A DNA stretch of 64,000 nucleotides from positions 113,567 to 177,566 of the forward strand of contig JAGOBB010000005.1 of the NCBI GenBank assembly GCA_017983615.1. Reading direction: 5' to 3'. The stretch's first letter is position 1. Every line of letters begins with the position of its first letter. The notes beneath the pieces are model-generated. The model was given only the letters and a program-made list of their open reading frames with translations, had not been told where the DNA came from and made no database searches. Made by a program: the position numbers and the translations under genes. Shown in pieces: positions 1 through 64,000 of the stretch. The DNA comes from Azonexus sp. Its GTDB lineage: Bacteria; Pseudomonadota; Gammaproteobacteria; Burkholderiales; Rhodocyclaceae.

Positions 1-2
1 CG

Positions 3-497
3 ATGTCGCTATTGCCGCCCGCCCTCTATGCCTATGCCGAGATGGCGCATCCGGGCGCCATCTTTCCGCTCTCCGTGCCGGCGCTCAGCGGTCTGCAACT
101 GTTCGTTTCCGGCGCGATTTTCTATATCGCCCAACTGATCATGGTGTCGTACATGGCCATGCTGATTCAGAGCATGGCCATCGCTCGCGACCACGACCCC
201 GGCCGCGACGGCGCCTATGCACTGGCTGCCATCGCCCCGATGCCGTTATGGATGGCGTCTCTGGCCATGCTGGTGCCGAGCCTGGGTTTCAACGTGGCGA
301 TCAGTATTCTGGCCATGCTGGCCTCGATTGCCCTGATCCGCCATGGCGTGCGCCCCCTGCTGCATATCGCCGACGACAAGGTGGCCCATTACGTCTCCAA
401 CATGGTGACGATGGCCGCCATCGCCGCCTGGCTCGTCCTGATGATCATGGCCGCGATGATCCTGAGCATCCTCTTCGGCGTCGCCAGCGCACTGTAG
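3..497 (+). CDS. Yip1-family integral membrane protein (5' end probably cut by the window)
   Basis: The 164 readable residues are almost entirely hydrophobic, with about four to five membrane helices. The pattern, including helix ends such as HPGAIFPLSVPALSG and GRDGAYALAAIAPMPLWMA, matches the bacterial Yip1 (DUF1282-like) family of small polytopic inner-membrane proteins of unknown biochemical role. The reading frame is open to the first base, so the ATG at 3 may be internal and the true start may lie outside. A 9-bp inverted repeat follows the stop codon and may end its transcript. Family assignment rests on hydropathy and general resemblance only. Confidence 0.6.
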   Translation: MSLLPPALYAYAEMAHPGAIFPLSVPALSGLQLFVSGAIFYIAQLIMVSYMAMLIQSMAIARDHDPGRDGAYALAAIAPMPLWMASLAMLVPSLGFNVAISILAMLASIALIRHGVRPLLHIADDKVAHYVSNMVTMAAIAAWLVLMIMAAMILSILFGVASAL

Positions 498-521
498 AAA
501 CCCGCCCGACGCGTGAAAGCA

Positions 522-547
522 ATGGCCCGCGACGGCATGCGGGCCAT
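522..547 (+). terminator. hairpin after the Yip1-family gene
   Basis: ATGGCCCGC at 522-530 pairs with GCGGGCCAT at 539-547 across an 8-base loop, 25 bases after the preceding stop codon. There is no clear T-run, so it may be a weak terminator or an RNA-stabilising hairpin. Confidence 0.4.
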
Positions 548-615
548 CGGCGTTGGCGACCGCGGCCCGTGGCTTAGAATGAATACTTCGTCATTCCGGC
601 AGGGCAGGCCGCTTC

Positions 616-1689
616 ATGGATTTCGCCTTCATCCAGCACACCGTCGCCGTCATGCCGCCCTTCGCCCGTTGGGCCTGGGCGGCGGTTCTGCTCGCCAGCC
701 TGGCCGTCATGATCCTGATCCAGTTCCTGGAGCACCGCCATTTTGTCCGGCTGGGCAAGGCGGGAAGCTGGGCAGGCCTGCGCCTGCTGCTGTTGATCAT
801 CATCCCGCTGACGGCTGGCGTGCTGATCATTCCCGCCCAGGCCATCTCCGGCCCCGAGGCGCTCGCCTATTTCTACGGCGCCCTGTTCACGCTCGCGCCG
901 CTGACCTGGTTCGGCATGCACTTACTCTGCGGACGCCTGCTCCGCCCGGCCTTCAGCAAGGGCGAAAGCCTGTTTCTGGCGGCCAGCGCCTTGTTCACAC
1001 TGTTCGTGCCGGTCATCGGCCTGTCGCTGGCACAGGGGCCGATTTTCATGGCGTCGCGCAGCATCGAGGAAAACGCCTACCAGAACGCACCTGGCGTGGC
1101 GCTCGCCCATGTCGCGCAAGCGCCACGACGATTCGAGCTCCCGGGCGCTGGGACAGTGTTCACGCAAAGTCTGCTGGCCGCCCCCGGGATTGATCTCGAC
1201 CGCGTGAATATCAGGATCGGCGAGCACTGGGCCGGCGACAAGAACAACCTGCCGCAGTGGCTATGTCGGCAAGGCAACGATCTGCACCTGATGTGGCCGG
1301 CACTGGAGCCGACGCCGCAATTGCGGATTTTTTGGCGGGATGCCGCAGGCCAACTGGTCCGGGCCGACTATTCGCCGGCCGCCGATGCACTCGCTGCCGC
1401 GCCGGCCGAAGCGTTTGCCATCGGCTTCCGCGAGGATGGTATCGACCCGCCAGCCCCCATTCCCCGCGCCCGGGTTTCGCTCGGTTACCTGCGCCCGGAC
1501 GGCAGCTATTTTTTCAGGGGGCTGGACATGCTACAGCCGGGCGAGAGCTTCGACGACAACTGCCTGATGCGCGGCTACCAGCGGGTGGCTTGGGTGCAGG
1601 AAGGCCCGATCCGGAAAGTGGCCCTGTTCTTTTCCCTGTCCAAGCAGCCGGCTTGGCGCGCCGAGATCGACGGTCCGACGCCGAACTAG
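616..1689 (+). CDS. uncharacterised membrane protein with a soluble C-terminal half
   Basis: A 357-residue protein I cannot assign to a named family. About four membrane helices occupy roughly residues 18-160 (for example WAWAAVLLASLAVMILIQFL and LRLLLLIIIPLTAGVLII). A hydrophilic region of about 190 residues follows, containing several short beta-like segments and ending IDGPTPN. The ATG at 616 is the first in frame. The gene is convergent with the anti-sigma factor gene, with 7 bases between stop codons. No catalytic motif was seen; the C-terminal half is probably periplasmic or cytosolic and may sense or bind something, but that is a guess. Confidence 0.6.
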   Translation: MDFAFIQHTVAVMPPFARWAWAAVLLASLAVMILIQFLEHRHFVRLGKAGSWAGLRLLLLIIIPLTAGVLIIPAQAISGPEALAYFYGALFTLAPLTWFGMHLLCGRLLRPAFSKGESLFLAASALFTLFVPVIGLSLAQGPIFMASRSIEENAYQNAPGVALAHVAQAPRRFELPGAGTVFTQSLLAAPGIDLDRVNIRIGEHWAGDKNNLPQWLCRQGNDLHLMWPALEPTPQLRIFWRDAAGQLVRADYSPAADALAAAPAEAFAIGFREDGIDPPAPIPRARVSLGYLRPDGSYFFRGLDMLQPGESFDDNCLMRGYQRVAWVQEGPIRKVALFFSLSKQPAWRAEIDGPTPN

Positions 1690-1696
1690 CGCCAGC

Positions 1697-2503
1697 TCAC
1701 TTCACTTCGAGCTGGTCGTAAACCGCCGTCGCGACCTTGGCCAGTTCCCCCTTGGCAATGGCGGCGGAGAGCGCGTAGCCGAACTTGCCTTCAACCCAGT
1801 AGAAGACGTTGATCTCGCCTTCGCGGGCGAAGCGGAAGCCGGTTTCCGGCTTGCCGGCACTTTCTGTGGTCACGTATAGCGTCATGCGCTGGCCGGTGGC
1901 GTCCTGATACATGAACTGGGCGACCGGGCCGGCATTGCCGGGCAGCAGGCGACCACCGACCAGTTCGTAGCCGAGCGCGCCCAGCTTGGGCGGCTTTACC
2001 GGCGTGCCAAGGCGCTTGGACAGCCATTTGACCAGCGCTTCCTCCTGATCGGCCGCGACCTCGACCGGCCGGCGCGCGTCGGGGCTATAGACGACATGGG
2101 CGACTGCCGCCTGATGCGGCAGCGGCACGGCCCGAGCCAGTTGCTCGCCGCCCTGATACTGGCCGTGGGCCAGCCAGCCGCCAATGCCGCCGACCATGGC
2201 AACGAGCACGCCGGCCGCCAGGCGTTGCAGGGCCAGGAAATTCAAAAATGGCCTTTTTTTAGGGCCGACCGTAGCATTCAGCGGCTGCACCGTCAGGGCA
2301 TGCAAATGCTCCGGTAACGGCTCGTCGAGTACCGGATCAAACGCCGCCTTGAGCGCAACGTTCTGCGCCAGATAGGCGCGGACCCGCTCGGCATCCTCGG
2401 GATACTCGGCCAGATAGGCTTCGACCTCGGCCCGACGTTCCGGCGACAAGGCGCCGTCGACGTAGGCGTGCAGATCGTCTTCGGTAATATTGAGCGGGCT
2501 CAT
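1697..2503 (-). CDS. anti-sigma factor, RsiW/COG5662-like, carrying the dispersed repeat
   Basis: A 268-residue membrane-bound regulator that should sequester the ECF sigma factor encoded just upstream. The N-terminal 50 residues (ITEDDLHAYVDGALSPERRAEVEAYLAEYPE) are the anti-sigma domain found in the zinc-associated ASD family, although a HxxxCxxC zinc motif is not evident. One membrane helix lies at about 95-113, followed by a periplasmic sensor region. The ATG at 2503 overlaps the sigma stop codon (ATGA), pointing to translational coupling, so I prefer it to a longer upstream reading. Residues 76-89 (NATVGPKKRPFLNF) are encoded by a copy of the dispersed repeat, placed exactly in the linker between the sigma-binding domain and the membrane helix. 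Confidence 0.82.
   Translation of the reverse strand: MSPLNITEDDLHAYVDGALSPERRAEVEAYLAEYPEDAERVRAYLAQNVALKAAFDPVLDEPLPEHLHALTVQPLNATVGPKKRPFLNFLALQRLAAGVLVAMVGGIGGWLAHGQYQGGEQLARAVPLPHQAAVAHVVYSPDARRPVEVAADQEEALVKWLSKRLGTPVKPPKLGALGYELVGGRLLPGNAGPVAQFMYQDATGQRMTLYVTTESAGKPETGFRFAREGEINVFYWVEGKFGYALSAAIAKGELAKVATAVYDQLEVK
2238..2279 (-). repeat. dispersed core/A-T-tract repeat, copy 1 (in anti-sigma gene)
   Basis: On the minus strand this reads GAATGCTACGGTCGGCCC, then an A-run, then GGCC and a T-run, ending GAATTTC. It is one of the copies closest to consensus. It is translated in the sense direction as NATVGPKKRPFLNF. Confidence 0.85.
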
Positions 2504-3000
2504 CGCACGACCCTCAGGTTGGCGGTTGGCTGGCGGCCTTCCATGATCTGGCGCAGGCGTTCGCGTCCGCGCGACAGGCGGGACATCACGGTGCCGACCG
2601 GAATACCCAGCGCCGCGGCAACTTCGGCATAACTCATCTCTTCCAGGGCAACACACAGCAATACTTCCCGCTGGTCATCGGGGAGCTGGCGCAGGGCCGA
2701 CTCGATATCCATCACTTCCAGGCGGTCGGACTGGGTAGCGCGCGTCGGCACGTCGCCGGCCTCCTCGTCGAGCGAATGGGTAGTCAGCGAACCGCGCCGC
2801 AACTGATCGACCCGCAGGTTATGCATGATGCCGAACAGCCAGGCTCTCAGATCGCTCCCCGGCCGCCATTGTGAAAACCGGCTCCAGGCGCGTTCAAGGG
2901 TGTCCTGCACGAGATCGTCCGCCGCCGCACGGTCGCCGAGCATCGCCCGCGCATATCGGCGCAGGCGGGGAAGTTCGGCGAGAATCGTGCGGCTGTCCAT
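2500..3000 (-). CDS. RNA polymerase ECF-type sigma factor
   Basis: A 166-residue sigma-70 family protein of ECF size. Region 2 spans about residues 10-80, with the typical LVQDTLERAWSRFSQW and DLRAWLFGIMHNLRVDQLRR stretches. Region 4 spans about 100-155, with LRQLPDDQREVLLCVALEEMSYAEVAAALGIPVGTVMSRLSRGRERL, a helix-turn-helix that would contact the -35 element (split here only by my description). Its stop overlaps the anti-sigma start by four bases, so the two form one operon. The small Yx(FWY)xxD lipoprotein gene upstream on the same strand may belong to the same regulon. The inducing signal is not visible. Confidence 0.92.
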   Translation of the reverse strand: MDSRTILAELPRLRRYARAMLGDRAAADDLVQDTLERAWSRFSQWRPGSDLRAWLFGIMHNLRVDQLRRGSLTTHSLDEEAGDVPTRATQSDRLEVMDIESALRQLPDDQREVLLCVALEEMSYAEVAAALGIPVGTVMSRLSRGRERLRQIMEGRQPTANLRVVR

Positions 3001-3109
3001 TCAGAAGATTCCTTGGTCAGCCCAAGCGTGACGCGAAGACGAGACGAAGACAGTGCGAACAGCACGGCGAGGCGAAGTCGACAAAGTCACGGTGGGGCTG
3101 ACCGGGGAA

Positions 3110-3496
3110 TCAGGGCTTGGCGACATGCCAGACATTATTGAATCCGTCGCCGGTCTTGTCGCCCGGTTTCTGGTCCTTGGCCCAGAAATACAGCGGCTTG
3201 CCCTTGAAGGCCCATTGTTTCTTGCCATCGTCGCGCATCACGATGCTGTAGTCGCCGCTCGCCGCATCGCCGTCCATCGCGAACAGGGGCGGCCAGTTGG
3301 TGGCGCACGGGCCGTTGCACATGCTCTTGCCGCTGCCGGCGGCATCCTTGTCAAACACGTAAAGCGTCATGCCGTTGCTGCCGGTCAGGACGTCGCCGGA
3401 TGCCATGGCCGGCGACGCGGCGCGGGCACCATAGCCGGAACAGGCAGCCAGCGTGGCCGAGACGAGCAGAGCGAGAAACAGGTTGGTCGTTTTCAT
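3110..3496 (-). CDS. small lipoprotein of the Yx(FWY)xxD (COG4315) family
   Basis: A 128-residue predicted lipoprotein. The signal sequence ends in a lipobox with Cys19 (TLAACS). The mature part carries two copies of the family signature, LYVFDKD and LYFWAKD, and the conserved CNGPCATNWPPL block with two cysteines. The family is periplasmic or outer-membrane attached and has no established function. It often sits beside ECF sigma/anti-sigma genes, as here (109 bases downstream of this gene). The start is set by the signal peptide and the upstream GGAGAT. A link to oxidative or envelope stress would be inference from context only. Confidence 0.85.
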   Translation of the reverse strand: MKTTNLFLALLVSATLAACSGYGARAASPAMASGDVLTGSNGMTLYVFDKDAAGSGKSMCNGPCATNWPPLFAMDGDAASGDYSIVMRDDGKKQWAFKGKPLYFWAKDQKPGDKTGDGFNNVWHVAKP

Positions 3497-3548
3497 GATG
3501 ATCTCCGTTGGTTTTGGGGGGCTACACCGACGTATACGGAAGCCATCA

Positions 3549-4706
3549 TCAATTTATTCCCGCGGCGCGACAAAGTCGCCACAAGGAAGTCACTTCGGCC
3601 GCCCGGGCAGCATGCAGCGGATCGCTCGCATCCTGCGCCTTGGGATGTTTCGGCCGGGTATCGAGGCGGCCGATTACCTTCAATCCGGCAGCCGAAATCC
3701 AGTCCAGCAGCTCCTGGCGTGAGCGCAGGCCGAGGTGTTCGGCGATGTCCGAAATGATCAGCCAGCCCTCGCCATCCGATTCCAGATGTTCGGCCAACCC
3801 GCCGAGAAAGCCGCGCAGCATGCGCGAATCAGGGTCGTAAACAGCATATTCGACCGGCGAGGTCGGTTGCGCCGGCACCCACGGCGGATTGCAGACGACC
3901 AGCCGAGCGCGGCCTTCCGGAAACAGATCGGCCTTGACCACCTCCAATGCTACGGTCAGCCCCAAATTTCGGGCATTTTCGGAAGCACAGGCCAGCGCCC
4001 GTTCGTCCTGGTCGGTAGCCACGATGCGCTTGACCCCGCGCCGCGCCAGCACGGCGGCGATGATCCCGGAGCCCGTGCCGATATCGAAGGCCAGTTCGCA
4101 ACCGGCCGGCATGGGCGCCGTAGCAACGAGATCGACGTATTCACCGCGCACTGGCGAAAAGACGCCGTAATGCGGATAGATGCGCCCCTGGACGGCCGGC
4201 ACCGGCACGCCCTTCTTGCGCCACTCATGGGCGCTGACCACGGCCAGCAGTTCGCGCAGGGAAACCACCGAGTCCTCGCCGTCCGGCGGGCCATAGGCCG
4301 CAATGCAAGCCTCACGAACATCCTGCGCCCGGCGCAGGGGCACCGAATAGTCGGCCGCCAGCGGCACCAGCAGACGCCCAAGCAATGCCGCCCGCAAACC
4401 CTGCTGTTGACGGTGCCGGGCGAAAGCCTCGGCTGGCGTTTTCGCCGGCTTGCCGCGCGCTGCGCCGAAACGACGGTCGGCACGCTTGGTCAGCGCCTGC
4501 AGCAAATGCCGGCCATTGACCCAATCACCGCGCCAAAGCAGCGCCGTCCCGGATTCGAGCTGACGGTAGGCCTCATCGGCGGCGCTGCGGTCGTCGGCAA
4601 TGCCGACCTTCGGGTGTGGCGCGACCCCGGCCTCCGAACGCCAGCGGGCCTGCTTCGCCTCGCCGGCCTCGGTCCAGGCGAGCACGGAAAATTTCGAACG
4701 GTTCAT
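3549..4706 (-). CDS. class I SAM-dependent methyltransferase, PrmC/HemK-like
   Basis: A 385-residue protein. The C-terminal two thirds form a Rossmann methyltransferase: motif I FDIGTGSGIIAAVLARRG, motif II near IVATDQDERAL, and the catalytic-loop signature VVCNPPWVP that marks methyltransferases acting on amide or amino nitrogen (the PrmC/HemK/RlmG group). About 190 N-terminal residues are not recognisable. I chose the ATG at 4706 (MNRSKFSVLAW), because upstream in-frame codons run into the divergent promoter region. The dispersed repeat overlaps residues of about 242-253 (RNLGLTVALE), read antisense. The substrate cannot be told from sequence. Confidence 0.8.
   Translation of the reverse strand: MNRSKFSVLAWTEAGEAKQARWRSEAGVAPHPKVGIADDRSAADEAYRQLESGTALLWRGDWVNGRHLLQALTKRADRRFGAARGKPAKTPAEAFARHRQQQGLRAALLGRLLVPLAADYSVPLRRAQDVREACIAAYGPPDGEDSVVSLRELLAVVSAHEWRKKGVPVPAVQGRIYPHYGVFSPVRGEYVDLVATAPMPAGCELAFDIGTGSGIIAAVLARRGVKRIVATDQDERALACASENARNLGLTVALEVVKADLFPEGRARLVVCNPPWVPAQPTSPVEYAVYDPDSRMLRGFLGGLAEHLESDGEGWLIISDIAEHLGLRSRQELLDWISAAGLKVIGRLDTRPKHPKAQDASDPLHAARAAEVTSLWRLCRAAGIN
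3944..3983 (+). repeat. dispersed repeat, copy 2 (in methyltransferase gene)
   Basis: CAATGCTACGGTCAGCCCC is followed by AAATTTC, GGGC and ATTTTC. The core is intact and the tail degenerate. It is antisense to the methyltransferase gene and contributes GLTVAL to a family-typical segment, so part of the match may be shaped by protein constraint. Confidence 0.7.
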
Positions 4707-4850
4707 CGCCCGCATTGTAGGGCATCGGCGACGCCCGGCAGCCTCGGCAACAATCGATGCATTCGTGAAAAATTCGATATTCGCAAACCACGCGCGGCCG
4801 CAAAATGACGGCAAATCAACCACCCAATTCTGCGTACAAGGAAAAGGAAA

Positions 4851-5570
4851 ATGGGACACCAGAACGCCCTGGGCTCCGGCAGCATCATCGACACGGCATC
4901 CATGCTGTTTGGCCGCACGCCGCTTCCTCCCAGCACTTCGGCCACGAAGAGCCAGCAAGCCGCGATGCAGCGCCGTCTGAGCCAGCTCAACGCGGCGCTC
5001 GGCGAGCCCGAAGCACCGCAGGCAACCGTATCGGCCCCGCAATCCCAGGCGGCAGGCAACAACCGTGGACTGCTCTTCACGTCCCTCTTCCTGACCGCCC
5101 TGGTCGCCGCCATGGCCGGCGCCCGCTACCTGTCGCTACCCGAAGCGCCAGCTAACACCCCCATCCAATCCACGCCTGCCGTCGTGGTCGTGCCGCCGAT
5201 GCCGGTCGCAGCCCAACCTGCAATCAGCGACGAAAAGCAGGTCGGCGACCAACTCGAATCCTGGCGCAGCGCCTGGGTGCAGCGAGATATCGACGCCTAC
5301 CTCGGCACCTACAGCCAGACCTTCGCCCCAGCCGACGGCAGCTCACGCGATGCCTGGGTGGCAGCCCGAACCCGCAAGCTCGCGAGCGGCGCGCCAATCA
5401 CCATCGAACTACACGACCTGCTTCTGGAAAAGGTCGACAGCGATCACTTCAAGGCCAGCTTCCTGCAGGACTATGCCTCGGGCAACTACCGCGAAACGGC
5501 ACGTGCCAAGACCCTGACGTTCGCCCGGGAAGGCGGCGAGTGGCGGATCACCGGAGAATGGCAGCGCTAA
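4851..5570 (+). CDS. single-pass membrane protein with Cds6-like NTF2 domain
   Basis: A 239-residue protein with a cytoplasmic N-terminus, one membrane helix at about residues 73-93 (LLFTSLFLTALVAAMAGARY), a Pro/Val/Ala-rich linker and a periplasmic C-terminal domain. That domain reads ESWRSAWVQRDIDAYLGTYS and EWRITGEWQR, the pattern of the NTF2-like 'L,D-transpeptidase Cds6 C-terminal' fold. Such domains are often appended to envelope proteins and bind small ligands or glycans. The ATG at 4851 follows a purine-rich AAGGAAAAGG ribosome site. No enzyme activity is predicted. Hairpins follow the stop codon. Confidence 0.7.
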   Translation: MGHQNALGSGSIIDTASMLFGRTPLPPSTSATKSQQAAMQRRLSQLNAALGEPEAPQATVSAPQSQAAGNNRGLLFTSLFLTALVAAMAGARYLSLPEAPANTPIQSTPAVVVVPPMPVAAQPAISDEKQVGDQLESWRSAWVQRDIDAYLGTYSQTFAPADGSSRDAWVAARTRKLASGAPITIELHDLLLEKVDSDHFKASFLQDYASGNYRETARAKTLTFAREGGEWRITGEWQR

Positions 5571-5598
5571 CCGCCGTTGTCTGGCGCTCGTTCAAATA

Positions 5599-5653
5599 GA
5601 CGCCGGATCAGCGCAAGCCCATCCGGCGTCAGGCCACGGCAAATTGTCGTGGC
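5599..5653 (+). terminator. two consecutive hairpins after the Cds6-like gene
   Basis: GACGCCGGAT (5599-5608) pairs with ATCCGGCGTC (5621-5630). Immediately after, GCCACGGC pairs with GTCGTGGC (5633-5653). Neither has a strong T-run. Together they probably separate the upstream gene from the ATP-grasp/serC operon. Confidence 0.45.
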
Positions 5654-5718
5654 CGTCGCATTAACACGCATCGACGCTGTGCTAAGGTATCCGTTTCAAG
5701 CCTTGGAACCGCCGCTGC

Positions 5719-6963
5719 GTGCCCCCCGAAACCTGCATCCACCAATCTCCCGCAACGGCCAGCCAAAGCTTGCAGCCGGCAACGCCTTTTGTCGGCCTCG
5801 CCCCCTTCCTCCGTCAGAGCATCGCCGGCATTGATCTCCAGCCAGCGGCCCAAGCCATGCTGGCCAGTGCCGAAAGCCGTCCAAACGACGCCAACCTCTG
5901 GCTGAACCTGTCGATCGCCATGCTTTGCCTGGGCCATCGCGAACTGGGTCTGGCAATTCAGGAACAAGCCCTCGAAATCAAACGGGTCTATCATCTGCCG
6001 GCAAGCATCCAGCCCGCCAGATTCCGCCTGCTGATGCTGATGGCCCCCGGCGACCTGGCCGAAAACACACCACTGGACTGCCTGCTCGAACACAGCGACG
6101 TCGATCTGATTTTCTATTTCGTCTCGCCCGGCTTCCCGCTCGCCCAGCCCATCCCCGAGCACGACGCACTCTTGGTCGCCATCGCCGACTCGGATGCCAA
6201 CCAGTCGCTGCTGACCTTCCTTGAGCAAGCACTTGCTCACTGGCCGCGGCCGGTCGTCAATCCTGCGCAGCACATTCCCAACACCGAACGGAGCGCCGCC
6301 AGCCGCATCCTTCAAGATGCACCGGGCGTGCTGATGCCACCAACACACCGCCTCGCCCGTCGGCAACTCGACGCCATTGCCGGCCGCCGGGCGGAGCTCG
6401 CCGATTTGGAAAACGGCCTGGATTTCCCGGTCATCGTCCGCCCACTCGGCTCGCAGGCCGGCCGCGACCTGGAGCGGATCGGCGACCATGAAGCCCTGGC
6501 CGGCTATCTCGCCAAAGTCGAAGCAAGCGATTTCTTCGTCTCGCGCTTCATCGACTACAGCAGCCCGGACGGCCAGTTCCGGAAATTCCGCATCGCCCTG
6601 ATCGGTGGCCTCCCCTTCGCCTGCCACATGGCCGTTTCATCCCACTGGATGGTGCATTACGTCAACGCCGGCATGTACGAAGACGGCACGAAGCGCGAGG
6701 AGGAGGCTGATTTCATGGCCGGCTTCGACGACTTCGCCAGCCGCCACCGCGATGCGCTGGCCGCCATCCACCAACGGATGAAGCTCGACTATTTCTGCAT
6801 CGACTGCGCTGAAACCCGGGATGGCCGGCTGCTGATCTTCGAAGCCGACCACGTCATGGTCGTCCATGCGATGGATCAGGAGGACCTGTTCCCTTACAAG
6901 CAGGCGCACATGCAGATAGTCCAACGGGCATTCCGCGATTTCCTGCTCGGGCTGAGCGCATGA
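5719..6963 (+). CDS. TPR-like plus ATP-grasp protein, coupled to a SerC homologue
   Basis: A 414-residue protein. A TPR-like helical pair lies at about residues 45-95 (RPNDANLWLNLSIAMLCLGH). The C-terminal half resembles an ATP-grasp ligase: FPVIVRPLGSQAGRDLERI matches the nucleotide-binding lysine/arginine and glycine loop region, FFVSRFIDY the adenine-binding strand, and CIDCAETRDGRLLIFEAD the metal-binding acidic end. The start used is the GTG at 5719; a later internal start is possible because the N-terminus is poorly conserved in character. The stop overlaps the next ATG by four bases, so it is co-translated with the SerC-like aminotransferase. I do not know the substrate. The pairing suggests an amino-acid or peptide ligase pathway (inference). 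Confidence 0.65.
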   Translation: MPPETCIHQSPATASQSLQPATPFVGLAPFLRQSIAGIDLQPAAQAMLASAESRPNDANLWLNLSIAMLCLGHRELGLAIQEQALEIKRVYHLPASIQPARFRLLMLMAPGDLAENTPLDCLLEHSDVDLIFYFVSPGFPLAQPIPEHDALLVAIADSDANQSLLTFLEQALAHWPRPVVNPAQHIPNTERSAASRILQDAPGVLMPPTHRLARRQLDAIAGRRAELADLENGLDFPVIVRPLGSQAGRDLERIGDHEALAGYLAKVEASDFFVSRFIDYSSPDGQFRKFRIALIGGLPFACHMAVSSHWMVHYVNAGMYEDGTKREEEADFMAGFDDFASRHRDALAAIHQRMKLDYFCIDCAETRDGRLLIFEADHVMVVHAMDQEDLFPYKQAHMQIVQRAFRDFLLGLSA

Positions 6964-8057
6964 GCAATCCGGCCAACAGCCTGAATTTCTCCGGCGGCCC
7001 CGGTGCCCTGCCGGAGACCGTACTCGCTCAACTCCAGGAGGCAATCGTCCGGGAGCCCAAAGTTGGCCTGTCGGTCCTCGGTATCAGCCATCGCTCCGAC
7101 TGGTTTGCCGCCGTAGTCGCCGAGGTCGAAACCAATATCCGGACGCTGCTCGGCGTGGGCAGCAACTACCATGTCCTCCTGCTGCAGGGCGGCGCGACGC
7201 AGCAATTCTCGATGGTGCCGATGACCCTGCTACGCGGCAAGGTGCAGGCGGCCGAATACCTCCACACCGGCTACTGGAGCGGCAAGGCTCTGCCCGAAGC
7301 CCGGCGCGAAGGACCGATCCGCATTGTGTGGAGCGGCGAGGCGGGCGGGTTCCGACGCCTGCCCGGCGACGACGAGCTTTCCCTTTCGCCCGATGCGCCC
7401 TACCTGCACTACGTTTCCAACGAAACGGTCGAAGGCCTGCAGTTTCACCGGGTGCTGGGCCGCGACGACGTGCCCCGCATCTGCGACATGTCGTCGGATT
7501 TTCTCTCGCGGCCCTGCGCAGCCGAACGTTTCTCGCTGATCTACGCGCATGCCCAGAAAAACATCGGGCCGGCCGGCGTCACCGTTGTGGTGGTCAAGGA
7601 CGAACTGCTGCAGGACAATCCCGCGGACCTGCCCGGCTTTCTCGATTACCGGACCCAGATTCAGGCGCACTCCAACTTCAACACGCCGCCCGTGTTTGCC
7701 ATCTATACCGTGCTGCTGGTCACCCGCTGGCTGCTGGCCGAAATCGGTGGACTGGACCGGATGGCGGCAATCAACCGCCGCAAGGCGGAGATGCTCTACG
7801 ACGCAGTTGATGCCAGCGAGGGCTTCTATCTCGGCCGTGCCGCCCGGCAGGATCGCTCGTTGATGAATGTGACCTTCAACCTGGCCACCCCGGCACTCGA
7901 GCGGCGATTCCTTGAACGGGCACAGCGGGCCGGATTCTCCGGCCTTGGCGGGCATCGCGCCATCGGCGGCATCCGCGCCTCGATCTACAACGCGCTGACG
8001 CTGCCGGCCGTCGAGAAACTGGTCGACTTCATGGCAGACTTTCGCCAGCGGCAGTAA
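6960..8057 (+). CDS. serC: phosphoserine aminotransferase (SerC family)
   Basis: A 365-residue PLP-dependent class V aminotransferase close to the usual SerC length of about 360. Visible features are NFSGGPGALPE at the start, the substrate/cofactor region LLLQGGATQQFSMVP, CDMSSDFLSRP, the Schiff-base lysine Lys200 in HAQKNIGPAG, and the C-terminal GGHRAIGGIRASIYNALT block. SerC converts 3-phosphohydroxypyruvate plus glutamate to phosphoserine, and it can also serve pyridoxal phosphate synthesis. It is not next to gyrA or pheA, where the housekeeping serC often lies; instead it is translationally coupled to an ATP-grasp gene. It may therefore be a paralogue with a different substrate, although the active-site blocks look normal. 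Confidence 0.85.
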   Translation: MSNPANSLNFSGGPGALPETVLAQLQEAIVREPKVGLSVLGISHRSDWFAAVVAEVETNIRTLLGVGSNYHVLLLQGGATQQFSMVPMTLLRGKVQAAEYLHTGYWSGKALPEARREGPIRIVWSGEAGGFRRLPGDDELSLSPDAPYLHYVSNETVEGLQFHRVLGRDDVPRICDMSSDFLSRPCAAERFSLIYAHAQKNIGPAGVTVVVVKDELLQDNPADLPGFLDYRTQIQAHSNFNTPPVFAIYTVLLVTRWLLAEIGGLDRMAAINRRKAEMLYDAVDASEGFYLGRAARQDRSLMNVTFNLATPALERRFLERAQRAGFSGLGGHRAIGGIRASIYNALTLPAVEKLVDFMADFRQRQ

Positions 8058-8060
8058 TGT

Positions 8061-8443
8061 GGAAAGCCGGCCGATAAGCCGGGTTCTGTTCCCCCCTTGC
8101 GGGGTTCGGCAATCATTCCTCTAGGCCTGCCGTCACCGACAGGCTCCAGCAACCTACCCGGAAGCAGCGCGGGCCACGCCTCAGCTTCCCTATTTGGTCT
8201 TGCTCCGGATGGGGTTTACCGTGCCGTCCGCCGTTACCGTGGACGCGGTGAGCTCTTACCTCGCCGTTTCACCCTTACCTGTGCGCCTTGCGACGCCATC
8301 GGCGGTCTGTTCTCTGTTGCACTTTCCGTTGCCTTGGGTCTTGCGACCGTATAGCACCCAGTCGTTAACTGGCATCCTGCCCAATGGAGCCCGGACTTTC
8401 CTCCCGATACTCGCGTATCCAGCGATTGCCTGGCCGACTTTCC
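8061..8443 (-). ncRNA. rnpB: RNase P RNA (class A)
   Basis: Read on the minus strand, the region opens with AAGTCGGCCAGGCAATCGC and contains the conserved GAGGAAAGTCCGGGCTCC core. It also has the GGAAACAG-like helix region, GGGTAAGGGTGAAACG-type CR-IV/P-loop sequence and AGAGGAATGATTGCC. It ends with the complementary 3' segment GGCTTATCGGCCGGCTTTCC. It is about 380 nt, typical of beta/gammaproteobacterial M1 RNA, the catalytic RNA that processes tRNA 5' ends. Its 3' end nearly abuts the serC stop on the other strand. Exact ends are estimated from the terminal P1 pairing. Confidence 0.95.
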
Positions 8444-8451
8444 AGTCGCTG

Positions 8452-8457
8452 ATTATA
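8452..8457 (-). promoter_or_regulatory. -10 element of the rnpB promoter
   Basis: A perfect TATAAT on the minus strand lies about 9 bases upstream of the inferred RNase P RNA 5' end. The -35 region is poor (CTGATT at 17-base spacing), and a GC-rich GGGGGCGCG discriminator-side spacer lies between. Confidence 0.65.
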
Positions 8458-8475
8458 CGCGCCCCCAACTGGCAA

Positions 8476-9135
8476 TCAGACCGGCAGCAGGCGATAAAAC
8501 TTGTGCTCGATGGGCAGCGGCGGCGCGTCGGGCGCTTCCGGGTCGGCCTGAAAACTGGGCGCGACATGCACCAGATCGACCGTAAAGCGCTCGGCATAGA
8601 GCGTCAGCAACTCCTCGGCGACTTCCGGTTCTTTACCGTCGCCCTCTTCGGGATCTTCTGCAGTCAGCAGGAAGATCGGACAGGTTTCAGGAATCAGGGC
8701 GTGCATGTGCGCCACGTAGGCCACACGCGCCATTTCCGGCAGGGCCGTCAACGCGGCACGGTCGTAAACCGCAGCGATGGCACCGAGATCGCCGGCGGTC
8801 AGCGCAAAGATGTCGCCGCAAAAAATGCGGATCGGCCCGCTCGACCACTCGGTCAGCCGACCGACCTGGCGGCGCGCCGGATGCAGCCGGTTCTCGCGGA
8901 AAAAAGCACGGACGGCGATCGGACTCAGCTCGACGCCGATCACTTCGTAGCCCTGCCCGGCCAGCCACACCAGATCGAGGCTCTTGCCGCACAACGGCAC
9001 GAATATCCGGCTGCCAGCCGGCAATTTCAGGCTCTGCCAGTACCGTACCAGCAGCGGATTGACCGTCTTCTGGTGGAAATCGGTATTCCGGTCGCGCCAG
9101 CACTGCTCCCACAACGCGTTGTCCGGGCTGCTCAC
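8476..9135 (-). CDS. tpm: thiopurine S-methyltransferase (TPMT family)
   Basis: A 219-residue protein with all family hallmarks: WxxxWRDRNTDFHQ at the N-terminus, FVPLCGKSLDLVWLAGQGYEVIGVELS (the TPMT version of motif I), IFCGDIFAL and AVYDRAALTALP. Bacterial members methylate thiols and inorganic or organic selenium and tellurium species using SAM. The start codon overlaps the stop of the upstream methyltransferase gene by four bases, so the two are co-translated. The next downstream feature is rnpB, whose promoter lies directly after this stop codon. Confidence 0.93.
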   Translation of the reverse strand: MSSPDNALWEQCWRDRNTDFHQKTVNPLLVRYWQSLKLPAGSRIFVPLCGKSLDLVWLAGQGYEVIGVELSPIAVRAFFRENRLHPARRQVGRLTEWSSGPIRIFCGDIFALTAGDLGAIAAVYDRAALTALPEMARVAYVAHMHALIPETCPIFLLTAEDPEEGDGKEPEVAEELLTLYAERFTVDLVHVAPSFQADPEAPDAPPLPIEHKFYRLLPV

Positions 9136-9794
9136 GCCACCGCTCCGCGATGGAAGTGCAGGAAACGGCCGCGATAGGCTTCGCCATCGGCAAAGGTGCA
9201 GTCGGCCCGTGACTCGCCGTACAGGTAGCCAAACCCGACCATCGCCCGCCGGAAGGCTGGACAGTTGCCACGATTCGGATCGACGATCAGCACTTCGCCA
9301 CCGGCCGTCGAATGCCGGTCGATGAAGGTCGCCAGTTGCGCCGGCTGGTCGCGCTCGTAGAGCACGTCGCTGCCGATAATCAGGTCAAACTGGCCAAGTT
9401 CGGAATTGGTCCGGCCCCAGTTGCCGTCGGCGTAAGTCATCGGCCCGAGAGCGTTGAGGCGCAGATTTTCTTCGAGAAATGGCCGGCTCATCGGATGGGC
9501 GTCGCTGGCCGTCATGTCGCCTTCGCGCTTGTGCACGACCAGACTGGCCAGACAGAGACCGGCGCCGATTTCCAGAATGCGCTTGCCGACCAGGTCAAAA
9601 CTGTCCATGGCCTTGGCCAGCACCCGGGCCGACGGCCAGATCTGGCCGAACAGCGACCAACTGGAGGGTGAAATGCCGGCCGCTTCCGCTTCGCCGAGCG
9701 GATCGTGATATTGCTGGCGGTCGAGCAGCGAGCGAATCCGGTATTCCGTACCGCCGATGAGGACGGACTGGAGCCGGACCTGATAACCAAGCAT
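9132..9794 (-). CDS. SAM-dependent methyltransferase (Methyltransf_16-like)
   Basis: A 220-residue Rossmann methyltransferase. It shows ILEIGAGLCLASLVVHKREGDMTASDAHP (motifs I and II) and FDLIIGSDVLYERDQP (post-II loop), as in the nicotinamide-N-methyltransferase/lysine methyltransferase-like family 16. These often modify protein lysines, but no bacterial substrate can be named. It is the first gene of a two-gene unit with tpm. The preceding 173 bases (9795-9967) separate it from the lrp-type gene on the same strand and should hold its promoter. Confidence 0.78.
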   Translation of the reverse strand: MLGYQVRLQSVLIGGTEYRIRSLLDRQQYHDPLGEAEAAGISPSSWSLFGQIWPSARVLAKAMDSFDLVGKRILEIGAGLCLASLVVHKREGDMTASDAHPMSRPFLEENLRLNALGPMTYADGNWGRTNSELGQFDLIIGSDVLYERDQPAQLATFIDRHSTAGGEVLIVDPNRGNCPAFRRAMVGFGYLYGESRADCTFADGEAYRGRFLHFHRGAVA

Positions 9795-9967
9795 GGGAGA
9801 GACTTCTCTTCTGTGAAGCGGGGTTGCGCATCAGAAAATGTTCCGATCGAACGGGCACAACGCTTCCGAGAAGGGCGATGCAGGGCCGAAAAGGCACTCG
9901 CTGGGGAGACCGGGCAAGCCGGTACGGCTAGGGTAACACCTGAAAGCGATGCAACCTATCGCTCCGT

Positions 9968-10438
9968 TCAGGCATCGGCCAGCGGCAGGGCGCTTTTATC
10001 CACCACCTTGCGCAGCACGAAACTGGAATGCACGCCGGTCACGCCGGCAATGCGCGTGATGCGGTTGAGCAGCAGTTCCTGGTAACCATCCATGTCGCGC
10101 ACCACCACCTTGAGCTGGTAGTCGGCGTCCTGGCCGGTGATCAGCAGGCACTCCAGCACCTCGGGGATTTCGGCGATCCGGGTCTCGAAATTGGCGAAGC
10201 GCTCCGGCGTGTGCTGGTCCATCGAAATGTGGATCAAGGCCATCAGCGCCAGTCCGAGCTTTTTCGCGTCGAGGTGGGCCCGGTAGCCGGCGATCAGGCC
10301 TGACTCCTCCAACGTGCGCACCCGGCGCAGGCAGGGCGACGGCGACAGGCCGATACGGTCGGCCAGATCCTGGTTGCTGATGCGGCCATCGGACTGCAGG
10401 ATGGCGAGAATTTGCCGGTCGTAGCGATCGAGTTCCAT
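9968..10438 (-). CDS. Lrp/AsnC-family transcriptional regulator
   Basis: A 156-residue regulator. The N-terminal AsnC-type helix-turn-helix lies at about residues 1-60 (LDRYDRQILAILQSDGRISNQDLADRIGLSPSPCLRRVRTLEESGLI). The C-terminal RAM/ligand-binding domain has the typical ECLLITGQDADYQLKVVVRDMDGYQELL stretch. I chose the ATG at 10438 because it begins the domain. Members act as octamers or dimers and respond to amino acids. The target genes are unknown; the neighbouring methyltransferases are on the same strand downstream, but 173 bases away. Confidence 0.9.
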   Translation of the reverse strand: MELDRYDRQILAILQSDGRISNQDLADRIGLSPSPCLRRVRTLEESGLIAGYRAHLDAKKLGLALMALIHISMDQHTPERFANFETRIAEIPEVLECLLITGQDADYQLKVVVRDMDGYQELLLNRITRIAGVTGVHSSFVLRKVVDKSALPLADA

Positions 10439-10530
10439 AGGCTTGCCAAGAGACGATTGAGCAACAACATTGCCACGCCACCCCAGTCTTCGGCAAGCCC
10501 ATGTCACCTTTATGCCGATATCAGCCAGTA

Positions 10531-11010
10531 TCAGTCACGCCAGGCGCTGAACACGAATCCACTATCCTTGCGGGACTGATGGCAGGCATGGCACTCCTGC
10601 TGCCCCTTGGCATCCAGGCTGTTCTGCTGCTTTCCGGGGGCGAACAGGGCGTATCCCCAGCCATCGGTCGCGGCATGGCGCCGGGCATCGCGGGACATGA
10701 CCAGGACTGCCTTGCGCTTGCCCTCGGCGACCGCATTGTCCTGATCGACCGCTTCAAAGAGATCGAAGACGATCACCGAACCGTCGGCAAACCGACCGGC
10801 CGCCCGGTAGCCCTGAATGGCCTTCGGATTGGCGTAGAGATGGTGAATTCCCCCGACGGCGTCATACAGGGGGTGGCCGGGCTTGAGAACCATCGACTTG
10901 ACGTGGCCCCACTGGCGATATTTCTCCGGATGGGCGACATCGCCAGCCTCGGCCGGCAGGGTCACAACTGCCGCGATGGCGAACATGGTCAGGGCTTTCA
11001 GTACATGCAT
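10531..11010 (-). CDS. cytochrome P460-family periplasmic haem protein
   Basis: A 159-residue exported protein with a signal peptide cleaved near residue 22 (VVTLPAEAGD). The C-terminal CHACH is a c-type haem CxxCH motif, followed by the P460 ending KDSGFVFSAWRD. The body matches the P460 fold (YRQWGHVKSMV, GIHHLYANPKA, FADGSVIVFDLFE, AVLVMSRDARRHAATDGWGYALF). P460 proteins oxidise hydroxylamine or detoxify nitric oxide in some bacteria; here the role is unproven. It is divergent from a MarR gene across a 111-base spacer with a clear palindrome, so repression by that MarR protein is likely. Confidence 0.88.
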   Translation of the reverse strand: MHVLKALTMFAIAAVVTLPAEAGDVAHPEKYRQWGHVKSMVLKPGHPLYDAVGGIHHLYANPKAIQGYRAAGRFADGSVIVFDLFEAVDQDNAVAEGKRKAVLVMSRDARRHAATDGWGYALFAPGKQQNSLDAKGQQECHACHQSRKDSGFVFSAWRD

Positions 11011-11064
11011 GATGCTCTCCTCTGTCAGATGAGTGGGTGGCCGCCATCCGGGCGGCACGACTTA

Positions 11065-11081
11065 AGTTTCGATGCGAAACT
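11065..11081. promoter_or_regulatory. candidate MarR operator between the P460 and marR genes
   Basis: AGTTTCGATGCGAAACT is a perfect 7-bp inverted repeat with a 3-base centre, in the only intergenic space between the divergent genes. Its size and position fit a MarR-dimer operator controlling both promoters. Confidence 0.6.
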
Positions 11082-11121
11082 ATTATTTGTCAACTTCGTT
11101 TTGAGTCGCTACCATCAGATC

Positions 11122-11676
11122 ATGACCAACACACTTCCCGAACTGCTTGCCGCCCTCTCCCGCGCCATGCAGAACGAGCAGCGCCAGGCGGCGGTAAGCG
11201 CCGGTCTGCTGCCTGTCCAGCTGGCAATCCTGGGCTATCTGCGCGACGCCAATCGCTACAGCAACACCCAGCAGGCGCTCACCGAATATCTGGGCCTGAC
11301 CAAAGGCACGGTCTCGCAAAGCCTGAAAGTGCTGGAAGAGCGCGGCTGGCTGGTCCGCCAGGGAGATACCGTCGACCGCCGCAGCGTTCGGCTGGGCCTG
11401 TCCGCGGCGGGACTCGCCATGCTGGCGACCGTGGTCGACGATGCCTGGGGACGGACGGCGGCAACGCTGCCGGCCGCGGAACAAGCCGTCTTGAGCCAGC
11501 TACTGACCCGCTTGCTGAGCGCCTGGCAGCATGCGCGCCACGGCAAGACCTTCGGCGTCTGCCATAGCTGCCGCCATTTCCGCCCTGGCCAGACCAGCCA
11601 TCAATGCGGCCTGACCGGCGAAGCCCTCAGCGATGAAGACAGCGCGCGCATCTGCCGAGAACACAGCCTGGGGTGA
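11122..11676 (+). CDS. MarR-family regulator with C-terminal cysteine cluster
   Basis: A 184-residue regulator with a winged helix at about residues 30-100 (QLAILGYLRDANRYSNTQQALTEYLGLTKGTVSQSLKVLEERGWL, followed by RQGDTVDRRSVRLGLS, the wing). Unlike most MarR proteins (about 145 residues) it has an extra tail of about 35 residues. The tail carries Cys and His in CHSCRHF, QCGL and ICREH, four cysteines in all, which could bind metal or act as a redox or nitrosative sensor. I set the start at the ATG at 11122 because it begins the family-typical helix and lies right after the divergent promoter. The likely target is the adjacent P460 gene. Confidence 0.88.
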   Translation: MTNTLPELLAALSRAMQNEQRQAAVSAGLLPVQLAILGYLRDANRYSNTQQALTEYLGLTKGTVSQSLKVLEERGWLVRQGDTVDRRSVRLGLSAAGLAMLATVVDDAWGRTAATLPAAEQAVLSQLLTRLLSAWQHARHGKTFGVCHSCRHFRPGQTSHQCGLTGEALSDEDSARICREHSLG

Positions 11677-11864
11677 GGTCGCAAGCAAGGCAAGGCATGG
11701 CACGCCTGCCGCATAATGGCAAACAACAGATTTATAATTTCATCATTTAACATTTTGCCGCAATAATATTGCCGTAACCTAATAATTCAAGCGATAAAAC
11801 GCAATCGTCTGCCAGCCGGAATCGCCTAAAATCTCCTCATCGAAATTGCTTTCCGGAGCCCGCC

Positions 11865-13550
11865 ATGATCACCAACCCTGCGACCAAATACGCCGCCTTC
11901 CCGCCGGTCCGCCTTGCCGACCGTCAGTGGCCAAACCGCGTCATCACGACGCCGCCGATCTGGATGAGTACCGACCTGCGCGACGGCAACCAGTCGCTTT
12001 TCGAGCCCATGAACGCCGAGAAGAAGATGCGCATGTTCAAGATGCTTTGCGCCATCGGCTTCAAGGAAATTGAGGTCGCCTTCCCGTCGGCCTCGGAAAC
12101 CGAATTCGGCTTCGTGCGTGAGCTGATCGAGGGCCGCCATATACCCGACGACGTTTCCATCGAGGTGCTCACCCAGGCCAGAGAACACCTGATCCGCCGC
12201 ACCTTCGAGTCGCTCAAGGGCGCCAAGAAGGCCATCGTCCACGTCTATAACGCGACCTGCAAGACCTTCCGCGACAACGTCTTCGGCATGAGCAAGGCCG
12301 AGGTCGTGCAGATGGCGGTCGATGCCGTCAGGCTGATCCGCGCCCAGGCCGAAGCGATGCCGGAAACCGAGATCACGCTCGAATACAGCCCGGAACTCTT
12401 CACCGCCACCGAACTCGATTTCGCCAAGGAAGTCTGCGATGCCGTCACCGCCGCCTGGGGCGCCACGCCGCAACGCAAGGTGATCCTCAACCTCCCGACC
12501 ACGGTCGAGATCGCCACGCCCAACATCTACGCCGACCAGATCGAGTGGATGCACCGCAACCTTGAGCGCCGCGACAGCGTGATCATCAGCCTCCACCCGC
12601 ACAACGACCGCGGCACCGCCGTCGCCGCCGCCGAGATGGGCCTGATGGCCGGCGCCGACCGTGTCGAGGGCTGCCTGTTCGGCAACGGCGAACGGACCGG
12701 CAACGTCGACCTCGTGACGCTCGCCCTCAACATGTACACGCAGGGCGTCCATCCCGGCCTCGACTTCTCGGACATCAACGCCGTCGCCCGCACCTTCGAA
12801 CACTGCAACCAGCTCACCATCCATCCGCGCCACCCGTACGTGGGGGATCTCGTATTCACGGCCTTCTCCGGCTCCCACCAGGATGCCATCAAGAAGGGGT
12901 TTGCCGCTCAAAAGGCGGACGAGCAATGGTCAGTGCCCTACCTCCCGATCGACCCGGCCGACCTCGGCCGCAGCTACGACTCGGTGATCCGCGTCAACAG
13001 CCAGTCGGGCAAGGGCGGCATCGCCTATTTGATGGAAGCCGAGCACGGCGTGGTCATGCCGCGCCGCCTACAGGTCGAGTTCTCCGGCGTCGTCCAGCAA
13101 CACACCGACGCGCATGGCGGCGAAGTGAGCGCTGACAACCTGTGGAATCTCTTCAGCCGGGCCTACCTGGAGAATGCGTCGCCGGTCCGCTACCGCGAAC
13201 ACCATCTGTTCGAGCACGGAACGGCGCAGGGCATCCGCCTTTCGGTCGATATCGACGGCGTGCCGCACCTGCTGACCGGCGAAGGCAACGGCCCGATCAA
13301 CGCGGCGATGCATGCGCTCGAAACGGCCGGCATCAAGGTCCAGGTGCGCAGCTACGAGGAGCGCTCGATGGTGCCGATGGGCGAGGACGGCAACGCCCGT
13401 GCCTGCGCTTTAGTCGAGATGGCCGCCAGCGGCCGGGGCGAAACCTTCGGCGTCGGCATCGACAGCAACATCGTCACCGCCTCGATCAAGGCCATCGTCA
13501 GCGGCATCAACCGCCTCGGCGTTGCCGGCGACCGGCAACAGGCTGCCTGA
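11865..13550 (+). CDS. leuA: 2-isopropylmalate synthase
   Basis: A 561-residue enzyme of the longer LeuA type 2 (about 560 residues, as in actinobacteria and many beta/gammaproteobacteria). It condenses acetyl-CoA with 2-oxoisovalerate, the first committed step of leucine synthesis. The catalytic TIM barrel shows STDLRDGNQ (residues about 36-43) and the metal-binding [14 protein letters not shown]; the linker shows [12 protein letters not shown]. The C-terminal regulatory LeuA dimer domain (about 430-550) ends with the glycine-rich [21 protein letters not shown]. The ATG at 11865 follows TTTCCGGAGCC. It is monocistronic, with an AT-rich upstream region that includes the inverted repeat GCAATAATATTGC at 11760-11772, and it is followed by a strong hairpin. 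Confidence 0.96.
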
Positions 13551-13555
13551 GCCCC

Positions 13556-13590
13556 TCAATCCCTTGCCAAAACATCGGCAAGGGATTGAA
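13556..13590 (+). terminator. leuA terminator-like hairpin
   Basis: TCAATCCCTTGCC pairs with GGCAAGGGATTGA over an 8-base loop, beginning 6 bases after the leuA stop codon. The stem is very strong, followed only by ATTT. Confidence 0.7.
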
Positions 13591-13831
13591 TTTCCGGCGA
13601 TTTTCCTTGCCAGCCGGCCGTTCGGAGCGTAAGATTCGTTCAAGCTCGAGCCGAAAGGCCGTGCCCTCTTCGTTCTGCCCCGCGTAAATGCTGTCCCCCT
13701 GCCGCCCCTTCGCCCCGCGAACCGCCGGCACACCGAACTGAACATTTCCCCGTCGCAAAGCGCCGTTTCATTGCTCGTCCGAGCGCTTCCGGCTTGTCCG
13801 GAGTTTCGGGCGCCGTCAATCTGGGGAATAC

Positions 13832-14710
13832 ATGGTCCGCATCCAGTTCGCTATCGACTTGCAATACGAACTGAATTTTCCGGGCGCCGATTTCGTTTTC
13901 AACATCCATGCGGCGCCCACCGCCAGCCAGCGCATCGTCAGCGAAAGCCTGTTCGTCAGCCAGGCTGTGCCGACGACGATTCAGGCCGACCCGCTGACGC
14001 ACGCCCGCTACCTGCGCCTGACCGCCCCCGCCGGCCCGCTGCACGTCAGCTACCAGGCGCTGGTCGATATCGACCATCACATCGGCAATCCCGATCTCAT
14101 CCAGGAAACGCCGGTCGCCCAGTTGCCGCTGTCGGTACTCGGCTATATCTACCCCAGCCGCTACTGCCAGTCCGACCGCCTCGGCGCCCTGTCGATGAGC
14201 GAATTCGGCCACCTGCCCAAGGGCTATCGCCGCGTTGAGGCGATCCGCAACTGGGTCAACAAGCACGTTGCCTTTCGCAGCAACACCAGCAGTTCGACGA
14301 CCTCGGCGCTCGACACGGTGACCGACCGCGTCGGCGTCTGCCGCGACTTCGCCCACCTGATGATCGCCATCTGCCGTGCCCTGAGCATTCCCGCCCGCTT
14401 CACCACCGGCATCGACTACGGCGCCGACCCGGCGCTCGGGCCAACCGATTTCCACGCCTACGTCGAGGTCTTCCTCGATGGCCGCTGGTACCTGTTCGAC
14501 CCGTCCGGCACCGCCATCCCAATGGGCTTCGTCCGCCTCGGCACCGGTCGCGATGCCGCCGACGTTTCCTACGCCACCATCTTCGGCAGCGTCACCTCGC
14601 CGCCGCCGCTGATTTCCGTCACCGCCATCACCGAACCCGGCCGCCCGTGGGAATTGCCCCGCCACCGGCCGGAGGCGATTTCGACCGATGCTACGGTCAC
14701 CCCTCTTTAA
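13832..14710 (+). CDS. transglutaminase-like cysteine protease-fold protein
   Basis: A 292-residue cytosolic protein with an N-terminal beta-rich region and a transglutaminase core. The catalytic triad is visible: Cys in RVGVCRDFAHLM, His in TDFHAYVEVFLDGRWY, and Asp in LFDPSG. These proteins (COG1305) usually act as peptidases or ligase-like enzymes, often on isopeptide or D-amino-acid-containing substrates. The preceding 281 bases (13551-13831) hold the leuA hairpin and no recognisable gene. The last residues (TDATVTPL) and the stop codon are encoded by a dispersed repeat copy, so the C-terminus was probably set by that element. Confidence 0.85.
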   Translation: MVRIQFAIDLQYELNFPGADFVFNIHAAPTASQRIVSESLFVSQAVPTTIQADPLTHARYLRLTAPAGPLHVSYQALVDIDHHIGNPDLIQETPVAQLPLSVLGYIYPSRYCQSDRLGALSMSEFGHLPKGYRRVEAIRNWVNKHVAFRSNTSSSTTSALDTVTDRVGVCRDFAHLMIAICRALSIPARFTTGIDYGADPALGPTDFHAYVEVFLDGRWYLFDPSGTAIPMGFVRLGTGRDAADVSYATIFGSVTSPPPLISVTAITEPGRPWELPRHRPEAISTDATVTPL

Positions 14711-14730
14711 ACCCCATTTTTCAAAAGTAA
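14686..14730 (+). repeat. dispersed repeat, copy 3 (at transglutaminase stop codon)
   Basis: CGATGCTACGGTCACCCCT is followed by TTTAAA, CCCC and ATTTTTCAAAAG. It encodes the last residues and the TAA stop of the transglutaminase gene and runs to within 14 bases of the infA start. Confidence 0.8.
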
Positions 14731-14743
14731 CCGGAGAAGCCCA

Positions 14744-15004
14744 TTGGCCAAAGAAGAACTGCTTGAAATGCAAGGCGTCGTGAATGACGTCCTCCCCGAC
14801 GGTCGCTTCCGTGTCGAACTCGAAAACGGTCACACGATGATCGCCTACACGGCCGGCAAGATGAAAAAGCACCACATCCGCATCCTGCTCGGCGACAAGG
14901 TCACGCTTGAACTGTCGCCTTACGACCTGAGCAAGGGCCGCATCACCTTCCGCCACATCGAAACCCGCGGCGCCTCCCCGGCCCCGCAGCGTCGCCGCTA
15001 CTAA
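14744..15004 (+). CDS. infA: translation initiation factor IF-1
   Basis: An 86-residue S1/OB-fold protein. [49 protein letters not shown] and LSKGRITFR are the diagnostic IF-1 blocks. IF-1 occupies the ribosomal A site during initiation. It is longer than the usual 72 residues, having a basic tail ([11 protein letters not shown]), and starts with TTG at 14744 behind CCGGAGAA. Betaproteobacteria often carry a second infA outside the ribosomal protein operon, and this looks like that copy. It is convergent with DUF3025, and the stop codons overlap. Confidence 0.93.
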
Positions 15005-15780
15005 GCCGCCACCAAGCCGCGACTTCGTCCCGGACGGAACTGCCAGGTATCGTCGTAGTAGTCCGGGTTCTCGCTGTCCGGCGTAACGCCGGGAATGCCG
15101 AGCAGCGGCAGGGGCTGAAAATCGCGCGGCCGGGTGAATTGGCCGCTTTTGATTTTTGCCGAAAAAATGGCATCGACCGTAGCATTCAGCGCCTCGGTGT
15201 CGAGCGCCAGCCATTCGTCGGGGATTTCATGCAGTGCAGCCTTGGCGGTCAACCCGCGAAACGGCTTGAGCAACTGCTCGTAGGTCGCGTGGCCGAAAAT
15301 GACAAAGCGCATGCAACGTTTCACCTCGGCACGCCGCTCGACGAACAATTCCTTCCAGCGAAAGCCGCGCAGCAGGTCGAGCAGTTCCGGCCGACTGGAG
15401 AGGACGACGATGCCGCATTCGTCGAAGTGGGTCAGCGCATCGCGGGTTGTCCCGCGCGCTTCACCCGGCGCCTGCATGGCGCGCATGTGGGCGGCGCTGA
15501 TGGCGATCTTGGTTTGCGGAAAGCTCAGCCAGACCAAGGCGTTGAAGAAATCGTGCCAGTTGTCCGGGCGGGTCTCGACCTCGCCACTTTCCCAGATCCG
15601 GCACTCGTAGACCAGACCGTCCGGCCGGGGCGGCACGAAGCGGACCCGCTGGCCATTTTCGGTTTCGATCGGGAAGCGCTCGGCCAGTTCGGCCACCGCC
15701 CGCGTATCGGCAGTGGCCGGCAGGCGCTCAAGCCAAGGCCGGAGCGGCGCAAACAGCGGCGATGCGTACGACGGACTCAC
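15001..15780 (-). CDS. DUF3025 domain protein carrying the dispersed repeat
   Basis: A 259-residue protein whose central [19 protein letters not shown] and AHFDECG-like ([13 protein letters not shown]) blocks are typical of DUF3025, a proteobacterial family without known function. It starts with ATG at 15780, overlapping nothing upstream, and its own start lies four bases into the next gene's territory (the stop of this gene overlaps the infA stop). It is the distal gene of a lipoprotein-DUF3025 unit (ATGA overlap at 15777-15780). Residues of about 198-215 ([18 protein letters not shown]) are encoded by a repeat copy with an expanded middle. Confidence 0.75.
15136..15187 (-). repeat. dispersed repeat, copy 4 (in DUF3025 gene)
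   Basis: On the minus strand this reads GAATGCTACGGTCGATGCC, then ATTTTTTC, GGC, AAAAATCAAAAG and CGGCCAATTC. The core is intact; the distal tracts are rearranged and about 8 bases longer than consensus. It is translated in the sense direction. Confidence 0.75.
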
Positions 15781-16214
15781 TCGTCGGCAGACGACTCGTC
15801 TTTCGCTTCCTTGACGAAGACCAGTTCGCCCTTCTTGACGCGGAAGGTTCCCATCAACTCGCCCATACCCTCCGGCGGCTCGCTGTCCATCTTGGCGAAG
15901 CTCTCGCAGGTCTGAGTCTCAGTGGCAAACATCCGCTTGCCGACCTTGATGATGAAGGCACCGGACGGCACCTGATAGACCTCGACCTTGGTCTTGTCGG
16001 TCCCTGCCCCCAGATTGTGCCGGCGCATGCAGGCGGGCATCCGCGAAACAACCAGGTAAAGATTGACCTTGGCATCCCACGGATAGGGCTGCTCGCGAAT
16101 CAGCGACAGCACGTGCTCGCGGGTATTGTCGATTTCATAGGTCGCGCCGTCGTTGATGCAGGCGGACAGCAGCGGGGCGGCGAGCAGTGGCAGCAGGAGG
16201 TGGCGCAGACGCAT
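15777..16214 (-). CDS. small predicted lipoprotein of unknown family
   Basis: A 145-residue protein with a lipoprotein signal (LLLPLLAAPLLSAC, Cys19). The mature part has two further cysteines (MPACMRR and TQTCESF) that could form a disulfide, and it ends in an acidic tail ([11 protein letters not shown]). I do not recognise the family. It lies 11 bases downstream of pyrC on the same strand and overlaps the DUF3025 start by four bases, so the three probably form one transcript. Confidence 0.7.
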   Translation of the reverse strand: MRLRHLLLPLLAAPLLSACINDGATYEIDNTREHVLSLIREQPYPWDAKVNLYLVVSRMPACMRRHNLGAGTDKTKVEVYQVPSGAFIIKVGKRMFATETQTCESFAKMDSEPPEGMGELMGTFRVKKGELVFVKEAKDESSADE

Positions 16215-16225
16215 GGTTGTTTTCC

Positions 16226-17257
16226 TCAGCGCATTTTCCAGGACAGCGTTTCGCCGGCGCGCAGCGGAACGATGGTATCGGTGCTGATGTAGGGGTAGTC
16301 GGCCGGCACGTTCCAGTTTTCCTTGACCAGCGTGATCTGGCCACTGTTGCGCGGCAGGCCGTACCAGTCCGGGCCATGAAAGCTGGCGAAGGCTTCCAGT
16401 TTGTCCAACGCCCCAGCCTGTTCGAAGGCTTCGGCGTAGAGTTCGAGGGCGGCGTAGGCGGTGTAGCAGCCGGCGCAGCCGCAGGCGGCTTCCTTGGCAC
16501 CCTTGGCGTGCGGCGCCGAATCGGTGCCGAGGAAGAATTTCGGATTGCCGGAAATCGCCGCCGCAACCAGCGCCTCGCGGTGCGTCTCGCGCTTGAGGAC
16601 CGGCAGGCAGTACCAGTGCGGCCGCACGCCGCCCTGGAAGATGGCGTTGCGGTTGTAGAGCAGATGGTGGGCGGTGATCGTCGCCGCGACGTTAGCCGGC
16701 GCCGACGCCACGAACTCGGCGGCATCCCGGGTCGTGATGTGCTCCATGACCACCTTGAGCTTCGGAAAGCGCTGGATCAGCGGTTCGAGCACGGTGTCGA
16801 TGAAAACCTTCTCGCGGTCAAACAGGTCGACCTTCTGATCGGTCACTTCGCCGTGCACCAGCAGCGGCAGGCCAACGCGTTCCATCTCGGCCAGCGTCGC
16901 GTCGGCCTTGCGGATATCGGTCAGGCCGGCGTCGGAATTGGTTGTCGCCCCGGCCGGATAGAGCTTGACCGCCTTGACGAAGCCCGAAGCGGCCGCCTTG
17001 GCGACTTCGGCGGGGGGCATGTTGTCGGTCAGATAGAGCGTCATCAGCGGCTCGAAAGCCATACCGGCCGGCAGCGCGGCGATGATACGGTCGCGATAGG
17101 CGGCAGCCTGGTCAACCGTCGTCACCGGCGGCTTGAGGTTGGGCATGACGATGGCCCGGCCAAACTGGCGGGCGGTATGGGCAAGCACGGCAGCCAGCGC
17201 TTCGCCGTCGCGCAGGTGAAGATGCCAGTCGTCAGGGCGGGTGATGGTGATTTGCAT
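16226..17257 (-). CDS. pyrC: dihydroorotase, E. coli PyrC type
   Basis: A 343-residue class II dihydroorotase. The zinc-binding [13 protein letters not shown] motif is near residue 10. [20 protein letters not shown], the metal-bridging lysine region [34 protein letters not shown] and [15 protein letters not shown] all match the E. coli-type enzyme. It cyclises carbamoyl-aspartate to dihydroorotate in pyrimidine synthesis. The length is normal (about 345). The ATG at 17257 begins [15 protein letters not shown]. It is downstream of rsmI on the same strand (28-base gap). Confidence 0.96.
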
Positions 17258-17285
17258 GGTGATTCTCGAAACGATTTCCGCGATT

Positions 17286-18122
17286 TTAACTTTTCAGCGC
17301 TAAGGCACGCTCATAAAGTGCGTTTTTTGCCGCGCCGGTGATCTGCGAAGCCAGCTTGGCCGCCTGCTTGACCGGCAAACCTTCGGCCAGCAGCAGCTTG
17401 AGTACGCGCTCGCCTTCGCCGCTATCGGCACCGGCCGGGGCGCCGGACAGCATCAGCACGAATTCGCCGCGCTGGCGGTTGGAGTCCTCCTTCAGCCAGG
17501 CCAGCGCTTCGGTCACGGGCAGGGAATGGATGGATTCAAACAGCTTGGTTAACTCGCGGGCAATGACCAGCGTCCGCTCGCCAAAGACGGTCGCCATGTC
17601 CTCGACGGTTTCCAGCACGCGGTGCGGTGCTTCATAGAAGACCAGAGCGCAGGGGGTGTCGCGCAATTCCTCCAGCGCCTGCCGCCGCTGGCCGCCCTTG
17701 GCCGGCAGGAAGCCGTAGAACAGGAAATGTTCGTCGAGCAGACCGGACGCCGATAGCGCCGTCGTCGCGGCGCACGGGCCGGGCAGCGGCACCACTTTGC
17801 AGCCGGCGGCGCGGACAGCGGCGACGATACGGGCGCCGGGATCGGAAATGCCGGGCGTGCCGGCATCGGAGATCAATGCCACCGCTTCGCCGACCTTCAG
17901 CTTCTCGACAATGCGTGCAGCCGCTTCGTGTTCGTTGTGCTGGTGAGCCGGAATGCTCCGCGCATGGGCGCCGAGTTGCTTCAACAACGGGCCGCTGTGG
18001 CGGGTGTCCTCGGCGGCGACCCAGGGCACGGTGCGCAGAATTTCCTCAGCGCGGCGGGTCAGGTCGGCGAGATTCCCGAGCGGCGTCGGGACGACATACA
18101 ATGCGGCGGATTCTTCCGTCAT
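17286..18122 (-). CDS. rsmI: 16S rRNA 2'-O-methyltransferase (C1402)
   Basis: A 278-residue member of the tetrapyrrole-methylase fold. [75 protein letters not shown] and [17 protein letters not shown] are the RsmI signature blocks. It methylates the ribose of C1402 in the decoding centre. Although the frame is open further upstream, the ATG at 18122 gives the usual short lead ([11 protein letters not shown]); the ATG at 18134 is an alternative. It is divergent from yraN, and the two starts almost touch, as in the conserved rsmI/yraN arrangement. Confidence 0.95.
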
Positions 18123-18132
18123 TTTTATCAGC

Positions 18133-18495
18133 ATGCAGGCAAAGGCCAACGATACCACCACCGCCCGCGGCCGCGAAGCCGAAGATCGGGCTGCCAAGCA
18201 TCTCGAATGCTACGGTCACCGGGTCATTTCGCGCAATTTCCGGATTCGCGGCGGCGAGATCGACCTGATCTGCCGCGATGGCAAGGTGCTGGTTTTCGTC
18301 GAGGTACGGCAACGCAGCCGCAGCGATTTCGGTGGCGCCGGGGCGAGCATCACGGCCAGCAAGCGCCGCCGCATTGTCCTCGCCGCACAGCACTATCTGG
18401 CCGGCAAGCCGGCCTGCGACTGCCGTTTCGACTGCGTACTGATCGACGGCGAACGACTCGAATGGATCAGGAATGCGTTTGCTGCTGACGATTAG
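18133..18495 (+). CDS. yraN: YraN family (UPF0102) putative endonuclease
   Basis: A 120-residue protein with the family pattern GREAEDRAAKHLE, the nuclease-like core NFRIRGGEIDLICRDGKVLVFVEVRQRS (catalytic E, D, E-x-K-like residues of the PD-(D/E)XK fold) and ACDCRFDCVLIDG. The biochemical role is unproven. I chose the ATG at 18133 because the homologous region starts there, although the frame is open upstream. Residues of about 24-36 coincide with the dispersed repeat core, yet the conserved NFR..GEIDL block is intact. It overlaps the start of the HIRAN gene by 23 bases. Confidence 0.9.
   Translation: MQAKANDTTTARGREAEDRAAKHLECYGHRVISRNFRIRGGEIDLICRDGKVLVFVEVRQRSRSDFGGAGASITASKRRRIVLAAQHYLAGKPACDCRFDCVLIDGERLEWIRNAFAADD
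18204..18243 (+). repeat. dispersed repeat, copy 5 (in yraN)
   Basis: GAATGCTACGGTCACC is followed by CGGGTCATTTCGCGCAATTTCC. The 11-base core is exact; the tail is poorly matched apart from two A/T stretches. It is translated as LECYGHRVISRNF, a frame different from other copies. Confidence 0.6.
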
Positions 18496-18838
18496 CCTGC
18501 TCGCCTGGCTGACCGCCGCCCAGGCCGACAGCGTCCGGATGCTGGTACAAAGTTCGCCGCTGGCCGGCAGCCAGTATTACGCGATGGAGGCTTTCTGGAC
18601 GGACATCAAGGTGGGCGACGCACTGGCGCTGATCCGCGAGCCCGACAACCGGCACGACCGCAATGCCATCCGCGTCGAATGGCGCGGCCACAAGCTTGGC
18701 TACGTACCGCGCGCGCAGAACCGGGCGGTTGCCGCGGCGATGGATGCCGGGGACCAATTGAGCGCCCGCGTGTCGTCCCTGAGCGACAACAAAAATCCGT
18801 GGCAACGGCTGGCATTCGAAGTCTTCGCCGAGCTGTGA
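18473..18838 (+). CDS. exported HIRAN-domain protein
   Basis: A 121-residue protein with a signal peptide (MRLLLTISLLAWLTAAQA) followed directly by a complete HIRAN domain. The signature ALALIREPDNRHDRNAIRVEWRGHKLGYVPRAQN is clear (described in parts: EPDNRHDRNAI and LGYVPRAQN). HIRAN domains bind DNA ends in SNF2 helicases, but stand-alone bacterial forms with signal peptides are of unknown role. It starts inside yraN and sits between yraN and diaA. In enteric bacteria, LpoA lies next to yraN in this locus; none is seen here. Confidence 0.85.
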   Translation: MRLLLTISLLAWLTAAQADSVRMLVQSSPLAGSQYYAMEAFWTDIKVGDALALIREPDNRHDRNAIRVEWRGHKLGYVPRAQNRAVAAAMDAGDQLSARVSSLSDNKNPWQRLAFEVFAEL

Positions 18839-18881
18839 GGTAGAATGCCTTCACTCACAGTCCCACAAGCCATTGAACCGT

Positions 18882-19472
18882 ATGGATTTGATTGCCCGCG
18901 TTGCCAAGCATTTCGAGGACAGCGCCCAAACCCAGCTGAACGCCGTTGAAATGATGGCGGCCCCCATCGCTGCCGCCATCGAAACGATGACCAACGCGCT
19001 GATCAACGGCGGCAAGATTCTCGCCTGCGGCAATGGCGGCTCGGCCAGCGATTCGCAGCGTTTCGCCAGCAAGCTGATCGGCCGCTTCGAGGCAGAGCGG
19101 CAGGAACTCGCGGCCATCGCCCTGACCACCGATTGCTCCATCCTGACGTCGGTCGCCAACGACTATGCATTGAACCAGATATTCGCCCGCCAGGTGCGCG
19201 GACTCGGCCATGCTGGTGACGTGCTGCTCGCCATATCAGCCGCCGGCAATGCCGGCAATGTGATCGAGGCGATCAACGCAGCCCACGAGCATGACATGAC
19301 TGTCGTCGCGCTGACTGGCAAGGATGGCGGCCAGATCGCCGAAGTCCTGCGCGACGACGACATCCACCTCTGCGTGCCGGCCGACCGGACGGCACGAATT
19401 CAGGAAACCCACCTGCTCGTCATCCATTGCCTGTGCGATGGTATCGATGCACTCTTACTGGGAGTCGAATGA
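18882..19472 (+). CDS. diaA: SIS-domain protein, DiaA/GmhA-like
   Basis: A 196-residue SIS-fold protein. ILACGNGGSASDSQRFASKLIGRFEAERQELAAIAL is the phosphosugar-binding region, and VLLAISAAGNAGNVIEAINAA the second loop. In GmhA these residues isomerise sedoheptulose 7-phosphate; in DiaA the same fold binds DnaA to promote timely replication initiation. The position between yraN and the BON lipoprotein is the diaA position of enterobacteria, so I favour DiaA. The start is the ATG at 18882. The stop overlaps the next gene's ATG by four bases. Confidence 0.85.
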   Translation: MDLIARVAKHFEDSAQTQLNAVEMMAAPIAAAIETMTNALINGGKILACGNGGSASDSQRFASKLIGRFEAERQELAAIALTTDCSILTSVANDYALNQIFARQVRGLGHAGDVLLAISAAGNAGNVIEAINAAHEHDMTVVALTGKDGGQIAEVLRDDDIHLCVPADRTARIQETHLLVIHCLCDGIDALLLGVE

Positions 19473-20131
19473 TGCGAAAAGCCAAACTCACCCTGGCCAC
19501 CCTGGCCATGATTTCAGTCCTGCCCATGCTGCAAGGTTGCTTCCCGGCCGTTGTCGGTGGCGCCGCCGTCGGCGTCATGTCGGCGCACGACCGCCGCTCG
19601 ACCGGCACGCAGACCGACGACGAAGCCACCGAATGGAAGGCCAAACTGAAGGTTCCCGATCAATACAAGGAAGCTTCGCACATCAATTTCACCTCGTACA
19701 ATCGACGCCTGCTGATCACCGGCGAGGTGCCGAACGAGGAAGCCAAGTCCGCCATCGAAAGCCAGGTCCGGATGATCGAAGGTGTCCGCGAGGTGTACAA
19801 CGAACTCGGCATTGGGCCTGCCTCTTCGCTGGGCAGCCGCAGCACCGACTCCTTCATCGACTCCAAGGTCAAGGCCCGCCTGGTCGATTCGAACCAGATT
19901 TCGGCCAACCACATCAAGGTCGTCACCGAGCGCGCCATCGTACACCTGATGGGCATCGTCAATGAACACGAAGCCAAGGTCGCCGTTGCCGTCGCGCGGA
20001 CCACCTCCAGCGTGAAGAAGGTGGTCAACCTGATGGAAATCGTCAGCGACGACGATACTCGCCGCATCGACAGCCAGACGCTGGGTTCGCGCACGCCCCC
20101 GCCACAGAGCGCCCCGGTCGAGACACGGTGA
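19469..20131 (+). CDS. BON-domain lipoprotein, DolP (YraP)-like
   Basis: A protein of about 220 residues with a lipoprotein signal (LQGC, Cys24 from the first ATG) and two BON domains: about 65-130 (INFTSYNRRLLITGEVPNEEAKSAIESQV) and 135-205 (DSFIDSKVKARLVDSNQIS, VHLMGIVNEHEAKVAVAVA). DolP binds anionic phospholipid at the division site and supports outer-membrane integrity. The operon position after diaA matches. ATG codons at 19469 and 19472 are both possible; 19469 overlaps the diaA stop. A low-complexity Pro tail ends the protein. Confidence 0.88.
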   Translation: MMRKAKLTLATLAMISVLPMLQGCFPAVVGGAAVGVMSAHDRRSTGTQTDDEATEWKAKLKVPDQYKEASHINFTSYNRRLLITGEVPNEEAKSAIESQVRMIEGVREVYNELGIGPASSLGSRSTDSFIDSKVKARLVDSNQISANHIKVVTERAIVHLMGIVNEHEAKVAVAVARTTSSVKKVVNLMEIVSDDDTRRIDSQTLGSRTPPPQSAPVETR

Positions 20132-20135
20132 GCCA

Positions 20136-20214
20136 GCTATTAGTTATCGGTCGCTAGTGGTTAGCAAAAGCGCCTTCAAAACTCGCTAACATCCAATGAC
20201 TAATAACTAGCAAC
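20136..20214. repeat. large imperfect palindrome between convergent genes, copy A
   Basis: The left arm (20136-20177) and right arm (20181-20214) pair imperfectly, for example GCTATTAGTTAT with the complement of ACTAATAACTAGC, and GGTTAGC with GCTAAC. The arms are rich in TAA/TAG on both strands. The right arm encodes the last residues (VASY) and TAG stop of the fused DctQM gene. It probably works as a two-way transcription terminator. A second copy lies at 52571-52687. Confidence 0.7.
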
Positions 20215-22011
20215 TCCTGGCAGCCAGGTCGCCAGGAAAGGCAGCGCTGAAATGGTCAGGGCACCAAGGAACATCGCCGCCACGGCCGGCACCACCGCTG
20301 CGGCAACATAACGGATCGGCTTGGCGAACATCGCCGAGGCGAAATAAATGTTCATGCCGGCCGGCGGGCAGAGGAAACCCATCTCGATGTTGGCCAGAAA
20401 AATAACGCCAAAGTGCACCGGATCGACGCCATACGCCAGCGCCACCGGCAACAGCAGCGGCACCAGCACAACGATGGCGGCGTAGATTTCCATCAGCGCC
20501 CCGGCCACCAGCAGGAACAGGTTCAGCGCGATCAGAAAGGCGAATTTGTTGGGCAAAACCGATTGCACCCACTCGATGGCGGCGTCTGGAATGCCGGCGT
20601 CGATCAGGAAGTTGGTCAGGCCCAGCGCCATGCCGAGGATCAGCATGATGCCACCGATGACCTGGGCGCATTCGACTAGCGCCCGTGCGACGCCCCGGCC
20701 ATCCAGCTCGCGGTGCGCCACCGTCTGTGTCAGCACGGCGTAGGCAGCCGTCAGCGCTGCGCTTTCGGTCGGCGTCGCCAGGCCGCTAACCAGCGAGCCG
20801 ATGGCCACCACCGGCGCCATGATTTCCCACTTGGCGGCCCATGCGGCGGCGCCGGCGGATTTCAAATTTGGCCGTTTTTTGAGGCCGACCGTGGCATTTG
20901 TGCCTTTCAGGAAACCGCCCACCGTCAGCAGGAAGCCGACCATGACCAGCGCCGGCAGCAGCCCGGCCAGGAACATCGTGTTGATGGGCACGCGGGCGAT
21001 GATGGCGTACATGATCAGCGGCACCGACGGCGCCAGCAGCACGCCGAGCGCGCTGGCACTGGTCACCAGCCCGATGCCGCGGCGTTCGGGAAAACCGGCC
21101 TGAGTCAGCAAGGGCAGCAGCAGACCACCCAGTGCCAGGATGGTCACGCCGCTGCCGCCGGTCAAGGCGGTAAAGCCGGAACAAAGCAGGGCGCCGGCCA
21201 CCGCCGTGCCGGTTGCCCCGCCACCGAACAGCGCGGTGAACAAGGTGCCCAACCGGGCTGCCGCGCCGGTCCGGGCGAAGATCAGGCCGGCCAGCGTGAA
21301 CAGCGGCAAGGCGGGCAGCGAGGGATTGACCGTGATCTGGTAGTGGCTGAGCGGCACCGAGGCGAGCGGCTGGCCTTCCTGCCAGAACAGGGCCAGCGCC
21401 AAGCCACCGAGTACCGCAAAGACCGGCGCACCACAGAGCAGCACGGCGAGCAGCCACAGTGCGAGAGGCCAAAGGGGAAGCGTCGCGCCGTCAAAATGGG
21501 CGGCAAACAGCCAGCCGAACAAGGGCAGGATGACCGCGATCACCAGGCGCCCGGCCGTCGCCGACGTCAGTCGCGCGGCGATTTTCGCGCCGAGCAACGC
21601 AAAGCCGGCCGGCATCGCGGCCTGGACCAGCCAACCGGGAACGCCGTAGGCCAGCGTCTGCCGCGCTTCCATTTCGCTGACCACGAAGGTCCAGCTGGCC
21701 TGCGCCAGCATGCCGCAGAGCAGCGCCGAACTGGCTTGCGCGAACACGCTGGCGGCAAGCCTGATCCTGTAGTCGTGCGCACCGGCAAAGCCGGCGCCGA
21801 GGGAGGTCAGATGGCCGCCGCGCTCGGCGACCAGGGCGCCGGCCATGGCGAGCACCAGCCCGAGGTGCTGGACCAGTTGCGGCGCATTCTCGACCCCCTG
21901 GCCGAACAGCGGCCGCAAGACAATCTCTGCCAGCGGCAACAGCAGCATCAGGGCCAGCGCCGCGCCGGCCAGCCCGGCGTCTAAAGCGCCGAATCGGCGC
22001 AACCAGACCAC
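20200..22011 (-). CDS. TRAP transporter fused small/large permease (DctQM)
   Basis: A 603-residue membrane protein. The N-terminal 170 residues form the four-helix DctQ subunit (LVQHLGLVLAMAGALVAERGGHLT). The rest is the DctM large subunit of about 12 helices (FTALTGGSGVTILALGGLLLPLL, APSVPLIMYAIIARVPINTMFLAG, MEIYAAIVVLVPLLLPVALAYGVDPVHFG, CPPAGMNIYFAS). The complex imports an organic acid bound by DctP, driven by an ion gradient. It starts with GTG at 22011, sharing one base with the dctP stop. Residues of about 371-385 (TNATVGLKKRPNLKS) come from the dispersed repeat and fall in a cytosolic or periplasmic loop of DctM. Confidence 0.9.
   Translation of the reverse strand: MVWLRRFGALDAGLAGAALALMLLLPLAEIVLRPLFGQGVENAPQLVQHLGLVLAMAGALVAERGGHLTSLGAGFAGAHDYRIRLAASVFAQASSALLCGMLAQASWTFVVSEMEARQTLAYGVPGWLVQAAMPAGFALLGAKIAARLTSATAGRLVIAVILPLFGWLFAAHFDGATLPLWPLALWLLAVLLCGAPVFAVLGGLALALFWQEGQPLASVPLSHYQITVNPSLPALPLFTLAGLIFARTGAAARLGTLFTALFGGGATGTAVAGALLCSGFTALTGGSGVTILALGGLLLPLLTQAGFPERRGIGLVTSASALGVLLAPSVPLIMYAIIARVPINTMFLAGLLPALVMVGFLLTVGGFLKGTNATVGLKKRPNLKSAGAAAWAAKWEIMAPVVAIGSLVSGLATPTESAALTAAYAVLTQTVAHRELDGRGVARALVECAQVIGGIMLILGMALGLTNFLIDAGIPDAAIEWVQSVLPNKFAFLIALNLFLLVAGALMEIYAAIVVLVPLLLPVALAYGVDPVHFGVIFLANIEMGFLCPPAGMNIYFASAMFAKPIRYVAAAVVPAVAAMFLGALTISALPFLATWLPGVASY
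20858..20900 (-). repeat. dispersed repeat, copy 6 (in dctQM)
   Basis: On the minus strand this reads AAATGCCACGGTCGGCC, then an A-run (TCAAAAAAC), GGCC, AAATTTGAAATCC. There is one mismatch in the core. It is translated in the same frame as copy 1 and gives a near-identical peptide in an unrelated protein. Confidence 0.82.
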
Positions 22012-23015
22012 TAGCGCTTACCGGCGCGATAGGCCTTGAGCAGGCCAACCACTTCGTCGAAGGTTTCCGCCGGCACCGTCTTGCCGCGTATGCGCGGGTA
22101 AAGGTTTTCGGCCAACGCGTTCCATTCCTTCATCTGTTCGGCGTTCGGCTTGTTGACCTTGAGGCCGCGTTTTTCCATCGCAGCCACCGCTTCGTCGACT
22201 TCGGCCCTGGCCTTGGCGCGCAATTGGATACCGGCCTTGGCGCCGGCCTCTCGGACGGCGGCCTGGCCCTCAGGCGACAGCTCGTCCCAAGCCTTGCGGG
22301 TGATGATCAGGGCGCCAACGATGGGTGCCCAGTCGAGGTCGAGCATGTTCGGCGCGCTGTTGTAGACCTGCGTCGCCAGCGCGAAATACGGCGTCGACGG
22401 CACGGCGTTGATCATGCCGGTCTGGATCGCTGGCAGGACGTCGGCCGTCTCCAGCGGCACCGGCGTGTAGCCGAGACTCTTCATGATTTCCTGCTGGTCG
22501 GTTTCGGCCGACCAGGCGAAGAATTTCATTTTCTTGTAGTCGTCCGGACGCACCGCCGGATCTTTCGAGAAGAAGCGGACCCAGCCTGCATCGCCCCAGG
22601 CGAGCACGACAAAGCCCTTGTCGAGAAACTTCTTTTCCATCGCCGGGCGCAGTTTCTCGCGCACGTAATCAACCTCGTCCCAGGTACGGAACATCAGCGG
22701 CATGTTTTGCAGGGCGCCAATCGACGGTTCGATCTCGCGCAGGCCGACCACCGAAAGCAGGCCGCCCTGCAACTGGCCGATGCGCATCCGGCGCACCATG
22801 TCGGTTTCGCCGCCCTGGCTGCCATCCGGATAGACGAGATACTTGGCATTGCCGCCCTGCGCCGCCCGCCAGACTTCGCCGAGCTCCATCAACTGGCGGT
22901 GGTAGAGCGAGTTCTTCGGCGCCAGCGTGCCGATGCGCAACTGCTTGTCGGCGGCGACGGCGCTCAAGGCGAGCAGGGTGCCGAGCAACAGCGCGGCCAG
23001 TTTGCTTTTCATCAT
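22011..23015 (-). CDS. TRAP transporter solute-binding protein (DctP family)
   Basis: A 334-residue periplasmic protein with a signal peptide (MMKSKLAALLLGTLLALSAVAA). The mature start KQLRIGTLAPKNSLYHRQLMELGEVWR, LRPAMEKKFLDKGFVVLAW, DDYKKMKFFAW and GMINAVPSTPYFALATQVY match the DctP (TAXI-unlike) fold. The arginine-containing ligand-clamp region lies near MVRRMRIGQLQGG. It is preceded by CAGGAGAGA. Ligand unknown. It is co-transcribed with the TatT lipoprotein upstream and DctQM downstream. Confidence 0.9.
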   Translation of the reverse strand: MMKSKLAALLLGTLLALSAVAADKQLRIGTLAPKNSLYHRQLMELGEVWRAAQGGNAKYLVYPDGSQGGETDMVRRMRIGQLQGGLLSVVGLREIEPSIGALQNMPLMFRTWDEVDYVREKLRPAMEKKFLDKGFVVLAWGDAGWVRFFSKDPAVRPDDYKKMKFFAWSAETDQQEIMKSLGYTPVPLETADVLPAIQTGMINAVPSTPYFALATQVYNSAPNMLDLDWAPIVGALIITRKAWDELSPEGQAAVREAGAKAGIQLRAKARAEVDEAVAAMEKRGLKVNKPNAEQMKEWNALAENLYPRIRGKTVPAETFDEVVGLLKAYRAGKR

Positions 23016-23032
23016 TCTCTCCTGGAGTTTTT

Positions 23033-23953
23033 TCAGAACAGGTCGGGCGCCTGTTCGAGCAGCCATGCCGCCCGCCTGCGCATGACTTCGTTCTGCAATG
23101 CCTGCGGGCTGTCCTCGCCGTCGCGGATGGCCAGCGCCTGCTTGAGCAGGCTTTCGAACAGCGCCCGGTCTCCGGCAGGCTGGGCGTAACCCTCGGCCTT
23201 GCCGACCAGCGGCCCGACACTTCGGCCGCCCGACTGGGCAATGGCCCGGTCGAACCAGACCAGCGCTTGCGCCTGGCTACCACCGGGGCGCGACGCTTCA
23301 AAGGTGGCGAGCAGGCCGGTCAGCGCCCCCTGCCCCCACTCCGGATCGGCCTCCCAGGCCAGGCGAGCAAGGCGCACCGCCTGCGGCAGATCGGCGACGA
23401 CCTCCGGATCATCCTTGGCCAGCGAAATCCAGCCCCCCCAAGCCGCTGCTGCCCAATAGGCAAGGCCGGCATCGGCCGGGGCCACTTTCGGCCAGTTGGC
23501 AGGCTGCTGATTACGCAGCGCCTGGGCGAATCCGGGCAGTTCCTTTTCCAGCGCCGCCAGCGCATGGCGATGCGCCCGCCGGTAAAGCTGTGCAGCGCGC
23601 TGGCGCAGGCGCTCGGCGGCCTTGGCATCGCGAGCCTCGATGCGGTCAGCCTCGAAGGCGACGAAGGCATAGGTGTATTGCGTGAAACCGGCAGCCACCG
23701 ACTCGGCCAGCCGGCGATGGCCGGGATCGCTGCGCAGCACGGATTCCGACAGTTTCAGGTAGAAGGCACTGGCCTCGCGGGCCAAGTCTAGATCGCCCTC
23801 GCTCGCCTGCCCCTGCGCCGCCAGTTCGTCTGCCATCCCGCCAATCACCATCTGGCGCGGCGAGCAGGCGCTCAGCAGGGTGACGAGCAGCAGGGCGACG
23901 AAGATCGACAGTGAGTTGCGCCGGCAGGGGGACAATTGAATTCCGCTTGTCAC
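23033..23953 (-). CDS. TRAP-associated lipoprotein TatT (T component)
   Basis: A 306-residue lipoprotein (LSAC, Cys30). The body is helical and alanine-rich with TPR-like repeats (YTYAFVAFEADRIEARDAKAAERLRQRAAQLYRRAHRHAL, APADAGLAYWAAAAWGGWISLAKDDPE). This matches TatT, the trimeric TPR protein that partners DctP in TPAT-type transporters, described from Treponema. It begins the operon; the 181 bases upstream (23954-24134) should hold the promoter. The substrate could be hydrophobic or an organic acid, which is not determinable here. Confidence 0.82.
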   Translation of the reverse strand: MTSGIQLSPCRRNSLSIFVALLLVTLLSACSPRQMVIGGMADELAAQGQASEGDLDLAREASAFYLKLSESVLRSDPGHRRLAESVAAGFTQYTYAFVAFEADRIEARDAKAAERLRQRAAQLYRRAHRHALAALEKELPGFAQALRNQQPANWPKVAPADAGLAYWAAAAWGGWISLAKDDPEVVADLPQAVRLARLAWEADPEWGQGALTGLLATFEASRPGGSQAQALVWFDRAIAQSGGRSVGPLVGKAEGYAQPAGDRALFESLLKQALAIRDGEDSPQALQNEVMRRRAAWLLEQAPDLF

Positions 23954-24134
23954 GATGAGGTGGCAAGCACACTAGCCAGCCGACGTTACATGGGGATGAC
24001 AAGGCTTTGCGTCCCGTTCATTCGCCAGACAAGCTGCCTGCTGAAATCGATTCGCCCGCCCGGCAAGGGAACAATCCGCCCACCCAGGAATCTATCCGGT
24101 ATGCGCCCGGCTGACGGGCCTATAGTGAGACCAC

Positions 24135-24557
24135 ATGGATTCAGCACTGATCGCCTACCTGCTGGCAGCAGCGATTCGGATCACCGGCCTACCGCCGGTG
24201 CCGGTCGAGGAGTTGCCTCCTTTCGTGCCGCTTTCGTCGCGAGAGCTGGAGCGCCAGGTCTGCCCGGATGCCGGTCAGGGTTGCCGGGGTATCGTCGCCT
24301 ACTTCGACGCCCTGCACTATCGAATTCTTTACCGCGACAGCCTGAACCTCGACGAACCCTTCGACCATTCCTTCCTGCTGCACGAGATGGTCCATGTCCT
24401 GCAGCACCGGCAGGAGGGCAACGCAATGTACGAAAATTGCCGCGCCCTGCTACGCACTGAGGCCCTGGCCTATCGCGCCCAGAACATCTATCTGCGTGCC
24501 CACGACCAGATGGCCTTTGTCGGCACCCGGCTGACCCAGGCCGCGTGCACGCAGTAA
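24135..24557 (+). CDS. small zincin-like protein (HExxH motif, DUF6647-like)
   Basis: A 140-residue protein with a hydrophobic N-terminus (ALIAYLLAAAIRITGLPPVPV, signal-like). HEMVH at residues 83-87 is an HExxH zinc-binding motif in a helix, and a downstream RTEALAYRAQN supplies a possible third glutamate ligand about 20 residues later, as in gluzincins. Three cysteines (CPDAGQGC and ENC) may form disulfides, consistent with export. The family resembles DUF6647. It is convergent with kup, with one base between stop codons. Proteolytic activity is predicted from the motif only. Confidence 0.72.
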   Translation: MDSALIAYLLAAAIRITGLPPVPVEELPPFVPLSSRELERQVCPDAGQGCRGIVAYFDALHYRILYRDSLNLDEPFDHSFLLHEMVHVLQHRQEGNAMYENCRALLRTEALAYRAQNIYLRAHDQMAFVGTRLTQAACTQ

Positions 24558-24558
24558 C

Positions 24559-26451
24559 TCAGAGGACGACCTGAGTACCCAGCTCGACGACGCGATTGCT
24601 CGGTATTTTGAAGAATGCCGTTGCCGAACCGGCATTGCGGAACATGGCGATGAAAATCTTTTCCCGCCAGAAAGCCATTTCCGACCCAAGTCGGGGAATC
24701 AAGGTCTCGCGACCGATGAAATAGGAAGTTTCCAGCGCGTTGAACTCCAGTCCGGCGTCACCGCAAATAGCAAGCGCCGCCGGCACGTCCGGTTCGTCCT
24801 TGAAGCCGTACTGAATGACCACGCTCCAGAAATTTTCCTTCATCTGGCGCACCTCCACCCGGTCGATATCCGGCACGTAGGGCGTGTCGAAGAACTGGAC
24901 CGAGAGCAGGACGACCCGCTCGTGCAGCACCTTGTTGTGCATCAGGTTGTGCAGCATGGCGTGCGGCACGCCCTTCGGGTCAGCGTTCAGGAACACCGAA
25001 GTCCCGGCGACGCGGGTCGGCATCGACGAGCCGAGCGAGTCGAGGAACATCGACAATTCCAGGCGTTCACCGCGCAGCCGGTCGGACAGCAACTGGCGGC
25101 CGCGCTTCCAGGTCGTCATCAGGATGAAGGTCACCATCCCGGCGACCAGCGGGAACCAGCCCCCGTCGGGAATTTTCAGGACATTGGCAGTCAGGAAGAC
25201 CAGTTCGACAGCCAGGAAGCAGGAAAACAGCAGACTGGCCCGGATCCAGCCCCATTTCCAGACCTTGGCGGCAACCACCGTCGCCAGAATCGACGTGATC
25301 ACCATGTCGCCGGTTACCGCGATGCCATAGGCGGCCGCCAGATTGTTCGAGGACTTGAAGCCGAGGACAAGGATCATCACGGCGACCATCAGCCCCCAAT
25401 TGACGGCCGGCAGGTAGATCTGGCCCTGCTCTTTCTCGGAGGTGTGTTGCACCTCCATGCGCGGCACGAAGCCCAGTTGCATGGCCTGGCGGGTCACCGA
25501 AAAGGCACCGGAAATAACGGCCTGTGAGGCGATCACGGTGGCGAGCGTGGCCAGGCCGATCAGCGGGTAGAGTGCCCAGTCCGGGGCCGAACGGTAGAAG
25601 GGGTTGTCAGCCGTCGCCGGGTCGGCCAGGATGGCCGCCCCCTGGCCGAAGTAGTTGAGGACCAGCGCCGGCAGCACGAACAGGAACCAGGCCCGGGAAA
25701 TCGGCTTGCGCCCGAAGTGCCCCATGTCGGCATAGAGCGCTTCAGCGCCGGTAACCGCCAGCACGACGTTGCCCATGGCGACCAGCGACATCGCCTTGTT
25801 GGCCAACAGGAATTCGAGACCGTAGAGGGGATTGAGCGCGGTCAGGATTTCCGGATGGTGAACAATGCTGTTCAGGCCGAGCAGGGCCAGCACGCTGAAC
25901 CAGACCACCATGACCGGGCCGAAGAAGGCACCGACCACCGCCGTGCCACTCTTTTGCACGAAGAAAAGCATGAACAGGACGACGATGGTGATCGGGATCA
26001 CGAAGGCATGCAGCGCCGGCGCCCCCACCTCCAGCCCCTCGACGGCCGAAAGGACCGAGATGGCCGGGGTCACCATGCCATCGCCGTAGAACATCGCCGC
26101 ACCCAGAACGCCGACGATCATGATCCACTTGCCGTGATGCGGCTTGTCCTGGACGGTATGCAGGGCCAGCGCGATCAGCGCCATGATGCCACCCTCGCCG
26201 CGGTTGTCGGCGCGCATGATGAAGGTCACGTACTTGACCGAAACGACAATGATCAGCGCCCAGAAGAAGAGCGAGAGGCTGCCGTAGATATTGGCGGCAG
26301 TGACCGGGATCGGGTGGTTGCCGGCAAAGACTTCCTTGACCGCATACAGCGGACTGGTCCCGATATCCCCGTAGACCACGCCGAGGGCGGCCAGCGCCAG
26401 TGCGGCAAAACGTTTGCCGGTGACGTCACCGACCTGTTCATGACTGCTCAT
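24559..26451 (-). CDS. kup: potassium uptake protein Kup
   Basis: A 630-residue K+/H+ symporter of the KUP/HAK/KT family with about 12 membrane helices. LALAALGVVYGDIGTSPLYAVKEVF at the N-terminus is the family signature. ADNRGEGGIMALIALAL, GAAMFYGDGMVTPAISVLSAVEGLEV and NYFGQGAAIL follow. A soluble tail of about 150 residues ends the protein (SMPTRVAGTSVFLNADPKGVPHAMLHNL). It is normal in length (about 625). It is alone between a convergent small gene and an HDOD gene. Confidence 0.97.
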   Translation of the reverse strand: MSSHEQVGDVTGKRFAALALAALGVVYGDIGTSPLYAVKEVFAGNHPIPVTAANIYGSLSLFFWALIIVVSVKYVTFIMRADNRGEGGIMALIALALHTVQDKPHHGKWIMIVGVLGAAMFYGDGMVTPAISVLSAVEGLEVGAPALHAFVIPITIVVLFMLFFVQKSGTAVVGAFFGPVMVVWFSVLALLGLNSIVHHPEILTALNPLYGLEFLLANKAMSLVAMGNVVLAVTGAEALYADMGHFGRKPISRAWFLFVLPALVLNYFGQGAAILADPATADNPFYRSAPDWALYPLIGLATLATVIASQAVISGAFSVTRQAMQLGFVPRMEVQHTSEKEQGQIYLPAVNWGLMVAVMILVLGFKSSNNLAAAYGIAVTGDMVITSILATVVAAKVWKWGWIRASLLFSCFLAVELVFLTANVLKIPDGGWFPLVAGMVTFILMTTWKRGRQLLSDRLRGERLELSMFLDSLGSSMPTRVAGTSVFLNADPKGVPHAMLHNLMHNKVLHERVVLLSVQFFDTPYVPDIDRVEVRQMKENFWSVVIQYGFKDEPDVPAALAICGDAGLEFNALETSYFIGRETLIPRLGSEMAFWREKIFIAMFRNAGSATAFFKIPSNRVVELGTQVVL

Positions 26452-26513
26452 CGATGCTACCCCTGTCGATCCGGCGGCCTTCTGATCGGGCCGCTCGGCG
26501 TTACGTTCTTTGC

Positions 26514-27362
26514 TCAGCCGCCAAGCGCGACTTTCAGCGACTGCACTTCCTCTTCGGATTCCTCGACGATCTCGGCCAGCGTCTCGGCATCAAACAACGT
26601 GTCGAGCATCGAGGTATCGACTTCGCCGTCGAGTTCCGGATCGCGCCAGCTGGAGGTGCGGTTGGCGATCTTGTTGGCGACGTACAGAACGTCGGACAGC
26701 GTGCGGACTTCTTCGACCTCGCGATCGGTCTCGTGGTCGCGGACGGCTTCGAGCACCGATTCCGGCGAACCGAGCGCCGAAAGCAGGGCATGGCCGATGT
26801 TGTCGTGCCAGCCGACCAGTAGCGCATGCAACTCGACCTTGTCGTTGACCAGTTCCGGGAAATTGGCGGCGCGCGACATCAGGTAGAAGACGCCGAGGTC
26901 GTGCACCAGGCCGGCGAACATGGCCTCGTCACCATTGATTTTCGCCAGTTTGCGGGCCAATACACGGCAGAGCGCGGCAACGTGCGAGGTGTGTTCCCAC
27001 AGACGCTGGGAAATCCCTTCGAACGGCTGCATCTGCTTCGACTTCAGCAACTGTTCCATGGCCACGGCGAAGGAGACGGTACGCACCGCTTCCATGCCAA
27101 CCCGGACGATGGCGTTCTTGACGTCGGCGATCTCCCGACCGCTCGGATTCAGGGCCACCGAATTGGACATGCGGATGATCTTGGCGCTCATCAGCGGCTC
27201 GGCACCGACCAGCTTGCTCAGTTGCTCGACGCTGAGATTGGGGTCTTTCAGCGCGGCACGCACCTGGAAGGTGATGTCGAGAAAGGTCGGGAAGGTGATC
27301 TCGCTGCCCGAAAGGTCGCGGGCAATGTCTTCGAGAACCTTGAAGGTGACTGGGTTGGTCAT
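26514..27362 (-). CDS. HDOD-domain signalling protein
   Basis: A 282-residue cytosolic protein. The HDOD core lies at about residues 20-225 (FPTFLDITFQVRAALKDPNLSVEQLSKLVGAEPLMSAKIIRMSNS, VRVGMEAVRTVSFAVAMEQLL, LWEHTSHVAALCRVLARKLA, MFAGLVHDLGVFYL). HDOD proteins lack full HD phosphodiesterase residues and act as scaffolds in c-di-GMP, motility and stress signalling. The C-terminus is strongly acidic (EIVEESEEEVQSLK). A short spacer with a GCGCC/GGCGC hairpin (27396-27413) separates it from ssb upstream. The target is unknown. Confidence 0.88.
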   Translation of the reverse strand: MTNPVTFKVLEDIARDLSGSEITFPTFLDITFQVRAALKDPNLSVEQLSKLVGAEPLMSAKIIRMSNSVALNPSGREIADVKNAIVRVGMEAVRTVSFAVAMEQLLKSKQMQPFEGISQRLWEHTSHVAALCRVLARKLAKINGDEAMFAGLVHDLGVFYLMSRAANFPELVNDKVELHALLVGWHDNIGHALLSALGSPESVLEAVRDHETDREVEEVRTLSDVLYVANKIANRTSSWRDPELDGEVDTSMLDTLFDAETLAEIVEESEEEVQSLKVALGG

Positions 27363-27425
27363 GCTGCTTTACCTCAGATCGAAACGGAAGCGCGCCGCGC
27401 CGTCAGGCGCGACGCAGGGCCATTT

Positions 27426-27884
27426 TCAGAACGGGATGTCGTCGCCGAGATCGTCGAACGAGGGCTTCGGCTTGTTCTTGGCCGGGGCCGGCGCGTAATC
27501 GGTCGGTTCGCTGTCGTAACCGCCGCCACCGGCCGGGGCACCCATACCCTGGCGGGAACCGAGCATTTTCATTTCGTCGCCGCGGATTTCGGTGGTGTAG
27601 CGTTCCTGGCCATTCTGGTCAGTCCATTTGCGGGTACGGATGCTGCCCTCGACATAAACCTGCGAGCCCTTTTTCAGGTACTGGCCGCAGATTTCGGCCA
27701 GCTTCCCGAAAAACGAAATGCGGTGCCATTCGGTCAGTTCCTTCTTCTCGCCGGTGGCCTTGTCCTTCCAGTTTTCGCTGGTCGCTACCGTGATGTTGCA
27801 CATCGCCTCGCCGCTGGCGGTGTAACGAACTTCCGGGTCCTTGCCCAGATTGCCGACGATGATTGCCTTATTAACCGATGCCAT
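27426..27884 (-). CDS. ssb: single-stranded DNA-binding protein
   Basis: A 152-residue SSB. The OB fold occupies residues 1-110 ([65 protein letters not shown]). A Gly/Pro-rich linker follows, and the acidic tip DDLGDDIPF is the docking site for replication and repair proteins. It is directly downstream of the MFS gene (9-base gap) and close to uvrA, the classic ssb/uvrA neighbourhood of beta/gammaproteobacteria. Confidence 0.97.
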
Positions 27885-27893
27885 GAATGCCCC

Positions 27894-29102
27894 CTAAGCA
27901 GTTTGTGCCGCCGCGGCAGCGATACGCCGTTGCGGAAAATTCATCGAATTCGCCACCGCCAGCCAGATCAAAACCAGTCCGGTGCAGGCGGCAAAAACAG
28001 CATTATCGCCGAAATGCTGCGCAATATATCCGCCGGCCGCGCCGCCGATGAACAGGCCCATCGCCTGCGTCGTGTTGTACACGCCAAGCGCCGCCCCCTT
28101 GGCGGCCGGCGGGGCGGTGCGCGAGACCAGCGAGGGCAGCGTCGCTTCAAGCACGTTGAAGGCGACGAAGAAGAGCAGTAACCACAGGGCCAACGACCAC
28201 AGGCTGGCATGCAGCAGGAAGAGGCCGATCTGGACGACGAGCAGCAGGCCGACGGCGGCAATGAAGATCGGCCGCATCTTGTCCTTGCGCTCTGCGGCGA
28301 TGATCGCCGGCACCATGATGGCGAACGAGACAAGCACGGCCGGCAAATAGACCTTCCAGTGGGACGCAGCTTCCAGCCCGCCATGATTGACCAGGGCGTG
28401 CGGCAGGACGACGAACATCGCCATCTGGACCATGTGCAGCACGAAGATGCCAAGATTGAGACGGAGCAGATCGGGGTCGAAAACGACGCGGCGCAGCGGC
28501 AGCTTTTCATGGCCGTGCGGCGGCGGGGCCGGCGGCACGGCCTTGAGCAGCAGCACGATGGCGGCCAGGGCCAGCACACCGGTCATGATGAACAGGCCAC
28601 CCATGCCGATCCAGCCGTAGAGGATGGGCGCGCCGACCAGCGACAGCGCGAAGACAAGGCCGATCGACGAGCCGATCATGGCCATCACCTTGGTCCGGTG
28701 CTCCTCGCGCGTCAGGTCGGCGGCCAGCGCCGTCACTGCCGCCGAGATCGCACCCATGCCCTGCAGCACGCGACCGATGATGATCCACGTCATGTCCGGC
28801 GCCCAGGCGGCGACGAAGCTGCCCAGGGCGAAGATGACCAGGCCGATGACAATGACCTGCTTGCGCCCGAAGATGTCGGAGGCGATGCCGTAGGGAATCT
28901 GGAAGATGGCCTGGGTCAGGCCATAGGCGCCAAGCGCAAAGCCGACCAGCGCCAGGTTGTCGCCGCCGGGCAGCGTCTTCGCATAGACCGAGAATACCGG
29001 CAGGATCAGGAACAGCCCAAGCATGCGCAGGGCGAAGATGGAAGCCAGCGAAGCGCCGGCTCGGCGTTCCTCGGGGCTCATGCGATCGGTTGGGGAGGAC
29101 AT
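27894..29102 (-). CDS. major facilitator superfamily transporter
   Basis: A 402-residue, 12-helix MFS protein. The N-terminal LRMLGLFLILPVFSVYAKTL and the loop 2-3 motif GIASDIFGRKQVI (the GxxxDxxGRK/R signature) are clear. Such genes lie between ssb and uvrA in many proteobacteria and are annotated as drug or sugar efflux proteins. I set the start at the ATG at 29102 (MSSPTDRMSPEERR); an upstream ATG would add about 10 unlikely residues. Substrate unknown. Confidence 0.9.
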   Translation of the reverse strand: MSSPTDRMSPEERRAGASLASIFALRMLGLFLILPVFSVYAKTLPGGDNLALVGFALGAYGLTQAIFQIPYGIASDIFGRKQVIVIGLVIFALGSFVAAWAPDMTWIIIGRVLQGMGAISAAVTALAADLTREEHRTKVMAMIGSSIGLVFALSLVGAPILYGWIGMGGLFIMTGVLALAAIVLLLKAVPPAPPPHGHEKLPLRRVVFDPDLLRLNLGIFVLHMVQMAMFVVLPHALVNHGGLEAASHWKVYLPAVLVSFAIMVPAIIAAERKDKMRPIFIAAVGLLLVVQIGLFLLHASLWSLALWLLLFFVAFNVLEATLPSLVSRTAPPAAKGAALGVYNTTQAMGLFIGGAAGGYIAQHFGDNAVFAACTGLVLIWLAVANSMNFPQRRIAAAAAQTA

Positions 29103-29177
29103 TGTGATTTGTAATTGTTGCATTGCAGCGAAGCACAAATATTAGCAGGTTTGCGCCGGCTGTCGCCGGTCGGCGAC

Positions 29178-29216
29178 GAATGCTACGGTCGGCCGAAAAA
29201 AACGGCAAAAAGCGGC
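29178..29216 (+). repeat. dispersed repeat, copy 7 (intergenic, upstream of slipin)
   Basis: GAATGCTACGGTCGGCCG is followed by an A-run, CGGC, AAAAAGCGGC. It lies in the divergent spacer between the MFS and SPFH genes, 66 bases before the SPFH start codon, so it could sit within a promoter. Confidence 0.8.
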
Positions 29217-29281
29217 TTGCCGGCGTCATTGGCGCGCAACAGGCCCGGTGCTATGCTGAAAAAAATCCGTCAGGAGGCAAC

Positions 29282-30157
29282 ATGAGCGACAACATCGAGG
29301 AACGCGCCGCCGGCGCTATTTCCGGCTGGCTGGCCCTGCCCGTCTGGCTGGTACTATTGGCCGGCGCCCTGTGGCAGGTGTTCGGCAACATCATCGTTTA
29401 CAACCGGCCGCCGGCCATCCCCGGCATCGTCCTGTTGCCGCTGCTGATTTTCCTGGCCAAGGGCTTCATCATTCTGGCGCCGAACATCGCCGCCGTGTTC
29501 ACCTTCTTCGGGCGCTACGCCGGCACCCTGCGCGACGACGGCTTTTTCTGGGTCAATCCGTTCTACCAGCGCCAGCGCATCTCGCTGCGCGTCAATAACC
29601 TGAACACGCCGACGCTGAAGGTCAACGACCGGGCCGGCAACCCGATCGAAGTCGGCGCCGTCGTCGTCTGGCGCGTCGCCGACGCCGCTCGCGCCGCCTT
29701 CGACGTGCAGGACTACGGCACCTACATCGGCATCCAGAGCGAATCGGCCGTCCGCGCCGTGGTCAGCGTCCGCTGGTACGACGGCGACGAGAACGGCCAC
29801 AACTCCCTGCGCGCCGATCTCGACAGCGTCGCCCAGGCGCTGGCCGACACCATCCAGGAACACGTCGCGCTGGCCGGGCTGGAAATCATCGAGGCGCGCA
29901 TCGCCCACCTCGCCTACGCGCCGGAAATCGCCAGCGCCATGCTCCGCCGCCAGCAGGCCGAGGCCGTCGTTTCGGCGCGCGGCCGCATTGTCGAAGGCGC
30001 TGTCAGCATGGTCCGCCTTGCTTTCGAACAACTGGAGCGCGAGAACGTCGTCAAGCTGACCGAGGCCGACCGCGTCCGCCTGGTCGGCAATCTGCTGACC
30101 GTGCTGGTCTCCGACAACGAGACACACCCGGTCATTTCGGTGGACAAGACGAGCTGA
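29282..30157 (+). CDS. SPFH/Band 7 (slipin-like) membrane protein
   Basis: A 291-residue protein. Two adjacent membrane helices lie at about residues 16-75 (LPVWLVLLAGALWQVFGNIIV, IPGIVLLPLLIFLAKGFIIL). An SPFH domain follows (AVFTFFGRYAGTLRDDGFFWVNPFYQRQRISLRVNNLN, VNDRAGNPIEVGAVVVWRVADAARAAFDV) and then a helical segment (EIASAMLRRQQAEAVVSARGRIVEGAVSMV). It is related to the eukaryotic stomatin/flotillin group and to bacterial HflK-type scaffolds. The ATG at 29282 follows GGAGGCAAC. It probably organises membrane microdomains or a protease, but no partner gene is evident besides the convergent nuclease-like gene. Confidence 0.85.
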   Translation: MSDNIEERAAGAISGWLALPVWLVLLAGALWQVFGNIIVYNRPPAIPGIVLLPLLIFLAKGFIILAPNIAAVFTFFGRYAGTLRDDGFFWVNPFYQRQRISLRVNNLNTPTLKVNDRAGNPIEVGAVVVWRVADAARAAFDVQDYGTYIGIQSESAVRAVVSVRWYDGDENGHNSLRADLDSVAQALADTIQEHVALAGLEIIEARIAHLAYAPEIASAMLRRQQAEAVVSARGRIVEGAVSMVRLAFEQLERENVVKLTEADRVRLVGNLLTVLVSDNETHPVISVDKTS

Positions 30158-30169
30158 CCCGCCAGCCGC

Positions 30170-30805
30170 TTACTTTGCCCGCACGCCCCGGCAGGCCGGG
30201 AATGCGGAACAACCCCAGAAAGATTGGCCGGCGCTTTCCCCGCGCCCAGAAATGCGGCTGATCATGGCTTTCCCACAGCTTGGACAGGCCGGCGGACCGC
30301 CGCTAGCTGACGCCCCGTCACTGTCGGTCGCCTCGCGGGCAATCATCCGGCGCAGCGATTCGGCAGGCACCAGTCGAATCGCCCGGCCGGTGGCGAAGGC
30401 CCGCGCTTCGTCGGTAAAGCTGCCCGAGGTGACGATGAAGCAACCGACCGCCCGTTCGGCTCGCATCACTGCCAAGAGCTCGCGAAGCACGCCAAGGTCG
30501 ACCTTGTTCGCCTGCCATTGCTTGCATTGCACCAGATAGCGGTCGCGGCCCAGGTACATTTCGAGATCGACGGCGCTCTCCGGGCCACGGCCGCCCCGCT
30601 CGACGACCAGATAGCCCTCCTGCCGGAAGGCAGCCGCCACCAAGCCCGCGAATTCACCTGCACTCATGCTTTCCAGCGCACCATCCCGGGCGCCGGCTGC
30701 AAGCCCGGCCGACAACTTGCGCCGGCGCAGGCGAAAGATTCCGGCCAGCATCGTCATCGCACCGTGCAGCGCATTGTCGAGCCAGGACTGTTGTCGGCGG
30801 GCCAT
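30170..30805 (-). CDS. Mrr-like restriction endonuclease domain plus topoisomerase zinc finger
   Basis: A 211-residue protein. The PD-(D/E)XK Mrr-type core lies at about residues 45-140: FAGLVAAAFRQEGYLVVERGG, then an acidic residue in AVDLEMYLGRDRYLVQCKQW (the D...QxK catalytic pair), then FIVTSGSFTDEARAFA. The C-terminal CPSCG...FWGCSAFPACRG is a C4 topoisomerase-type zinc ribbon that binds DNA. I prefer the ATG at 30805, because the longer frame begins inside the dispersed repeat. Members may cut modified DNA or act in repair. No methylase partner is present. It is convergent with the SPFH gene. Confidence 0.85.
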   Translation of the reverse strand: MARRQQSWLDNALHGAMTMLAGIFRLRRRKLSAGLAAGARDGALESMSAGEFAGLVAAAFRQEGYLVVERGGRGPESAVDLEMYLGRDRYLVQCKQWQANKVDLGVLRELLAVMRAERAVGCFIVTSGSFTDEARAFATGRAIRLVPAESLRRMIAREATDSDGASASGGPPACPSCGKAMISRISGRGESAGQSFWGCSAFPACRGVRAK

Positions 30806-30884
30806 GATGGGTCGAAAAATGAAATCCAAATATTCTGATGGCAAGTCGCTCCGGCGGCAAGCGATCCTTTTCCTTTTCGGGAAA

Positions 30885-30929
30885 TGAATTTGAAAAATGG
30901 CCATTTTTTCGGGCCGACCGTAGCATTCC
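30885..30929 (-). repeat. dispersed repeat, copy 8 (intergenic, upstream of uvrA)
   Basis: On the minus strand this reads GAATGCTACGGTCGGCCCG, an A-run, TGGCC, ATTTTTCAAATTC. It is the copy closest to the inferred consensus. Its middle, AAAAATGGCCATTTTT, is a perfect 16-base palindrome. It lies in the divergent spacer about 50 bases before the uvrA start codon. Confidence 0.88.
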
Positions 30930-30979
30930 GGTCGAGCTTGCTATAGTTCCCCCTTCCCCGAACACAGAAACCAAAAGCG

Positions 30980-33801
<2,822 letters not shown>

Positions 33802-33805
<4 letters not shown>

Positions 33806-34176
33806 GCGACGCCGCCGGCTTCAAAGGCAAGAAAGGCCTGACCCGGCTGTGGAACGCGCTGGGTTACTCGCGTGATGGCATCCGCGCCGCCTGGCAGAAC
33901 GAGGCAGCCTTCCGCGAGGAAATCCTGCTTGCCGCCATCGCCCTCCCGCTCGCCTTCTACCTTGGCAAAAACGGCATCGAGCGGGCACTGATGATCGGCG
34001 CTGTGCTGCTGATCCTGATCGTCGAGATCCTCAATTCGGCGGTCGAAGCCGTCGTCGACAAAGCCTCGCCGGAAAAGCACGAACTGGCCAAACGGGCCAA
34101 GGACATGGGCAGCGCCGCCGTATTGCTGAGCCTGCTCAACGCCGCAGCCATCTGGGCCTGCCTGCTCTGGCCTTGA
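33802..34176 (+). CDS. dgkA: diacylglycerol kinase
   Basis: A 124-residue, three-helix inner-membrane kinase. [59 protein letters not shown] (catalytic Glu and ATP-site residues) and the final hydrophobic helix are as in E. coli DgkA. It phosphorylates diacylglycerol released by lipid-A or periplasmic glucan modification, recycling it to phosphatidic acid. The ATG overlaps the uvrA stop. Confidence 0.95.
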
Positions 34177-34210
34177 GCCACCGCAGCGAAGAAGCTGTCG
34201 GCGGAGCCGA

Positions 34211-35563
34211 TCAGAACAGGCGCGCGGTATACGGCTCGGCGGATTCCTTGCGGGCCTCGGTGTGTTCGCCGGCCAGCACAATCGTGTTGCGGCCAAGATG
34301 TTTGGCGTCGTAGAGCGCCTCGTCGGCCCGCTTCAGCGCGATTTCGATTGGGCATTCGCTGGCGTCGGCCAGGCCGATACTGACCGTGACCTTGACCGAA
34401 CGCCCGTCCGGCAACGCAATTTCGGTCTCGGAACAACGCAGACGCAGGCGCTCGGCCAGTTTCGCCGCATCGCCCGGGTCGATTTCGGGGAACAGGAAGG
34501 CGAATTCCTCGCCGCCGTAGCGGCAGACCAGATCGGACTGGCGCAGCGCTTCGCGGACCAGGTCGGCGAAGGTCTTCAGCACCAGGTCGCCGGCGGCATG
34601 GCCGTAGGTGTCGTTGAGTTTCTTGAAATAATCGAGGTCGGCCATCGCCACGGTAACCGGCCGCCGGTAGCGTTGTGCCCGCTGCAGTTCGACCTCGGCG
34701 ACCTGCATGAAATGGCGGCGGTTCATCAGGCCGGTCAGGCCGTCCTTGTTGGCCAACTGTTCGAGCACATGCCTGACCTGCTCGTTCTGGATCAGCAGGG
34801 CGTGCTGTTCGCGAATCGCTTCTTCGACAGCCTGGATTTCCCGCATCGCGGTCGGCGGAAATTCCGGCGCCGGCTGGACGACGCTGAGGTTGGACAGCGC
34901 CCGGTCGATCGCCTGCAACGGCTTGATCAGGTAGCTGCGGACCAGAACGACGAAAACCAGCAGGAACAACCCGAACAGCAAGAGCACCGCCATCAGCTTG
35001 TAGCGGGCCAGCTTCATAGCCTCGGTGGCGACGTTGAGGTCGCTGGTCACCAGGTCGACGCCCTGGATCGAAACGTCGTCGACCTGCGTGCCGAGGCGGG
35101 CTGCCAGGCGTTGCCATTCGTCGTAGTAGGCGGCCGGGCGCCGGTCGTCGCGCACCGACTGACGGACGATTTCGCTGAGGAATTGCTCGGTCTCGCGCGC
35201 CAGCTGGGCGGCCGGCGGATGTTCGAGGATGCTCGGGTGGCTGGCGATCAAGGTGACGACGAACATCGACTGCTGGCGCGAGGCGTGCGAATTGACGGCA
35301 AAGATGCGCTCGCCTTCCTGGCGCAACTGTTCGAGATTTCGGGCCAGCCGCTGGAAACGGATGATTTCCGGGACAGTCTGTTCTTGCAGGCGACTGGTGG
35401 CATCGATGACGCGCTGCTGGTCGTGGGCGAGCAGCACAACGGCCGCGCCGAAAATGACCAGGAAGACGGCAGCCAGCAAGGCAAACGCCCGGCTGGCCGA
35501 AAAGCCCCGCTGGCGCTTGATCACGGCGGACACCGATAGTCTTTTCCGGCCGCCCGGCGGCAA
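34211..35563 (-). CDS. diguanylate cyclase with periplasmic sensor region
   Basis: A 450-residue inner-membrane protein. Helix 1 (FALLAAVFLVIFGAAVVLLA, about 28-47) and helix 2 (LMAVLLLFGLFLLVFVVLV, about 190-208) flank a helical periplasmic sensor. A coiled segment leads to a GGDEF domain with RYGGEEFAFLFPE, the active GGEEF form, so it should make c-di-GMP from two GTP. The inhibitory RxxD site is not obvious (the DLVREALRQSDLVCRYGGEEF stretch has RQSD at the right position, so feedback inhibition is possible). It is 26 bases downstream of a periplasmic binding protein gene on the same strand, its likely signal partner. Confidence 0.9.
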   Translation of the reverse strand: MPPGGRKRLSVSAVIKRQRGFSASRAFALLAAVFLVIFGAAVVLLAHDQQRVIDATSRLQEQTVPEIIRFQRLARNLEQLRQEGERIFAVNSHASRQQSMFVVTLIASHPSILEHPPAAQLARETEQFLSEIVRQSVRDDRRPAAYYDEWQRLAARLGTQVDDVSIQGVDLVTSDLNVATEAMKLARYKLMAVLLLFGLFLLVFVVLVRSYLIKPLQAIDRALSNLSVVQPAPEFPPTAMREIQAVEEAIREQHALLIQNEQVRHVLEQLANKDGLTGLMNRRHFMQVAEVELQRAQRYRRPVTVAMADLDYFKKLNDTYGHAAGDLVLKTFADLVREALRQSDLVCRYGGEEFAFLFPEIDPGDAAKLAERLRLRCSETEIALPDGRSVKVTVSIGLADASECPIEIALKRADEALYDAKHLGRNTIVLAGEHTEARKESAEPYTARLF

Positions 35564-35588
35564 GAAGGAGCAGCAACGACAAATCGCA

Positions 35589-36341
35589 TCAACTCACCCG
35601 AAATGGCAGAAAGCGAGAATTGATCCGATCATACGTCCCATTGCGCTTGATGCGATCAAGGGCTGCATTAATTTCTTCTTTCAGTTCTGGCCGCCGGGGC
35701 GAAATGCCGAAGGCAATATCGCCAGCCAATTCAGGAATGCGCATGACGACAGGCACCAGATCGAGTTGGCGGAAGGCTTCTGATTTCTGCAGGTTGAGTG
35801 CGCTGATCATCGGCACGACGGCCGCCTGAGCGCGTCCGGCGATCAAGGGTTCGCCGAGCTCCCCGTAGGTGGAGACATCGAGCGTGGCCCAGCCTTGCCG
35901 CCGGGCATAGTATTCCTGCTCCGAACCGCCAACCACGGCGACCTTCAGCCCGGGCTGGCCTGGCTGCACGCCACGCGGGGCCAACCACAGCGACAACGAG
36001 CGGTAATGCGGCTTGGCAAAAATCAGCTTGCCCTGGCGCTCGGGGGTTTCCTGCAGCCCGACGCCGGCGATATCGGCCTTGCCTTCCGCCACGGCATCGA
36101 CCACTGCACCCTGCGTCGTTACGTCGAACAGGCATCTGACCTGCATTTCCCGACACAGGGCGCGGACGATTTCGACATTGAAGCCGGTCAGTTGCCCGCT
36201 CCGGTCGCGGTAGGAAAGCGGCGGCGCATCATCGAGCACCAGCACGCGCAGGGTCTGCCCGGAAACTGACGACTCGACACCTGCGGCCATGCCGACCTGC
36301 AGGACGAGACAAAGCAGAAGGAAGAGCAGCCGGCGAGGCAT
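35589..36341 (-). CDS. periplasmic solute-binding protein, family 3
   Basis: A 250-residue exported protein with signal MPRRLLFLLLCLVLQVGMAAG. The type 3 bacterial solute-binding fold shows LRVLVLDDAPPLSYRDRSGQLTGFNVEIVRALCREM, AVAEGKADIAGVGLQETPERQGKLIFAKPHY and the end INAALDRIKRNGTYDRINSRF. No ABC permease genes are nearby; instead it is co-transcribed with a diguanylate cyclase. It may therefore report a ligand (amino acid-like) to that cyclase rather than feed a transporter. The ATG at 36341 precedes the signal peptide; a longer in-frame start exists. Confidence 0.85.
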   Translation of the reverse strand: MPRRLLFLLLCLVLQVGMAAGVESSVSGQTLRVLVLDDAPPLSYRDRSGQLTGFNVEIVRALCREMQVRCLFDVTTQGAVVDAVAEGKADIAGVGLQETPERQGKLIFAKPHYRSLSLWLAPRGVQPGQPGLKVAVVGGSEQEYYARRQGWATLDVSTYGELGEPLIAGRAQAAVVPMISALNLQKSEAFRQLDLVPVVMRIPELAGDIAFGISPRRPELKEEINAALDRIKRNGTYDRINSRFLPFRVS

Positions 36342-36380
36342 GGCATCACATGACGCGGAAATAATTGGACAGTATAGGGG

Positions 36381-36413
36381 CATACGTCCGTATGAATTCC
36401 CTAGTCATTACCC
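36381..36413 (-). promoter_or_regulatory. palindromic promoter region of the binding protein/cyclase operon
   Basis: CATACGTCCGTATG (36381-36394) is a 6+6 inverted repeat. Next to it, CCCTAG and CTAGGG (36400-36416 region) form another. On the minus strand a CTATACT -10-like hexamer follows just downstream (36371-36377), so these palindromes sit where a regulator would bind. The factor is unknown. Confidence 0.45.
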
Positions 36414-36471
36414 TAGGGCGCGGCCACAGCGACCGGGGACGCACCAAGGATTCGTGGGGCGATCGCTTGCT

Positions 36472-39400
36472 TTACACGCCCTGGGACAGCTCGACCAATC
36501 GCCCCTGGAGCGGAAAGTAGATGGCCAGGCGCAGCGGCAGCGGGTCAGCGGCGAACAGGCTGGCGTAGCGTTCGAGCTGCGGCCGGTAGCTTGCGGCACG
36601 TTGCGCCAACTCGGCGTCGGGCAGGCGGACGGTCTTGTAGTCGATGATCCAGCGGTAGCCATCGGCGACGAAAATACGGTCGATAACATGGTTGACCACC
36701 GCGTCGCCGTCGCGGCTGCTCCAGGCCTGCTCGGCACCAGCCTGCGGGTGGTCGGCCAGCAACCAGCGGCCGGCTTCGCTGGCCAGCGTCGTTTCCAGTG
36801 CCGCGACCACTTCGGCGGCGCCGTTTTCGGCCTCTGCCTCGCTGTGGCCCTGACCGCGCAGCCACCGGCGATAGGCCGGCTGCAAGGACGCAACTGCTAT
36901 CCCCCAATGGGACTTCGTGCCGGGCGCGCCCGCCCCTTTTTTCAGGCCATTTTTCGCCAGCAGTTCCAGGCAGCGATGGACCAGCGTGCCGACCGATGCT
37001 TCGAGCGACAGGCCACTTTCGGCTGCGTCGAGGTCGAGCGGGTTATCAGCGGGACGCAGGCCTTCGGGGATCGCCGCCAAAGCGTCCGGCAGACCGACGG
37101 TGCGCAGGCGGACGAGCGGTGGCACAAAGCAGGCCGGATCGATGCCGGCCGGTGCGGTCTCGACTTCGGGCCCGCCGGCCAGCGCGGTGGCGAATGCCGG
37201 TTGGGCTACGCCAGGCCAGAGCAGTTTGATCAGCGTGCCGGTGGCAGGCGGCTTCAGGCCGTCCTCCTTCGCCGCATCAGCCGTCGCCACGCCGACCAGA
37301 TGCAGGCGGCAGATGGCACGGGTGGCGGCGACGTAGAGCAGGCGTTCGTCTTCGTGCGCGGCGCGCTCGGCTTCGAGTTTTTTCAGGTAATCGTAGGCGG
37401 TCGGTTCACCGTTGCCCACCCCTTTCTGCTTCATCGGCGCGACCAGCAGGTGCTCCTCGCCATCGGCGCCGGCCACTTCGTCCCAGAGCAGCAGTGCGCT
37501 GTCGTTGCCGCCGGTGCTGCGGTGCAGGCCGGGAAGGATCACGGTGTCGAATTCGAGGCCCTTGGATTTATGCACGGTCATCATCTGCACGGCGTCGCCG
37601 AGCGGATCGGAGGGCGCGTAGAGTTCGGCGGTGTGCGCAGCCAGGGTATCGGCGTCGAGATTGCCGGCGGCGACCAGGCGGTCGACCAGCGCAAAGAAGG
37701 CCTCGACGTCCTTCAGGGCCTCCGGCGCCTCCAGGCAGCGCGGGCCGCCGAGCATCAGCCAGACGCCTTCCAGCCAGCGCCGCGGATGCTGGCGGCCACG
37801 GCCGGCGAAGGCGGTGTGCAGCACTTCGCGCAAGTGCCGCAGGCGCTGCCGGCCGTCATCCGAAAGACGGGCGAGGCGGACCTCGTCCTGCATTACTTGC
37901 CAGATCGTCGACCGCTTGTCGTCGGCAGCCAGCGCGTGCAGGTCGGCCAGCGTCAAACCGCACCACGGTGCGCGCAGCAGCGCCAGCCAATGGACGCGAT
38001 CGGCGCGGTGATGCAGGGCACGGAACAGGGTTAGCAGATCCTGCACATGCTGGCGGCCATCCAGCCCTTCGATGTCGACGGCCTGGAAGCGAAGGTCCGG
38101 GGCGCTCCGGCGGATTTCGGCGACCAGCGCATCGAGGTGACTGCGGGCGCGGACGAGCACGGCGATGCGCTCGTCCGGCGCCTCGCGGCGGGCCTGCTGA
38201 ATGATTTCCAACACGCGGCGCGCTTCTTCGCCGGCCGAATCGCTGCCTTCGCGTTCGATGACCGAATGGACGACGACCGCGCTGTCGCCCCTCGGCGGCC
38301 GGGTGGCGGCCGATTCGGCGTAGCGCACGGCACCGGCCTCGGGGCAGTCCTCAGCCGGGAAGATGCCCGGGAAGGCGGCATTGACCCAGTCGACGATCCC
38401 CGGATACGAGCGGTTGTTGCGGAACAGGCGCAGGTGTTGGAGCCGGAGTTCGCCGATACCGCGCTCGCGGACACGCAGGAAGAGGCCGACGTCAGCCTTG
38501 CGGAACCGGTAGATCGACTGCATCGGATCGCCGACCACAAACAGCGTCCGGCCGTCATCCGGCATCCAGCCGCGGGTCAGCTTCTCGAGCAGCCCGACCT
38601 GGCTCGGGCTGGTGTCCTGGAATTCGTCGACCAGCAGGTGGCGGATGCGGTAATCAAGCGCCTGCGCCAGATCGGTCGGCGCCTCGTCATCGCCCAGCGC
38701 CAGTCCGGCGCGGGCGGCGATTTCGATGAAATCGACTTCGCCGGCTTCCTGGAAGGCCAGCCACAGCTGGCCGGCGGTCAGCCGGAGCAGGCGCGAGAAG
38801 CATTCGACGGTGGCCCACTCGGCGTCGCTCAGTTCCGGCTGCGGCAAGCCTGGCAGCATGGCCAGCGCCTCCTCTAGCCCGCTCACGCCGCGCAGGTCGG
38901 CGAGCAATTCGAGCATTGCTTTTTTCTGCTCGGCGAATTCGGCGCCAGCCGGAAAACCGAGGCGCTTGTCGACGGTCTTGCGCAGCGTGCCGGTGCCGGT
39001 CAGCAGCAGCGTGGCTACTGCCTGCCAGCGGGCCAGATCGGCAAATGCTACGGTCAGCGGCAAATTCCAGTCAAAAATGGCATCCAGCGGACCCGGCGCA
39101 TTGGCGGCAGCGAAGCGGGCCAGCGGCATCAGCAGCGACTGGATGCGGTGGTCGAGCAGCTTGCCGACGACCGCCAGATCGCGTTCGATCAGCGCCGCGA
39201 AGGCGGCTTCGACCTCCACCTTCATCGCCCCGCTTTCGATCCGCGAGGCGTGCTGCAACCACTGGTCGCGGCGGCCGAGCATGGCGACCAGCAGCCGTTC
39301 CAGCCGGCCGGCATTGTTGTCCATGAAGGCCAGCGCCGCGGCAACCACCTCGGCGTCCGGCGTTCCCGATTCGACCATTTCCAGCGTCCGCCGCGCCGCC

Positions 39401-39867
39401 GTCGCGTAATGCGCCTCGGCGTCCTCGCTGACGCCGGGCTGGCTGCCGAAGCGGCTGAGGTAGGGCATCTGCCGGGCCAGGCTGGCGCACAGCGCGTCGA
39501 TGGTCGTGATGCGCAGGCGACCGGGATGGCCAAGCAGTTGCCAACCCTGCCCGGCATCGTGGGCCAACACCTGGCGTGCCAGCTCGAAGGTCAGCCGCTT
39601 GTGCGGCTGCGCCGGCATCTCGCCCGCGGCGGCACGCTCCAGGCTGCCGAGGATGCGGTCGCGCATCTCGGTCGCCGCCTTGTTGGTGAAGGTCAGCGCC
39701 AGCACCTCCTCCGGCTGTTCGACGACGGCCAGCAGCCGCAGGTAGCGCTGCGTCAACAGTTCCGTCTTGCCGGCCCCGGCCGGAGCCTCGACGATAAACG
39801 AGGCGACCTCCAGCGCCCGGCGACGGGCGAGGTCGTCCTCGGCAAGGCGCTCAGCCGCAGCGCTCAA
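36472..39867 (-). CDS. addA: AddA-like UvrD helicase with C-terminal nuclease
   Basis: A 1131-residue double-strand-break repair protein. It is a UvrD/RecB-type SF1 helicase with Walker A EAPAGAGKTELL (31-35), then LTFTNKAATEM, DEFQDTSPSQ (motif II), GDPMQSIYRFRKADV and TVHKSKGLEFDTVILPGL. The C-terminal RecB-like nuclease shows GDAVVNHVIDRIF, WIIDYKT and YRPQLERYASLF. Together with the AddB-like protein it should resect DNA ends and load RecA. Its ATG overlaps the stop of a CheY-like receiver gene (ATGA). Residues of about 263-275 (FDWNLPLTVAFA) come from a repeat copy read antisense. Confidence 0.9.
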   Translation of the reverse strand: MSAAAERLAEDDLARRRALEVASFIVEAPAGAGKTELLTQRYLRLLAVVEQPEEVLALTFTNKAATEMRDRILGSLERAAAGEMPAQPHKRLTFELARQVLAHDAGQGWQLLGHPGRLRITTIDALCASLARQMPYLSRFGSQPGVSEDAEAHYATAARRTLEMVESGTPDAEVVAAALAFMDNNAGRLERLLVAMLGRRDQWLQHASRIESGAMKVEVEAAFAALIERDLAVVGKLLDHRIQSLLMPLARFAAANAPGPLDAIFDWNLPLTVAFADLARWQAVATLLLTGTGTLRKTVDKRLGFPAGAEFAEQKKAMLELLADLRGVSGLEEALAMLPGLPQPELSDAEWATVECFSRLLRLTAGQLWLAFQEAGEVDFIEIAARAGLALGDDEAPTDLAQALDYRIRHLLVDEFQDTSPSQVGLLEKLTRGWMPDDGRTLFVVGDPMQSIYRFRKADVGLFLRVRERGIGELRLQHLRLFRNNRSYPGIVDWVNAAFPGIFPAEDCPEAGAVRYAESAATRPPRGDSAVVVHSVIEREGSDSAGEEARRVLEIIQQARREAPDERIAVLVRARSHLDALVAEIRRSAPDLRFQAVDIEGLDGRQHVQDLLTLFRALHHRADRVHWLALLRAPWCGLTLADLHALAADDKRSTIWQVMQDEVRLARLSDDGRQRLRHLREVLHTAFAGRGRQHPRRWLEGVWLMLGGPRCLEAPEALKDVEAFFALVDRLVAAGNLDADTLAAHTAELYAPSDPLGDAVQMMTVHKSKGLEFDTVILPGLHRSTGGNDSALLLWDEVAGADGEEHLLVAPMKQKGVGNGEPTAYDYLKKLEAERAAHEDERLLYVAATRAICRLHLVGVATADAAKEDGLKPPATGTLIKLLWPGVAQPAFATALAGGPEVETAPAGIDPACFVPPLVRLRTVGLPDALAAIPEGLRPADNPLDLDAAESGLSLEASVGTLVHRCLELLAKNGLKKGAGAPGTKSHWGIAVASLQPAYRRWLRGQGHSEAEAENGAAEVVAALETTLASEAGRWLLADHPQAGAEQAWSSRDGDAVVNHVIDRIFVADGYRWIIDYKTVRLPDAELAQRAASYRPQLERYASLFAADPLPLRLAIYFPLQGRLVELSQGV
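39042..39080 (+). repeat. dispersed repeat, copy 9 (in addA)
   Basis: AAATGCTACGGTCAGCGGC is followed by AAATTCCAGTCAAAAATGGC. The core is exact and the tail divergent. It is antisense to addA and read there as WNLPLTVAFA. Confidence 0.68.
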
Positions 39868-40250
39868 CGCTCACCTCCTGCCAATCCGAGCAGCTGGCGG
39901 ATGGCCGGCAACAGATCGGCCAGATGCGCCTTGGGAACGAAGGCATTGGCCCCCAGCTTGACCATCACGCCGCCCTTGGATTCGCCGATGGTGCCGGAAA
40001 TCAGGATCACCGGCAGCGTCGGCCAGCGTCGCTTCATATAGGCAAGGTTTTCGGGAAAATAGATTCCCGGTACGGCGTAGTCGGACAGGACGATATCCCA
40101 GCCGCCTTCTTCCAGCGCGGCCAACATCGCTTCCCGGCTATCGACCCAGCGGCAGCGAAAGTCGAGGCCGCTGCGCTTCAGCGCGCGTTCGACGAGCAGG
40201 AAATCCGCCTCGTTGTCCTCGATGTAGAGAATGGCCAGCTGGGCGCTCAT
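39864..40250 (-). CDS. CheY-like single-domain response regulator
   Basis: A 128-residue receiver domain. The acidic pocket ILYIEDNEAD, the phosphoacceptor aspartate in DIVLSDYAVPG, the threonine region LISGTIGES and the lysine in AFVPKAHLADLLPAI are all present, so it should be phosphorylatable. There is no output domain. The stop overlaps the addA start by four bases, an unusual coupling of a signalling receiver to a recombination helicase. The cognate kinase is unknown; the hybrid kinase at 52.7 kb is on the same strand but far away. Confidence 0.9.
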   Translation of the reverse strand: MSAQLAILYIEDNEADFLLVERALKRSGLDFRCRWVDSREAMLAALEEGGWDIVLSDYAVPGIYFPENLAYMKRRWPTLPVILISGTIGESKGGVMVKLGANAFVPKAHLADLLPAIRQLLGLAGGER

Positions 40251-40287
40251 CGCCCTCTCCCGTCGGTCAATGGCCACCCGCGCATGT

Positions 40288-40836
40288 TCAGCCCCGCAGC
40301 TTCCGTGTCAGATCGGCCAGCGCCTGCATCTGCGTGGCGATCTGGCGGATCAGCTTGGCATCGGTCAGGTTGCCGTCGGCGTCGAAAGCGCCGGCAAAGG
40401 CGCTGGCGAAGACTTCCGGCTTGTTGACCACGTGCAGGTCGAGATACACGCAGACCTGGCGCAAATGATACTGGGCCCGCGAGGTGCCCATGCCGCCGCC
40501 GGCGCCCATCATCGCCGCGGCCTTGCCGGCGAGCAGCGCGTTGTCCGGTTCGCGCGACAGCCAGTCGAGGGCGTTCTTGAGCGCGGGGGCGATCGAGTAG
40601 TTGTATTCCGGGCAGGCCAGGACCAGGGCATCGGCGGCGCGCGCCTGGTCCATCAGGCGCTGGACGGCGACCGGGCGCTCGGCGAGATCGACGTTGTAGA
40701 AGGGCACCGCCGAGAGGTCAGCGATTTCCAGCGAGACGCCTTCCGGCAATTCGGCCATCGCCGCCCGCAACAGGCCGGCGTTGGTCGATTGGCGGCGCAG
40801 GCTGCCGCAGATGCCCAGCAATTTCAGTTCGCGCAT
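40288..40836 (-). CDS. NADPH-dependent FMN reductase
   Basis: A 182-residue flavodoxin-like reductase. GICGSLRRQSTNAGLLRAA is the FMN phosphate loop, CPEYNYSIAPALKNALDWLSR the family signature, and GGGMGTSRAQYHLRQV the second flavin contact. Relatives (ChrR/YieF/AzoR-like) reduce flavins, quinones or chromate with NAD(P)H. It lies between the addB-like gene (17-base gap) and the receiver gene, probably on one transcript. A direct role in recombination is not expected. Confidence 0.92.
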   Translation of the reverse strand: MRELKLLGICGSLRRQSTNAGLLRAAMAELPEGVSLEIADLSAVPFYNVDLAERPVAVQRLMDQARAADALVLACPEYNYSIAPALKNALDWLSREPDNALLAGKAAAMMGAGGGMGTSRAQYHLRQVCVYLDLHVVNKPEVFASAFAGAFDADGNLTDAKLIRQIATQMQALADLTRKLRG

Positions 40837-40853
40837 GATCGTTCTCCTGATTT

Positions 40854-43538
40854 TCAGTTGGCCGAGGTATTCGATTCGGCGGCTGCGGCCAGCAGGCGGC
40901 GCCGCTCGGGCAGGCGGAGCAGGGGCAGGACTTCGCAATATTGCAGCCCCTTTTCGTCGGCGAAGACGACGCCGGCCCGGCCCGCCTTGACCTCGCTGGC
41001 CACGGCGTGCAGACGCTCGCGCCAGTGGGTAATGACGGCAATCCAGTCGGGAAATTCCGCCGGATCGAAAATTTTCTGCTTGTCGTCACCGATCCCCTGG
41101 ACGCCGGGCAAGATGTCCTTTTCGTCGGCGACGCCGGCAAAGCCCGGCTTGTCGGGCAGGACCTTGGCAAAGACAACGGCCGCCACTTCGTCATTGACCA
41201 GCGCGGCGTAAATCGGCAACTGCGGCTCGGTGATGCGCTGATCGGCCCAGTTTTTGGTGTCGATGGCGGCGCCGGTCTTGTAGTCGATGATGACCTGCCG
41301 GCCGTCGGCCAGTTGATCGATGCGATCGACGACCATGCGCACCTTGATGCCCTCGATCTCGACCTCGGCTGGCTGCTCGCAGGCGATGACCTCGAAGGCC
41401 TGACCGCGCTTGTCTTCGACGGCCAGCCAGAGGTCGAGCAGCTTGGCCAGGCGAGCCGCTTCGAGTTCGCGGAAGCGGGCCGGCAGGATTGTCCGGCGGT
41501 CGAGTTCGAAAGTCTGCAGGGCCTTGGCGACGGCCTCGGCGATGGCTTCCTGACGGGCTCCCCCGGATAGCGCCGCCAGCGCCTCCGACGAGGCCACCGC
41601 TGTCCATAAGGCTTCCAGTGCTTCATGAACCAGCGTGCCGCGGGCGGCCGGGTCGAGGCCCTCGACCGGCTCGTCCATCGCCTCGCCGCCGAGCCGGAAC
41701 TGGTAGTAGGCCCAGGCCGGACAGATAGCCTGGGCGCGCAGCAGCCAGCTGCCGCCGGAAACCTTCTCGCCCGCGGCCACCGGCGGCGCCAGCGCGTCGT
41801 CGAGCAGAGCCAGCGCCGCCGGAGCCTCGGCGGCCAGTTGGCCGGCCACCGTAACCACCTTGCCCGGCACTTCAGCGGCGCACGAAATGCCGGCGATCAG
41901 CGGGCTCGGGCGCAACACCCGGTTGCCATCGGCCTGCGCCCAGGAAAAGATGACCGTCGGCGCCGAATCCAACAAACGGGCGTGCACCCGCTGGGCGAAA
42001 TCCAGTTCGACCTCGGCGCTGGCGTGCGCCGACCCGGCGCTGCGCTGCAACTCGGCCGGCAACAGCGGGCTGGGCCGGGGCGGCGGCGGCCACAGGTCGT
42101 CGTTCATGCCCATTACCCACAGCGCATCGAATTCGAGACCGGCGCTTTCGAGCATGCCGAGCACCTGGATCGCCGGCCGGCCGCGCGTTTCCGGCTGAAA
42201 CAGGCGCTGGCGGCAGAGTTGCGACAAACGGCGCACTGCTTCGGCAAAGGCCAGCGGTCCGAGCAGGGCGTCGAGCCGGCCAAGGCCGTCGAGAACCTCG
42301 CCAAAGGCGCGATGGGCCTGGAATTCATGGCTGGACAGCGGGCGGTCTCCTGGCCAGCCGGTCGCCTGCAGGCAGGCCCGGAAAACGCCAGCCCATTGCC
42401 CCGGTAACAGCTTCCGGCTGGCTGTACTGGCCGTGGTCACGAAGGCGTCGAGCGCCGCTACCGTCTGCGGGCAAAGAGGCGGTTCGCTCTCGGCCAGGCG
42501 CCCGGCCAGCCGGAGCAAGGCCGGCAAGGTGGTGAAATACGGCAGGTCGCGGCGCAGTGCCGCATCAAGCCGCGCCCGGCCATCGGCCTCGGATTCGGCG
42601 GCCGACCAGCCGCTGGCCAGCAGCAGTGCCGACAAGCGGCTCTGCTCGACCTTGGCCCGGCCGCTACCGAGCGCCAGCAGATCAAGGGCGACGCGGATCA
42701 GCGGCAGATCGGCCAGCGCCCGGCCCAGCGAAAAGTTGAAGCAGCGCGGCACTTCGGCCGTATCGGGACGGATCAGCGCCGGATGCAGGGCGTCGTCGAG
42801 CAGAAATTCCAGTCGGTCACGCACGCCGGCCAGGTCGGGCGCCACGATGCCCAGCCGGGAGGCCGGATTCTCGGCCAGCCGGGTCTGCGCCCAGGCGACG
42901 ACGGCCGAACATTCGGCATCAATGTCTTCACAGGGTCGAACACCACAAATGCTACGGTCGCCCCCTTTTTTTGCCCAATTTTCAAATTCGACGCCACGCG
43001 CCGCCAGCGCCGCCATCAGATCGCGCTCCAGGGGCGTGTAGCGGTCGAAACCGGCGAAGCAAATCGTCGTCGGCAAGGCGAAATGACCAGCCTCGATCAA
43101 TCCGATCACTTGCCGGTGCAGGCCGGCCGTATCGATCCAGCCGCTGCTCCGGCAGCGCTTTTCGAATTCCGCCTGCCAGCCGACGAACAGCCTTGCCTCA
43201 TCGGAGAGCAGGGCACCGCCCGGCCTGAGCTTCCAGACGCGGCACAGCGCCTGCGCCTCGGCCGCCGACGCCGCCATGCCCTGGATGTCGAACAGCGGCG
43301 CCGCCTCGGTCAATGACCCGGCGATGACCTTTTCCCAGAGCAGGCGTTCGGCGAAAGCATCCAGCGCCACCGGCAGTTCGGCGACACCGGTCAGCATCGC
43401 TTCGTCGGCCAGACTGCCCAGCCACTGGCCCAGCGTCAGCGCCGGCCGGGTGCGCCAGACCGCCGCCTCGCCAGGCAACTCGCCGCGCAGGGTCTGCGCC
43501 AGGCGGGTTGTGGCGCACAGGGTCAGGCAATCGCTCAA
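40854..43538 (-). CDS. AddB-like PD-(D/E)XK nuclease/inactivated helicase (TIGR03623-like)
   Basis: A protein of about 894 residues, the usual partner of the AddA-like helicase in beta/gammaproteobacteria ('probable DNA repair protein'). Helicase motifs are degenerate, as expected. The C-terminal nuclease is intact: GTLVHEALEALW, VRMVVDRIDQLADGRQVIIDYKTG and EPQLPIYAAL. The iron-sulphur cysteine set of classical AddB is missing (only SWLLRAQAICPAWAYYQF and YCEVLP remain). I chose the TTG at 43538 (MSDCLTLCATT), preceded by GAGGCCGGC, because the longer frame overlaps the comEA-like gene as low-complexity nonsense. Residues of about 183-197 (EFENWAKKGGDRSIC) are repeat-derived. Confidence 0.82.
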   Translation of the reverse strand: MSDCLTLCATTRLAQTLRGELPGEAAVWRTRPALTLGQWLGSLADEAMLTGVAELPVALDAFAERLLWEKVIAGSLTEAAPLFDIQGMAASAAEAQALCRVWKLRPGGALLSDEARLFVGWQAEFEKRCRSSGWIDTAGLHRQVIGLIEAGHFALPTTICFAGFDRYTPLERDLMAALAARGVEFENWAKKGGDRSICGVRPCEDIDAECSAVVAWAQTRLAENPASRLGIVAPDLAGVRDRLEFLLDDALHPALIRPDTAEVPRCFNFSLGRALADLPLIRVALDLLALGSGRAKVEQSRLSALLLASGWSAAESEADGRARLDAALRRDLPYFTTLPALLRLAGRLAESEPPLCPQTVAALDAFVTTASTASRKLLPGQWAGVFRACLQATGWPGDRPLSSHEFQAHRAFGEVLDGLGRLDALLGPLAFAEAVRRLSQLCRQRLFQPETRGRPAIQVLGMLESAGLEFDALWVMGMNDDLWPPPPRPSPLLPAELQRSAGSAHASAEVELDFAQRVHARLLDSAPTVIFSWAQADGNRVLRPSPLIAGISCAAEVPGKVVTVAGQLAAEAPAALALLDDALAPPVAAGEKVSGGSWLLRAQAICPAWAYYQFRLGGEAMDEPVEGLDPAARGTLVHEALEALWTAVASSEALAALSGGARQEAIAEAVAKALQTFELDRRTILPARFRELEAARLAKLLDLWLAVEDKRGQAFEVIACEQPAEVEIEGIKVRMVVDRIDQLADGRQVIIDYKTGAAIDTKNWADQRITEPQLPIYAALVNDEVAAVVFAKVLPDKPGFAGVADEKDILPGVQGIGDDKQKIFDPAEFPDWIAVITHWRERLHAVASEVKAGRAGVVFADEKGLQYCEVLPLLRLPERRRLLAAAAESNTSAN
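42946..42990 (+). repeat. dispersed repeat, copy 10 (in addB-like gene)
   Basis: AAATGCTACGGTCGCCCCC is followed by a T-run, GCCC, AATTTTCAAATTC. The core and terminal CAAATTC match consensus well; the central A-run is replaced by a T-run. It is antisense to the gene and translated as EFENWAKKGGDRSI. Confidence 0.82.
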
Positions 43539-43566
43539 GCCGGCCTCGAAACTCGGCGCTGATCGA

Positions 43567-44277
43567 TCAGTAGGACGCCGCCGGCTGGGCCGGCTTGGCG
43601 GGTGCCGCGGGCTTCGCCGGAGCCGCCGGCGCAGCAGGCCTGGCCGTGGGCGAAGCCGGGGCAGCATCGTTGGCGGCCGGTCTGGCCTGCGACGGGGCGG
43701 CGGGCTTGGCCATCGGCACGGCTGGGGCAGCCGGCTTGACCGCATTGGCAGGCTGGGCGGGCGTGGCCGGCTTGGCCGGACCGGCAGGTGCAGCAGGAGC
43801 CGGCGCCGCCCCTTTGCTTTCCATCATGGGTTTGGCGGGGCTGGCCGGACGGGCTGGTTCGGCTGCCAGCGACTTGCTCGCCGGAGCGGCAGGCTTGCCG
43901 GGCGCGGCTGGAGCGGCCGGTCGAGCCGGTTCTACGTTCGCCCTAGTCGTCTGGCGAGCCGGCGGCAAGGCCATAGGCTTGGCGGCATCGGGCGCCGGGC
44001 GTGCGGCGGATGCCGCAACACCATTGCCCACGGTGATCTTGCCGCGCAGCTTATCCACCAGATTGTCGGGGAAATTCGGAATGTTTCTCAACTCGCCGAC
44101 GGACTTGAACGGGCCATGCTCCGAACGATATTTGATGATCGCTTCCGCCCTCGCTTCGCCTATACCCTTCAGCGAATCCAGCTCTTCCTTGGTCGCCGTG
44201 TTGATGTTGATCTGAGCCAGGGCCACACCGGCCCACAGCAGGCAGGAGGCGGCAACCATCAGGAAACGTGATTTCAT
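43567..44277 (-). CDS. ComEA-like helix-hairpin-helix protein with long Pro/Ala tail
   Basis: A 236-residue exported protein. Signal peptide MKSRFLMVAASCLLWAGVALA is followed by a ComEA helix-hairpin-helix pair (ININTATKEELDSLKGIGEARAEAIIKYR, VGELRNIPNFPDNLVDKLRGKITVG) at residues 22-88. The remaining 145 residues are Ala/Pro/Lys repeats (PAAPAKPAAPAKPAQPAA). ComEA binds incoming DNA in the periplasm during natural transformation. Stand-alone ComEA domains are short (about 90 residues), so the tail is unusual. It may span peptidoglycan. It is 28 bases upstream of the addB-like gene, giving an operon of DNA-binding and recombination functions. Confidence 0.88.
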   Translation of the reverse strand: MKSRFLMVAASCLLWAGVALAQININTATKEELDSLKGIGEARAEAIIKYRSEHGPFKSVGELRNIPNFPDNLVDKLRGKITVGNGVAASAARPAPDAAKPMALPPARQTTRANVEPARPAAPAAPGKPAAPASKSLAAEPARPASPAKPMMESKGAAPAPAAPAGPAKPATPAQPANAVKPAAPAVPMAKPAAPSQARPAANDAAPASPTARPAAPAAPAKPAAPAKPAQPAASY

Positions 44278-44333
44278 GCTTTGTTCTCCGCGAAAGTGAG
44301 TGACGCAGTATGCCATTCGCCGGCCGTCGCCCA

Positions 44334-44370
44334 AAAACAAAAAGCCCTGCCGAGGCAGGGCTTTTCGGGA
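44334..44370 (-). terminator. intrinsic terminator of the OmpA gene
   Basis: On the minus strand AAAAGCCCTGCC pairs with GGCAGGGCTTTT around a TC loop, followed by TTTGTTTTTGG. It lies 13 bases beyond the OmpA stop codon and before the comEA-like gene. Confidence 0.9.
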
Positions 44371-44382
44371 AGCAGTGTCGGC

Positions 44383-45042
44383 TTACTTGGTGCCGATGAC
44401 TTCGATGTCGACGCGGCGATCCGGCTGCAGGCAGTCGATCAGGGCCTTGGTCTTGGCGTTGCCCTTGCACTTGTCGCCGGTGACCGGCTGCTTTTCGCCC
44501 TTGCCTTCGGTGTAGACGCGGTTGGCTTCGATGCCCTTGGCAACCAGGTATTCCTTGACGGCGGCAGCGCGCTTCTCGGACAGCTTCTGGTTGTAGGCGT
44601 CACCACCGATGCGGTCGGTGTGGCCGACGGCGAGGATCACTTCGAGCTTGATGGCCTGGGACTTGGCGACCACTTCGTCGAGCTTGGCCTTGCCTTCCGG
44701 ACGCAGGACAGCCTTGTTGAAGTCGAACAGGGCGTCAGCAGCGACGGTGACCTTTTCGCCGGACGGCTTGACGCCAGCAGCGGCCGGGGCGGCCGGAGCA
44801 GCCGGGGCAGCAGCCTTCGGCGCGCAGGTGGCAGCCGGCAGCAGGTCCTTGTCGCACTCGCAACCGGCCTTGTCGGCAGCCGCAGCGGCCGGGGTCCAGT
44901 AGCCGGTACGCCAGCACAGGCCGAAGCCGGACTTGGCGACGACGTCGCGCTGGTCGATCACATAAACGCGTTCCTGGGCCACGGCGGTGAAGCCAATGCT
45001 GGCCAGCAGGGCCAGAACCAGAGATTTCTTGATGATGTTCAT
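44383..45042 (-). CDS. OmpA-family outer-membrane protein (beta class, short N-terminus)
   Basis: A 219-residue protein. Signal peptide MNIIKKSLVLALLASIGFTAVA precedes a short N-terminal segment (YVIDQRDVVAKSGFGLCWRTGYWTPA) typical of the betaproteobacterial class 3/4 porin-like OmpA group, with cysteines CECDKD. A Pro/Ala linker leads to the peptidoglycan-binding OmpA domain (DALFDFNKAVLRPEGKAKLDEV, VGHTDRIGGDAYNQKLSEKRAAAVKEYL, NRVYTEGKGEKQPVTGDKC, CLQPDRRVDIEVIG). It anchors the outer membrane to the wall. Codon use is strongly biased, as in highly expressed genes. Its promoter lies in the AT-rich spacer 45043-45205. Confidence 0.95.
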   Translation of the reverse strand: MNIIKKSLVLALLASIGFTAVAQERVYVIDQRDVVAKSGFGLCWRTGYWTPAAAAADKAGCECDKDLLPAATCAPKAAAPAAPAAPAAAGVKPSGEKVTVAADALFDFNKAVLRPEGKAKLDEVVAKSQAIKLEVILAVGHTDRIGGDAYNQKLSEKRAAAVKEYLVAKGIEANRVYTEGKGEKQPVTGDKCKGNAKTKALIDCLQPDRRVDIEVIGTK

Positions 45043-45205
45043 ATTCAGCAGTCCCAGTAAGAATGAAAAAGTATTCGGTACGCAACTGTTCAATTTTAAT
45101 ACAAACGGTCACTGTCTAGCCACATGTCACACACGTTATACATCTATTCGTTCGGGTAATATGTGTCTTCCCGCACATACGGGACAGCCGACATGAAAGA
45201 TATCA

Positions 45206-47263
45206 ATGGCACCAATGCGCAATTTCCTGCACTGGGTGCTCGGCAAGCCGAAGTCCTCCGGCGATCCGCTCGCCGACGCCCTGAACCGCTTTCGCACCCC
45301 CGAAGCCGACACCCTGGAACTGATCCGGCGTCTGGTCGCGACATTGCGTCCGCAGAACCGGCATGACCACGCCGCACCGGAACGCTACGTCGCGATGCTC
45401 GACCGACTGGAAGCCGATGCCGCGCTGCGCGCTGCCTTTTGTGGACATATCGTCCATTTCATCGCCACCCGGCGGCTGGTCACCTTCTTCACCGACAGCG
45501 GCATCCTGCCTGGTACCGGCTTCTTCTCCGAATGGTGGCGCATCCTGGGCAGCCGCCTGCTGCCCGAGGTGCCTGACGAACGCCGGCTCAACGACTGCCT
45601 GCACGTCATCTACGACCGGGCCGACGACTGGCGCTGGCTGGAGGAAATTCCGCCCGAGTCGGCACAACGCTTCTGGGCGCTGATCGCCCCCGCCGAGGAA
45701 CTGCGCAACATTGACTGGCGCAGCATCCAGGAACAGATGCTCGACGCCGTGCTATTGCTCGCCCACCGGGTCAGCGGCCTCGGTGTCGAGAGCGAACTGA
45801 TGCGCGCCTCGCCAAGTTTCGACGACGACACGCCGCGCTTCGTCGCCCTGTCGGCCGAAGCACTCGATTTCGTCAGCTGTTTCCGCGCTGCGCTGAACGA
45901 TCCGGACACATGCGCTGACGACGGCAGCCAGCTGCTGGTCATTGCCGACCAGTGCCGGGACACCCTGCAGCGCATTCGCAAGCGAGCGCTCACTGTCGGC
46001 ACCAGCCTCCATCTTTCCTATCTGTTGACGCGCAGCGAGCAGAGCCTCGAACGCCTCCTCGATCTGGCCGCCATCCTGACTGCCGGCGAACAGGCCAGCG
46101 TCCGCGACGACGCCCTCCAGGCCTGGGCGGAGTTCGCCCACGCCGCCTTCCTGGCCGAAAACCGCCGCAACAGTCTGCGCTTCTACCTCGGCCAGCTCTC
46201 TCACCTGCTCGCCGTGCGGGTCACCGAGAACGCCGCCCGCTCCGGCGAACACTACATCTGCGAGACGCCGGCCGACTACCGCCGGATGTGGCGCTCGGCA
46301 GCCGGCGCCGGCGTGATCATCGGTCTGATGGCCCTGCTCAAGATCAAGGCCGCAGCATTGAGCGCCCCGCTGTTCGGCGAAGCCTTCATGTTCAGCATGA
46401 TCTACGGCCTCGGCTTCGTGACCATCTTCCTGCTCGGCATGACGGTCGCCACCAAGCAGCCGGCAATGACCGCGCAGACGCTGGCCAGCCTGCTCGGCGA
46501 CCTCCGCCTTAGCCGCAGCGCCGACCTCGAACGCCTGGTCGACGTGATCGCTGCGGTCAGCCGCAGCCAGCTCGCCGCCATTGCCGGCAACGTCATGATC
46601 GCCCTGCCAGTCGCCGTGATCGTCGGCCTCGGCCTCGGTTTAGTCGCCGACCTGCCGCCAATCAGCGTCGACAAGGGCGCCCACCTGATCGCCGACCTCG
46701 ACCCGCTGTCATGGGCGCTGCCGCATGCGGCCATCGCCGGCTTCTATCTCTTCCTGTCCGGCCTGATCACCGGCTACTTCGACAACCGCGCCGCCTATGC
46801 CGACATCGGCCCACGGCTCGCCCGCCTGCGCTGGCTGCGCGCGCTGTTCGGCCGCGAACGGGCCGGCCGCATCGGCGCGTACATCCAGGAGCGGCTGGGC
46901 GGCATCATGGGCAATTTCCTGTTCGGCTGCATGCTCGGCTCGACCGGCGTCATCGGCACCATCCTCGGCCTGCCGCTGGATATCCGCCACATCGCCTTCG
47001 CCTCGGCCAACCTCGGCTACGCGCTGGTCGGCTTCCAGTTCGCGCTGCCGCTCAAGGCCATCGCCTGGGCCGCCCTCGGGATCGCGGCCATCGGCTTCAC
47101 CAACCTGGCAGTCAGCTTCACCTTGGCCCTGCGTACCGCCATGCGCGCCCGCGGCATCCGGTTCGAACATGGCGGACTGTTGTTCAAGGCGCTATGGCAG
47201 CGGCTCCGGCAGCAGCCGCGCAGTTTCGTGCTGCCGCCCCGCCAGGACGTCCCCAGCGCGTAA
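45206..47263 (+). CDS. Gcr-family 'site-specific recombinase' membrane protein
   Basis: A 685-residue protein of the PF10136 family, historically annotated as site-specific recombinase. Residues 1-350 are soluble and helical (ERYVAMLDRLEADAALRAAFCGHIVHFIATRRLVTFFTDSGILPGTGFFSEWWRILGSRLLP). Residues 350-640 contain about six membrane helices (AAGAGVIIGLMALLKIKAAAL, MFSMIYGLGFVTIFLLGM, GNVMIALPVAVIVGLGLGLVADL, FLFGCMLGSTGVIGTILGLPLDIRHIAFASANLGYAL). No tyrosine or serine recombinase motif is present, so the family name is probably misleading. It directly precedes tamA (10-base gap). Confidence 0.85.
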   Translation: MAPMRNFLHWVLGKPKSSGDPLADALNRFRTPEADTLELIRRLVATLRPQNRHDHAAPERYVAMLDRLEADAALRAAFCGHIVHFIATRRLVTFFTDSGILPGTGFFSEWWRILGSRLLPEVPDERRLNDCLHVIYDRADDWRWLEEIPPESAQRFWALIAPAEELRNIDWRSIQEQMLDAVLLLAHRVSGLGVESELMRASPSFDDDTPRFVALSAEALDFVSCFRAALNDPDTCADDGSQLLVIADQCRDTLQRIRKRALTVGTSLHLSYLLTRSEQSLERLLDLAAILTAGEQASVRDDALQAWAEFAHAAFLAENRRNSLRFYLGQLSHLLAVRVTENAARSGEHYICETPADYRRMWRSAAGAGVIIGLMALLKIKAAALSAPLFGEAFMFSMIYGLGFVTIFLLGMTVATKQPAMTAQTLASLLGDLRLSRSADLERLVDVIAAVSRSQLAAIAGNVMIALPVAVIVGLGLGLVADLPPISVDKGAHLIADLDPLSWALPHAAIAGFYLFLSGLITGYFDNRAAYADIGPRLARLRWLRALFGRERAGRIGAYIQERLGGIMGNFLFGCMLGSTGVIGTILGLPLDIRHIAFASANLGYALVGFQFALPLKAIAWAALGIAAIGFTNLAVSFTLALRTAMRARGIRFEHGGLLFKALWQRLRQQPRSFVLPPRQDVPSA

Positions 47264-47272
47264 AATGACGGC

Positions 47273-48952
47273 GTGATCGCCCGCCGCCTGCCTCTCCTCC
47301 TGCTCTGTCTCGCCAGCCCCCCCCTGGTGGCGGGCGAGCTCGCGTTGCATGCACCGGACGAAATCGCCGAACTACTCTCCCCCTGGCTGCCCGAAGAAGC
47401 CGGCAACCCGCGCAAGCTGCAGGGATTGCTCAGCGAAATCCTGGCCACCGAAGGCTATTTTTCACCGATCTTCGAATTCGCCGATCGGGACGCCGGCCTC
47501 AAGCTGACCCTCGACGCCGGGCCACGGACGGTCATTGGCGAGCTCGACCTGGCCATTGCCGGGCCGGTCGAGGCAAAGACCCGCGACGCGCTGATCGCCG
47601 GCTGGCGCCTGCCACCTGGCCAGCCCTTCCGCCAGGCCGACTGGAATGCAGCCAAGCAGCAGGTGCTGGGCGAACTGCTCGCCCTCGATCATGCCGATGC
47701 CCGCCTGGTCGACAGCGAAGCAAGCGTCGATACCGAAACCCGCCGGGCGAACCTGCGCGCCCATTACGACGCCGGCCCGCGCTACCGCTTCGGCGCCCTG
47801 CGCGTCGAAGGCCTGCAACGCTACACGCCCGAGCTGATCGAACGCTACAACCGCCTCGTCCGCCCTGGCCAGCCCTACCGCGAGGAAAAACTGAACGCGC
47901 TGCAAACCACCCTGCAGGCAACGCCCTACTTTTCCTCGGTGACGGCAACGCTGGACCGCGACGCTGCCGAACTGCAGGACGATGGCACTGCGACGGCGCC
48001 AGTCGTCGTCAGCGTCCGCGAACGCTCGCCGCACCGTATTTCCTTCGGGGCCGGTGCCAGCTCGAATACCGGCGCCCGTGTCGAGTTCAAGTACCACACG
48101 CCCGACCTGTTCAATCAGGCCTGGGAACTGGACAGCGGCCTGCGCCTGGAGCAGAAGAAGCAAACCGCCTACGCCGACGTTTTCCTGCCGCCGGACAAAC
48201 GCAACCGCCGCCACAGCGTCGGCGTGATGGTCGAATCGACGGACATCGAAGGCCTGAAGACCGAGCGCTACGCCTTCGGCGCCCAGACCGTACAACAGCG
48301 CGGCAGCGTCGAGCAGCGCCTGTCGCTGAACTGGCAGGACGAGCGCCGCTATCCAGACGGCGCGCCGGCAGTGACCAGCCGGGCGCTGGTGCCGAACGCG
48401 ATGTGGACCTGGCGCCAGGTCGACAGCCTGCTCGAACCGCGCCACGGCACCGTCGTCCAGGCCCAGATCGGCGTTGGCTCGCGGGCGGCACTTTCAGACC
48501 AGAATTTCGTGCGCCTGCATGCCCGCCTCCAGCACTTCATCCCGCTCGGCAAGACTGACACCCTGACCCTGCGCGGCGAGGCCGGCTATACGCTGGCCGA
48601 CTCGCGGCTGCACATCCCGCAGGACTACCTGTTCCGCACGGGGGGCGCCGGCTCGGTGCGCGGCTATGCCTACCAGAGCCTGGGCATCAAGGAAGGCACG
48701 GCGACCGTCGGCGGCCGTTACCTGGCCATCGCCAGCGCCGAATTCACGCACTGGCTGGCCGACGACTGGGGTATTGCCGCCTTCGTCGACGCCGGCGATG
48801 CCGTCGATTCGCTGACCGATGTCCGGCTCGCCGTCGGCTACGGCCTGGGCGCCCGCTGGCGCAGCCCGGCCGGGCCGATCGGCGTCGATCTCGCCTACGG
48901 CCAACGCACCCACGAAGTGCATCTGCACTTCTCGCTGGCCATTCCGTTCTGA
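47273..48952 (+). CDS. tamA: outer-membrane translocation protein TamA
   Basis: A 559-residue Omp85-family protein. A signal peptide (residues 1-20) is followed by three POTRA domains (about 21-245; YRFGALRVEGLQRYTPELIERYNRLVRPGQPY is typical) and a 16-strand barrel with the conserved loop 6 motif FRTGGAGSVRGYAYQSLG (VRGY). The C-terminal strand ends HLHFSLAIPF with terminal Phe. It works with TamB in insertion of autotransporters and lipid transport. It starts with GTG at 47273. It shares one base with the tamB start. Confidence 0.95.
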   Translation: MIARRLPLLLLCLASPPLVAGELALHAPDEIAELLSPWLPEEAGNPRKLQGLLSEILATEGYFSPIFEFADRDAGLKLTLDAGPRTVIGELDLAIAGPVEAKTRDALIAGWRLPPGQPFRQADWNAAKQQVLGELLALDHADARLVDSEASVDTETRRANLRAHYDAGPRYRFGALRVEGLQRYTPELIERYNRLVRPGQPYREEKLNALQTTLQATPYFSSVTATLDRDAAELQDDGTATAPVVVSVRERSPHRISFGAGASSNTGARVEFKYHTPDLFNQAWELDSGLRLEQKKQTAYADVFLPPDKRNRRHSVGVMVESTDIEGLKTERYAFGAQTVQQRGSVEQRLSLNWQDERRYPDGAPAVTSRALVPNAMWTWRQVDSLLEPRHGTVVQAQIGVGSRAALSDQNFVRLHARLQHFIPLGKTDTLTLRGEAGYTLADSRLHIPQDYLFRTGGAGSVRGYAYQSLGIKEGTATVGGRYLAIASAEFTHWLADDWGIAAFVDAGDAVDSLTDVRLAVGYGLGARWRSPAGPIGVDLAYGQRTHEVHLHFSLAIPF

Positions 48953-51900
48953 TGCGCCGCCTCGCCCTTCTTGCCGCCCTCGCCGTTCTCGGCACCGCCG
49001 GCTGGCTGACGACCAGCGAAAGCGGCCTGGGTGCCCTAGCCGGGCTGGCCGCGAGCGCAAGCGGCGAACGCCTGCAAGTCGAAGCGGCCAGCGGTCGCCT
49101 GCTCGGCGGCTTCACCTTCGGCCGATTGCGCTGGCAGGATGCTGACCGGCAAATCGAGGCCGTTGATCTGAGTGTCGACTGGGCGCCGGCCGCCCTGCTG
49201 CACGGCACGCTGCAGATTGCCACGCTGAGCGTCGATCAGTTGCGCCTGACACAACGGCCAAGCAGCACGGCGACGCCCGTGCCGACCGACCTGCGCCTAC
49301 CGCTGGCAGTCGATATCGAAAAACTGGCCGTATCCACGTTGCGCTGGGACGATGCGCTGACCGTCACCGATCTCGTCGCACGCCTGAGCAGCGATGGGCG
49401 CCGCCACCGGATCGACGGCTGGCGCGCCCGGACAGCCGGAATCGCGTTCAGCGGCAACGCCACGCTCGACGGCGCGGCTCCCTTCCCGCTCGACGCCAAC
49501 GCCCAGATCGCCGGCCTGCTCGACAAACGGCCGCTGGCCGTCGCGCTGACCGCCGTCGGACCGCTCGACCGCCTGACAATCTCGGCCGTTGCCACCGAGG
49601 GCGTGGCCGGCCATGCCGAAATCGAGCTGACGCCCTTCGCTAGCGCCGCCTTCGCCCGCGCCCGCGTCCAGCTCGACGACATCGATCCGGCCACCTGGCA
49701 GGACGGTGCGCCACAGGCCCGACTCAGCATCGTCGCCGACGTCCAGCCGCAGGGAGAGGGCATCGTTGGCAGCTTCGGCCTGACCAATCACCAGCCCGGC
49801 CCGCTGGACAAGCAGCGCCTGCCGCTCGAGACGCTGGCAGGCACGCTGGAATGGCAGGGCGAAGTCGCCCGGTTCGCCAGCCTGCATGCCGCCGTGCCCG
49901 GCAAAGGTGAGCTGACCGGCCACGGCGAGTGGCGCAGCGGCGCGTTGACGCTGGCCTTTGACGTCCGGCGCCTGCAAGCCGCCCAAATCGCCACAATGCT
50001 ACGGTCGCCCCCTTTAAATGGCCAATTTTCAAGTTCCGTCGGCGGCGACCGGCAAAACCTCAACGTCGACCTGAGCGGCGCCGGTTTCCGCCTGCGGGCC
50101 GAGGCCATGCACGCCGAGGGCCGCGTCACCCTGCCGCAACTGCGGCTCGAATCCGGCGATGCACGGCTGACCGCGCACGGCGAGATCAAGCTCGACGGCG
50201 AGCGGCGCTTTACCGCCGAAGGCGAATTGCAGCGCTTCGACCCGAGCCGCTTCGGCAAACTGCCGGCGGCGCAGATCAATGCCCGCCTGAAGGCTGAAGG
50301 GCGACTCGCGCCGCACCCGGTCGCCGATGCCTCTTTCGTCCTGCAGGACAGCCGGCTGGCCGGGCAGCCACTAAACGGCGAGGGACGCCTGGCCGTCGAC
50401 TGGCCACGCATCCCGCGCCTCGACATCCGGCTCGCCGCCGGCGCCAACCGGCTGACCGCCCAGGGCGCCTTCGGCCAGGCCGGCGACCGGCTGACAGTCG
50501 ATGTCGTGGCGCCGCAACTCGCCCCCTACGGCCTGGAAGGCGGCCTCGACTCTCACCTCGAATTGAGCGGTCAAGCCCAAAGCCCGCGTCTGGCCGTTGC
50601 CATCGATGCGGAACGGCTCGGCCTGCCCGGCGTCATCCGTCTGAGCGGTCTGAGCCTGAAGGCCGACCTTGGCGGCGAGGCGATTTCGCCGCTCGCGCTG
50701 CGTCTCGACATCGCCGGCCTCAGCACACCCGAACAGCCAGGGCTGGCCCGCGCTGTTCACCTTCTGGCTGAAGGCAGCAATCAAGCCCACCGCCTGAGCG
50801 CCAGCGCCGAACTGGCCGACGATAGCCGGCTCAGCCTCGCCGCTGAGGGCGGACTGACCGCCGACCGGACGACCTGGCAGGGCAAGCTGACCGAAGCCAG
50901 ACTAAGCAGCCCGGAGCCGGCACGCCATATCGCCCTCGCTGCCCCAGCCCCATTGACGTTGGCCGCAACGGGCTGGAGCCTCGGCCCGGCGCGGCTAGCC
51001 GGCAATCCACTCGACTGGCAGGCCACGGTGCAGGCCGGCGCCGATAGCCGGCAATTGCGGGCCAGCCTGAGCGCCCGCGGTAGCCGCCTCGGCCAGGTCG
51101 ACGGCGAACTGAACGCCGCCATGCGCAGCCCCTGGTCGCTCGACCGGCTGGCCCGCTGGCAGGGGAGCCTGAAAGCCGAAGTAGCCGCCCTTGGCTGGCT
51201 GGGCGAAGTGATCGGCGAAGGCTGGCAGAGCGAAGGCCGGGGTACGGGCGAACTGCAACTCGCCGGCACGCCGGCCACGCCGCTGCTCAGCGGGAAGTTC
51301 CGCGGCGAGCAACTGGCCCTGCGCCTACCCGAGCAGGGCCTCCACCTGGCACGCGGCGAACTCGATGTCGATTTGCGCGACAACCGGCTGCGCATCAACC
51401 GGCTTGGTTTCGACAGCCTGTTGCAGCCTTTGCCGAGAACCCTGCGCGTCGAAGCCCGGGATGACCTGTCGGCCCTGACCAAAACCCCCGGCCGCCTCGA
51501 CATCACCGGCGAAATGCGGGTCGACCGGGCCCTGGCAAAAGGCCCGGACGCCGAAGACAGCGCCTTCCTGGACTTCCGGCTCGACCGTCTCGGCGCCTTC
51601 CAGCTGGCGGACCAGTGGGTAACCGTTTCCGGCAATGGACGGCTGACTTGGCAGGGCGGCACGCTGGGCGCCCGTGGCAAGCTGGCGGTCGACGCCGGCT
51701 ACTGGCAACTGGCACCCGGCGGCGCCCCCCGGCTGTCCGACGATGTCGTCGTCAAACGTCCCGGCGGCGAGAAAACGAAAGCCGCCCTGCGGCCCAAGCT
51801 CGATCTCGACATCAGCACCGATCTCGGCCGCAACTTTCTGTTCCAGGGCGCCGGCCTGTCCAGCCGCTTGGGCGGCGAAGTCCGCATCACCGCCCAGGGC

Positions 51901-52584
51901 CGCGACCTGCCACGGGCTAGCGGCACGATCCGCACGCGCGGCGGCCGCTTCGACGCCTATGGCCAAAAACTGGACATCGAACGCGGCATCCTCAGCTTCA
52001 ATGGCCTGCTCGACAATCCAGGACTGGACGTGCGCGCCATGCGCAAGGGACTGGCTGTCGAAGCCGGCGTGCAGATCGGCGGCACGGCGCAAAAGCCGGT
52101 GGTCAAACTGGTCTCCGATCCCGAGTTGCCCGACGCCGAAAAACTGGCCTGGCTGGTTCTCGGCCACGGCCCTGAGCAGATGGGCGCCGGCGATGCCGCC
52201 CTGCTCTTCTCCGCCGCAGGTGGCCTGCTCGGCAACGATTCCGGCAACCTGCTGGTGCAGGTGAAAAAAGCCTTCGGCTTCGACGAGTTCGGCATCCGCC
52301 AGGGCGCCATCGGCGACACCGGCAGCCGTCAGGCAAACAGCCGGGTTGCCGGCGGTAGCAGCGTCGATACGGCCGCGACCACCGGCCAGCAGATTCTCAG
52401 CGTCGGCAAGCGCCTGTCATCGAACGCCCTGCTCTCCTACGAGCAGACGCTGGGCCGCGCCGAAGGCATCGTCAAGCTGACCGTCAACCTGACCCGGCAG
52501 ATCGCCATCGTCGGCCGGGCCGGCAGCGACAACGCGCTGGACGTGTTCTACACGGTAACGTTCGGCCGCAATGATAGTCGGTAG
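48952..52584 (+). CDS. tamB: TamB translocation protein
   Basis: A 1210-residue periplasmic bridge protein of the AsmA-like/RBG group. It has an N-terminal signal anchor (LALLAALAVLGTAGWLTTSESG) and long beta-rich repeats. The C-terminal DUF490 domain shows FQGAGLSSRLGGEVRITAQGRDLPRASGTIRTRGGRFDAYGQKLDIERGILSFNG and EKLAWLVLGHGPE. TamB spans the periplasm, moving phospholipid or assisting barrel assembly with TamA. Residues of about 348-362 (TMLRSPPLNGQFSSS) are from a repeat copy. The last residues (NDSR) and stop codon are contributed by palindromic repeat B. Confidence 0.95.
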   Translation: MRRLALLAALAVLGTAGWLTTSESGLGALAGLAASASGERLQVEAASGRLLGGFTFGRLRWQDADRQIEAVDLSVDWAPAALLHGTLQIATLSVDQLRLTQRPSSTATPVPTDLRLPLAVDIEKLAVSTLRWDDALTVTDLVARLSSDGRRHRIDGWRARTAGIAFSGNATLDGAAPFPLDANAQIAGLLDKRPLAVALTAVGPLDRLTISAVATEGVAGHAEIELTPFASAAFARARVQLDDIDPATWQDGAPQARLSIVADVQPQGEGIVGSFGLTNHQPGPLDKQRLPLETLAGTLEWQGEVARFASLHAAVPGKGELTGHGEWRSGALTLAFDVRRLQAAQIATMLRSPPLNGQFSSSVGGDRQNLNVDLSGAGFRLRAEAMHAEGRVTLPQLRLESGDARLTAHGEIKLDGERRFTAEGELQRFDPSRFGKLPAAQINARLKAEGRLAPHPVADASFVLQDSRLAGQPLNGEGRLAVDWPRIPRLDIRLAAGANRLTAQGAFGQAGDRLTVDVVAPQLAPYGLEGGLDSHLELSGQAQSPRLAVAIDAERLGLPGVIRLSGLSLKADLGGEAISPLALRLDIAGLSTPEQPGLARAVHLLAEGSNQAHRLSASAELADDSRLSLAAEGGLTADRTTWQGKLTEARLSSPEPARHIALAAPAPLTLAATGWSLGPARLAGNPLDWQATVQAGADSRQLRASLSARGSRLGQVDGELNAAMRSPWSLDRLARWQGSLKAEVAALGWLGEVIGEGWQSEGRGTGELQLAGTPATPLLSGKFRGEQLALRLPEQGLHLARGELDVDLRDNRLRINRLGFDSLLQPLPRTLRVEARDDLSALTKTPGRLDITGEMRVDRALAKGPDAEDSAFLDFRLDRLGAFQLADQWVTVSGNGRLTWQGGTLGARGKLAVDAGYWQLAPGGAPRLSDDVVVKRPGGEKTKAALRPKLDLDISTDLGRNFLFQGAGLSSRLGGEVRITAQGRDLPRASGTIRTRGGRFDAYGQKLDIERGILSFNGLLDNPGLDVRAMRKGLAVEAGVQIGGTAQKPVVKLVSDPELPDAEKLAWLVLGHGPEQMGAGDAALLFSAAGGLLGNDSGNLLVQVKKAFGFDEFGIRQGAIGDTGSRQANSRVAGGSSVDTAATTGQQILSVGKRLSSNALLSYEQTLGRAEGIVKLTVNLTRQIAIVGRAGSDNALDVFYTVTFGRNDSR
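49993..50037 (+). repeat. dispersed repeat, copy 11 (in tamB)
   Basis: CAATGCTACGGTCGCCCCC is followed by TTTAAAT, GGCC, AATTTTCAAGTTC. It is in sense orientation and translated in a different frame from copies 1 and 6 (TMLRSPPLNGQFSSS). Confidence 0.82.
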
Positions 52585-52687
52585 TTATCAGTCGGTAGTC
52601 TTTAGCAAAAACAAGGGCGCCTCGGCGCCCTCAAACTTCGCTAACCACTAATAACTAACATCTAATAGCTAACATCTACCGACTAGC
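52571..52687. repeat. large imperfect palindrome between convergent genes, copy B
   Basis: The left arm starts ATAGTCGGTAG and the right arm ends CTACCGACTAG. The centre is a strong GGGCGCC-TC-GGCGCCC hairpin (52612-52629 region). Short blocks such as TTAGCAAAA/GCTAAC and TAGTTAT/ATAACTA recur, as in copy A. The outer arms encode the last residues and stops of tamB (DSR) and of the histidine kinase (SR). The symmetrical hairpin suits two-way termination. Confidence 0.78.
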
Positions 52688-55174
52688 CCCCAGCCATTTG
52701 CCGAGGGCGGCCAGCAGTTCGCCGTGCTTGATCGGCTTGGCCAGGAAATCGTCCATGCCGGCCGCAGTGCAGCGCAGGTGGTCTTCCTCGAAGGCGCCGG
52801 CGGTCAGCGCGACGATGGGCAGATGGCCGCGCTCGCCCGCAGCCTCCCAGCGCCGGATTTCGGCGGTCGCCTGCAAGCCGTCCATGACCGGCATCTGAAC
52901 GTCCATCAAGACCAGGTCAGGCTTCAGTCCGCCGGTAATGGCATCCAGTGCCTCCTGGCCGTTCTCGACGGTATCGATGTGCAGGCCGAGTTTGCCCAGC
53001 ATGGCTTGAATGACCTTGCGATTGACCGGATTATCCTCAACGACCAGCACACGACCGGCGATCACCGGCGAAGCCGAGGCCTCTGGCTGTGCAGCGGGCG
53101 CTCGCTGGCTGCGCCGGCTCTCTTCGTTGGCGCCAAGCACCTCGGTACGGATACGGAACCAGAAACGCGCCCCCTGGCCGGGCATGCTTTCGACACCGGC
53201 TTCGCCACCCATCAGGACAGCCAGTCGACGAACGATGGACAGGCCGAGCCCGGTGCCGCCATACTCGCGCGTGGTCGAACTGTCGGCTTGCGAGAAGGGT
53301 TTGAACAGCAGCCCCTGCTTTTCCGGCGGGATGCCGATACCGCTGTCGCGCACGGCGAATTCCAGCGTTGCCTGCCCACCCTCGCGGATCACTTCGAGCG
53401 CCTCGACCTCGACGAAGCCGCGCTCGGTAAATTTGATGGCGTTGCTAACCAGGTTGGACAGCATCTGGCGCAGGCGTATCGGATCGGCACGATAGCGAGA
53501 CCCTTCCGGACCCGCCCAGCGGGTGCGAATCTCCAGATTTTTCTCGCGAACCGGACCGGCGAACAGCGCGCTCGTCTCCGCGAGCAGTTGCCCCGGCTCG
53601 AAGACAGAGGGAAGGAGTTCGAACTTGCCAGCCTCGATTTTCGACAGGTCGAGGATGTCATTGAGCAGGGCCAGCAGGGTCTGGCCGGAATTCAGGATCG
53701 TTCTCGCGTATTCCTGCCTGTCCTGCTCGTGCTGTCCGGACAACAGCAGCATTTGCGCCATGCCGAGGATGCCGTTCAGCGGCGTCCGGATTTCATGCGA
53801 CATCACGGCCAGGAAGCGGCTCTTCGCCAGATTGGCTGCCTCTGCGGCCTGCTTGGCCTCGTACAGTTCGGTAATGTCGATACGGAAGCCGACGGTAAAG
53901 CCTTCGGGTGTCTTGCGCTCGCGGATGCGCAGCCAGCGCCCGCCATCGATTTCCTGAATAAGGTCGGTCTGGCCGCTGCGATGGGCCGCCATCCTTTCGA
54001 CCACCCAGGCATCGACCCGTCCGACCGCCTCCTTGTATTGACCCCGCTCGGCCCCGCCCCGGATGATTTCCTCGAACGACATGCCCGGCACCAGCAGGTC
54101 AGCCGAGGTCCGGTAATAGGCTCGGTATTGCTCGTTGCAATAGGCCAGCCGGTCGTCCTGATCGTAGATCACGAAAGCCTCGCCGATCGCGTCGACCGCC
54201 GACCTTAGCATCGCCTGACTGTCCTGCAGCCGCTGCTCCATCTCGGCCCGGGCCGACAGCGAACTGAACAACAGCAGCAGCAAGGCCGCGAAGGCCAGAC
54301 TGATGCCGGAAGCAACCGCAAGCACTTTGAAGCGGTGATCGCGATAACCGGCCAGCACCGCCTCTACCGAATGGCCGACGACGAAGCTGAGTCCATACTC
54401 GGGAAGGCGGTGAAAACCGTAAAGACGCTCGACACCATCGACCTGAGCCCGCCGCGAGAAGTTGCCCGAAATCGGTGCATCGGGCGTCAGATAGGGCGTA
54501 CCGGTCAACTTCATGCCCATGGCCTGCGCGTTGTCAGGGTAGCGGGCCATGATGTCCCCGCCATCTGCCACCAAGGTGATGATGGTGTCCGGCGCCAGTT
54601 TTTCGCTGAACGCCGCAATGGTTTCCGGGCTGACCGAAACAACCAAGACCCCCTTGAACTTCTCTTGTTCGAGGATCGGGCGGGTAAACTGGATCGTCCA
54701 TTTACCCGACACCTTGCCCTTGAGCGGCTTGCTGATGAACAGCCGGTCGCCGCCATCGCGATGGACGCGGAAGTGTTCCCGCTCGCCGAGATAGACCCGG
54801 TCCTTGGGGGCAGCCAGATTGGAGTAGGCCATCCAGCCGTCGGCATCGATTACCGCAACCTGAAAGGCCACGTCCGCCATGTATTGCTGCCGGCGCTTGA
54901 CCAGTTGGGCAAAGTGCCCGGGTTCGCCCTCCCAGCGCAAACGCAGGTCAAGCAGGATTTCGTTCAGTCGCTTGATGGTAGAGAGCGTGTTCTCGGCGAA
55001 GGCTTGTGCCTGGAATTCGGTGGCGCGCGCGACTTCACGTAGGTCGCTGCTACGCCGGCGGTCAAGCTCGTAGGCCACGGCCAGCCAGATGATAGCCAGC
55101 CCCAGAATCAGGGCCAGACTGAAGATCACCCGGAGGGAATGCCTGTTCGGTATTGCAGGAGCCTGTTCAGCCAA
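52676..55174 (-). CDS. hybrid sensor histidine kinase with dCache and PAS domains
   Basis: A protein of about 832 residues. It has membrane helix 1 (about 15-33), a periplasmic dCache/PDC-like sensor (about 40-290; FQVAVIDADGWMAYSNLAAPKDRVYLGEREHF), helix 2 (about 305-328) and a PAS7-type domain (AMLRSAVDAIGEAFVIYDQDDRLAYCNEQYRAYYR). HisKA shows MSHEIRTPLNG, HATPase shows SNLVSNAIKFTE, DSGIGIPPE and GGTGLGLSI, and a C-terminal receiver has LMDVQMPVMDG. I favour the TTG at 55174 (preceded by AGGACGAAA), because upstream DNA holds promoter-like TTGGCA and CATAAT. An ATG at 55285 would add 37 residues. Confidence 0.85.
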   Translation of the reverse strand: MAEQAPAIPNRHSLRVIFSLALILGLAIIWLAVAYELDRRRSSDLREVARATEFQAQAFAENTLSTIKRLNEILLDLRLRWEGEPGHFAQLVKRRQQYMADVAFQVAVIDADGWMAYSNLAAPKDRVYLGEREHFRVHRDGGDRLFISKPLKGKVSGKWTIQFTRPILEQEKFKGVLVVSVSPETIAAFSEKLAPDTIITLVADGGDIMARYPDNAQAMGMKLTGTPYLTPDAPISGNFSRRAQVDGVERLYGFHRLPEYGLSFVVGHSVEAVLAGYRDHRFKVLAVASGISLAFAALLLLLFSSLSARAEMEQRLQDSQAMLRSAVDAIGEAFVIYDQDDRLAYCNEQYRAYYRTSADLLVPGMSFEEIIRGGAERGQYKEAVGRVDAWVVERMAAHRSGQTDLIQEIDGGRWLRIRERKTPEGFTVGFRIDITELYEAKQAAEAANLAKSRFLAVMSHEIRTPLNGILGMAQMLLLSGQHEQDRQEYARTILNSGQTLLALLNDILDLSKIEAGKFELLPSVFEPGQLLAETSALFAGPVREKNLEIRTRWAGPEGSRYRADPIRLRQMLSNLVSNAIKFTERGFVEVEALEVIREGGQATLEFAVRDSGIGIPPEKQGLLFKPFSQADSSTTREYGGTGLGLSIVRRLAVLMGGEAGVESMPGQGARFWFRIRTEVLGANEESRRSQRAPAAQPEASASPVIAGRVLVVEDNPVNRKVIQAMLGKLGLHIDTVENGQEALDAITGGLKPDLVLMDVQMPVMDGLQATAEIRRWEAAGERGHLPIVALTAGAFEEDHLRCTAAGMDDFLAKPIKHGELLAALGKWLGASR

Positions 55175-55288
55175 GGTTTCGTCCTGTCGACTGGCGGTCC
55201 GGCTATCGACCGGAACCCGAACCGTATTCAAGCGCAAAACGCGCCGCGCGATTATGACCAAAGTTAGAGGCGCTTGCCAAGCCACGCA

Positions 55289-55313
55289 AAAAAAAGCCGA
55301 CCATCGGTCGGCG
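55289..55313 (-). terminator. intrinsic terminator of the small gene upstream
   Basis: On the minus strand GCCGACCGATGGTCGGC is followed by eight T residues. It ends the transcript of the 83-residue protein gene. Confidence 0.88.
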
Positions 55314-55381
55314 TACGATCCCCCGAAAACAGGGATCAGGACTAAGGCTGCGCACTTATTGGCGTGTTTTCAGCCGAATAG

Positions 55382-55633
55382 TCAGGCCGCAACGCTATGA
55401 GCGTCTTGGCGGTGAGACTGGCGACGGATTTCCGAACGCATGGCCACTTGCTGGCCGGCCGTGATCATGCGCTGCCCTGAACGCCAGACATACTCGACAC
55501 CAGTGGCCAGCACCCCGGCGTTGCAGAGCGCCTCCGCCATTTCGCGCCAGTCGTGACGCTCGATACAACGGCCATCGCTCAATTGCGCGACAAATTCATT
55601 TTTCAACAGAGATACGTTTGCGGTAATTGCCAT
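55382..55633 (-). CDS. small protein of unknown function (83 residues)
   Basis: MAITANVSLLKNEFVAQLSD begins an 83-residue soluble protein. It has one cysteine pair (RCIERH and LCNAG) and a basic C-terminal half (RSEIRRQSHRQDAHS). Its own intrinsic terminator follows, and the start is preceded by AAGGAGGGTCAG, a strong ribosome site, so it is a real and probably well-expressed gene. I do not recognise the family. Confidence 0.75.
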   Translation of the reverse strand: MAITANVSLLKNEFVAQLSDGRCIERHDWREMAEALCNAGVLATGVEYVWRSGQRMITAGQQVAMRSEIRRQSHRQDAHSVAA

Positions 55634-55735
55634 GACTGACCCTCCTTTGACTACAGCTTAGGTGAGGGCTCCCGGTTTGTCCGTGGCATATTCCACACTT
55701 GCTGCGAAAGAGCATTGTCGGCGCCGAAAATTTCT

Positions 55736-58700
55736 TCAGTGTGACACCCGCCCCAGCTTCGCGCGAATAAACGAGATCAGGTCATCGACGTAGGTAAACA
55801 CCACGGGAATGACCAGCAGGCTTAGGAAAGTCGAGGTGATCAAGCCGCCGATGACGACGATGGCCATCGGCGCGCGGAAGCTCGGATCGGTGCCGATACC
55901 AAGCGCAATCGGCATCATGCCGGCGCCCATCGCGACCGTGGTCATGACAATTGGCCGCGCCCGCTTGCGGCAGGCGTCGAGCAGCGCGCTCCAGCGGTCT
56001 AGCCCATGCTCGCGGCGGGCCAGCACGACGTAGTCGATGAGCAGGATGGAGTTCTTGGTGGCGATGCCCATCAGCATGATCAGACCAATCATCGACGGCA
56101 TCGACAGGGCCGTCTGGGTGACGAACAGGGCCAGGAAGGCGCCGGGCACAGAGAGGATAAGCGCGGCCAGGATGGTCACCGGCTGGACGAAATCCTTGAA
56201 CAGCAGGACCAGTACGATGTAGATGCAGAGCACGCCTGTGGCCATGGCCAGTGCGAAGCTCGAGAAGAGTTCGCCCATCGCCTCGGCGTCGCCGATGGTG
56301 GCCTGGATAATGCCCGGTGGCAGGTTGGCCAGGCTGGGCAGTGCCAGCGCCTTGGCCTCGACTTCGCCGAGCGGCACGCCGTTCAGTTCGATTTCGAAAT
56401 TGATGTTGCGCAGCCGGTCATAACGGTCGATCTCGGCCGGTCCGCCAGCGATGCTCACGCTGGCGACATTCGCCAACAGCACCGGGCCATGCTTGCCGGG
56501 CACGGTCAGCCGTTCGAGCAGGGCTAGGTCGGTGCGTGCGGCCGGTGGCAGCTTGACGACGATGGGCACCTGGCGCTGGGCTAGATTGAGCTTGGCCAGC
56601 CCCTGGTCGTAGTCGCCGGCGGTGGCGATGCGCAGGGTGTCGGCGATGGCCGCCGAAGTGACGCCGAGATCGGCCATCCGCGCGAAATCCGGACGGATGA
56701 CCAGTTCCGGGCGGACCAGGCTGGCCGTTGATGTGATGTTGCCAATACCGGGCAGGCTGCGCAGTTCGCGTTCGACTACACGGGCATGCTCGGCCAGCAG
56801 CGGGCCGTTTTCGCTGGCCAGCACAAGGATGTACTTCTCGTTGCCGGAGGCCAGGCCGACCTTGACCTGGACGCCGGGAATCTCGGCCAGTCCCCGACGC
56901 AACTCGCCTTCGATGGCCTGTTTGCTGATCCCGGAGCGTTCGCCGCGCGGCGTCAGGTTCAGTGTCAGCGTAGCCTTGCGCACCTCAGCGGCACCTGCCG
57001 GCGCAAAGGGATCACTCCCTGCCTTGCCGCCGCCGACGGCGGTATACACCAGCCTGACGTGCGGGTTGGCCTGGGCGATGACCCGCGCCTGCTCGGCGGC
57101 GGCCAGCGTTTCCTTGAACGTGACGCCAGGCGGCAGGGACAGGTAAATCTGCGTTTGCGAAACGTCGTCCGGCGGCAGGAACCCCTTCGGCAGCAGCGGC
57201 ACGAGCATGAAGGAACCAACGAAGAAAGCGGTGGCGGCGAGCATGGTCAGGACGCGGTGCTTCAAACACCAGGCCGCCCAGCCTTCGTAGAGCTTCAGCC
57301 AGCCCGGCGTCGGCACGTCGTGCGCGATCGGGCGCAGGATGTAGGCGGCCATCATCGGCGTTAGCATGCGGGCGACGACCAGCGAGAAGAAAACGGCAAT
57401 CGCCGCCGTCCACCCGAACTGGACGAAGAACTTGCCCGGCACACCACTCATGAAGGCGGTGGGCAGGAACACGGCAATCAGCGTGAAGGTGGTGGCGATG
57501 ACCGCCAGTCCGATTTCGTCAGCGGCTTCCATGGCTGCCTGGTAGGGCGTCTTGCCCATGCGCAGGTGGCGCATGATATTTTCGATCTCGACGATGGCGT
57601 CGTCGACCAGGATGCCGACCACCAGCGACATGGAGAGCAGGGTCACGACGTTGAGCGTGAAGCCCATCAGGTACATTGCGGCGAAGGTCGGGATCGCCGA
57701 CAGCGGCAAGGCGGCGGCCGAGACGAAGGTGGCCCGGCCGTCGCGCAGGAACAGCCAGACGACCAGCACGGCGAGCAGCGCGCCTTCGATCAGCAGCTTC
57801 ATCGAGCCTTCGTAGTTTTCGATGACCGGATCGACGAAATTGAAGGCCTCGGTGATCTCAATGTCCGGGTGATCGGCCTTCAGCTTTTCGAGTACCAGCT
57901 TGATGTGATCGGCCACTTCGACTTCGCCGGCGCCCTTGCTGCGGGTGATTTCAAAGCCGACCACCGGCTTGCCGTTGAGCAGCGCAGCAGTGCGCTGTTC
58001 GCCGACGGTATCGCGGACTGTCGCCACCTGGTCGAGGCGGATGCGCCGGCCGTCGGAGAGCACGATGTCCATGGCGCCGAGTTCGTCGGCTCGCTGCACG
58101 GTGGCAATAGTGCGCACCGATTGCTCGATGCCGCCGATGTCGGAACGGCCGCCCGAAGCATCCTGCTGGACTTGCCGCAACTGGCGCGAGATGTCGGCCG
58201 CCGTGGCGTTGAGCGCCAGCATCCGGGCCGGATCGAGTTCGATGCGGATTTCCCGCGTCACGCCGCCGACCCGCGACACGGCGCCGACGCCGCGCGCCGA
58301 GAGCAGCGCCTTGCTGACCGTGTTGTCGACGAACCACGACAGCGCCTCGTCGTCCATCCGGCTCGACGCCACGGTATAGGTCAGGATCGGCGCCCCGGAC
58401 AGGTTGACCTTGCTGACCACCGGGTCCTTGAGGTCGCCCGGCAGGTCGGCGCGAATGCGCGAGACGGCGTCACGAACATCATCGACCGCCTCCTGGGTCG
58501 GCTTTTCCAGGCGGAATTCGACGGTCACCGTTGCCGTGCCGTCCTGGACCTTGGTATAGATGTGCTTGATGCCCTGCAGCGTCGCCACCGAATTCTCGAT
58601 CTTGCGCGCCACTTCGGTTTCCATCTGGGCCGGCGCGGCGCCGGGCAGGCTGGCGGTAACGGTGACGGTCGGCAGGTCGATGTCCATGAACTGCTGGATC

Positions 58701-58801
58701 TTCATCGCCTTGAAGGCCATGACACCAGCCAGCGTCAGCAGGACAAAAAAGAGAATGGCCGGAATCGGATTGCGGATCGACCACGACGAAACGTTCAGCA
58801 C
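55736..58801 (-). CDS. RND efflux pump permease (HAE1-like)
   Basis: A 1021-residue AcrB/MexB-superfamily transporter with 12 helices and two large periplasmic loops. SIRNPIPAILFFVLLTLAGVMAFKAMKIQQFMDIDLPTVTVTASLPGAAPAQME is the typical N-terminus. The helix 4 proton-relay region is VVGILVDDAIVEIENIM (Asp-Asp). GIATKNSILLIDYVVLARREHGLDRW marks helices 10-11. It should export drugs or other amphiphiles by proton antiport with the adaptor encoded upstream and an outer-membrane channel that is not in the window. A dispersed repeat lies between adaptor and permease genes. Confidence 0.94.
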   Translation of the reverse strand: MLNVSSWSIRNPIPAILFFVLLTLAGVMAFKAMKIQQFMDIDLPTVTVTASLPGAAPAQMETEVARKIENSVATLQGIKHIYTKVQDGTATVTVEFRLEKPTQEAVDDVRDAVSRIRADLPGDLKDPVVSKVNLSGAPILTYTVASSRMDDEALSWFVDNTVSKALLSARGVGAVSRVGGVTREIRIELDPARMLALNATAADISRQLRQVQQDASGGRSDIGGIEQSVRTIATVQRADELGAMDIVLSDGRRIRLDQVATVRDTVGEQRTAALLNGKPVVGFEITRSKGAGEVEVADHIKLVLEKLKADHPDIEITEAFNFVDPVIENYEGSMKLLIEGALLAVLVVWLFLRDGRATFVSAAALPLSAIPTFAAMYLMGFTLNVVTLLSMSLVVGILVDDAIVEIENIMRHLRMGKTPYQAAMEAADEIGLAVIATTFTLIAVFLPTAFMSGVPGKFFVQFGWTAAIAVFFSLVVARMLTPMMAAYILRPIAHDVPTPGWLKLYEGWAAWCLKHRVLTMLAATAFFVGSFMLVPLLPKGFLPPDDVSQTQIYLSLPPGVTFKETLAAAEQARVIAQANPHVRLVYTAVGGGKAGSDPFAPAGAAEVRKATLTLNLTPRGERSGISKQAIEGELRRGLAEIPGVQVKVGLASGNEKYILVLASENGPLLAEHARVVERELRSLPGIGNITSTASLVRPELVIRPDFARMADLGVTSAAIADTLRIATAGDYDQGLAKLNLAQRQVPIVVKLPPAARTDLALLERLTVPGKHGPVLLANVASVSIAGGPAEIDRYDRLRNINFEIELNGVPLGEVEAKALALPSLANLPPGIIQATIGDAEAMGELFSSFALAMATGVLCIYIVLVLLFKDFVQPVTILAALILSVPGAFLALFVTQTALSMPSMIGLIMLMGIATKNSILLIDYVVLARREHGLDRWSALLDACRKRARPIVMTTVAMGAGMMPIALGIGTDPSFRAPMAIVVIGGLITSTFLSLLVIPVVFTYVDDLISFIRAKLGRVSH

Positions 58802-58828
58802 GCTGCGCCTCCGTTTGTCCCGGAAATC

Positions 58829-58876
58829 TCAAATGCTACGGTCGGCCCCAAAAAAAGGCTCATTTCGAAATTCCTT
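58829..58876 (+). repeat. dispersed repeat, copy 12 (between RND adaptor and permease genes)
   Basis: AAATGCTACGGTCGGCCCC is followed by an A-run, GGCTC, ATTTCGAAATTCC. It fills most of the 58-base spacer and runs a few codons into the adaptor's C-terminus (read there as NEISK, antisense). Confidence 0.84.
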
Positions 58877-60008
58877 CGACGACCTTCACGGCATCGCCGT
58901 CGGCCAGGAAACCGGCGCCGGTCTCGACGACCCGCGCCCCGGCAGCCAGTCCGGCAACGATTTCGACCCGTTCGCCAAGGCGGCGGCCAAGCTCAACCTT
59001 GGTCTGCGCCACGCGATCCTCGCCCTCCAGTCTGAACACATATGCAAAGCCTTCGCGCAGGACCAGCGCCGATTGCGGCAGCGTCAGGGCGGGGCTTTGT
59101 GCCAACTGGAATTCGCCGCGGGCGAACATGCCGGCGCGAATGGCGCTCGTCGCCGGCAGGTCGACGTAGACCAGCCCGCTGCGCGTCTGCGGATCGACGC
59201 TGGGCGCGACGGCGCGCACCACCCCCTTGACCGTCTCACCACTCGGCGCCGTCAGCGTGGCGACCACGCCGGCGCTGACCTTGCCGAGATCGGCCGATGG
59301 CACTTCAGCCCGCCACTCCAGGCGACCGCCACGAATCAGTCGGAACAACTCCTGCCCGGGCTGGGTCAGCGAGCCGACCGTCGCACTGCGCGCCGAAATC
59401 ACGCCGTCGTCCGGCGCCAGCACGCCGGTCTTGTCCATTTTCAGCCCCGCCGCCTGCTGGCGCGCCCGAGCGGCGGCCAGACGGGCCAGCGCCGTATGCT
59501 CGGCCGTCTGGTATTGCGTGTTCAGTTGCGAGCTGTAGAAACCCTTTTCCTTCAGCTCCCTGGCCCGTTCGGCATTGGCCTTGGCTTCGGCGGCGCTGGC
59601 TTCCAGCTCCGCGACTGCCGCTTTGGTTTCAGCCAGTTCGCTGGCCACGGTATCGCTGGCGATGCGGGCCAGCACCTGGCCTTTCTTAACCTGATCGCCG
59701 ACCTGGACACGCACCTCGGTGATCCGGTAGTTGGCGATCTCGGGGCCAATAATGGCCTCCTGCCAGGCGACGACATTGCCGTTGGCCGGCAGGACCAGGG
59801 GCCAGTCCAGGCGCTGCGGCGCCGTCAGACGGACGGTCAGCGCTGGACGCGCTGCATTGGCGGGCCTCTCCGGCTCCATTGGTGCCGGCGCATCGGAGTG
59901 AGAGAAGAAGTAGGTGCCGGCTGCAACCAGCGCGACAAGCGCCAGCGCGATGCGGGATTTTCGTCCGGCCAGCAGCCCCAAAGATGTGTTTTTCATGCCA
60001 AAACTCAT
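58860..60008 (-). CDS. RND efflux periplasmic adaptor (membrane fusion protein)
   Basis: A 382-residue adaptor with an N-terminal membrane anchor (IALALVALVAAGTYFFSH). The lipoyl/barrel halves (WPLVLPANGNVVAWQEAIIGPEIANYRITEVRVQVGDQVKKGQVLARI and GVISARSATVGSLTQPGQELFRLI) surround an alpha-helical hairpin (TVASELAETKAAVAELEASAAEAKANAERARELKEKG). A beta-barrel/MP domain closes the protein. It links the RND permease to an outer-membrane channel. The ATG at 60008 adjoins a partial repeat copy; the ATG at 59996 (MKNTSLG) is equally plausible. Confidence 0.92.
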   Translation of the reverse strand: MSFGMKNTSLGLLAGRKSRIALALVALVAAGTYFFSHSDAPAPMEPERPANAARPALTVRLTAPQRLDWPLVLPANGNVVAWQEAIIGPEIANYRITEVRVQVGDQVKKGQVLARIASDTVASELAETKAAVAELEASAAEAKANAERARELKEKGFYSSQLNTQYQTAEHTALARLAAARARQQAAGLKMDKTGVLAPDDGVISARSATVGSLTQPGQELFRLIRGGRLEWRAEVPSADLGKVSAGVVATLTAPSGETVKGVVRAVAPSVDPQTRSGLVYVDLPATSAIRAGMFARGEFQLAQSPALTLPQSALVLREGFAYVFRLEGEDRVAQTKVELGRRLGERVEIVAGLAAGARVVETGAGFLADGDAVKVVEGISK

Positions 60009-60025
60009 GTCGACCGTAGCAATTG
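59996..60025 (-). repeat. dispersed repeat, copy 13 (partial, at RND adaptor start)
   Basis: On the minus strand this reads CAATTGCTACGGTCGACATGAGTTTTG. The core has one mismatch, and the tail has one A/T-rich stretch but no GGCC. It overlaps the adaptor's start codon region. Confidence 0.5.
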
Positions 60026-60079
60026 GGCAATGATACCTCGCCCGGCGCCGATGTCATCGACTTAATGACCCTTCGGTCA

Positions 60080-62083
60080 TCAATGATTTTCGAGCATTCC
60101 CCGCGCCTGCGCGGCGGTTTCGCAGAGCTTTGGTGAAAGATGGCGCTTTTCCAGCGCTTCGCCCAGCTTCATGCGCAGGAAGGTGCTCGAGGTGTAGCGC
60201 GTGACGTCGTGGTAGTGGCCCTCCATGATGCCCTTGACCATGCCGATGTAGGCGTCGATCAGTTCGGGCGCGATGCTGAAGCGGTCGTAATTGACGATGG
60301 CGTTAACCTTGTGGCCAACCGGCGCCAGAAACGCCTCGACGCCTTCGCGGATGCGTTCGATATCGCCTTGGCTGCCCACGCTGAGGCCGGCGAAGTCGAT
60401 GAAGAAGATGTTTTTCCGCGGATCGTAGGACAGCCGCTCGGCCAGCGGCCGTTCGAGCATTTCGGCACGGATGTTCATCGGTTCGTCGGCGAAGATCCGG
60501 GCATCCATCAGGGCCGGCTCGTGACGCATGATCGGCCGGAATGCCATCTTGTCGAGGATGTCCTTCTGCAAATCGACGCCAGGCGCGATTTCAATCAGTT
60601 CCAGCCCCTCGGCGGTCAGCTTGAAAACGCAGCGCTCGGTGATATAGAGCACGCTCTTGCCCCATTTCGCCGCCTGCGGGCCGCTGAAGGTGCGGTGCTC
60701 GACTTCGTTGACGAACTTGATTGCCGAGCCGTCTTCGAGAATCCGTAGTTTTCCGCCATCGACCGTAACCTCCAGGTTACCCGCCATGAAGGTGCCGACG
60801 AAGACGACCTTTTTGGCATTCTGCGAAATGTTGATGAAGCCGCCTGCGCCAGCCAGCCGCGGCCCGAATTTGGAAACATTGAGATTGCCCTGGCGGTCGG
60901 CCTGGGCCAGGCCGAGGAAGGCAAGGTCGAGGCCGCCACCATCGTAAAAATCGAACTGACTAGGCTGGTCGATGATCGCCTGGGCATTGGTCGCCGCGCC
61001 GAAACTCAGGCCGCCGGCCGGCACGCCGCCGATCACGCCGGGCTCGGCGGTCAATGTCAGCAGGTCGATGATCTGCTCCTCGGCGGCAACATTGGCCACC
61101 CCTTCCGGCATGCCGATACCGAGGTTCACCACGGCATTGGCGCGGAGTTCCAGGGCCGCCCGCCGGGCGATGATCTTGCGCTCGCCCATGGGCATCGCGG
61201 CAATGGCCGACATCGGCACCTTGATTTCGCCGGAAAACGCCGGGCTGTAGGGCTCGGCGAAAGTCTGCATGTGGTATTCGGGCTTTTCGGCGACCACCAC
61301 GCAATCAACCAGAATGCCGGGAATCTTGACCTGGCGCGGGTTCAACGTGCCGCGCTCGGCCACCCGCTCGACCTGGGCGATAACGATGCCACCCGAGTTG
61401 TGCGCCGCCATCGCGATGGCCTGTGCCTCCAGGGTCAGCGCCTCCTTCTCCATCGTGATGTTGCCGTCCGGGTCAGCCGTCGTACCGCGGATGATGCCGA
61501 CGTGGATAGGAAATGCCTTGTAGAACAGGTATTCCTCGCCATCGATCTCCATGATCCGCACGAGATCAGCCGTCGTACGCTCATTCAGTTTGCCGCCGCC
61601 GAAGCGCGGATCAACGAAGGTGCCGAGTCCGACCCGCGTGATCGTTCCCGGCTTGCCGGCGGCAATGTCGCGAAACAAGTGGGTGATCACCCCCTGCGGC
61701 AGGTTGTAGGCCTCGATGCGGTTGGCCACCGCCAGCGACTGGACCTTGGGCACCAAGCCCCAGTGGCCGCCAACCACCCTGGACAGCAGGCCGTCGTGGC
61801 CAAAATGATTGAGGCCGCGCTCCTTGCCATCCCCCTGACCGGCGGCGTAGACCAGAGTCAGGTTACGCGGACTGCCCAAGCCATGAACATTGGCGGCCTG
61901 GCTGTCGACAAAGCGCTGCTCCAGCGCAACGGCGATATTCTCGGCAAAGCCGATACCGACGAACCCTCCCGTCGCGACCGTATCACCGTCGCGAATCAGC
62001 CGCACCGCATCCCGGGCAGAAACCACCTTGCCGCCATCAGACGAGCGCAAGGCGACCGCCATCGGGTGCTGCGGGACAGCCAC
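60080..62083 (-). CDS. family I CoA-transferase (propionate CoA-transferase/YdiF-like), extended
   Basis: A 667-residue fused alpha/beta family I CoA-transferase. The alpha half shows [37 protein letters not shown] and [18 protein letters not shown]. The beta half shows [19 protein letters not shown], where the glutamate is the catalytic residue that forms the glutamyl-CoA thioester in this group. E. coli YdiF and clostridial propionate CoA-transferase are about 520-530 residues; this protein has an extra tail of about 130 residues (after about 535: [25 protein letters not shown]). It moves CoA between short-chain acids. The GTG at 62083 or the ATG at 62062 may start it. It is 2 bases after a CBS gene and co-transcribed with it. 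Confidence 0.9.
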
Positions 62084-62085
62084 CG

Positions 62086-62670
62086 CTAGTCGACCAAAGC
62101 CGCTTCGATTTCGGCAAACGTGCTGGCCAGTTCGAACCCGAGCACCGGCACCCCGAGCAGGCGCCCGATATGGGTCGCCGAAAACAATCCGCGCACCCGC
62201 GGCAGGCCATTCGCCGGATCGACATCCTCGACGAGGATGTGCTGTCGGCCGAGTTGCTTCAGCGCATCGAGGATATCGATGACACGGGCATTGAGCACTT
62301 CGTTGAGATAAAGCGTATCGACACTGACGACGGGCGTCATCAGGTCGGCAACCAGCAACTCGCTGCGCTTGCAGCCGCGTGCCTGGGCGACCTGCAACGG
62401 CTTCTCGCCGAGAATGTCGCGCGCCGTGATCAGACCTTCAACCTGATCGTCGGCATTGCTGACAATCAGCAGTCGAACACCGCGCGAGATCATCCGCGCA
62501 TTCGCCTCGACGATGGACGCTGCAGACTCGATATGCACCACATTGACGCGAAGAAAGTCGGTCATCGCCTCGATCGCCGGCGATTCGGCCCCGACCAAGG
62601 TGTACCCGGAAGCACTCAGGGTGGCATTTCTGGAAATCTTGTGCGTACGCACTTTGGCAGCCAAAGTCAT
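62086..62670 (-). CDS. tandem CBS-domain protein
   Basis: A 194-residue soluble protein of two CBS motifs: about residues 50-95 ([41 protein letters not shown]) and 110-180 ([59 protein letters not shown]). CBS pairs bind adenosyl ligands such as AMP or ATP and regulate partner proteins. I set the start at the ATG at 62670, preceded by GGAGGATCGAGAC. It sits immediately upstream of the CoA-transferase and may sense energy state for it (inference). Confidence 0.85.
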
Positions 62671-63098
62671 GTCTCGATCCTCCATCCGTTGTTGTCGTTC
62701 GAAGAATTGCACTCTGTTGAGTCGGTTCACCGATCAAGACGACGGCCAGCCCCGACGTCTGCAAAGTATTCTGCGATTCGCGATGCTTTACAAGCACCCA
62801 GGAGAAATTCCCTGTGAGGTGCCCCTCAATCCGGCTGCCACAAAAAAACCCGGCTGGAGGCCGGGTTTTCAGACAAGCATGTCCTAGCACCATCATGATG
62901 AAAGCAAACAATTAAGTCTGTCGGGGGGCACATTTCTAATTCATTGATAAGTAGTGGCTCTAAAAATTGGCAAATCGAGGTCAAAGACCGTCGAGATGGC
63001 GGAAAAACTCCCTGTGGGCACCACCAGATTACGCAATAGTCTGTCGGCGCTAGTGTTCATGCCGAACTCCGAGCGTTCATAACGGAAACCAAAGACGC
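62671..63098. other. 428-base gap with terminator and AT-rich accessory boundary
   Basis: The left part (62671-62830) should be the CBS promoter. A strong terminator follows at 62841-62871. From about 62880 the DNA becomes noticeably more AT-rich and codon-poor. GTCTGTCGG occurs twice (62913-62921 and 63040-63048), 127 bases apart. No gene or RNA was recognised here. Confidence 0.5.
62841..62871 (-). terminator. intrinsic terminator facing the accessory gene
   Basis: On the minus strand AAAACCCGGC pairs with GCCGGGTTTT around a short CTCCA loop, followed by a T-run. It would stop transcription coming from the accessory gene to its right. Confidence 0.85.
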
Positions 63099-63944
63099 TC
63101 AGCTCGCAGCGTCAATAGCCGCGCTTAGTTCCGTTCTGAGCCGCCGCAGTTCTGCCAGAAGCACATGGTCCTGGCCATCAATGTAATCCTTCAAGGTATG
63201 CAAATAACTTTTCTGCGCACTTAAGCCATAGGGTTTGATAAGGCTTTCCCGCAACACAGTTGCTAGTGGTTGCAGGTCCGCCCTGCGTTCTAGGTCTCGC
63301 AGACTCGTTAGCACCACTCCAAGCAATTCCAGCTTCAGTCGGTCAGTCACCTTTGGCGAAATCAAGATTGGCTGTATTACGCGACCAATGGCTTCTGCGG
63401 CCTCAAAGGAAATGTATACGTGATTGCCATCAGGATGGTCACGAAGCGCGGTTTCTCCTGGCTGAGTCAACTCATCGGCATCTCTCACCCAGGCGGCAGT
63501 GGTGTCGACGACTTCGTACAACAGGTATGCCAAGGGTGTTGGGAACTCGAAATTTTCGTCTTCCCGTTGAATTTCGCGAGCACGGTCGATTAGTTTGCTC
63601 GCGAAAAATGGCATGTAGTGAAGCCACAAATGGTCAGCAATACGTTGATGCAATCCCTCCAAAACCATAATTCTGAAAAAGCAGATTCCAGCAAAAACCG
63701 GGTCGTGGTACTTCCCATATTCTTGGAAAGTTAGCGGTCGCCCGTTGAGCTTCTTCCCAAGAGCGTCGTCAGCATCAATACGCGCAAGCACGGCCTCACC
63801 AACCGACCTGTAAACGCCAAGTCGAGCAGCCACATCGACATTGGCAAAATAGAAACGCAATAGTCGATTTTCATGTAGGCGCCGACCGAAAACTGACCCA
63901 CTAGAGGCGAATGTGCTGATGTAAAACTGACCCAGGTGTTCCAC
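63099..63944 (-). pseudogene. unknown accessory gene, 5' end replaced by IS21-family DNA
   Basis: The frame is open for 281 residues, but the first 24 or so (MEHLGQFYISTFASSGSVFGRRLH) are translated from the left end of an IS21-family element. Gene-derived sequence starts near ENRLLRFYFANVDV (63873 downward). The remaining part of about 257 residues is mostly helical (DPVFAGICFFRIMVLEGLHQRIADHLWLHYMPFFASKL) and ends LRRLRTELSAAIDAAS. I do not recognise the family. Base composition is more AT-rich than in the rest of the window, suggesting acquisition by transfer. Its own promoter and start have been lost or lie on the other side of the element. Confidence 0.65.
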
Positions 63945-63948
63945 TGAA

Positions 63949-63969
63949 CCTGCTCAATCTTTGAGCAGG
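63949..63969 (+). promoter_or_regulatory. hairpin covering the istA ribosome-binding site
   Basis: CCTGCTCAA (63949-63957) pairs with TTGAGCAGG (63961-63969), whose 3' arm contains most of the AGGAG ribosome site for istA. Read-through transcripts from outside would fold and be poorly translated. Confidence 0.55.
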
Positions 63970-63978
63970 AGAAAAAGG

Positions 63979-64000
63979 GTGATCACCATGGAAATGATAG
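63979..64000 (+). CDS. istA: IS21-family transposase IstA, first codons only
   Basis: GTG at 63979, or the in-frame ATG at 63988, begins VITMEMI, matching the usual start of IstA transposases. AGGAG lies about 8 bases upstream. The gene is cut off by the window end. Confidence 0.55.

What the first reader, a model, noticed from the sequence alone, without database searches (positions are those of the whole stretch)
2238..60025. A dispersed 11-base core plus A/T-tract repeat, 13 copies in 64 kb, resembling a DNA-uptake signal
Reading both strands, I find the core ATGCTACGGTC exactly 11 times and with one mismatch twice (copies at 2238, 3944, 14686, 15136, 18204, 20858, 29178, 30885, 39042, 42946, 49993, 58829 and 59996). 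It is nearly always preceded by A and followed by G or A. A random 11-mer is expected about 0.03 times on both strands of 64 kb under uniform base use. Most copies continue with a GGCCC block, an A-run, GGCC, and ATTTTTCAAATTC. A rigid core followed by two phased A/T tracts is the architecture of Pasteurellaceae uptake signal sequences (core plus two A/T segments). Copies lie on both strands, inside and between genes. The ComEA-like gene in this window makes competence plausible. No such signal is known to me for this group.
Basis: partly seen in the sequence, partly recalled or inferred. Interest (0 to 1): 0.88.

Follow-up and report, generated by a model that had tools for sequence, protein, structure and literature searches.

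The report
A third likely DNA-uptake signal family
A 40-base DNA tag is scattered hundreds of times through this bacterium's genome and, in different 'dialects', through several close relatives, and it looks like the self-recognition tags that two other bacterial families use when taking up free DNA; uptake itself has not been tested here.

Summary
The whole genome holds 468 exact cores, 234 per strand, against 0 for the reversed pattern. A profile of 84 copies shows a sharply bounded ~42-base unit: core, G/C block, A/T tract, GGCC, second A/T tract. Related species use other dialects around ACGGTC. A dialect-neutral pattern finds 150 or more sites in 18 of 76 genomes of the genus; 373 genomes of 67 other genera of the family stay in the control range. 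Dialects largely follow a UvrA gene tree. Many sites occupy orthologous positions in species with different dialects, while two motif-poor species carry other sequence there: substitution and rewriting, not insertion. Copies are more evenly spaced than chance. I conclude that this is most likely a self-DNA uptake signal in a third bacterial family, built like the Pasteurellaceae signal and split into dialects. Uptake was not tested, the receptor was not identified, and two candidate pilins failed to track the motif.

The parts
2238..2279 (-). uptake-signal-like unit, core exact, inside a zf-HC2 (anti-sigma-like) gene
   Evidence: dialect-I copy in G197, dialect-II copies in G195 and G196 (one 1-base gap each)
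3945..3986 (+). unit, core exact, inside a methyltransferase-like gene (opposite strand)
   Evidence: gapless in G197, G195, G196, G112, but ACGGTC only in G196, one base off in G195, absent in G197 and G112
14686..14727 (+). unit, core exact, over the 3' end and stop codon of a transglutaminase-like gene
   Evidence: no clean counterpart in five relatives aligned
15146..15187 (-). unit, core exact, inside a DUF3025 gene
   Evidence: exact core in G197; only GCGGTCGA in G195 and G196
18205..18246 (+). unit, core exact, inside a UPF0102 gene
   Evidence: dialect I in G197, II in G195 and G196, none in G112 and G154, all gapless
20858..20899 (-). unit, core with one mismatch (ATGCCACGGTC), inside a DctQ-DctM transporter gene
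   Evidence: dialect II in G196 without gap and in G195 with a 24-base gap
29178..29219 (+). unit, core exact, between genes or at the 5' end of an ORF (29123-30157) whose start is uncertain
   Evidence: counterparts in G197 and G195 with 1-2 gap columns
30887..30928 (-). unit, core exact, between genes, upstream of the uvrA-like gene
   Evidence: one-base variant in G197
39043..39084 (+). unit, core exact, inside a UvrD-helicase/PD-(D/E)XK gene (opposite strand)
   Evidence: dialect I in G197, II in G161, G195, G196, none in G112, all gapless
42947..42988 (+). unit, core exact; gene assignment of the place uncertain
   Evidence: dialect I in G197, II in G161, G195, G196 (0-2 gap columns), none in G112
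49994..50035 (+). unit, core exact, inside a TamB gene
   Evidence: dialect I in G197, GCTACGGTCAACC in G161 and G195, none in G112
58831..58872 (+). unit, core exact, between a 1021-aa ORF (RND-pump-like by eye, not scanned) and an HlyD-family gene
   Evidence: dialect II in G161 and G195
59983..60024 (-). unit, core with one mismatch (TTGCTACGGTC), weak first tract, over the start of the HlyD-family gene
   Evidence: only GCGGTCGAC in G161 and G195
43567..44340 (-). ComEA-like gene (helix-hairpin-helix competence protein) with a proline/alanine-rich tail
   Evidence: TIGR00426 over its cut-off; only the 87 residues from MKSRF were scanned

Best explanation
The motif is a self-DNA uptake signal of naturally transformable bacteria. 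A surface DNA receptor, probably a type IV minor pilin, binds the core (shared heart ACGGTC plus a dialect-specific left half and a few bases to the right). The two A/T tracts, about one and two helical turns downstream of the heart, help bend or melt the DNA for entry. Because fragments with a good copy are taken up and recombined more often, mutations towards the motif spread and hundreds of copies build up, mainly by point substitution, wherever genes tolerate them (molecular drive). When the receptor's specificity shifts, old sites are rewritten in place to the new dialect; when competence is lost, they decay. Shown here: abundance, architecture, even spacing, dialects that largely follow a gene tree, mainly substitutional origin, rewriting at orthologous sites, scarcity in some relatives. 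Inferred: uptake, receptor, role of the tracts, direction of change, loss of competence in motif-poor species.
For: 468 exact cores and 0 reversed. The top-scoring over-represented 10-mer, found de novo, lies in the core in G000, G215 and G197. Core plus two A/T tracts with sharp edges; the same tail in unfiltered hits of G215, G197, G161, G166 and G196. Exact copies outnumber one-mismatch copies 84 to 14, a trait described for USS and DUS (PMC1626085, passages). Spacing CV 0.67 against 0.95 for random placement; 1 of 2000 simulations as even. No strand bias: 234/234; 40 of 84 copies agree with local GC skew. Three dialects with limited overlap that largely follow a UvrA tree: 7 label changes against 15.2 shuffled. 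Orthologous places: ACGGTC within the aligned 46 columns in 41 of 54 pairs from dialect-I sites to dialect-II genomes and 46 of 64 in reverse; 0 of 21 and 0 of 35 against motif-poor G112 and G154; random control places 8 of 892. Sites read in all three frames and on both strands of genes. Type IV pilins and a ComEA-like gene are encoded. Molecular drive by biased uptake is an explanation in print for such repeats (PMC1939737, passages).
Against: No uptake or transformation data. No receptor found: a ComP_DUS-type pilin (PF16732) is in 70 of 76 genomes of the genus, 17 of 18 loaded and 53 of 58 others; a short four-cysteine pilin is in 11 of 18 loaded and 13 of 58 others and missing from the single-contig loaded genome G218. 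Only ComEA and pilins were looked for; ComEC, DprA, PilQ, PilT and the like were not. Small gaps are commoner at motif sites than at control places: gapless 23 of 56 against 223 of 254 for pairs with motif-poor genomes, and 130 of 207 against 565 of 638 among motif-rich genomes, so some sites involve indels. Gaps of 10 or more are also somewhat commoner (12 of 263 against 7 of 892). Not all sites are shared: several window sites lack a counterpart even in a same-dialect or loaded relative (3947 in G197; 14688). Dialects overlap to a degree: dialect-II genomes hold 4 to 73 ATGCTACGGTC, dialect-III genomes 11 to 30 ACGGTCAACCGG. Motif-poor genomes are not clustered on the tree. Closely set inverted pairs, common in Neisseria and Haemophilus, were not seen in the G000 sample (shortest of 80 spacings 487 bases).
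Confidence: 0.86

Rival explanations
1. A small mobile element (MITE or REP-like) that multiplied by insertion.
For: Strong consensus and near-restriction to a genus would fit a young element. Gaps of 10 bases or more are somewhat commoner at motif sites than at controls, 12 of 263 against 7 of 892.
Against: No palindrome in dialect I and no conserved flank; 251 of 263 orthologous alignments lack a gap of 10 or more, and orthologous sites carry different dialects, which insertion does not explain; motif-poor relatives often align through the place; 8 of 13 window copies lie in genes supported by Pfam; no viral contig carries a 19-base dialect-I pattern.
Confidence: 0.03
2. Binding site of an intracellular chromosome-organising or recombination protein (Chi-, KOPS- or nucleoid-type site).
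For: Hundreds of evenly spaced copies; A/T tracts are typical of DNA-bending sites (general knowledge).
Against: No orientation bias, unlike Chi or KOPS (recalled); the signal is at control level in many species of the same genus, so it is not an essential chromosome function there; rewriting of the dialect at orthologous places needs a drive that such sites are not known to have (recalled).
Confidence: 0.07
3. Regulatory or terminator element (transcription-factor regulon, intrinsic terminator).
For: Four of 13 window copies lie outside the genes that I used, and A/T tracts resemble promoter or terminator parts.
Against: 8 of 13 window copies are inside Pfam-supported genes, on either strand; no hairpin in the consensus (by eye; not folded); no closely set inverted pairs among 80 spacings; 468 sites are many for one regulon.
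Confidence: 0.03

Closest known systems
Uptake signal sequence (USS) of Pasteurellaceae, Apl type ACAAGCGGT and Hin type AAGTGCGGT
   Same: Hundreds of copies on both strands inside and between genes; short rigid core followed on the 3' side by two A/T-rich segments; more exact than one-mismatch copies; origin mainly by substitution; subclade-specific core variants with a fixed inner core (PMC1626085, passages and one section). Cores share CGGT; Apl segment 3 AAAATTTTGCAAAT resembles AAAATTGAAAT of dialect II.
   Different: Longer core (11-12 bases) with a different left half (ATGCT, TGCY, TC) and a conserved right side (GGCC or RAC); A/T tracts start 7 and 18 positions after the core's last base, centres ~10-11 apart, against 12 apart in Hin-type USS; 160 copies per Mb in G000; a betaproteobacterium by the titles of related records; uptake untested.
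DNA uptake sequence (DUS) of Neisseriaceae
   Same: Genome-wide self-tags with dialects that follow phylogeny around a conserved heart (PMC3630211, passages); both in Betaproteobacteria (record titles for our side; recalled for Neisseriaceae); ComP-type pilins present.
   Different: Core unrelated (GCCGTCTGAA, no flanking motifs); DUS counts reach thousands; no closely set inverted pairs in the G000 sample; the ComP-type pilin here does not track the motif.

Membership tests
Pasteurellaceae-type USS | Hundreds or more copies, far above expectation, both strands | tested here: met
   468 (234/234), reversed 0; Markov 0.09-1.5 against 84 in 457 kb
Pasteurellaceae-type USS | Rigid core followed 3' by two A/T-rich segments about a helical turn apart | tested here: met
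   unfiltered exact cores of G000; unfiltered hits of five other genomes by eye. The consensuses were filtered for tracts and do not count as evidence for them
Pasteurellaceae-type USS | Inner core GCGG | tested here: not met
   The shared heart is ACGGTC; it shares CGGT only
Pasteurellaceae-type USS | Copies arise by substitution, not insertion | tested here: met
   with an excess of small gaps at motif sites, told in the report
Pasteurellaceae-type USS | Found in Pasteurellaceae | tested here: not met
   related records are titled beta proteobacterium
Uptake signal in the functional sense | Competent cells prefer DNA with the motif | not testable with these tools
   needs an uptake assay
Uptake signal in the functional sense | Dialects congruent with phylogeny and a fixed inner core | tested here: met
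   one gene, 28 genomes: dialect II one group (85/89), all labels 7 changes against 15.2 shuffled; I and III are not strict groups (G175 nests in I, motif-poor G203 in III)
Uptake signal in the functional sense | Competence machinery present | tested here: inconclusive
   ComEA-like gene and type IV pilins found; the rest not searched
Neisseriaceae DUS/ComP | ComP receptor whose presence tracks the signal | tested here: not met
   PF16732 in 17 of 18 loaded and 53 of 58 other genomes
Mobile element (MITE/REP) | Spread by insertion of a whole unit | tested here: not met
Mobile element (MITE/REP) | Target-site duplications | not tested
   not searched copy by copy; the profile shows no conserved flank

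The most novel reading that the evidence does not exclude
The motif of this betaproteobacterial genus and the Pasteurellaceae USS are versions of one recognition system, inherited from far back or carried across by transfer of the receptor: both read CGGT(C) followed by two A/T segments on the same side, and the second segment of dialect II (AAAATTGAAAT) resembles that of the Apl-type USS (AAAATTTTGCAAAT). The genus would then also show how such a receptor's specificity drifts, with dialects caught at the same orthologous sites.
Probability: 0.13. Interest if true: 0.93.

Novelty: new variant of a known kind. Interest (0 to 1): 0.87.

Why it matters
A 2025 paper states that only two families are known to discriminate self DNA by such signals (PMC12616744, introduction). 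A third, with single-contig genomes, motif-rich and motif-poor species side by side, and several dialects at identical chromosomal places, would make three open questions testable: how uptake signals start, how receptor and signal change specificity together, and whether the signals accumulate by uptake-driven drift alone. If uptake is confirmed it also offers a handle for genetic transformation of these bacteria.

Tried and rejected
Mobile element: opposed by orthologous alignments and dialect exchange. Strand-polar chromosome site: no bias. Receptor candidate 1, ComP_DUS-type minor pilin: in 70 of 76 genomes, in two kinds of cluster, neither of which tracks the motif in the genomes I looked at. 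Receptor candidate 2, a short four-cysteine pilin at the pilA-type locus of G161, G195, G147 and G197, first seen as a contrast with G112 and G154, failed genus-wide: 11 of 18 loaded, 13 of 58 others (Fisher p 0.0035, not corrected for kinship), absent from G000, G215 and single-contig G218. Two clusters that I fetched as possible receptors look by eye like secretion-type pseudopilins (not scanned). A first UvrA tree was void because loci were on mixed strands; redone. The script stopped with an error after printing its count table and part of the consensuses. Literature, open-licence PMC text only: uptake-sequence terms with Rhodocyclales or Rhodocyclaceae gave 0 papers; the core letters gave 10 papers, unrelated by their titles; broader searches (top listings of 50, 322, 157 and 49 papers) showed no title on an uptake sequence in this group. 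I saw PMC12616744 (abstract, introduction), PMC1626085 (passages and one section), PMC3630211 and PMC1939737 (passages); all others as listings.
Full report
What was checked. The window lies in a 2.92-Mb, 34-contig genome, G000, estimated 85.7% complete, which holds 468 exact cores, 234 on each strand, and none of the reversed pattern.

Anatomy. I took 457 kb of G000 (window included, about 16%) and aligned all 84 exact copies. Conservation starts at -1 (purine, 90%) and 0 (A, 95%), covers the 11-base core, then G or A, a G/C block to +17, an A/T tract at +18..+23 (83-96% A+T), GGCC at +25..+28, a second tract at +29..+33 (89-100% A+T) and a weaker A/T stretch at +36..+39. Outside these limits columns look like background. 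Of 84 copies 77 have both tracts, against 0.45% of random places. Exact cores (84) outnumber one-mismatch cores (14, of which 6 are A to T at position 1). Expected numbers under Markov models of order 0 to 5 lie between 0.09 and 1.5. Copies are more even than random (spacing CV 0.67 against 0.95; 1 of 2000 simulations as low) and show no strand preference (40 of 84 agree with local GC skew).

Who has it. In 150 genomes of the family the exact core was at chance, 0 to 5, except in G000 itself (4 of the 150 are of the window's genus). Among all 76 genomes held of the genus it is graded: G000 468, G215 385, G197 328, then 73, 71, 48, 28 and down to none. De novo counting of over-represented words in 120-200 kb stretches of five other species gave, beside some unrelated repeats, related words: in G161, G166 and G196 TGCYACGGTCAACCGGAAAA, in G147 TCACGGTCGAC, in G112 none. 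A dialect-neutral pattern (ACGGTC, 7 free, 4 A/T, 6 free, 4 A/T) finds 150 or more sites in 18 of 76 genomes of the genus, 40 to 110 in seven and 0 to 37 in 51, with reversed controls of 0 to 16. In 373 genomes of 67 other genera the maximum is 9 (G125, its own control 2) and the control maximum 12.

Dialects. ACGGTCAACCGG is present 97 to 462 times in eleven genomes and 1 to 3 times in the three dialect-I genomes; CACGGTCGACCGT 402 and 420 times in G147 and G201, 75 in G156, 30 in G205, at most 10 elsewhere. That last core is nearly its own reverse complement, so single places can be counted on both strands and these counts are inflated. Overlap is limited but real: dialect-II genomes hold 4 to 73 ATGCTACGGTC, because their left half is looser, and dialect-III genomes hold 11 to 30 ACGGTCAACCGG. 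On a tree of the UvrA gene of 28 genomes (of 30 searched; G215 and G209 left out as partial) dialect II is one group (85/89), and all five labels together need 7 changes against 15.2 when shuffled. Dialect I (two genomes) contains the intermediate G175, dialect III (four) contains the motif-poor G203, and the motif-poor genomes are no more clustered than by chance, which fits repeated loss but shows no direction; the tree is unrooted and rests on one gene.

How sites arise and change. The region is syntenic in several relatives. At window site 39045, G000 and G197 read ATGCTACGGTCAGCGG, G161 and G195 TTCCCACGGTCAACCGG, G196 TTCCTACGGTCAACCGG, and motif-poor G112 other letters, all without a gap; 18207 behaves alike (there against G112 and G154), and 49996 too except for two gap columns in G112. 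Others do not: 3947 has ACGGTC in G196 only, and 14688 has no clean counterpart anywhere. Over all stretches used (275 query sites with tracts, in seven genomes), ACGGTC lies within the aligned 46 columns in 24 of 30 pairs I to I, 41 of 54 I to II, 46 of 64 II to I and 52 of 59 II to II (at the same column without a gap 18, 24, 31 and 38), but in 0 of 21 and 0 of 35 pairs with G112 and G154; with dialect-III G147 in 1 of 2 and 1 of 1; at random control places in 8 of 892 pairs, G147 left out (1 of 30 there). Pairs share sites and are not independent. Gaps of 10 bases or more occur in 12 of 263 motif pairs and 7 of 892 control pairs. Gapless pairs are fewer at motif sites: 23 of 56 against motif-poor genomes (controls 223 of 254) and 130 of 207 among motif-rich ones (controls 565 of 638). 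So substitution is the main route, with some indels, much as reported for Haemophilus USS, where 24% of protein alignments held gaps, most outside the segment encoded by the core (PMC1626085, section 7).

Genes. 8 of 13 window copies are in genes with Pfam support, on either strand and in three frames; four are outside the genes that I used (29180 may lie at the 5' end of an ORF); one (42949) is uncertain. The window encodes a ComEA-like protein. The prepilin N-terminal motif is found 8 to 19 times in each of 12 genomes examined.

Receptor. I could not name one. The ComP_DUS family is in 70 of 76 genomes of the genus, 17 of 18 loaded and 53 of 58 others. A short four-cysteine pilin with no Pfam domain over its cut-off beyond the N-terminal motif is enriched in loaded genomes (11 of 18 against 13 of 58) but missing in G218, a single-contig loaded genome, and in G000 and G215.

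Comparison. [quoted passage not shown] In architecture it works like a USS; it fails the USS inner core GCGG and its relatives are titled betaproteobacteria, so I do not file it as a USS. The word dialect is used as for DUS (PMC3630211, passages). The link to uptake is inference from this pattern, at 0.86.

Limits. No experiment; genomes unnamed; several are incomplete metagenome assemblies; the competence gene set was not surveyed; only part of each genome was read as letters; the tree rests on one gene; literature cover is open-licence papers only.

Noticed in passing
G204 and G179 (sister genomes on the UvrA tree): 242 and 104 hits of the dialect-neutral pattern but only 45 and 16 of ACGGTCAACCGG and 0 and 1 of CACGGTCGACCGT: possibly a further dialect.
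   Followed up: partly
L257 2247-2594 and 1768-2112; L253 1568-1939 and 2246-2584; L268 1255-1593; L270 1403-1744: Short type IV pilins (112-123 aa) with four cysteines and no Pfam domain over cut-off beyond N_methyl (two scanned) sit at the pilA-type locus of four motif-rich species, where G112 and G154 have longer two-cysteine pilins.
   Followed up: partly
G031 (genus code g32), contigs C6, C13, C38: Five hits of the dialect-neutral pattern (control 2), all followed by AAC or GAC as in dialects II and III: possibly remnants or imports outside the genus.
   Followed up: no
G112:C1, e.g. 290888, 665368, 1932023: A motif-poor species keeps 30 hits of the neutral pattern (control 1) and 11 of ACGGTCAACCGG (control 4): imports from competent relatives or relics.
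   Followed up: no
window 43567-44340 (-): The ComEA-like ORF has a long proline/alanine-rich tail (257 aa in all) that coincides with repeat family D1 and two of three copies of D11.
   Followed up: no
G147 and G201, dialect III core CACGGTCGACCGT: The dialect III core contains a perfect 12-base palindrome (ACGGTCGACCGT), unlike the other dialects.
   Followed up: no
G161 and G196 stretches (L105-L114, L138-L144): Separate over-represented words built from GAGCAG or GAAGCA units, probably tandem repeats.
   Followed up: no
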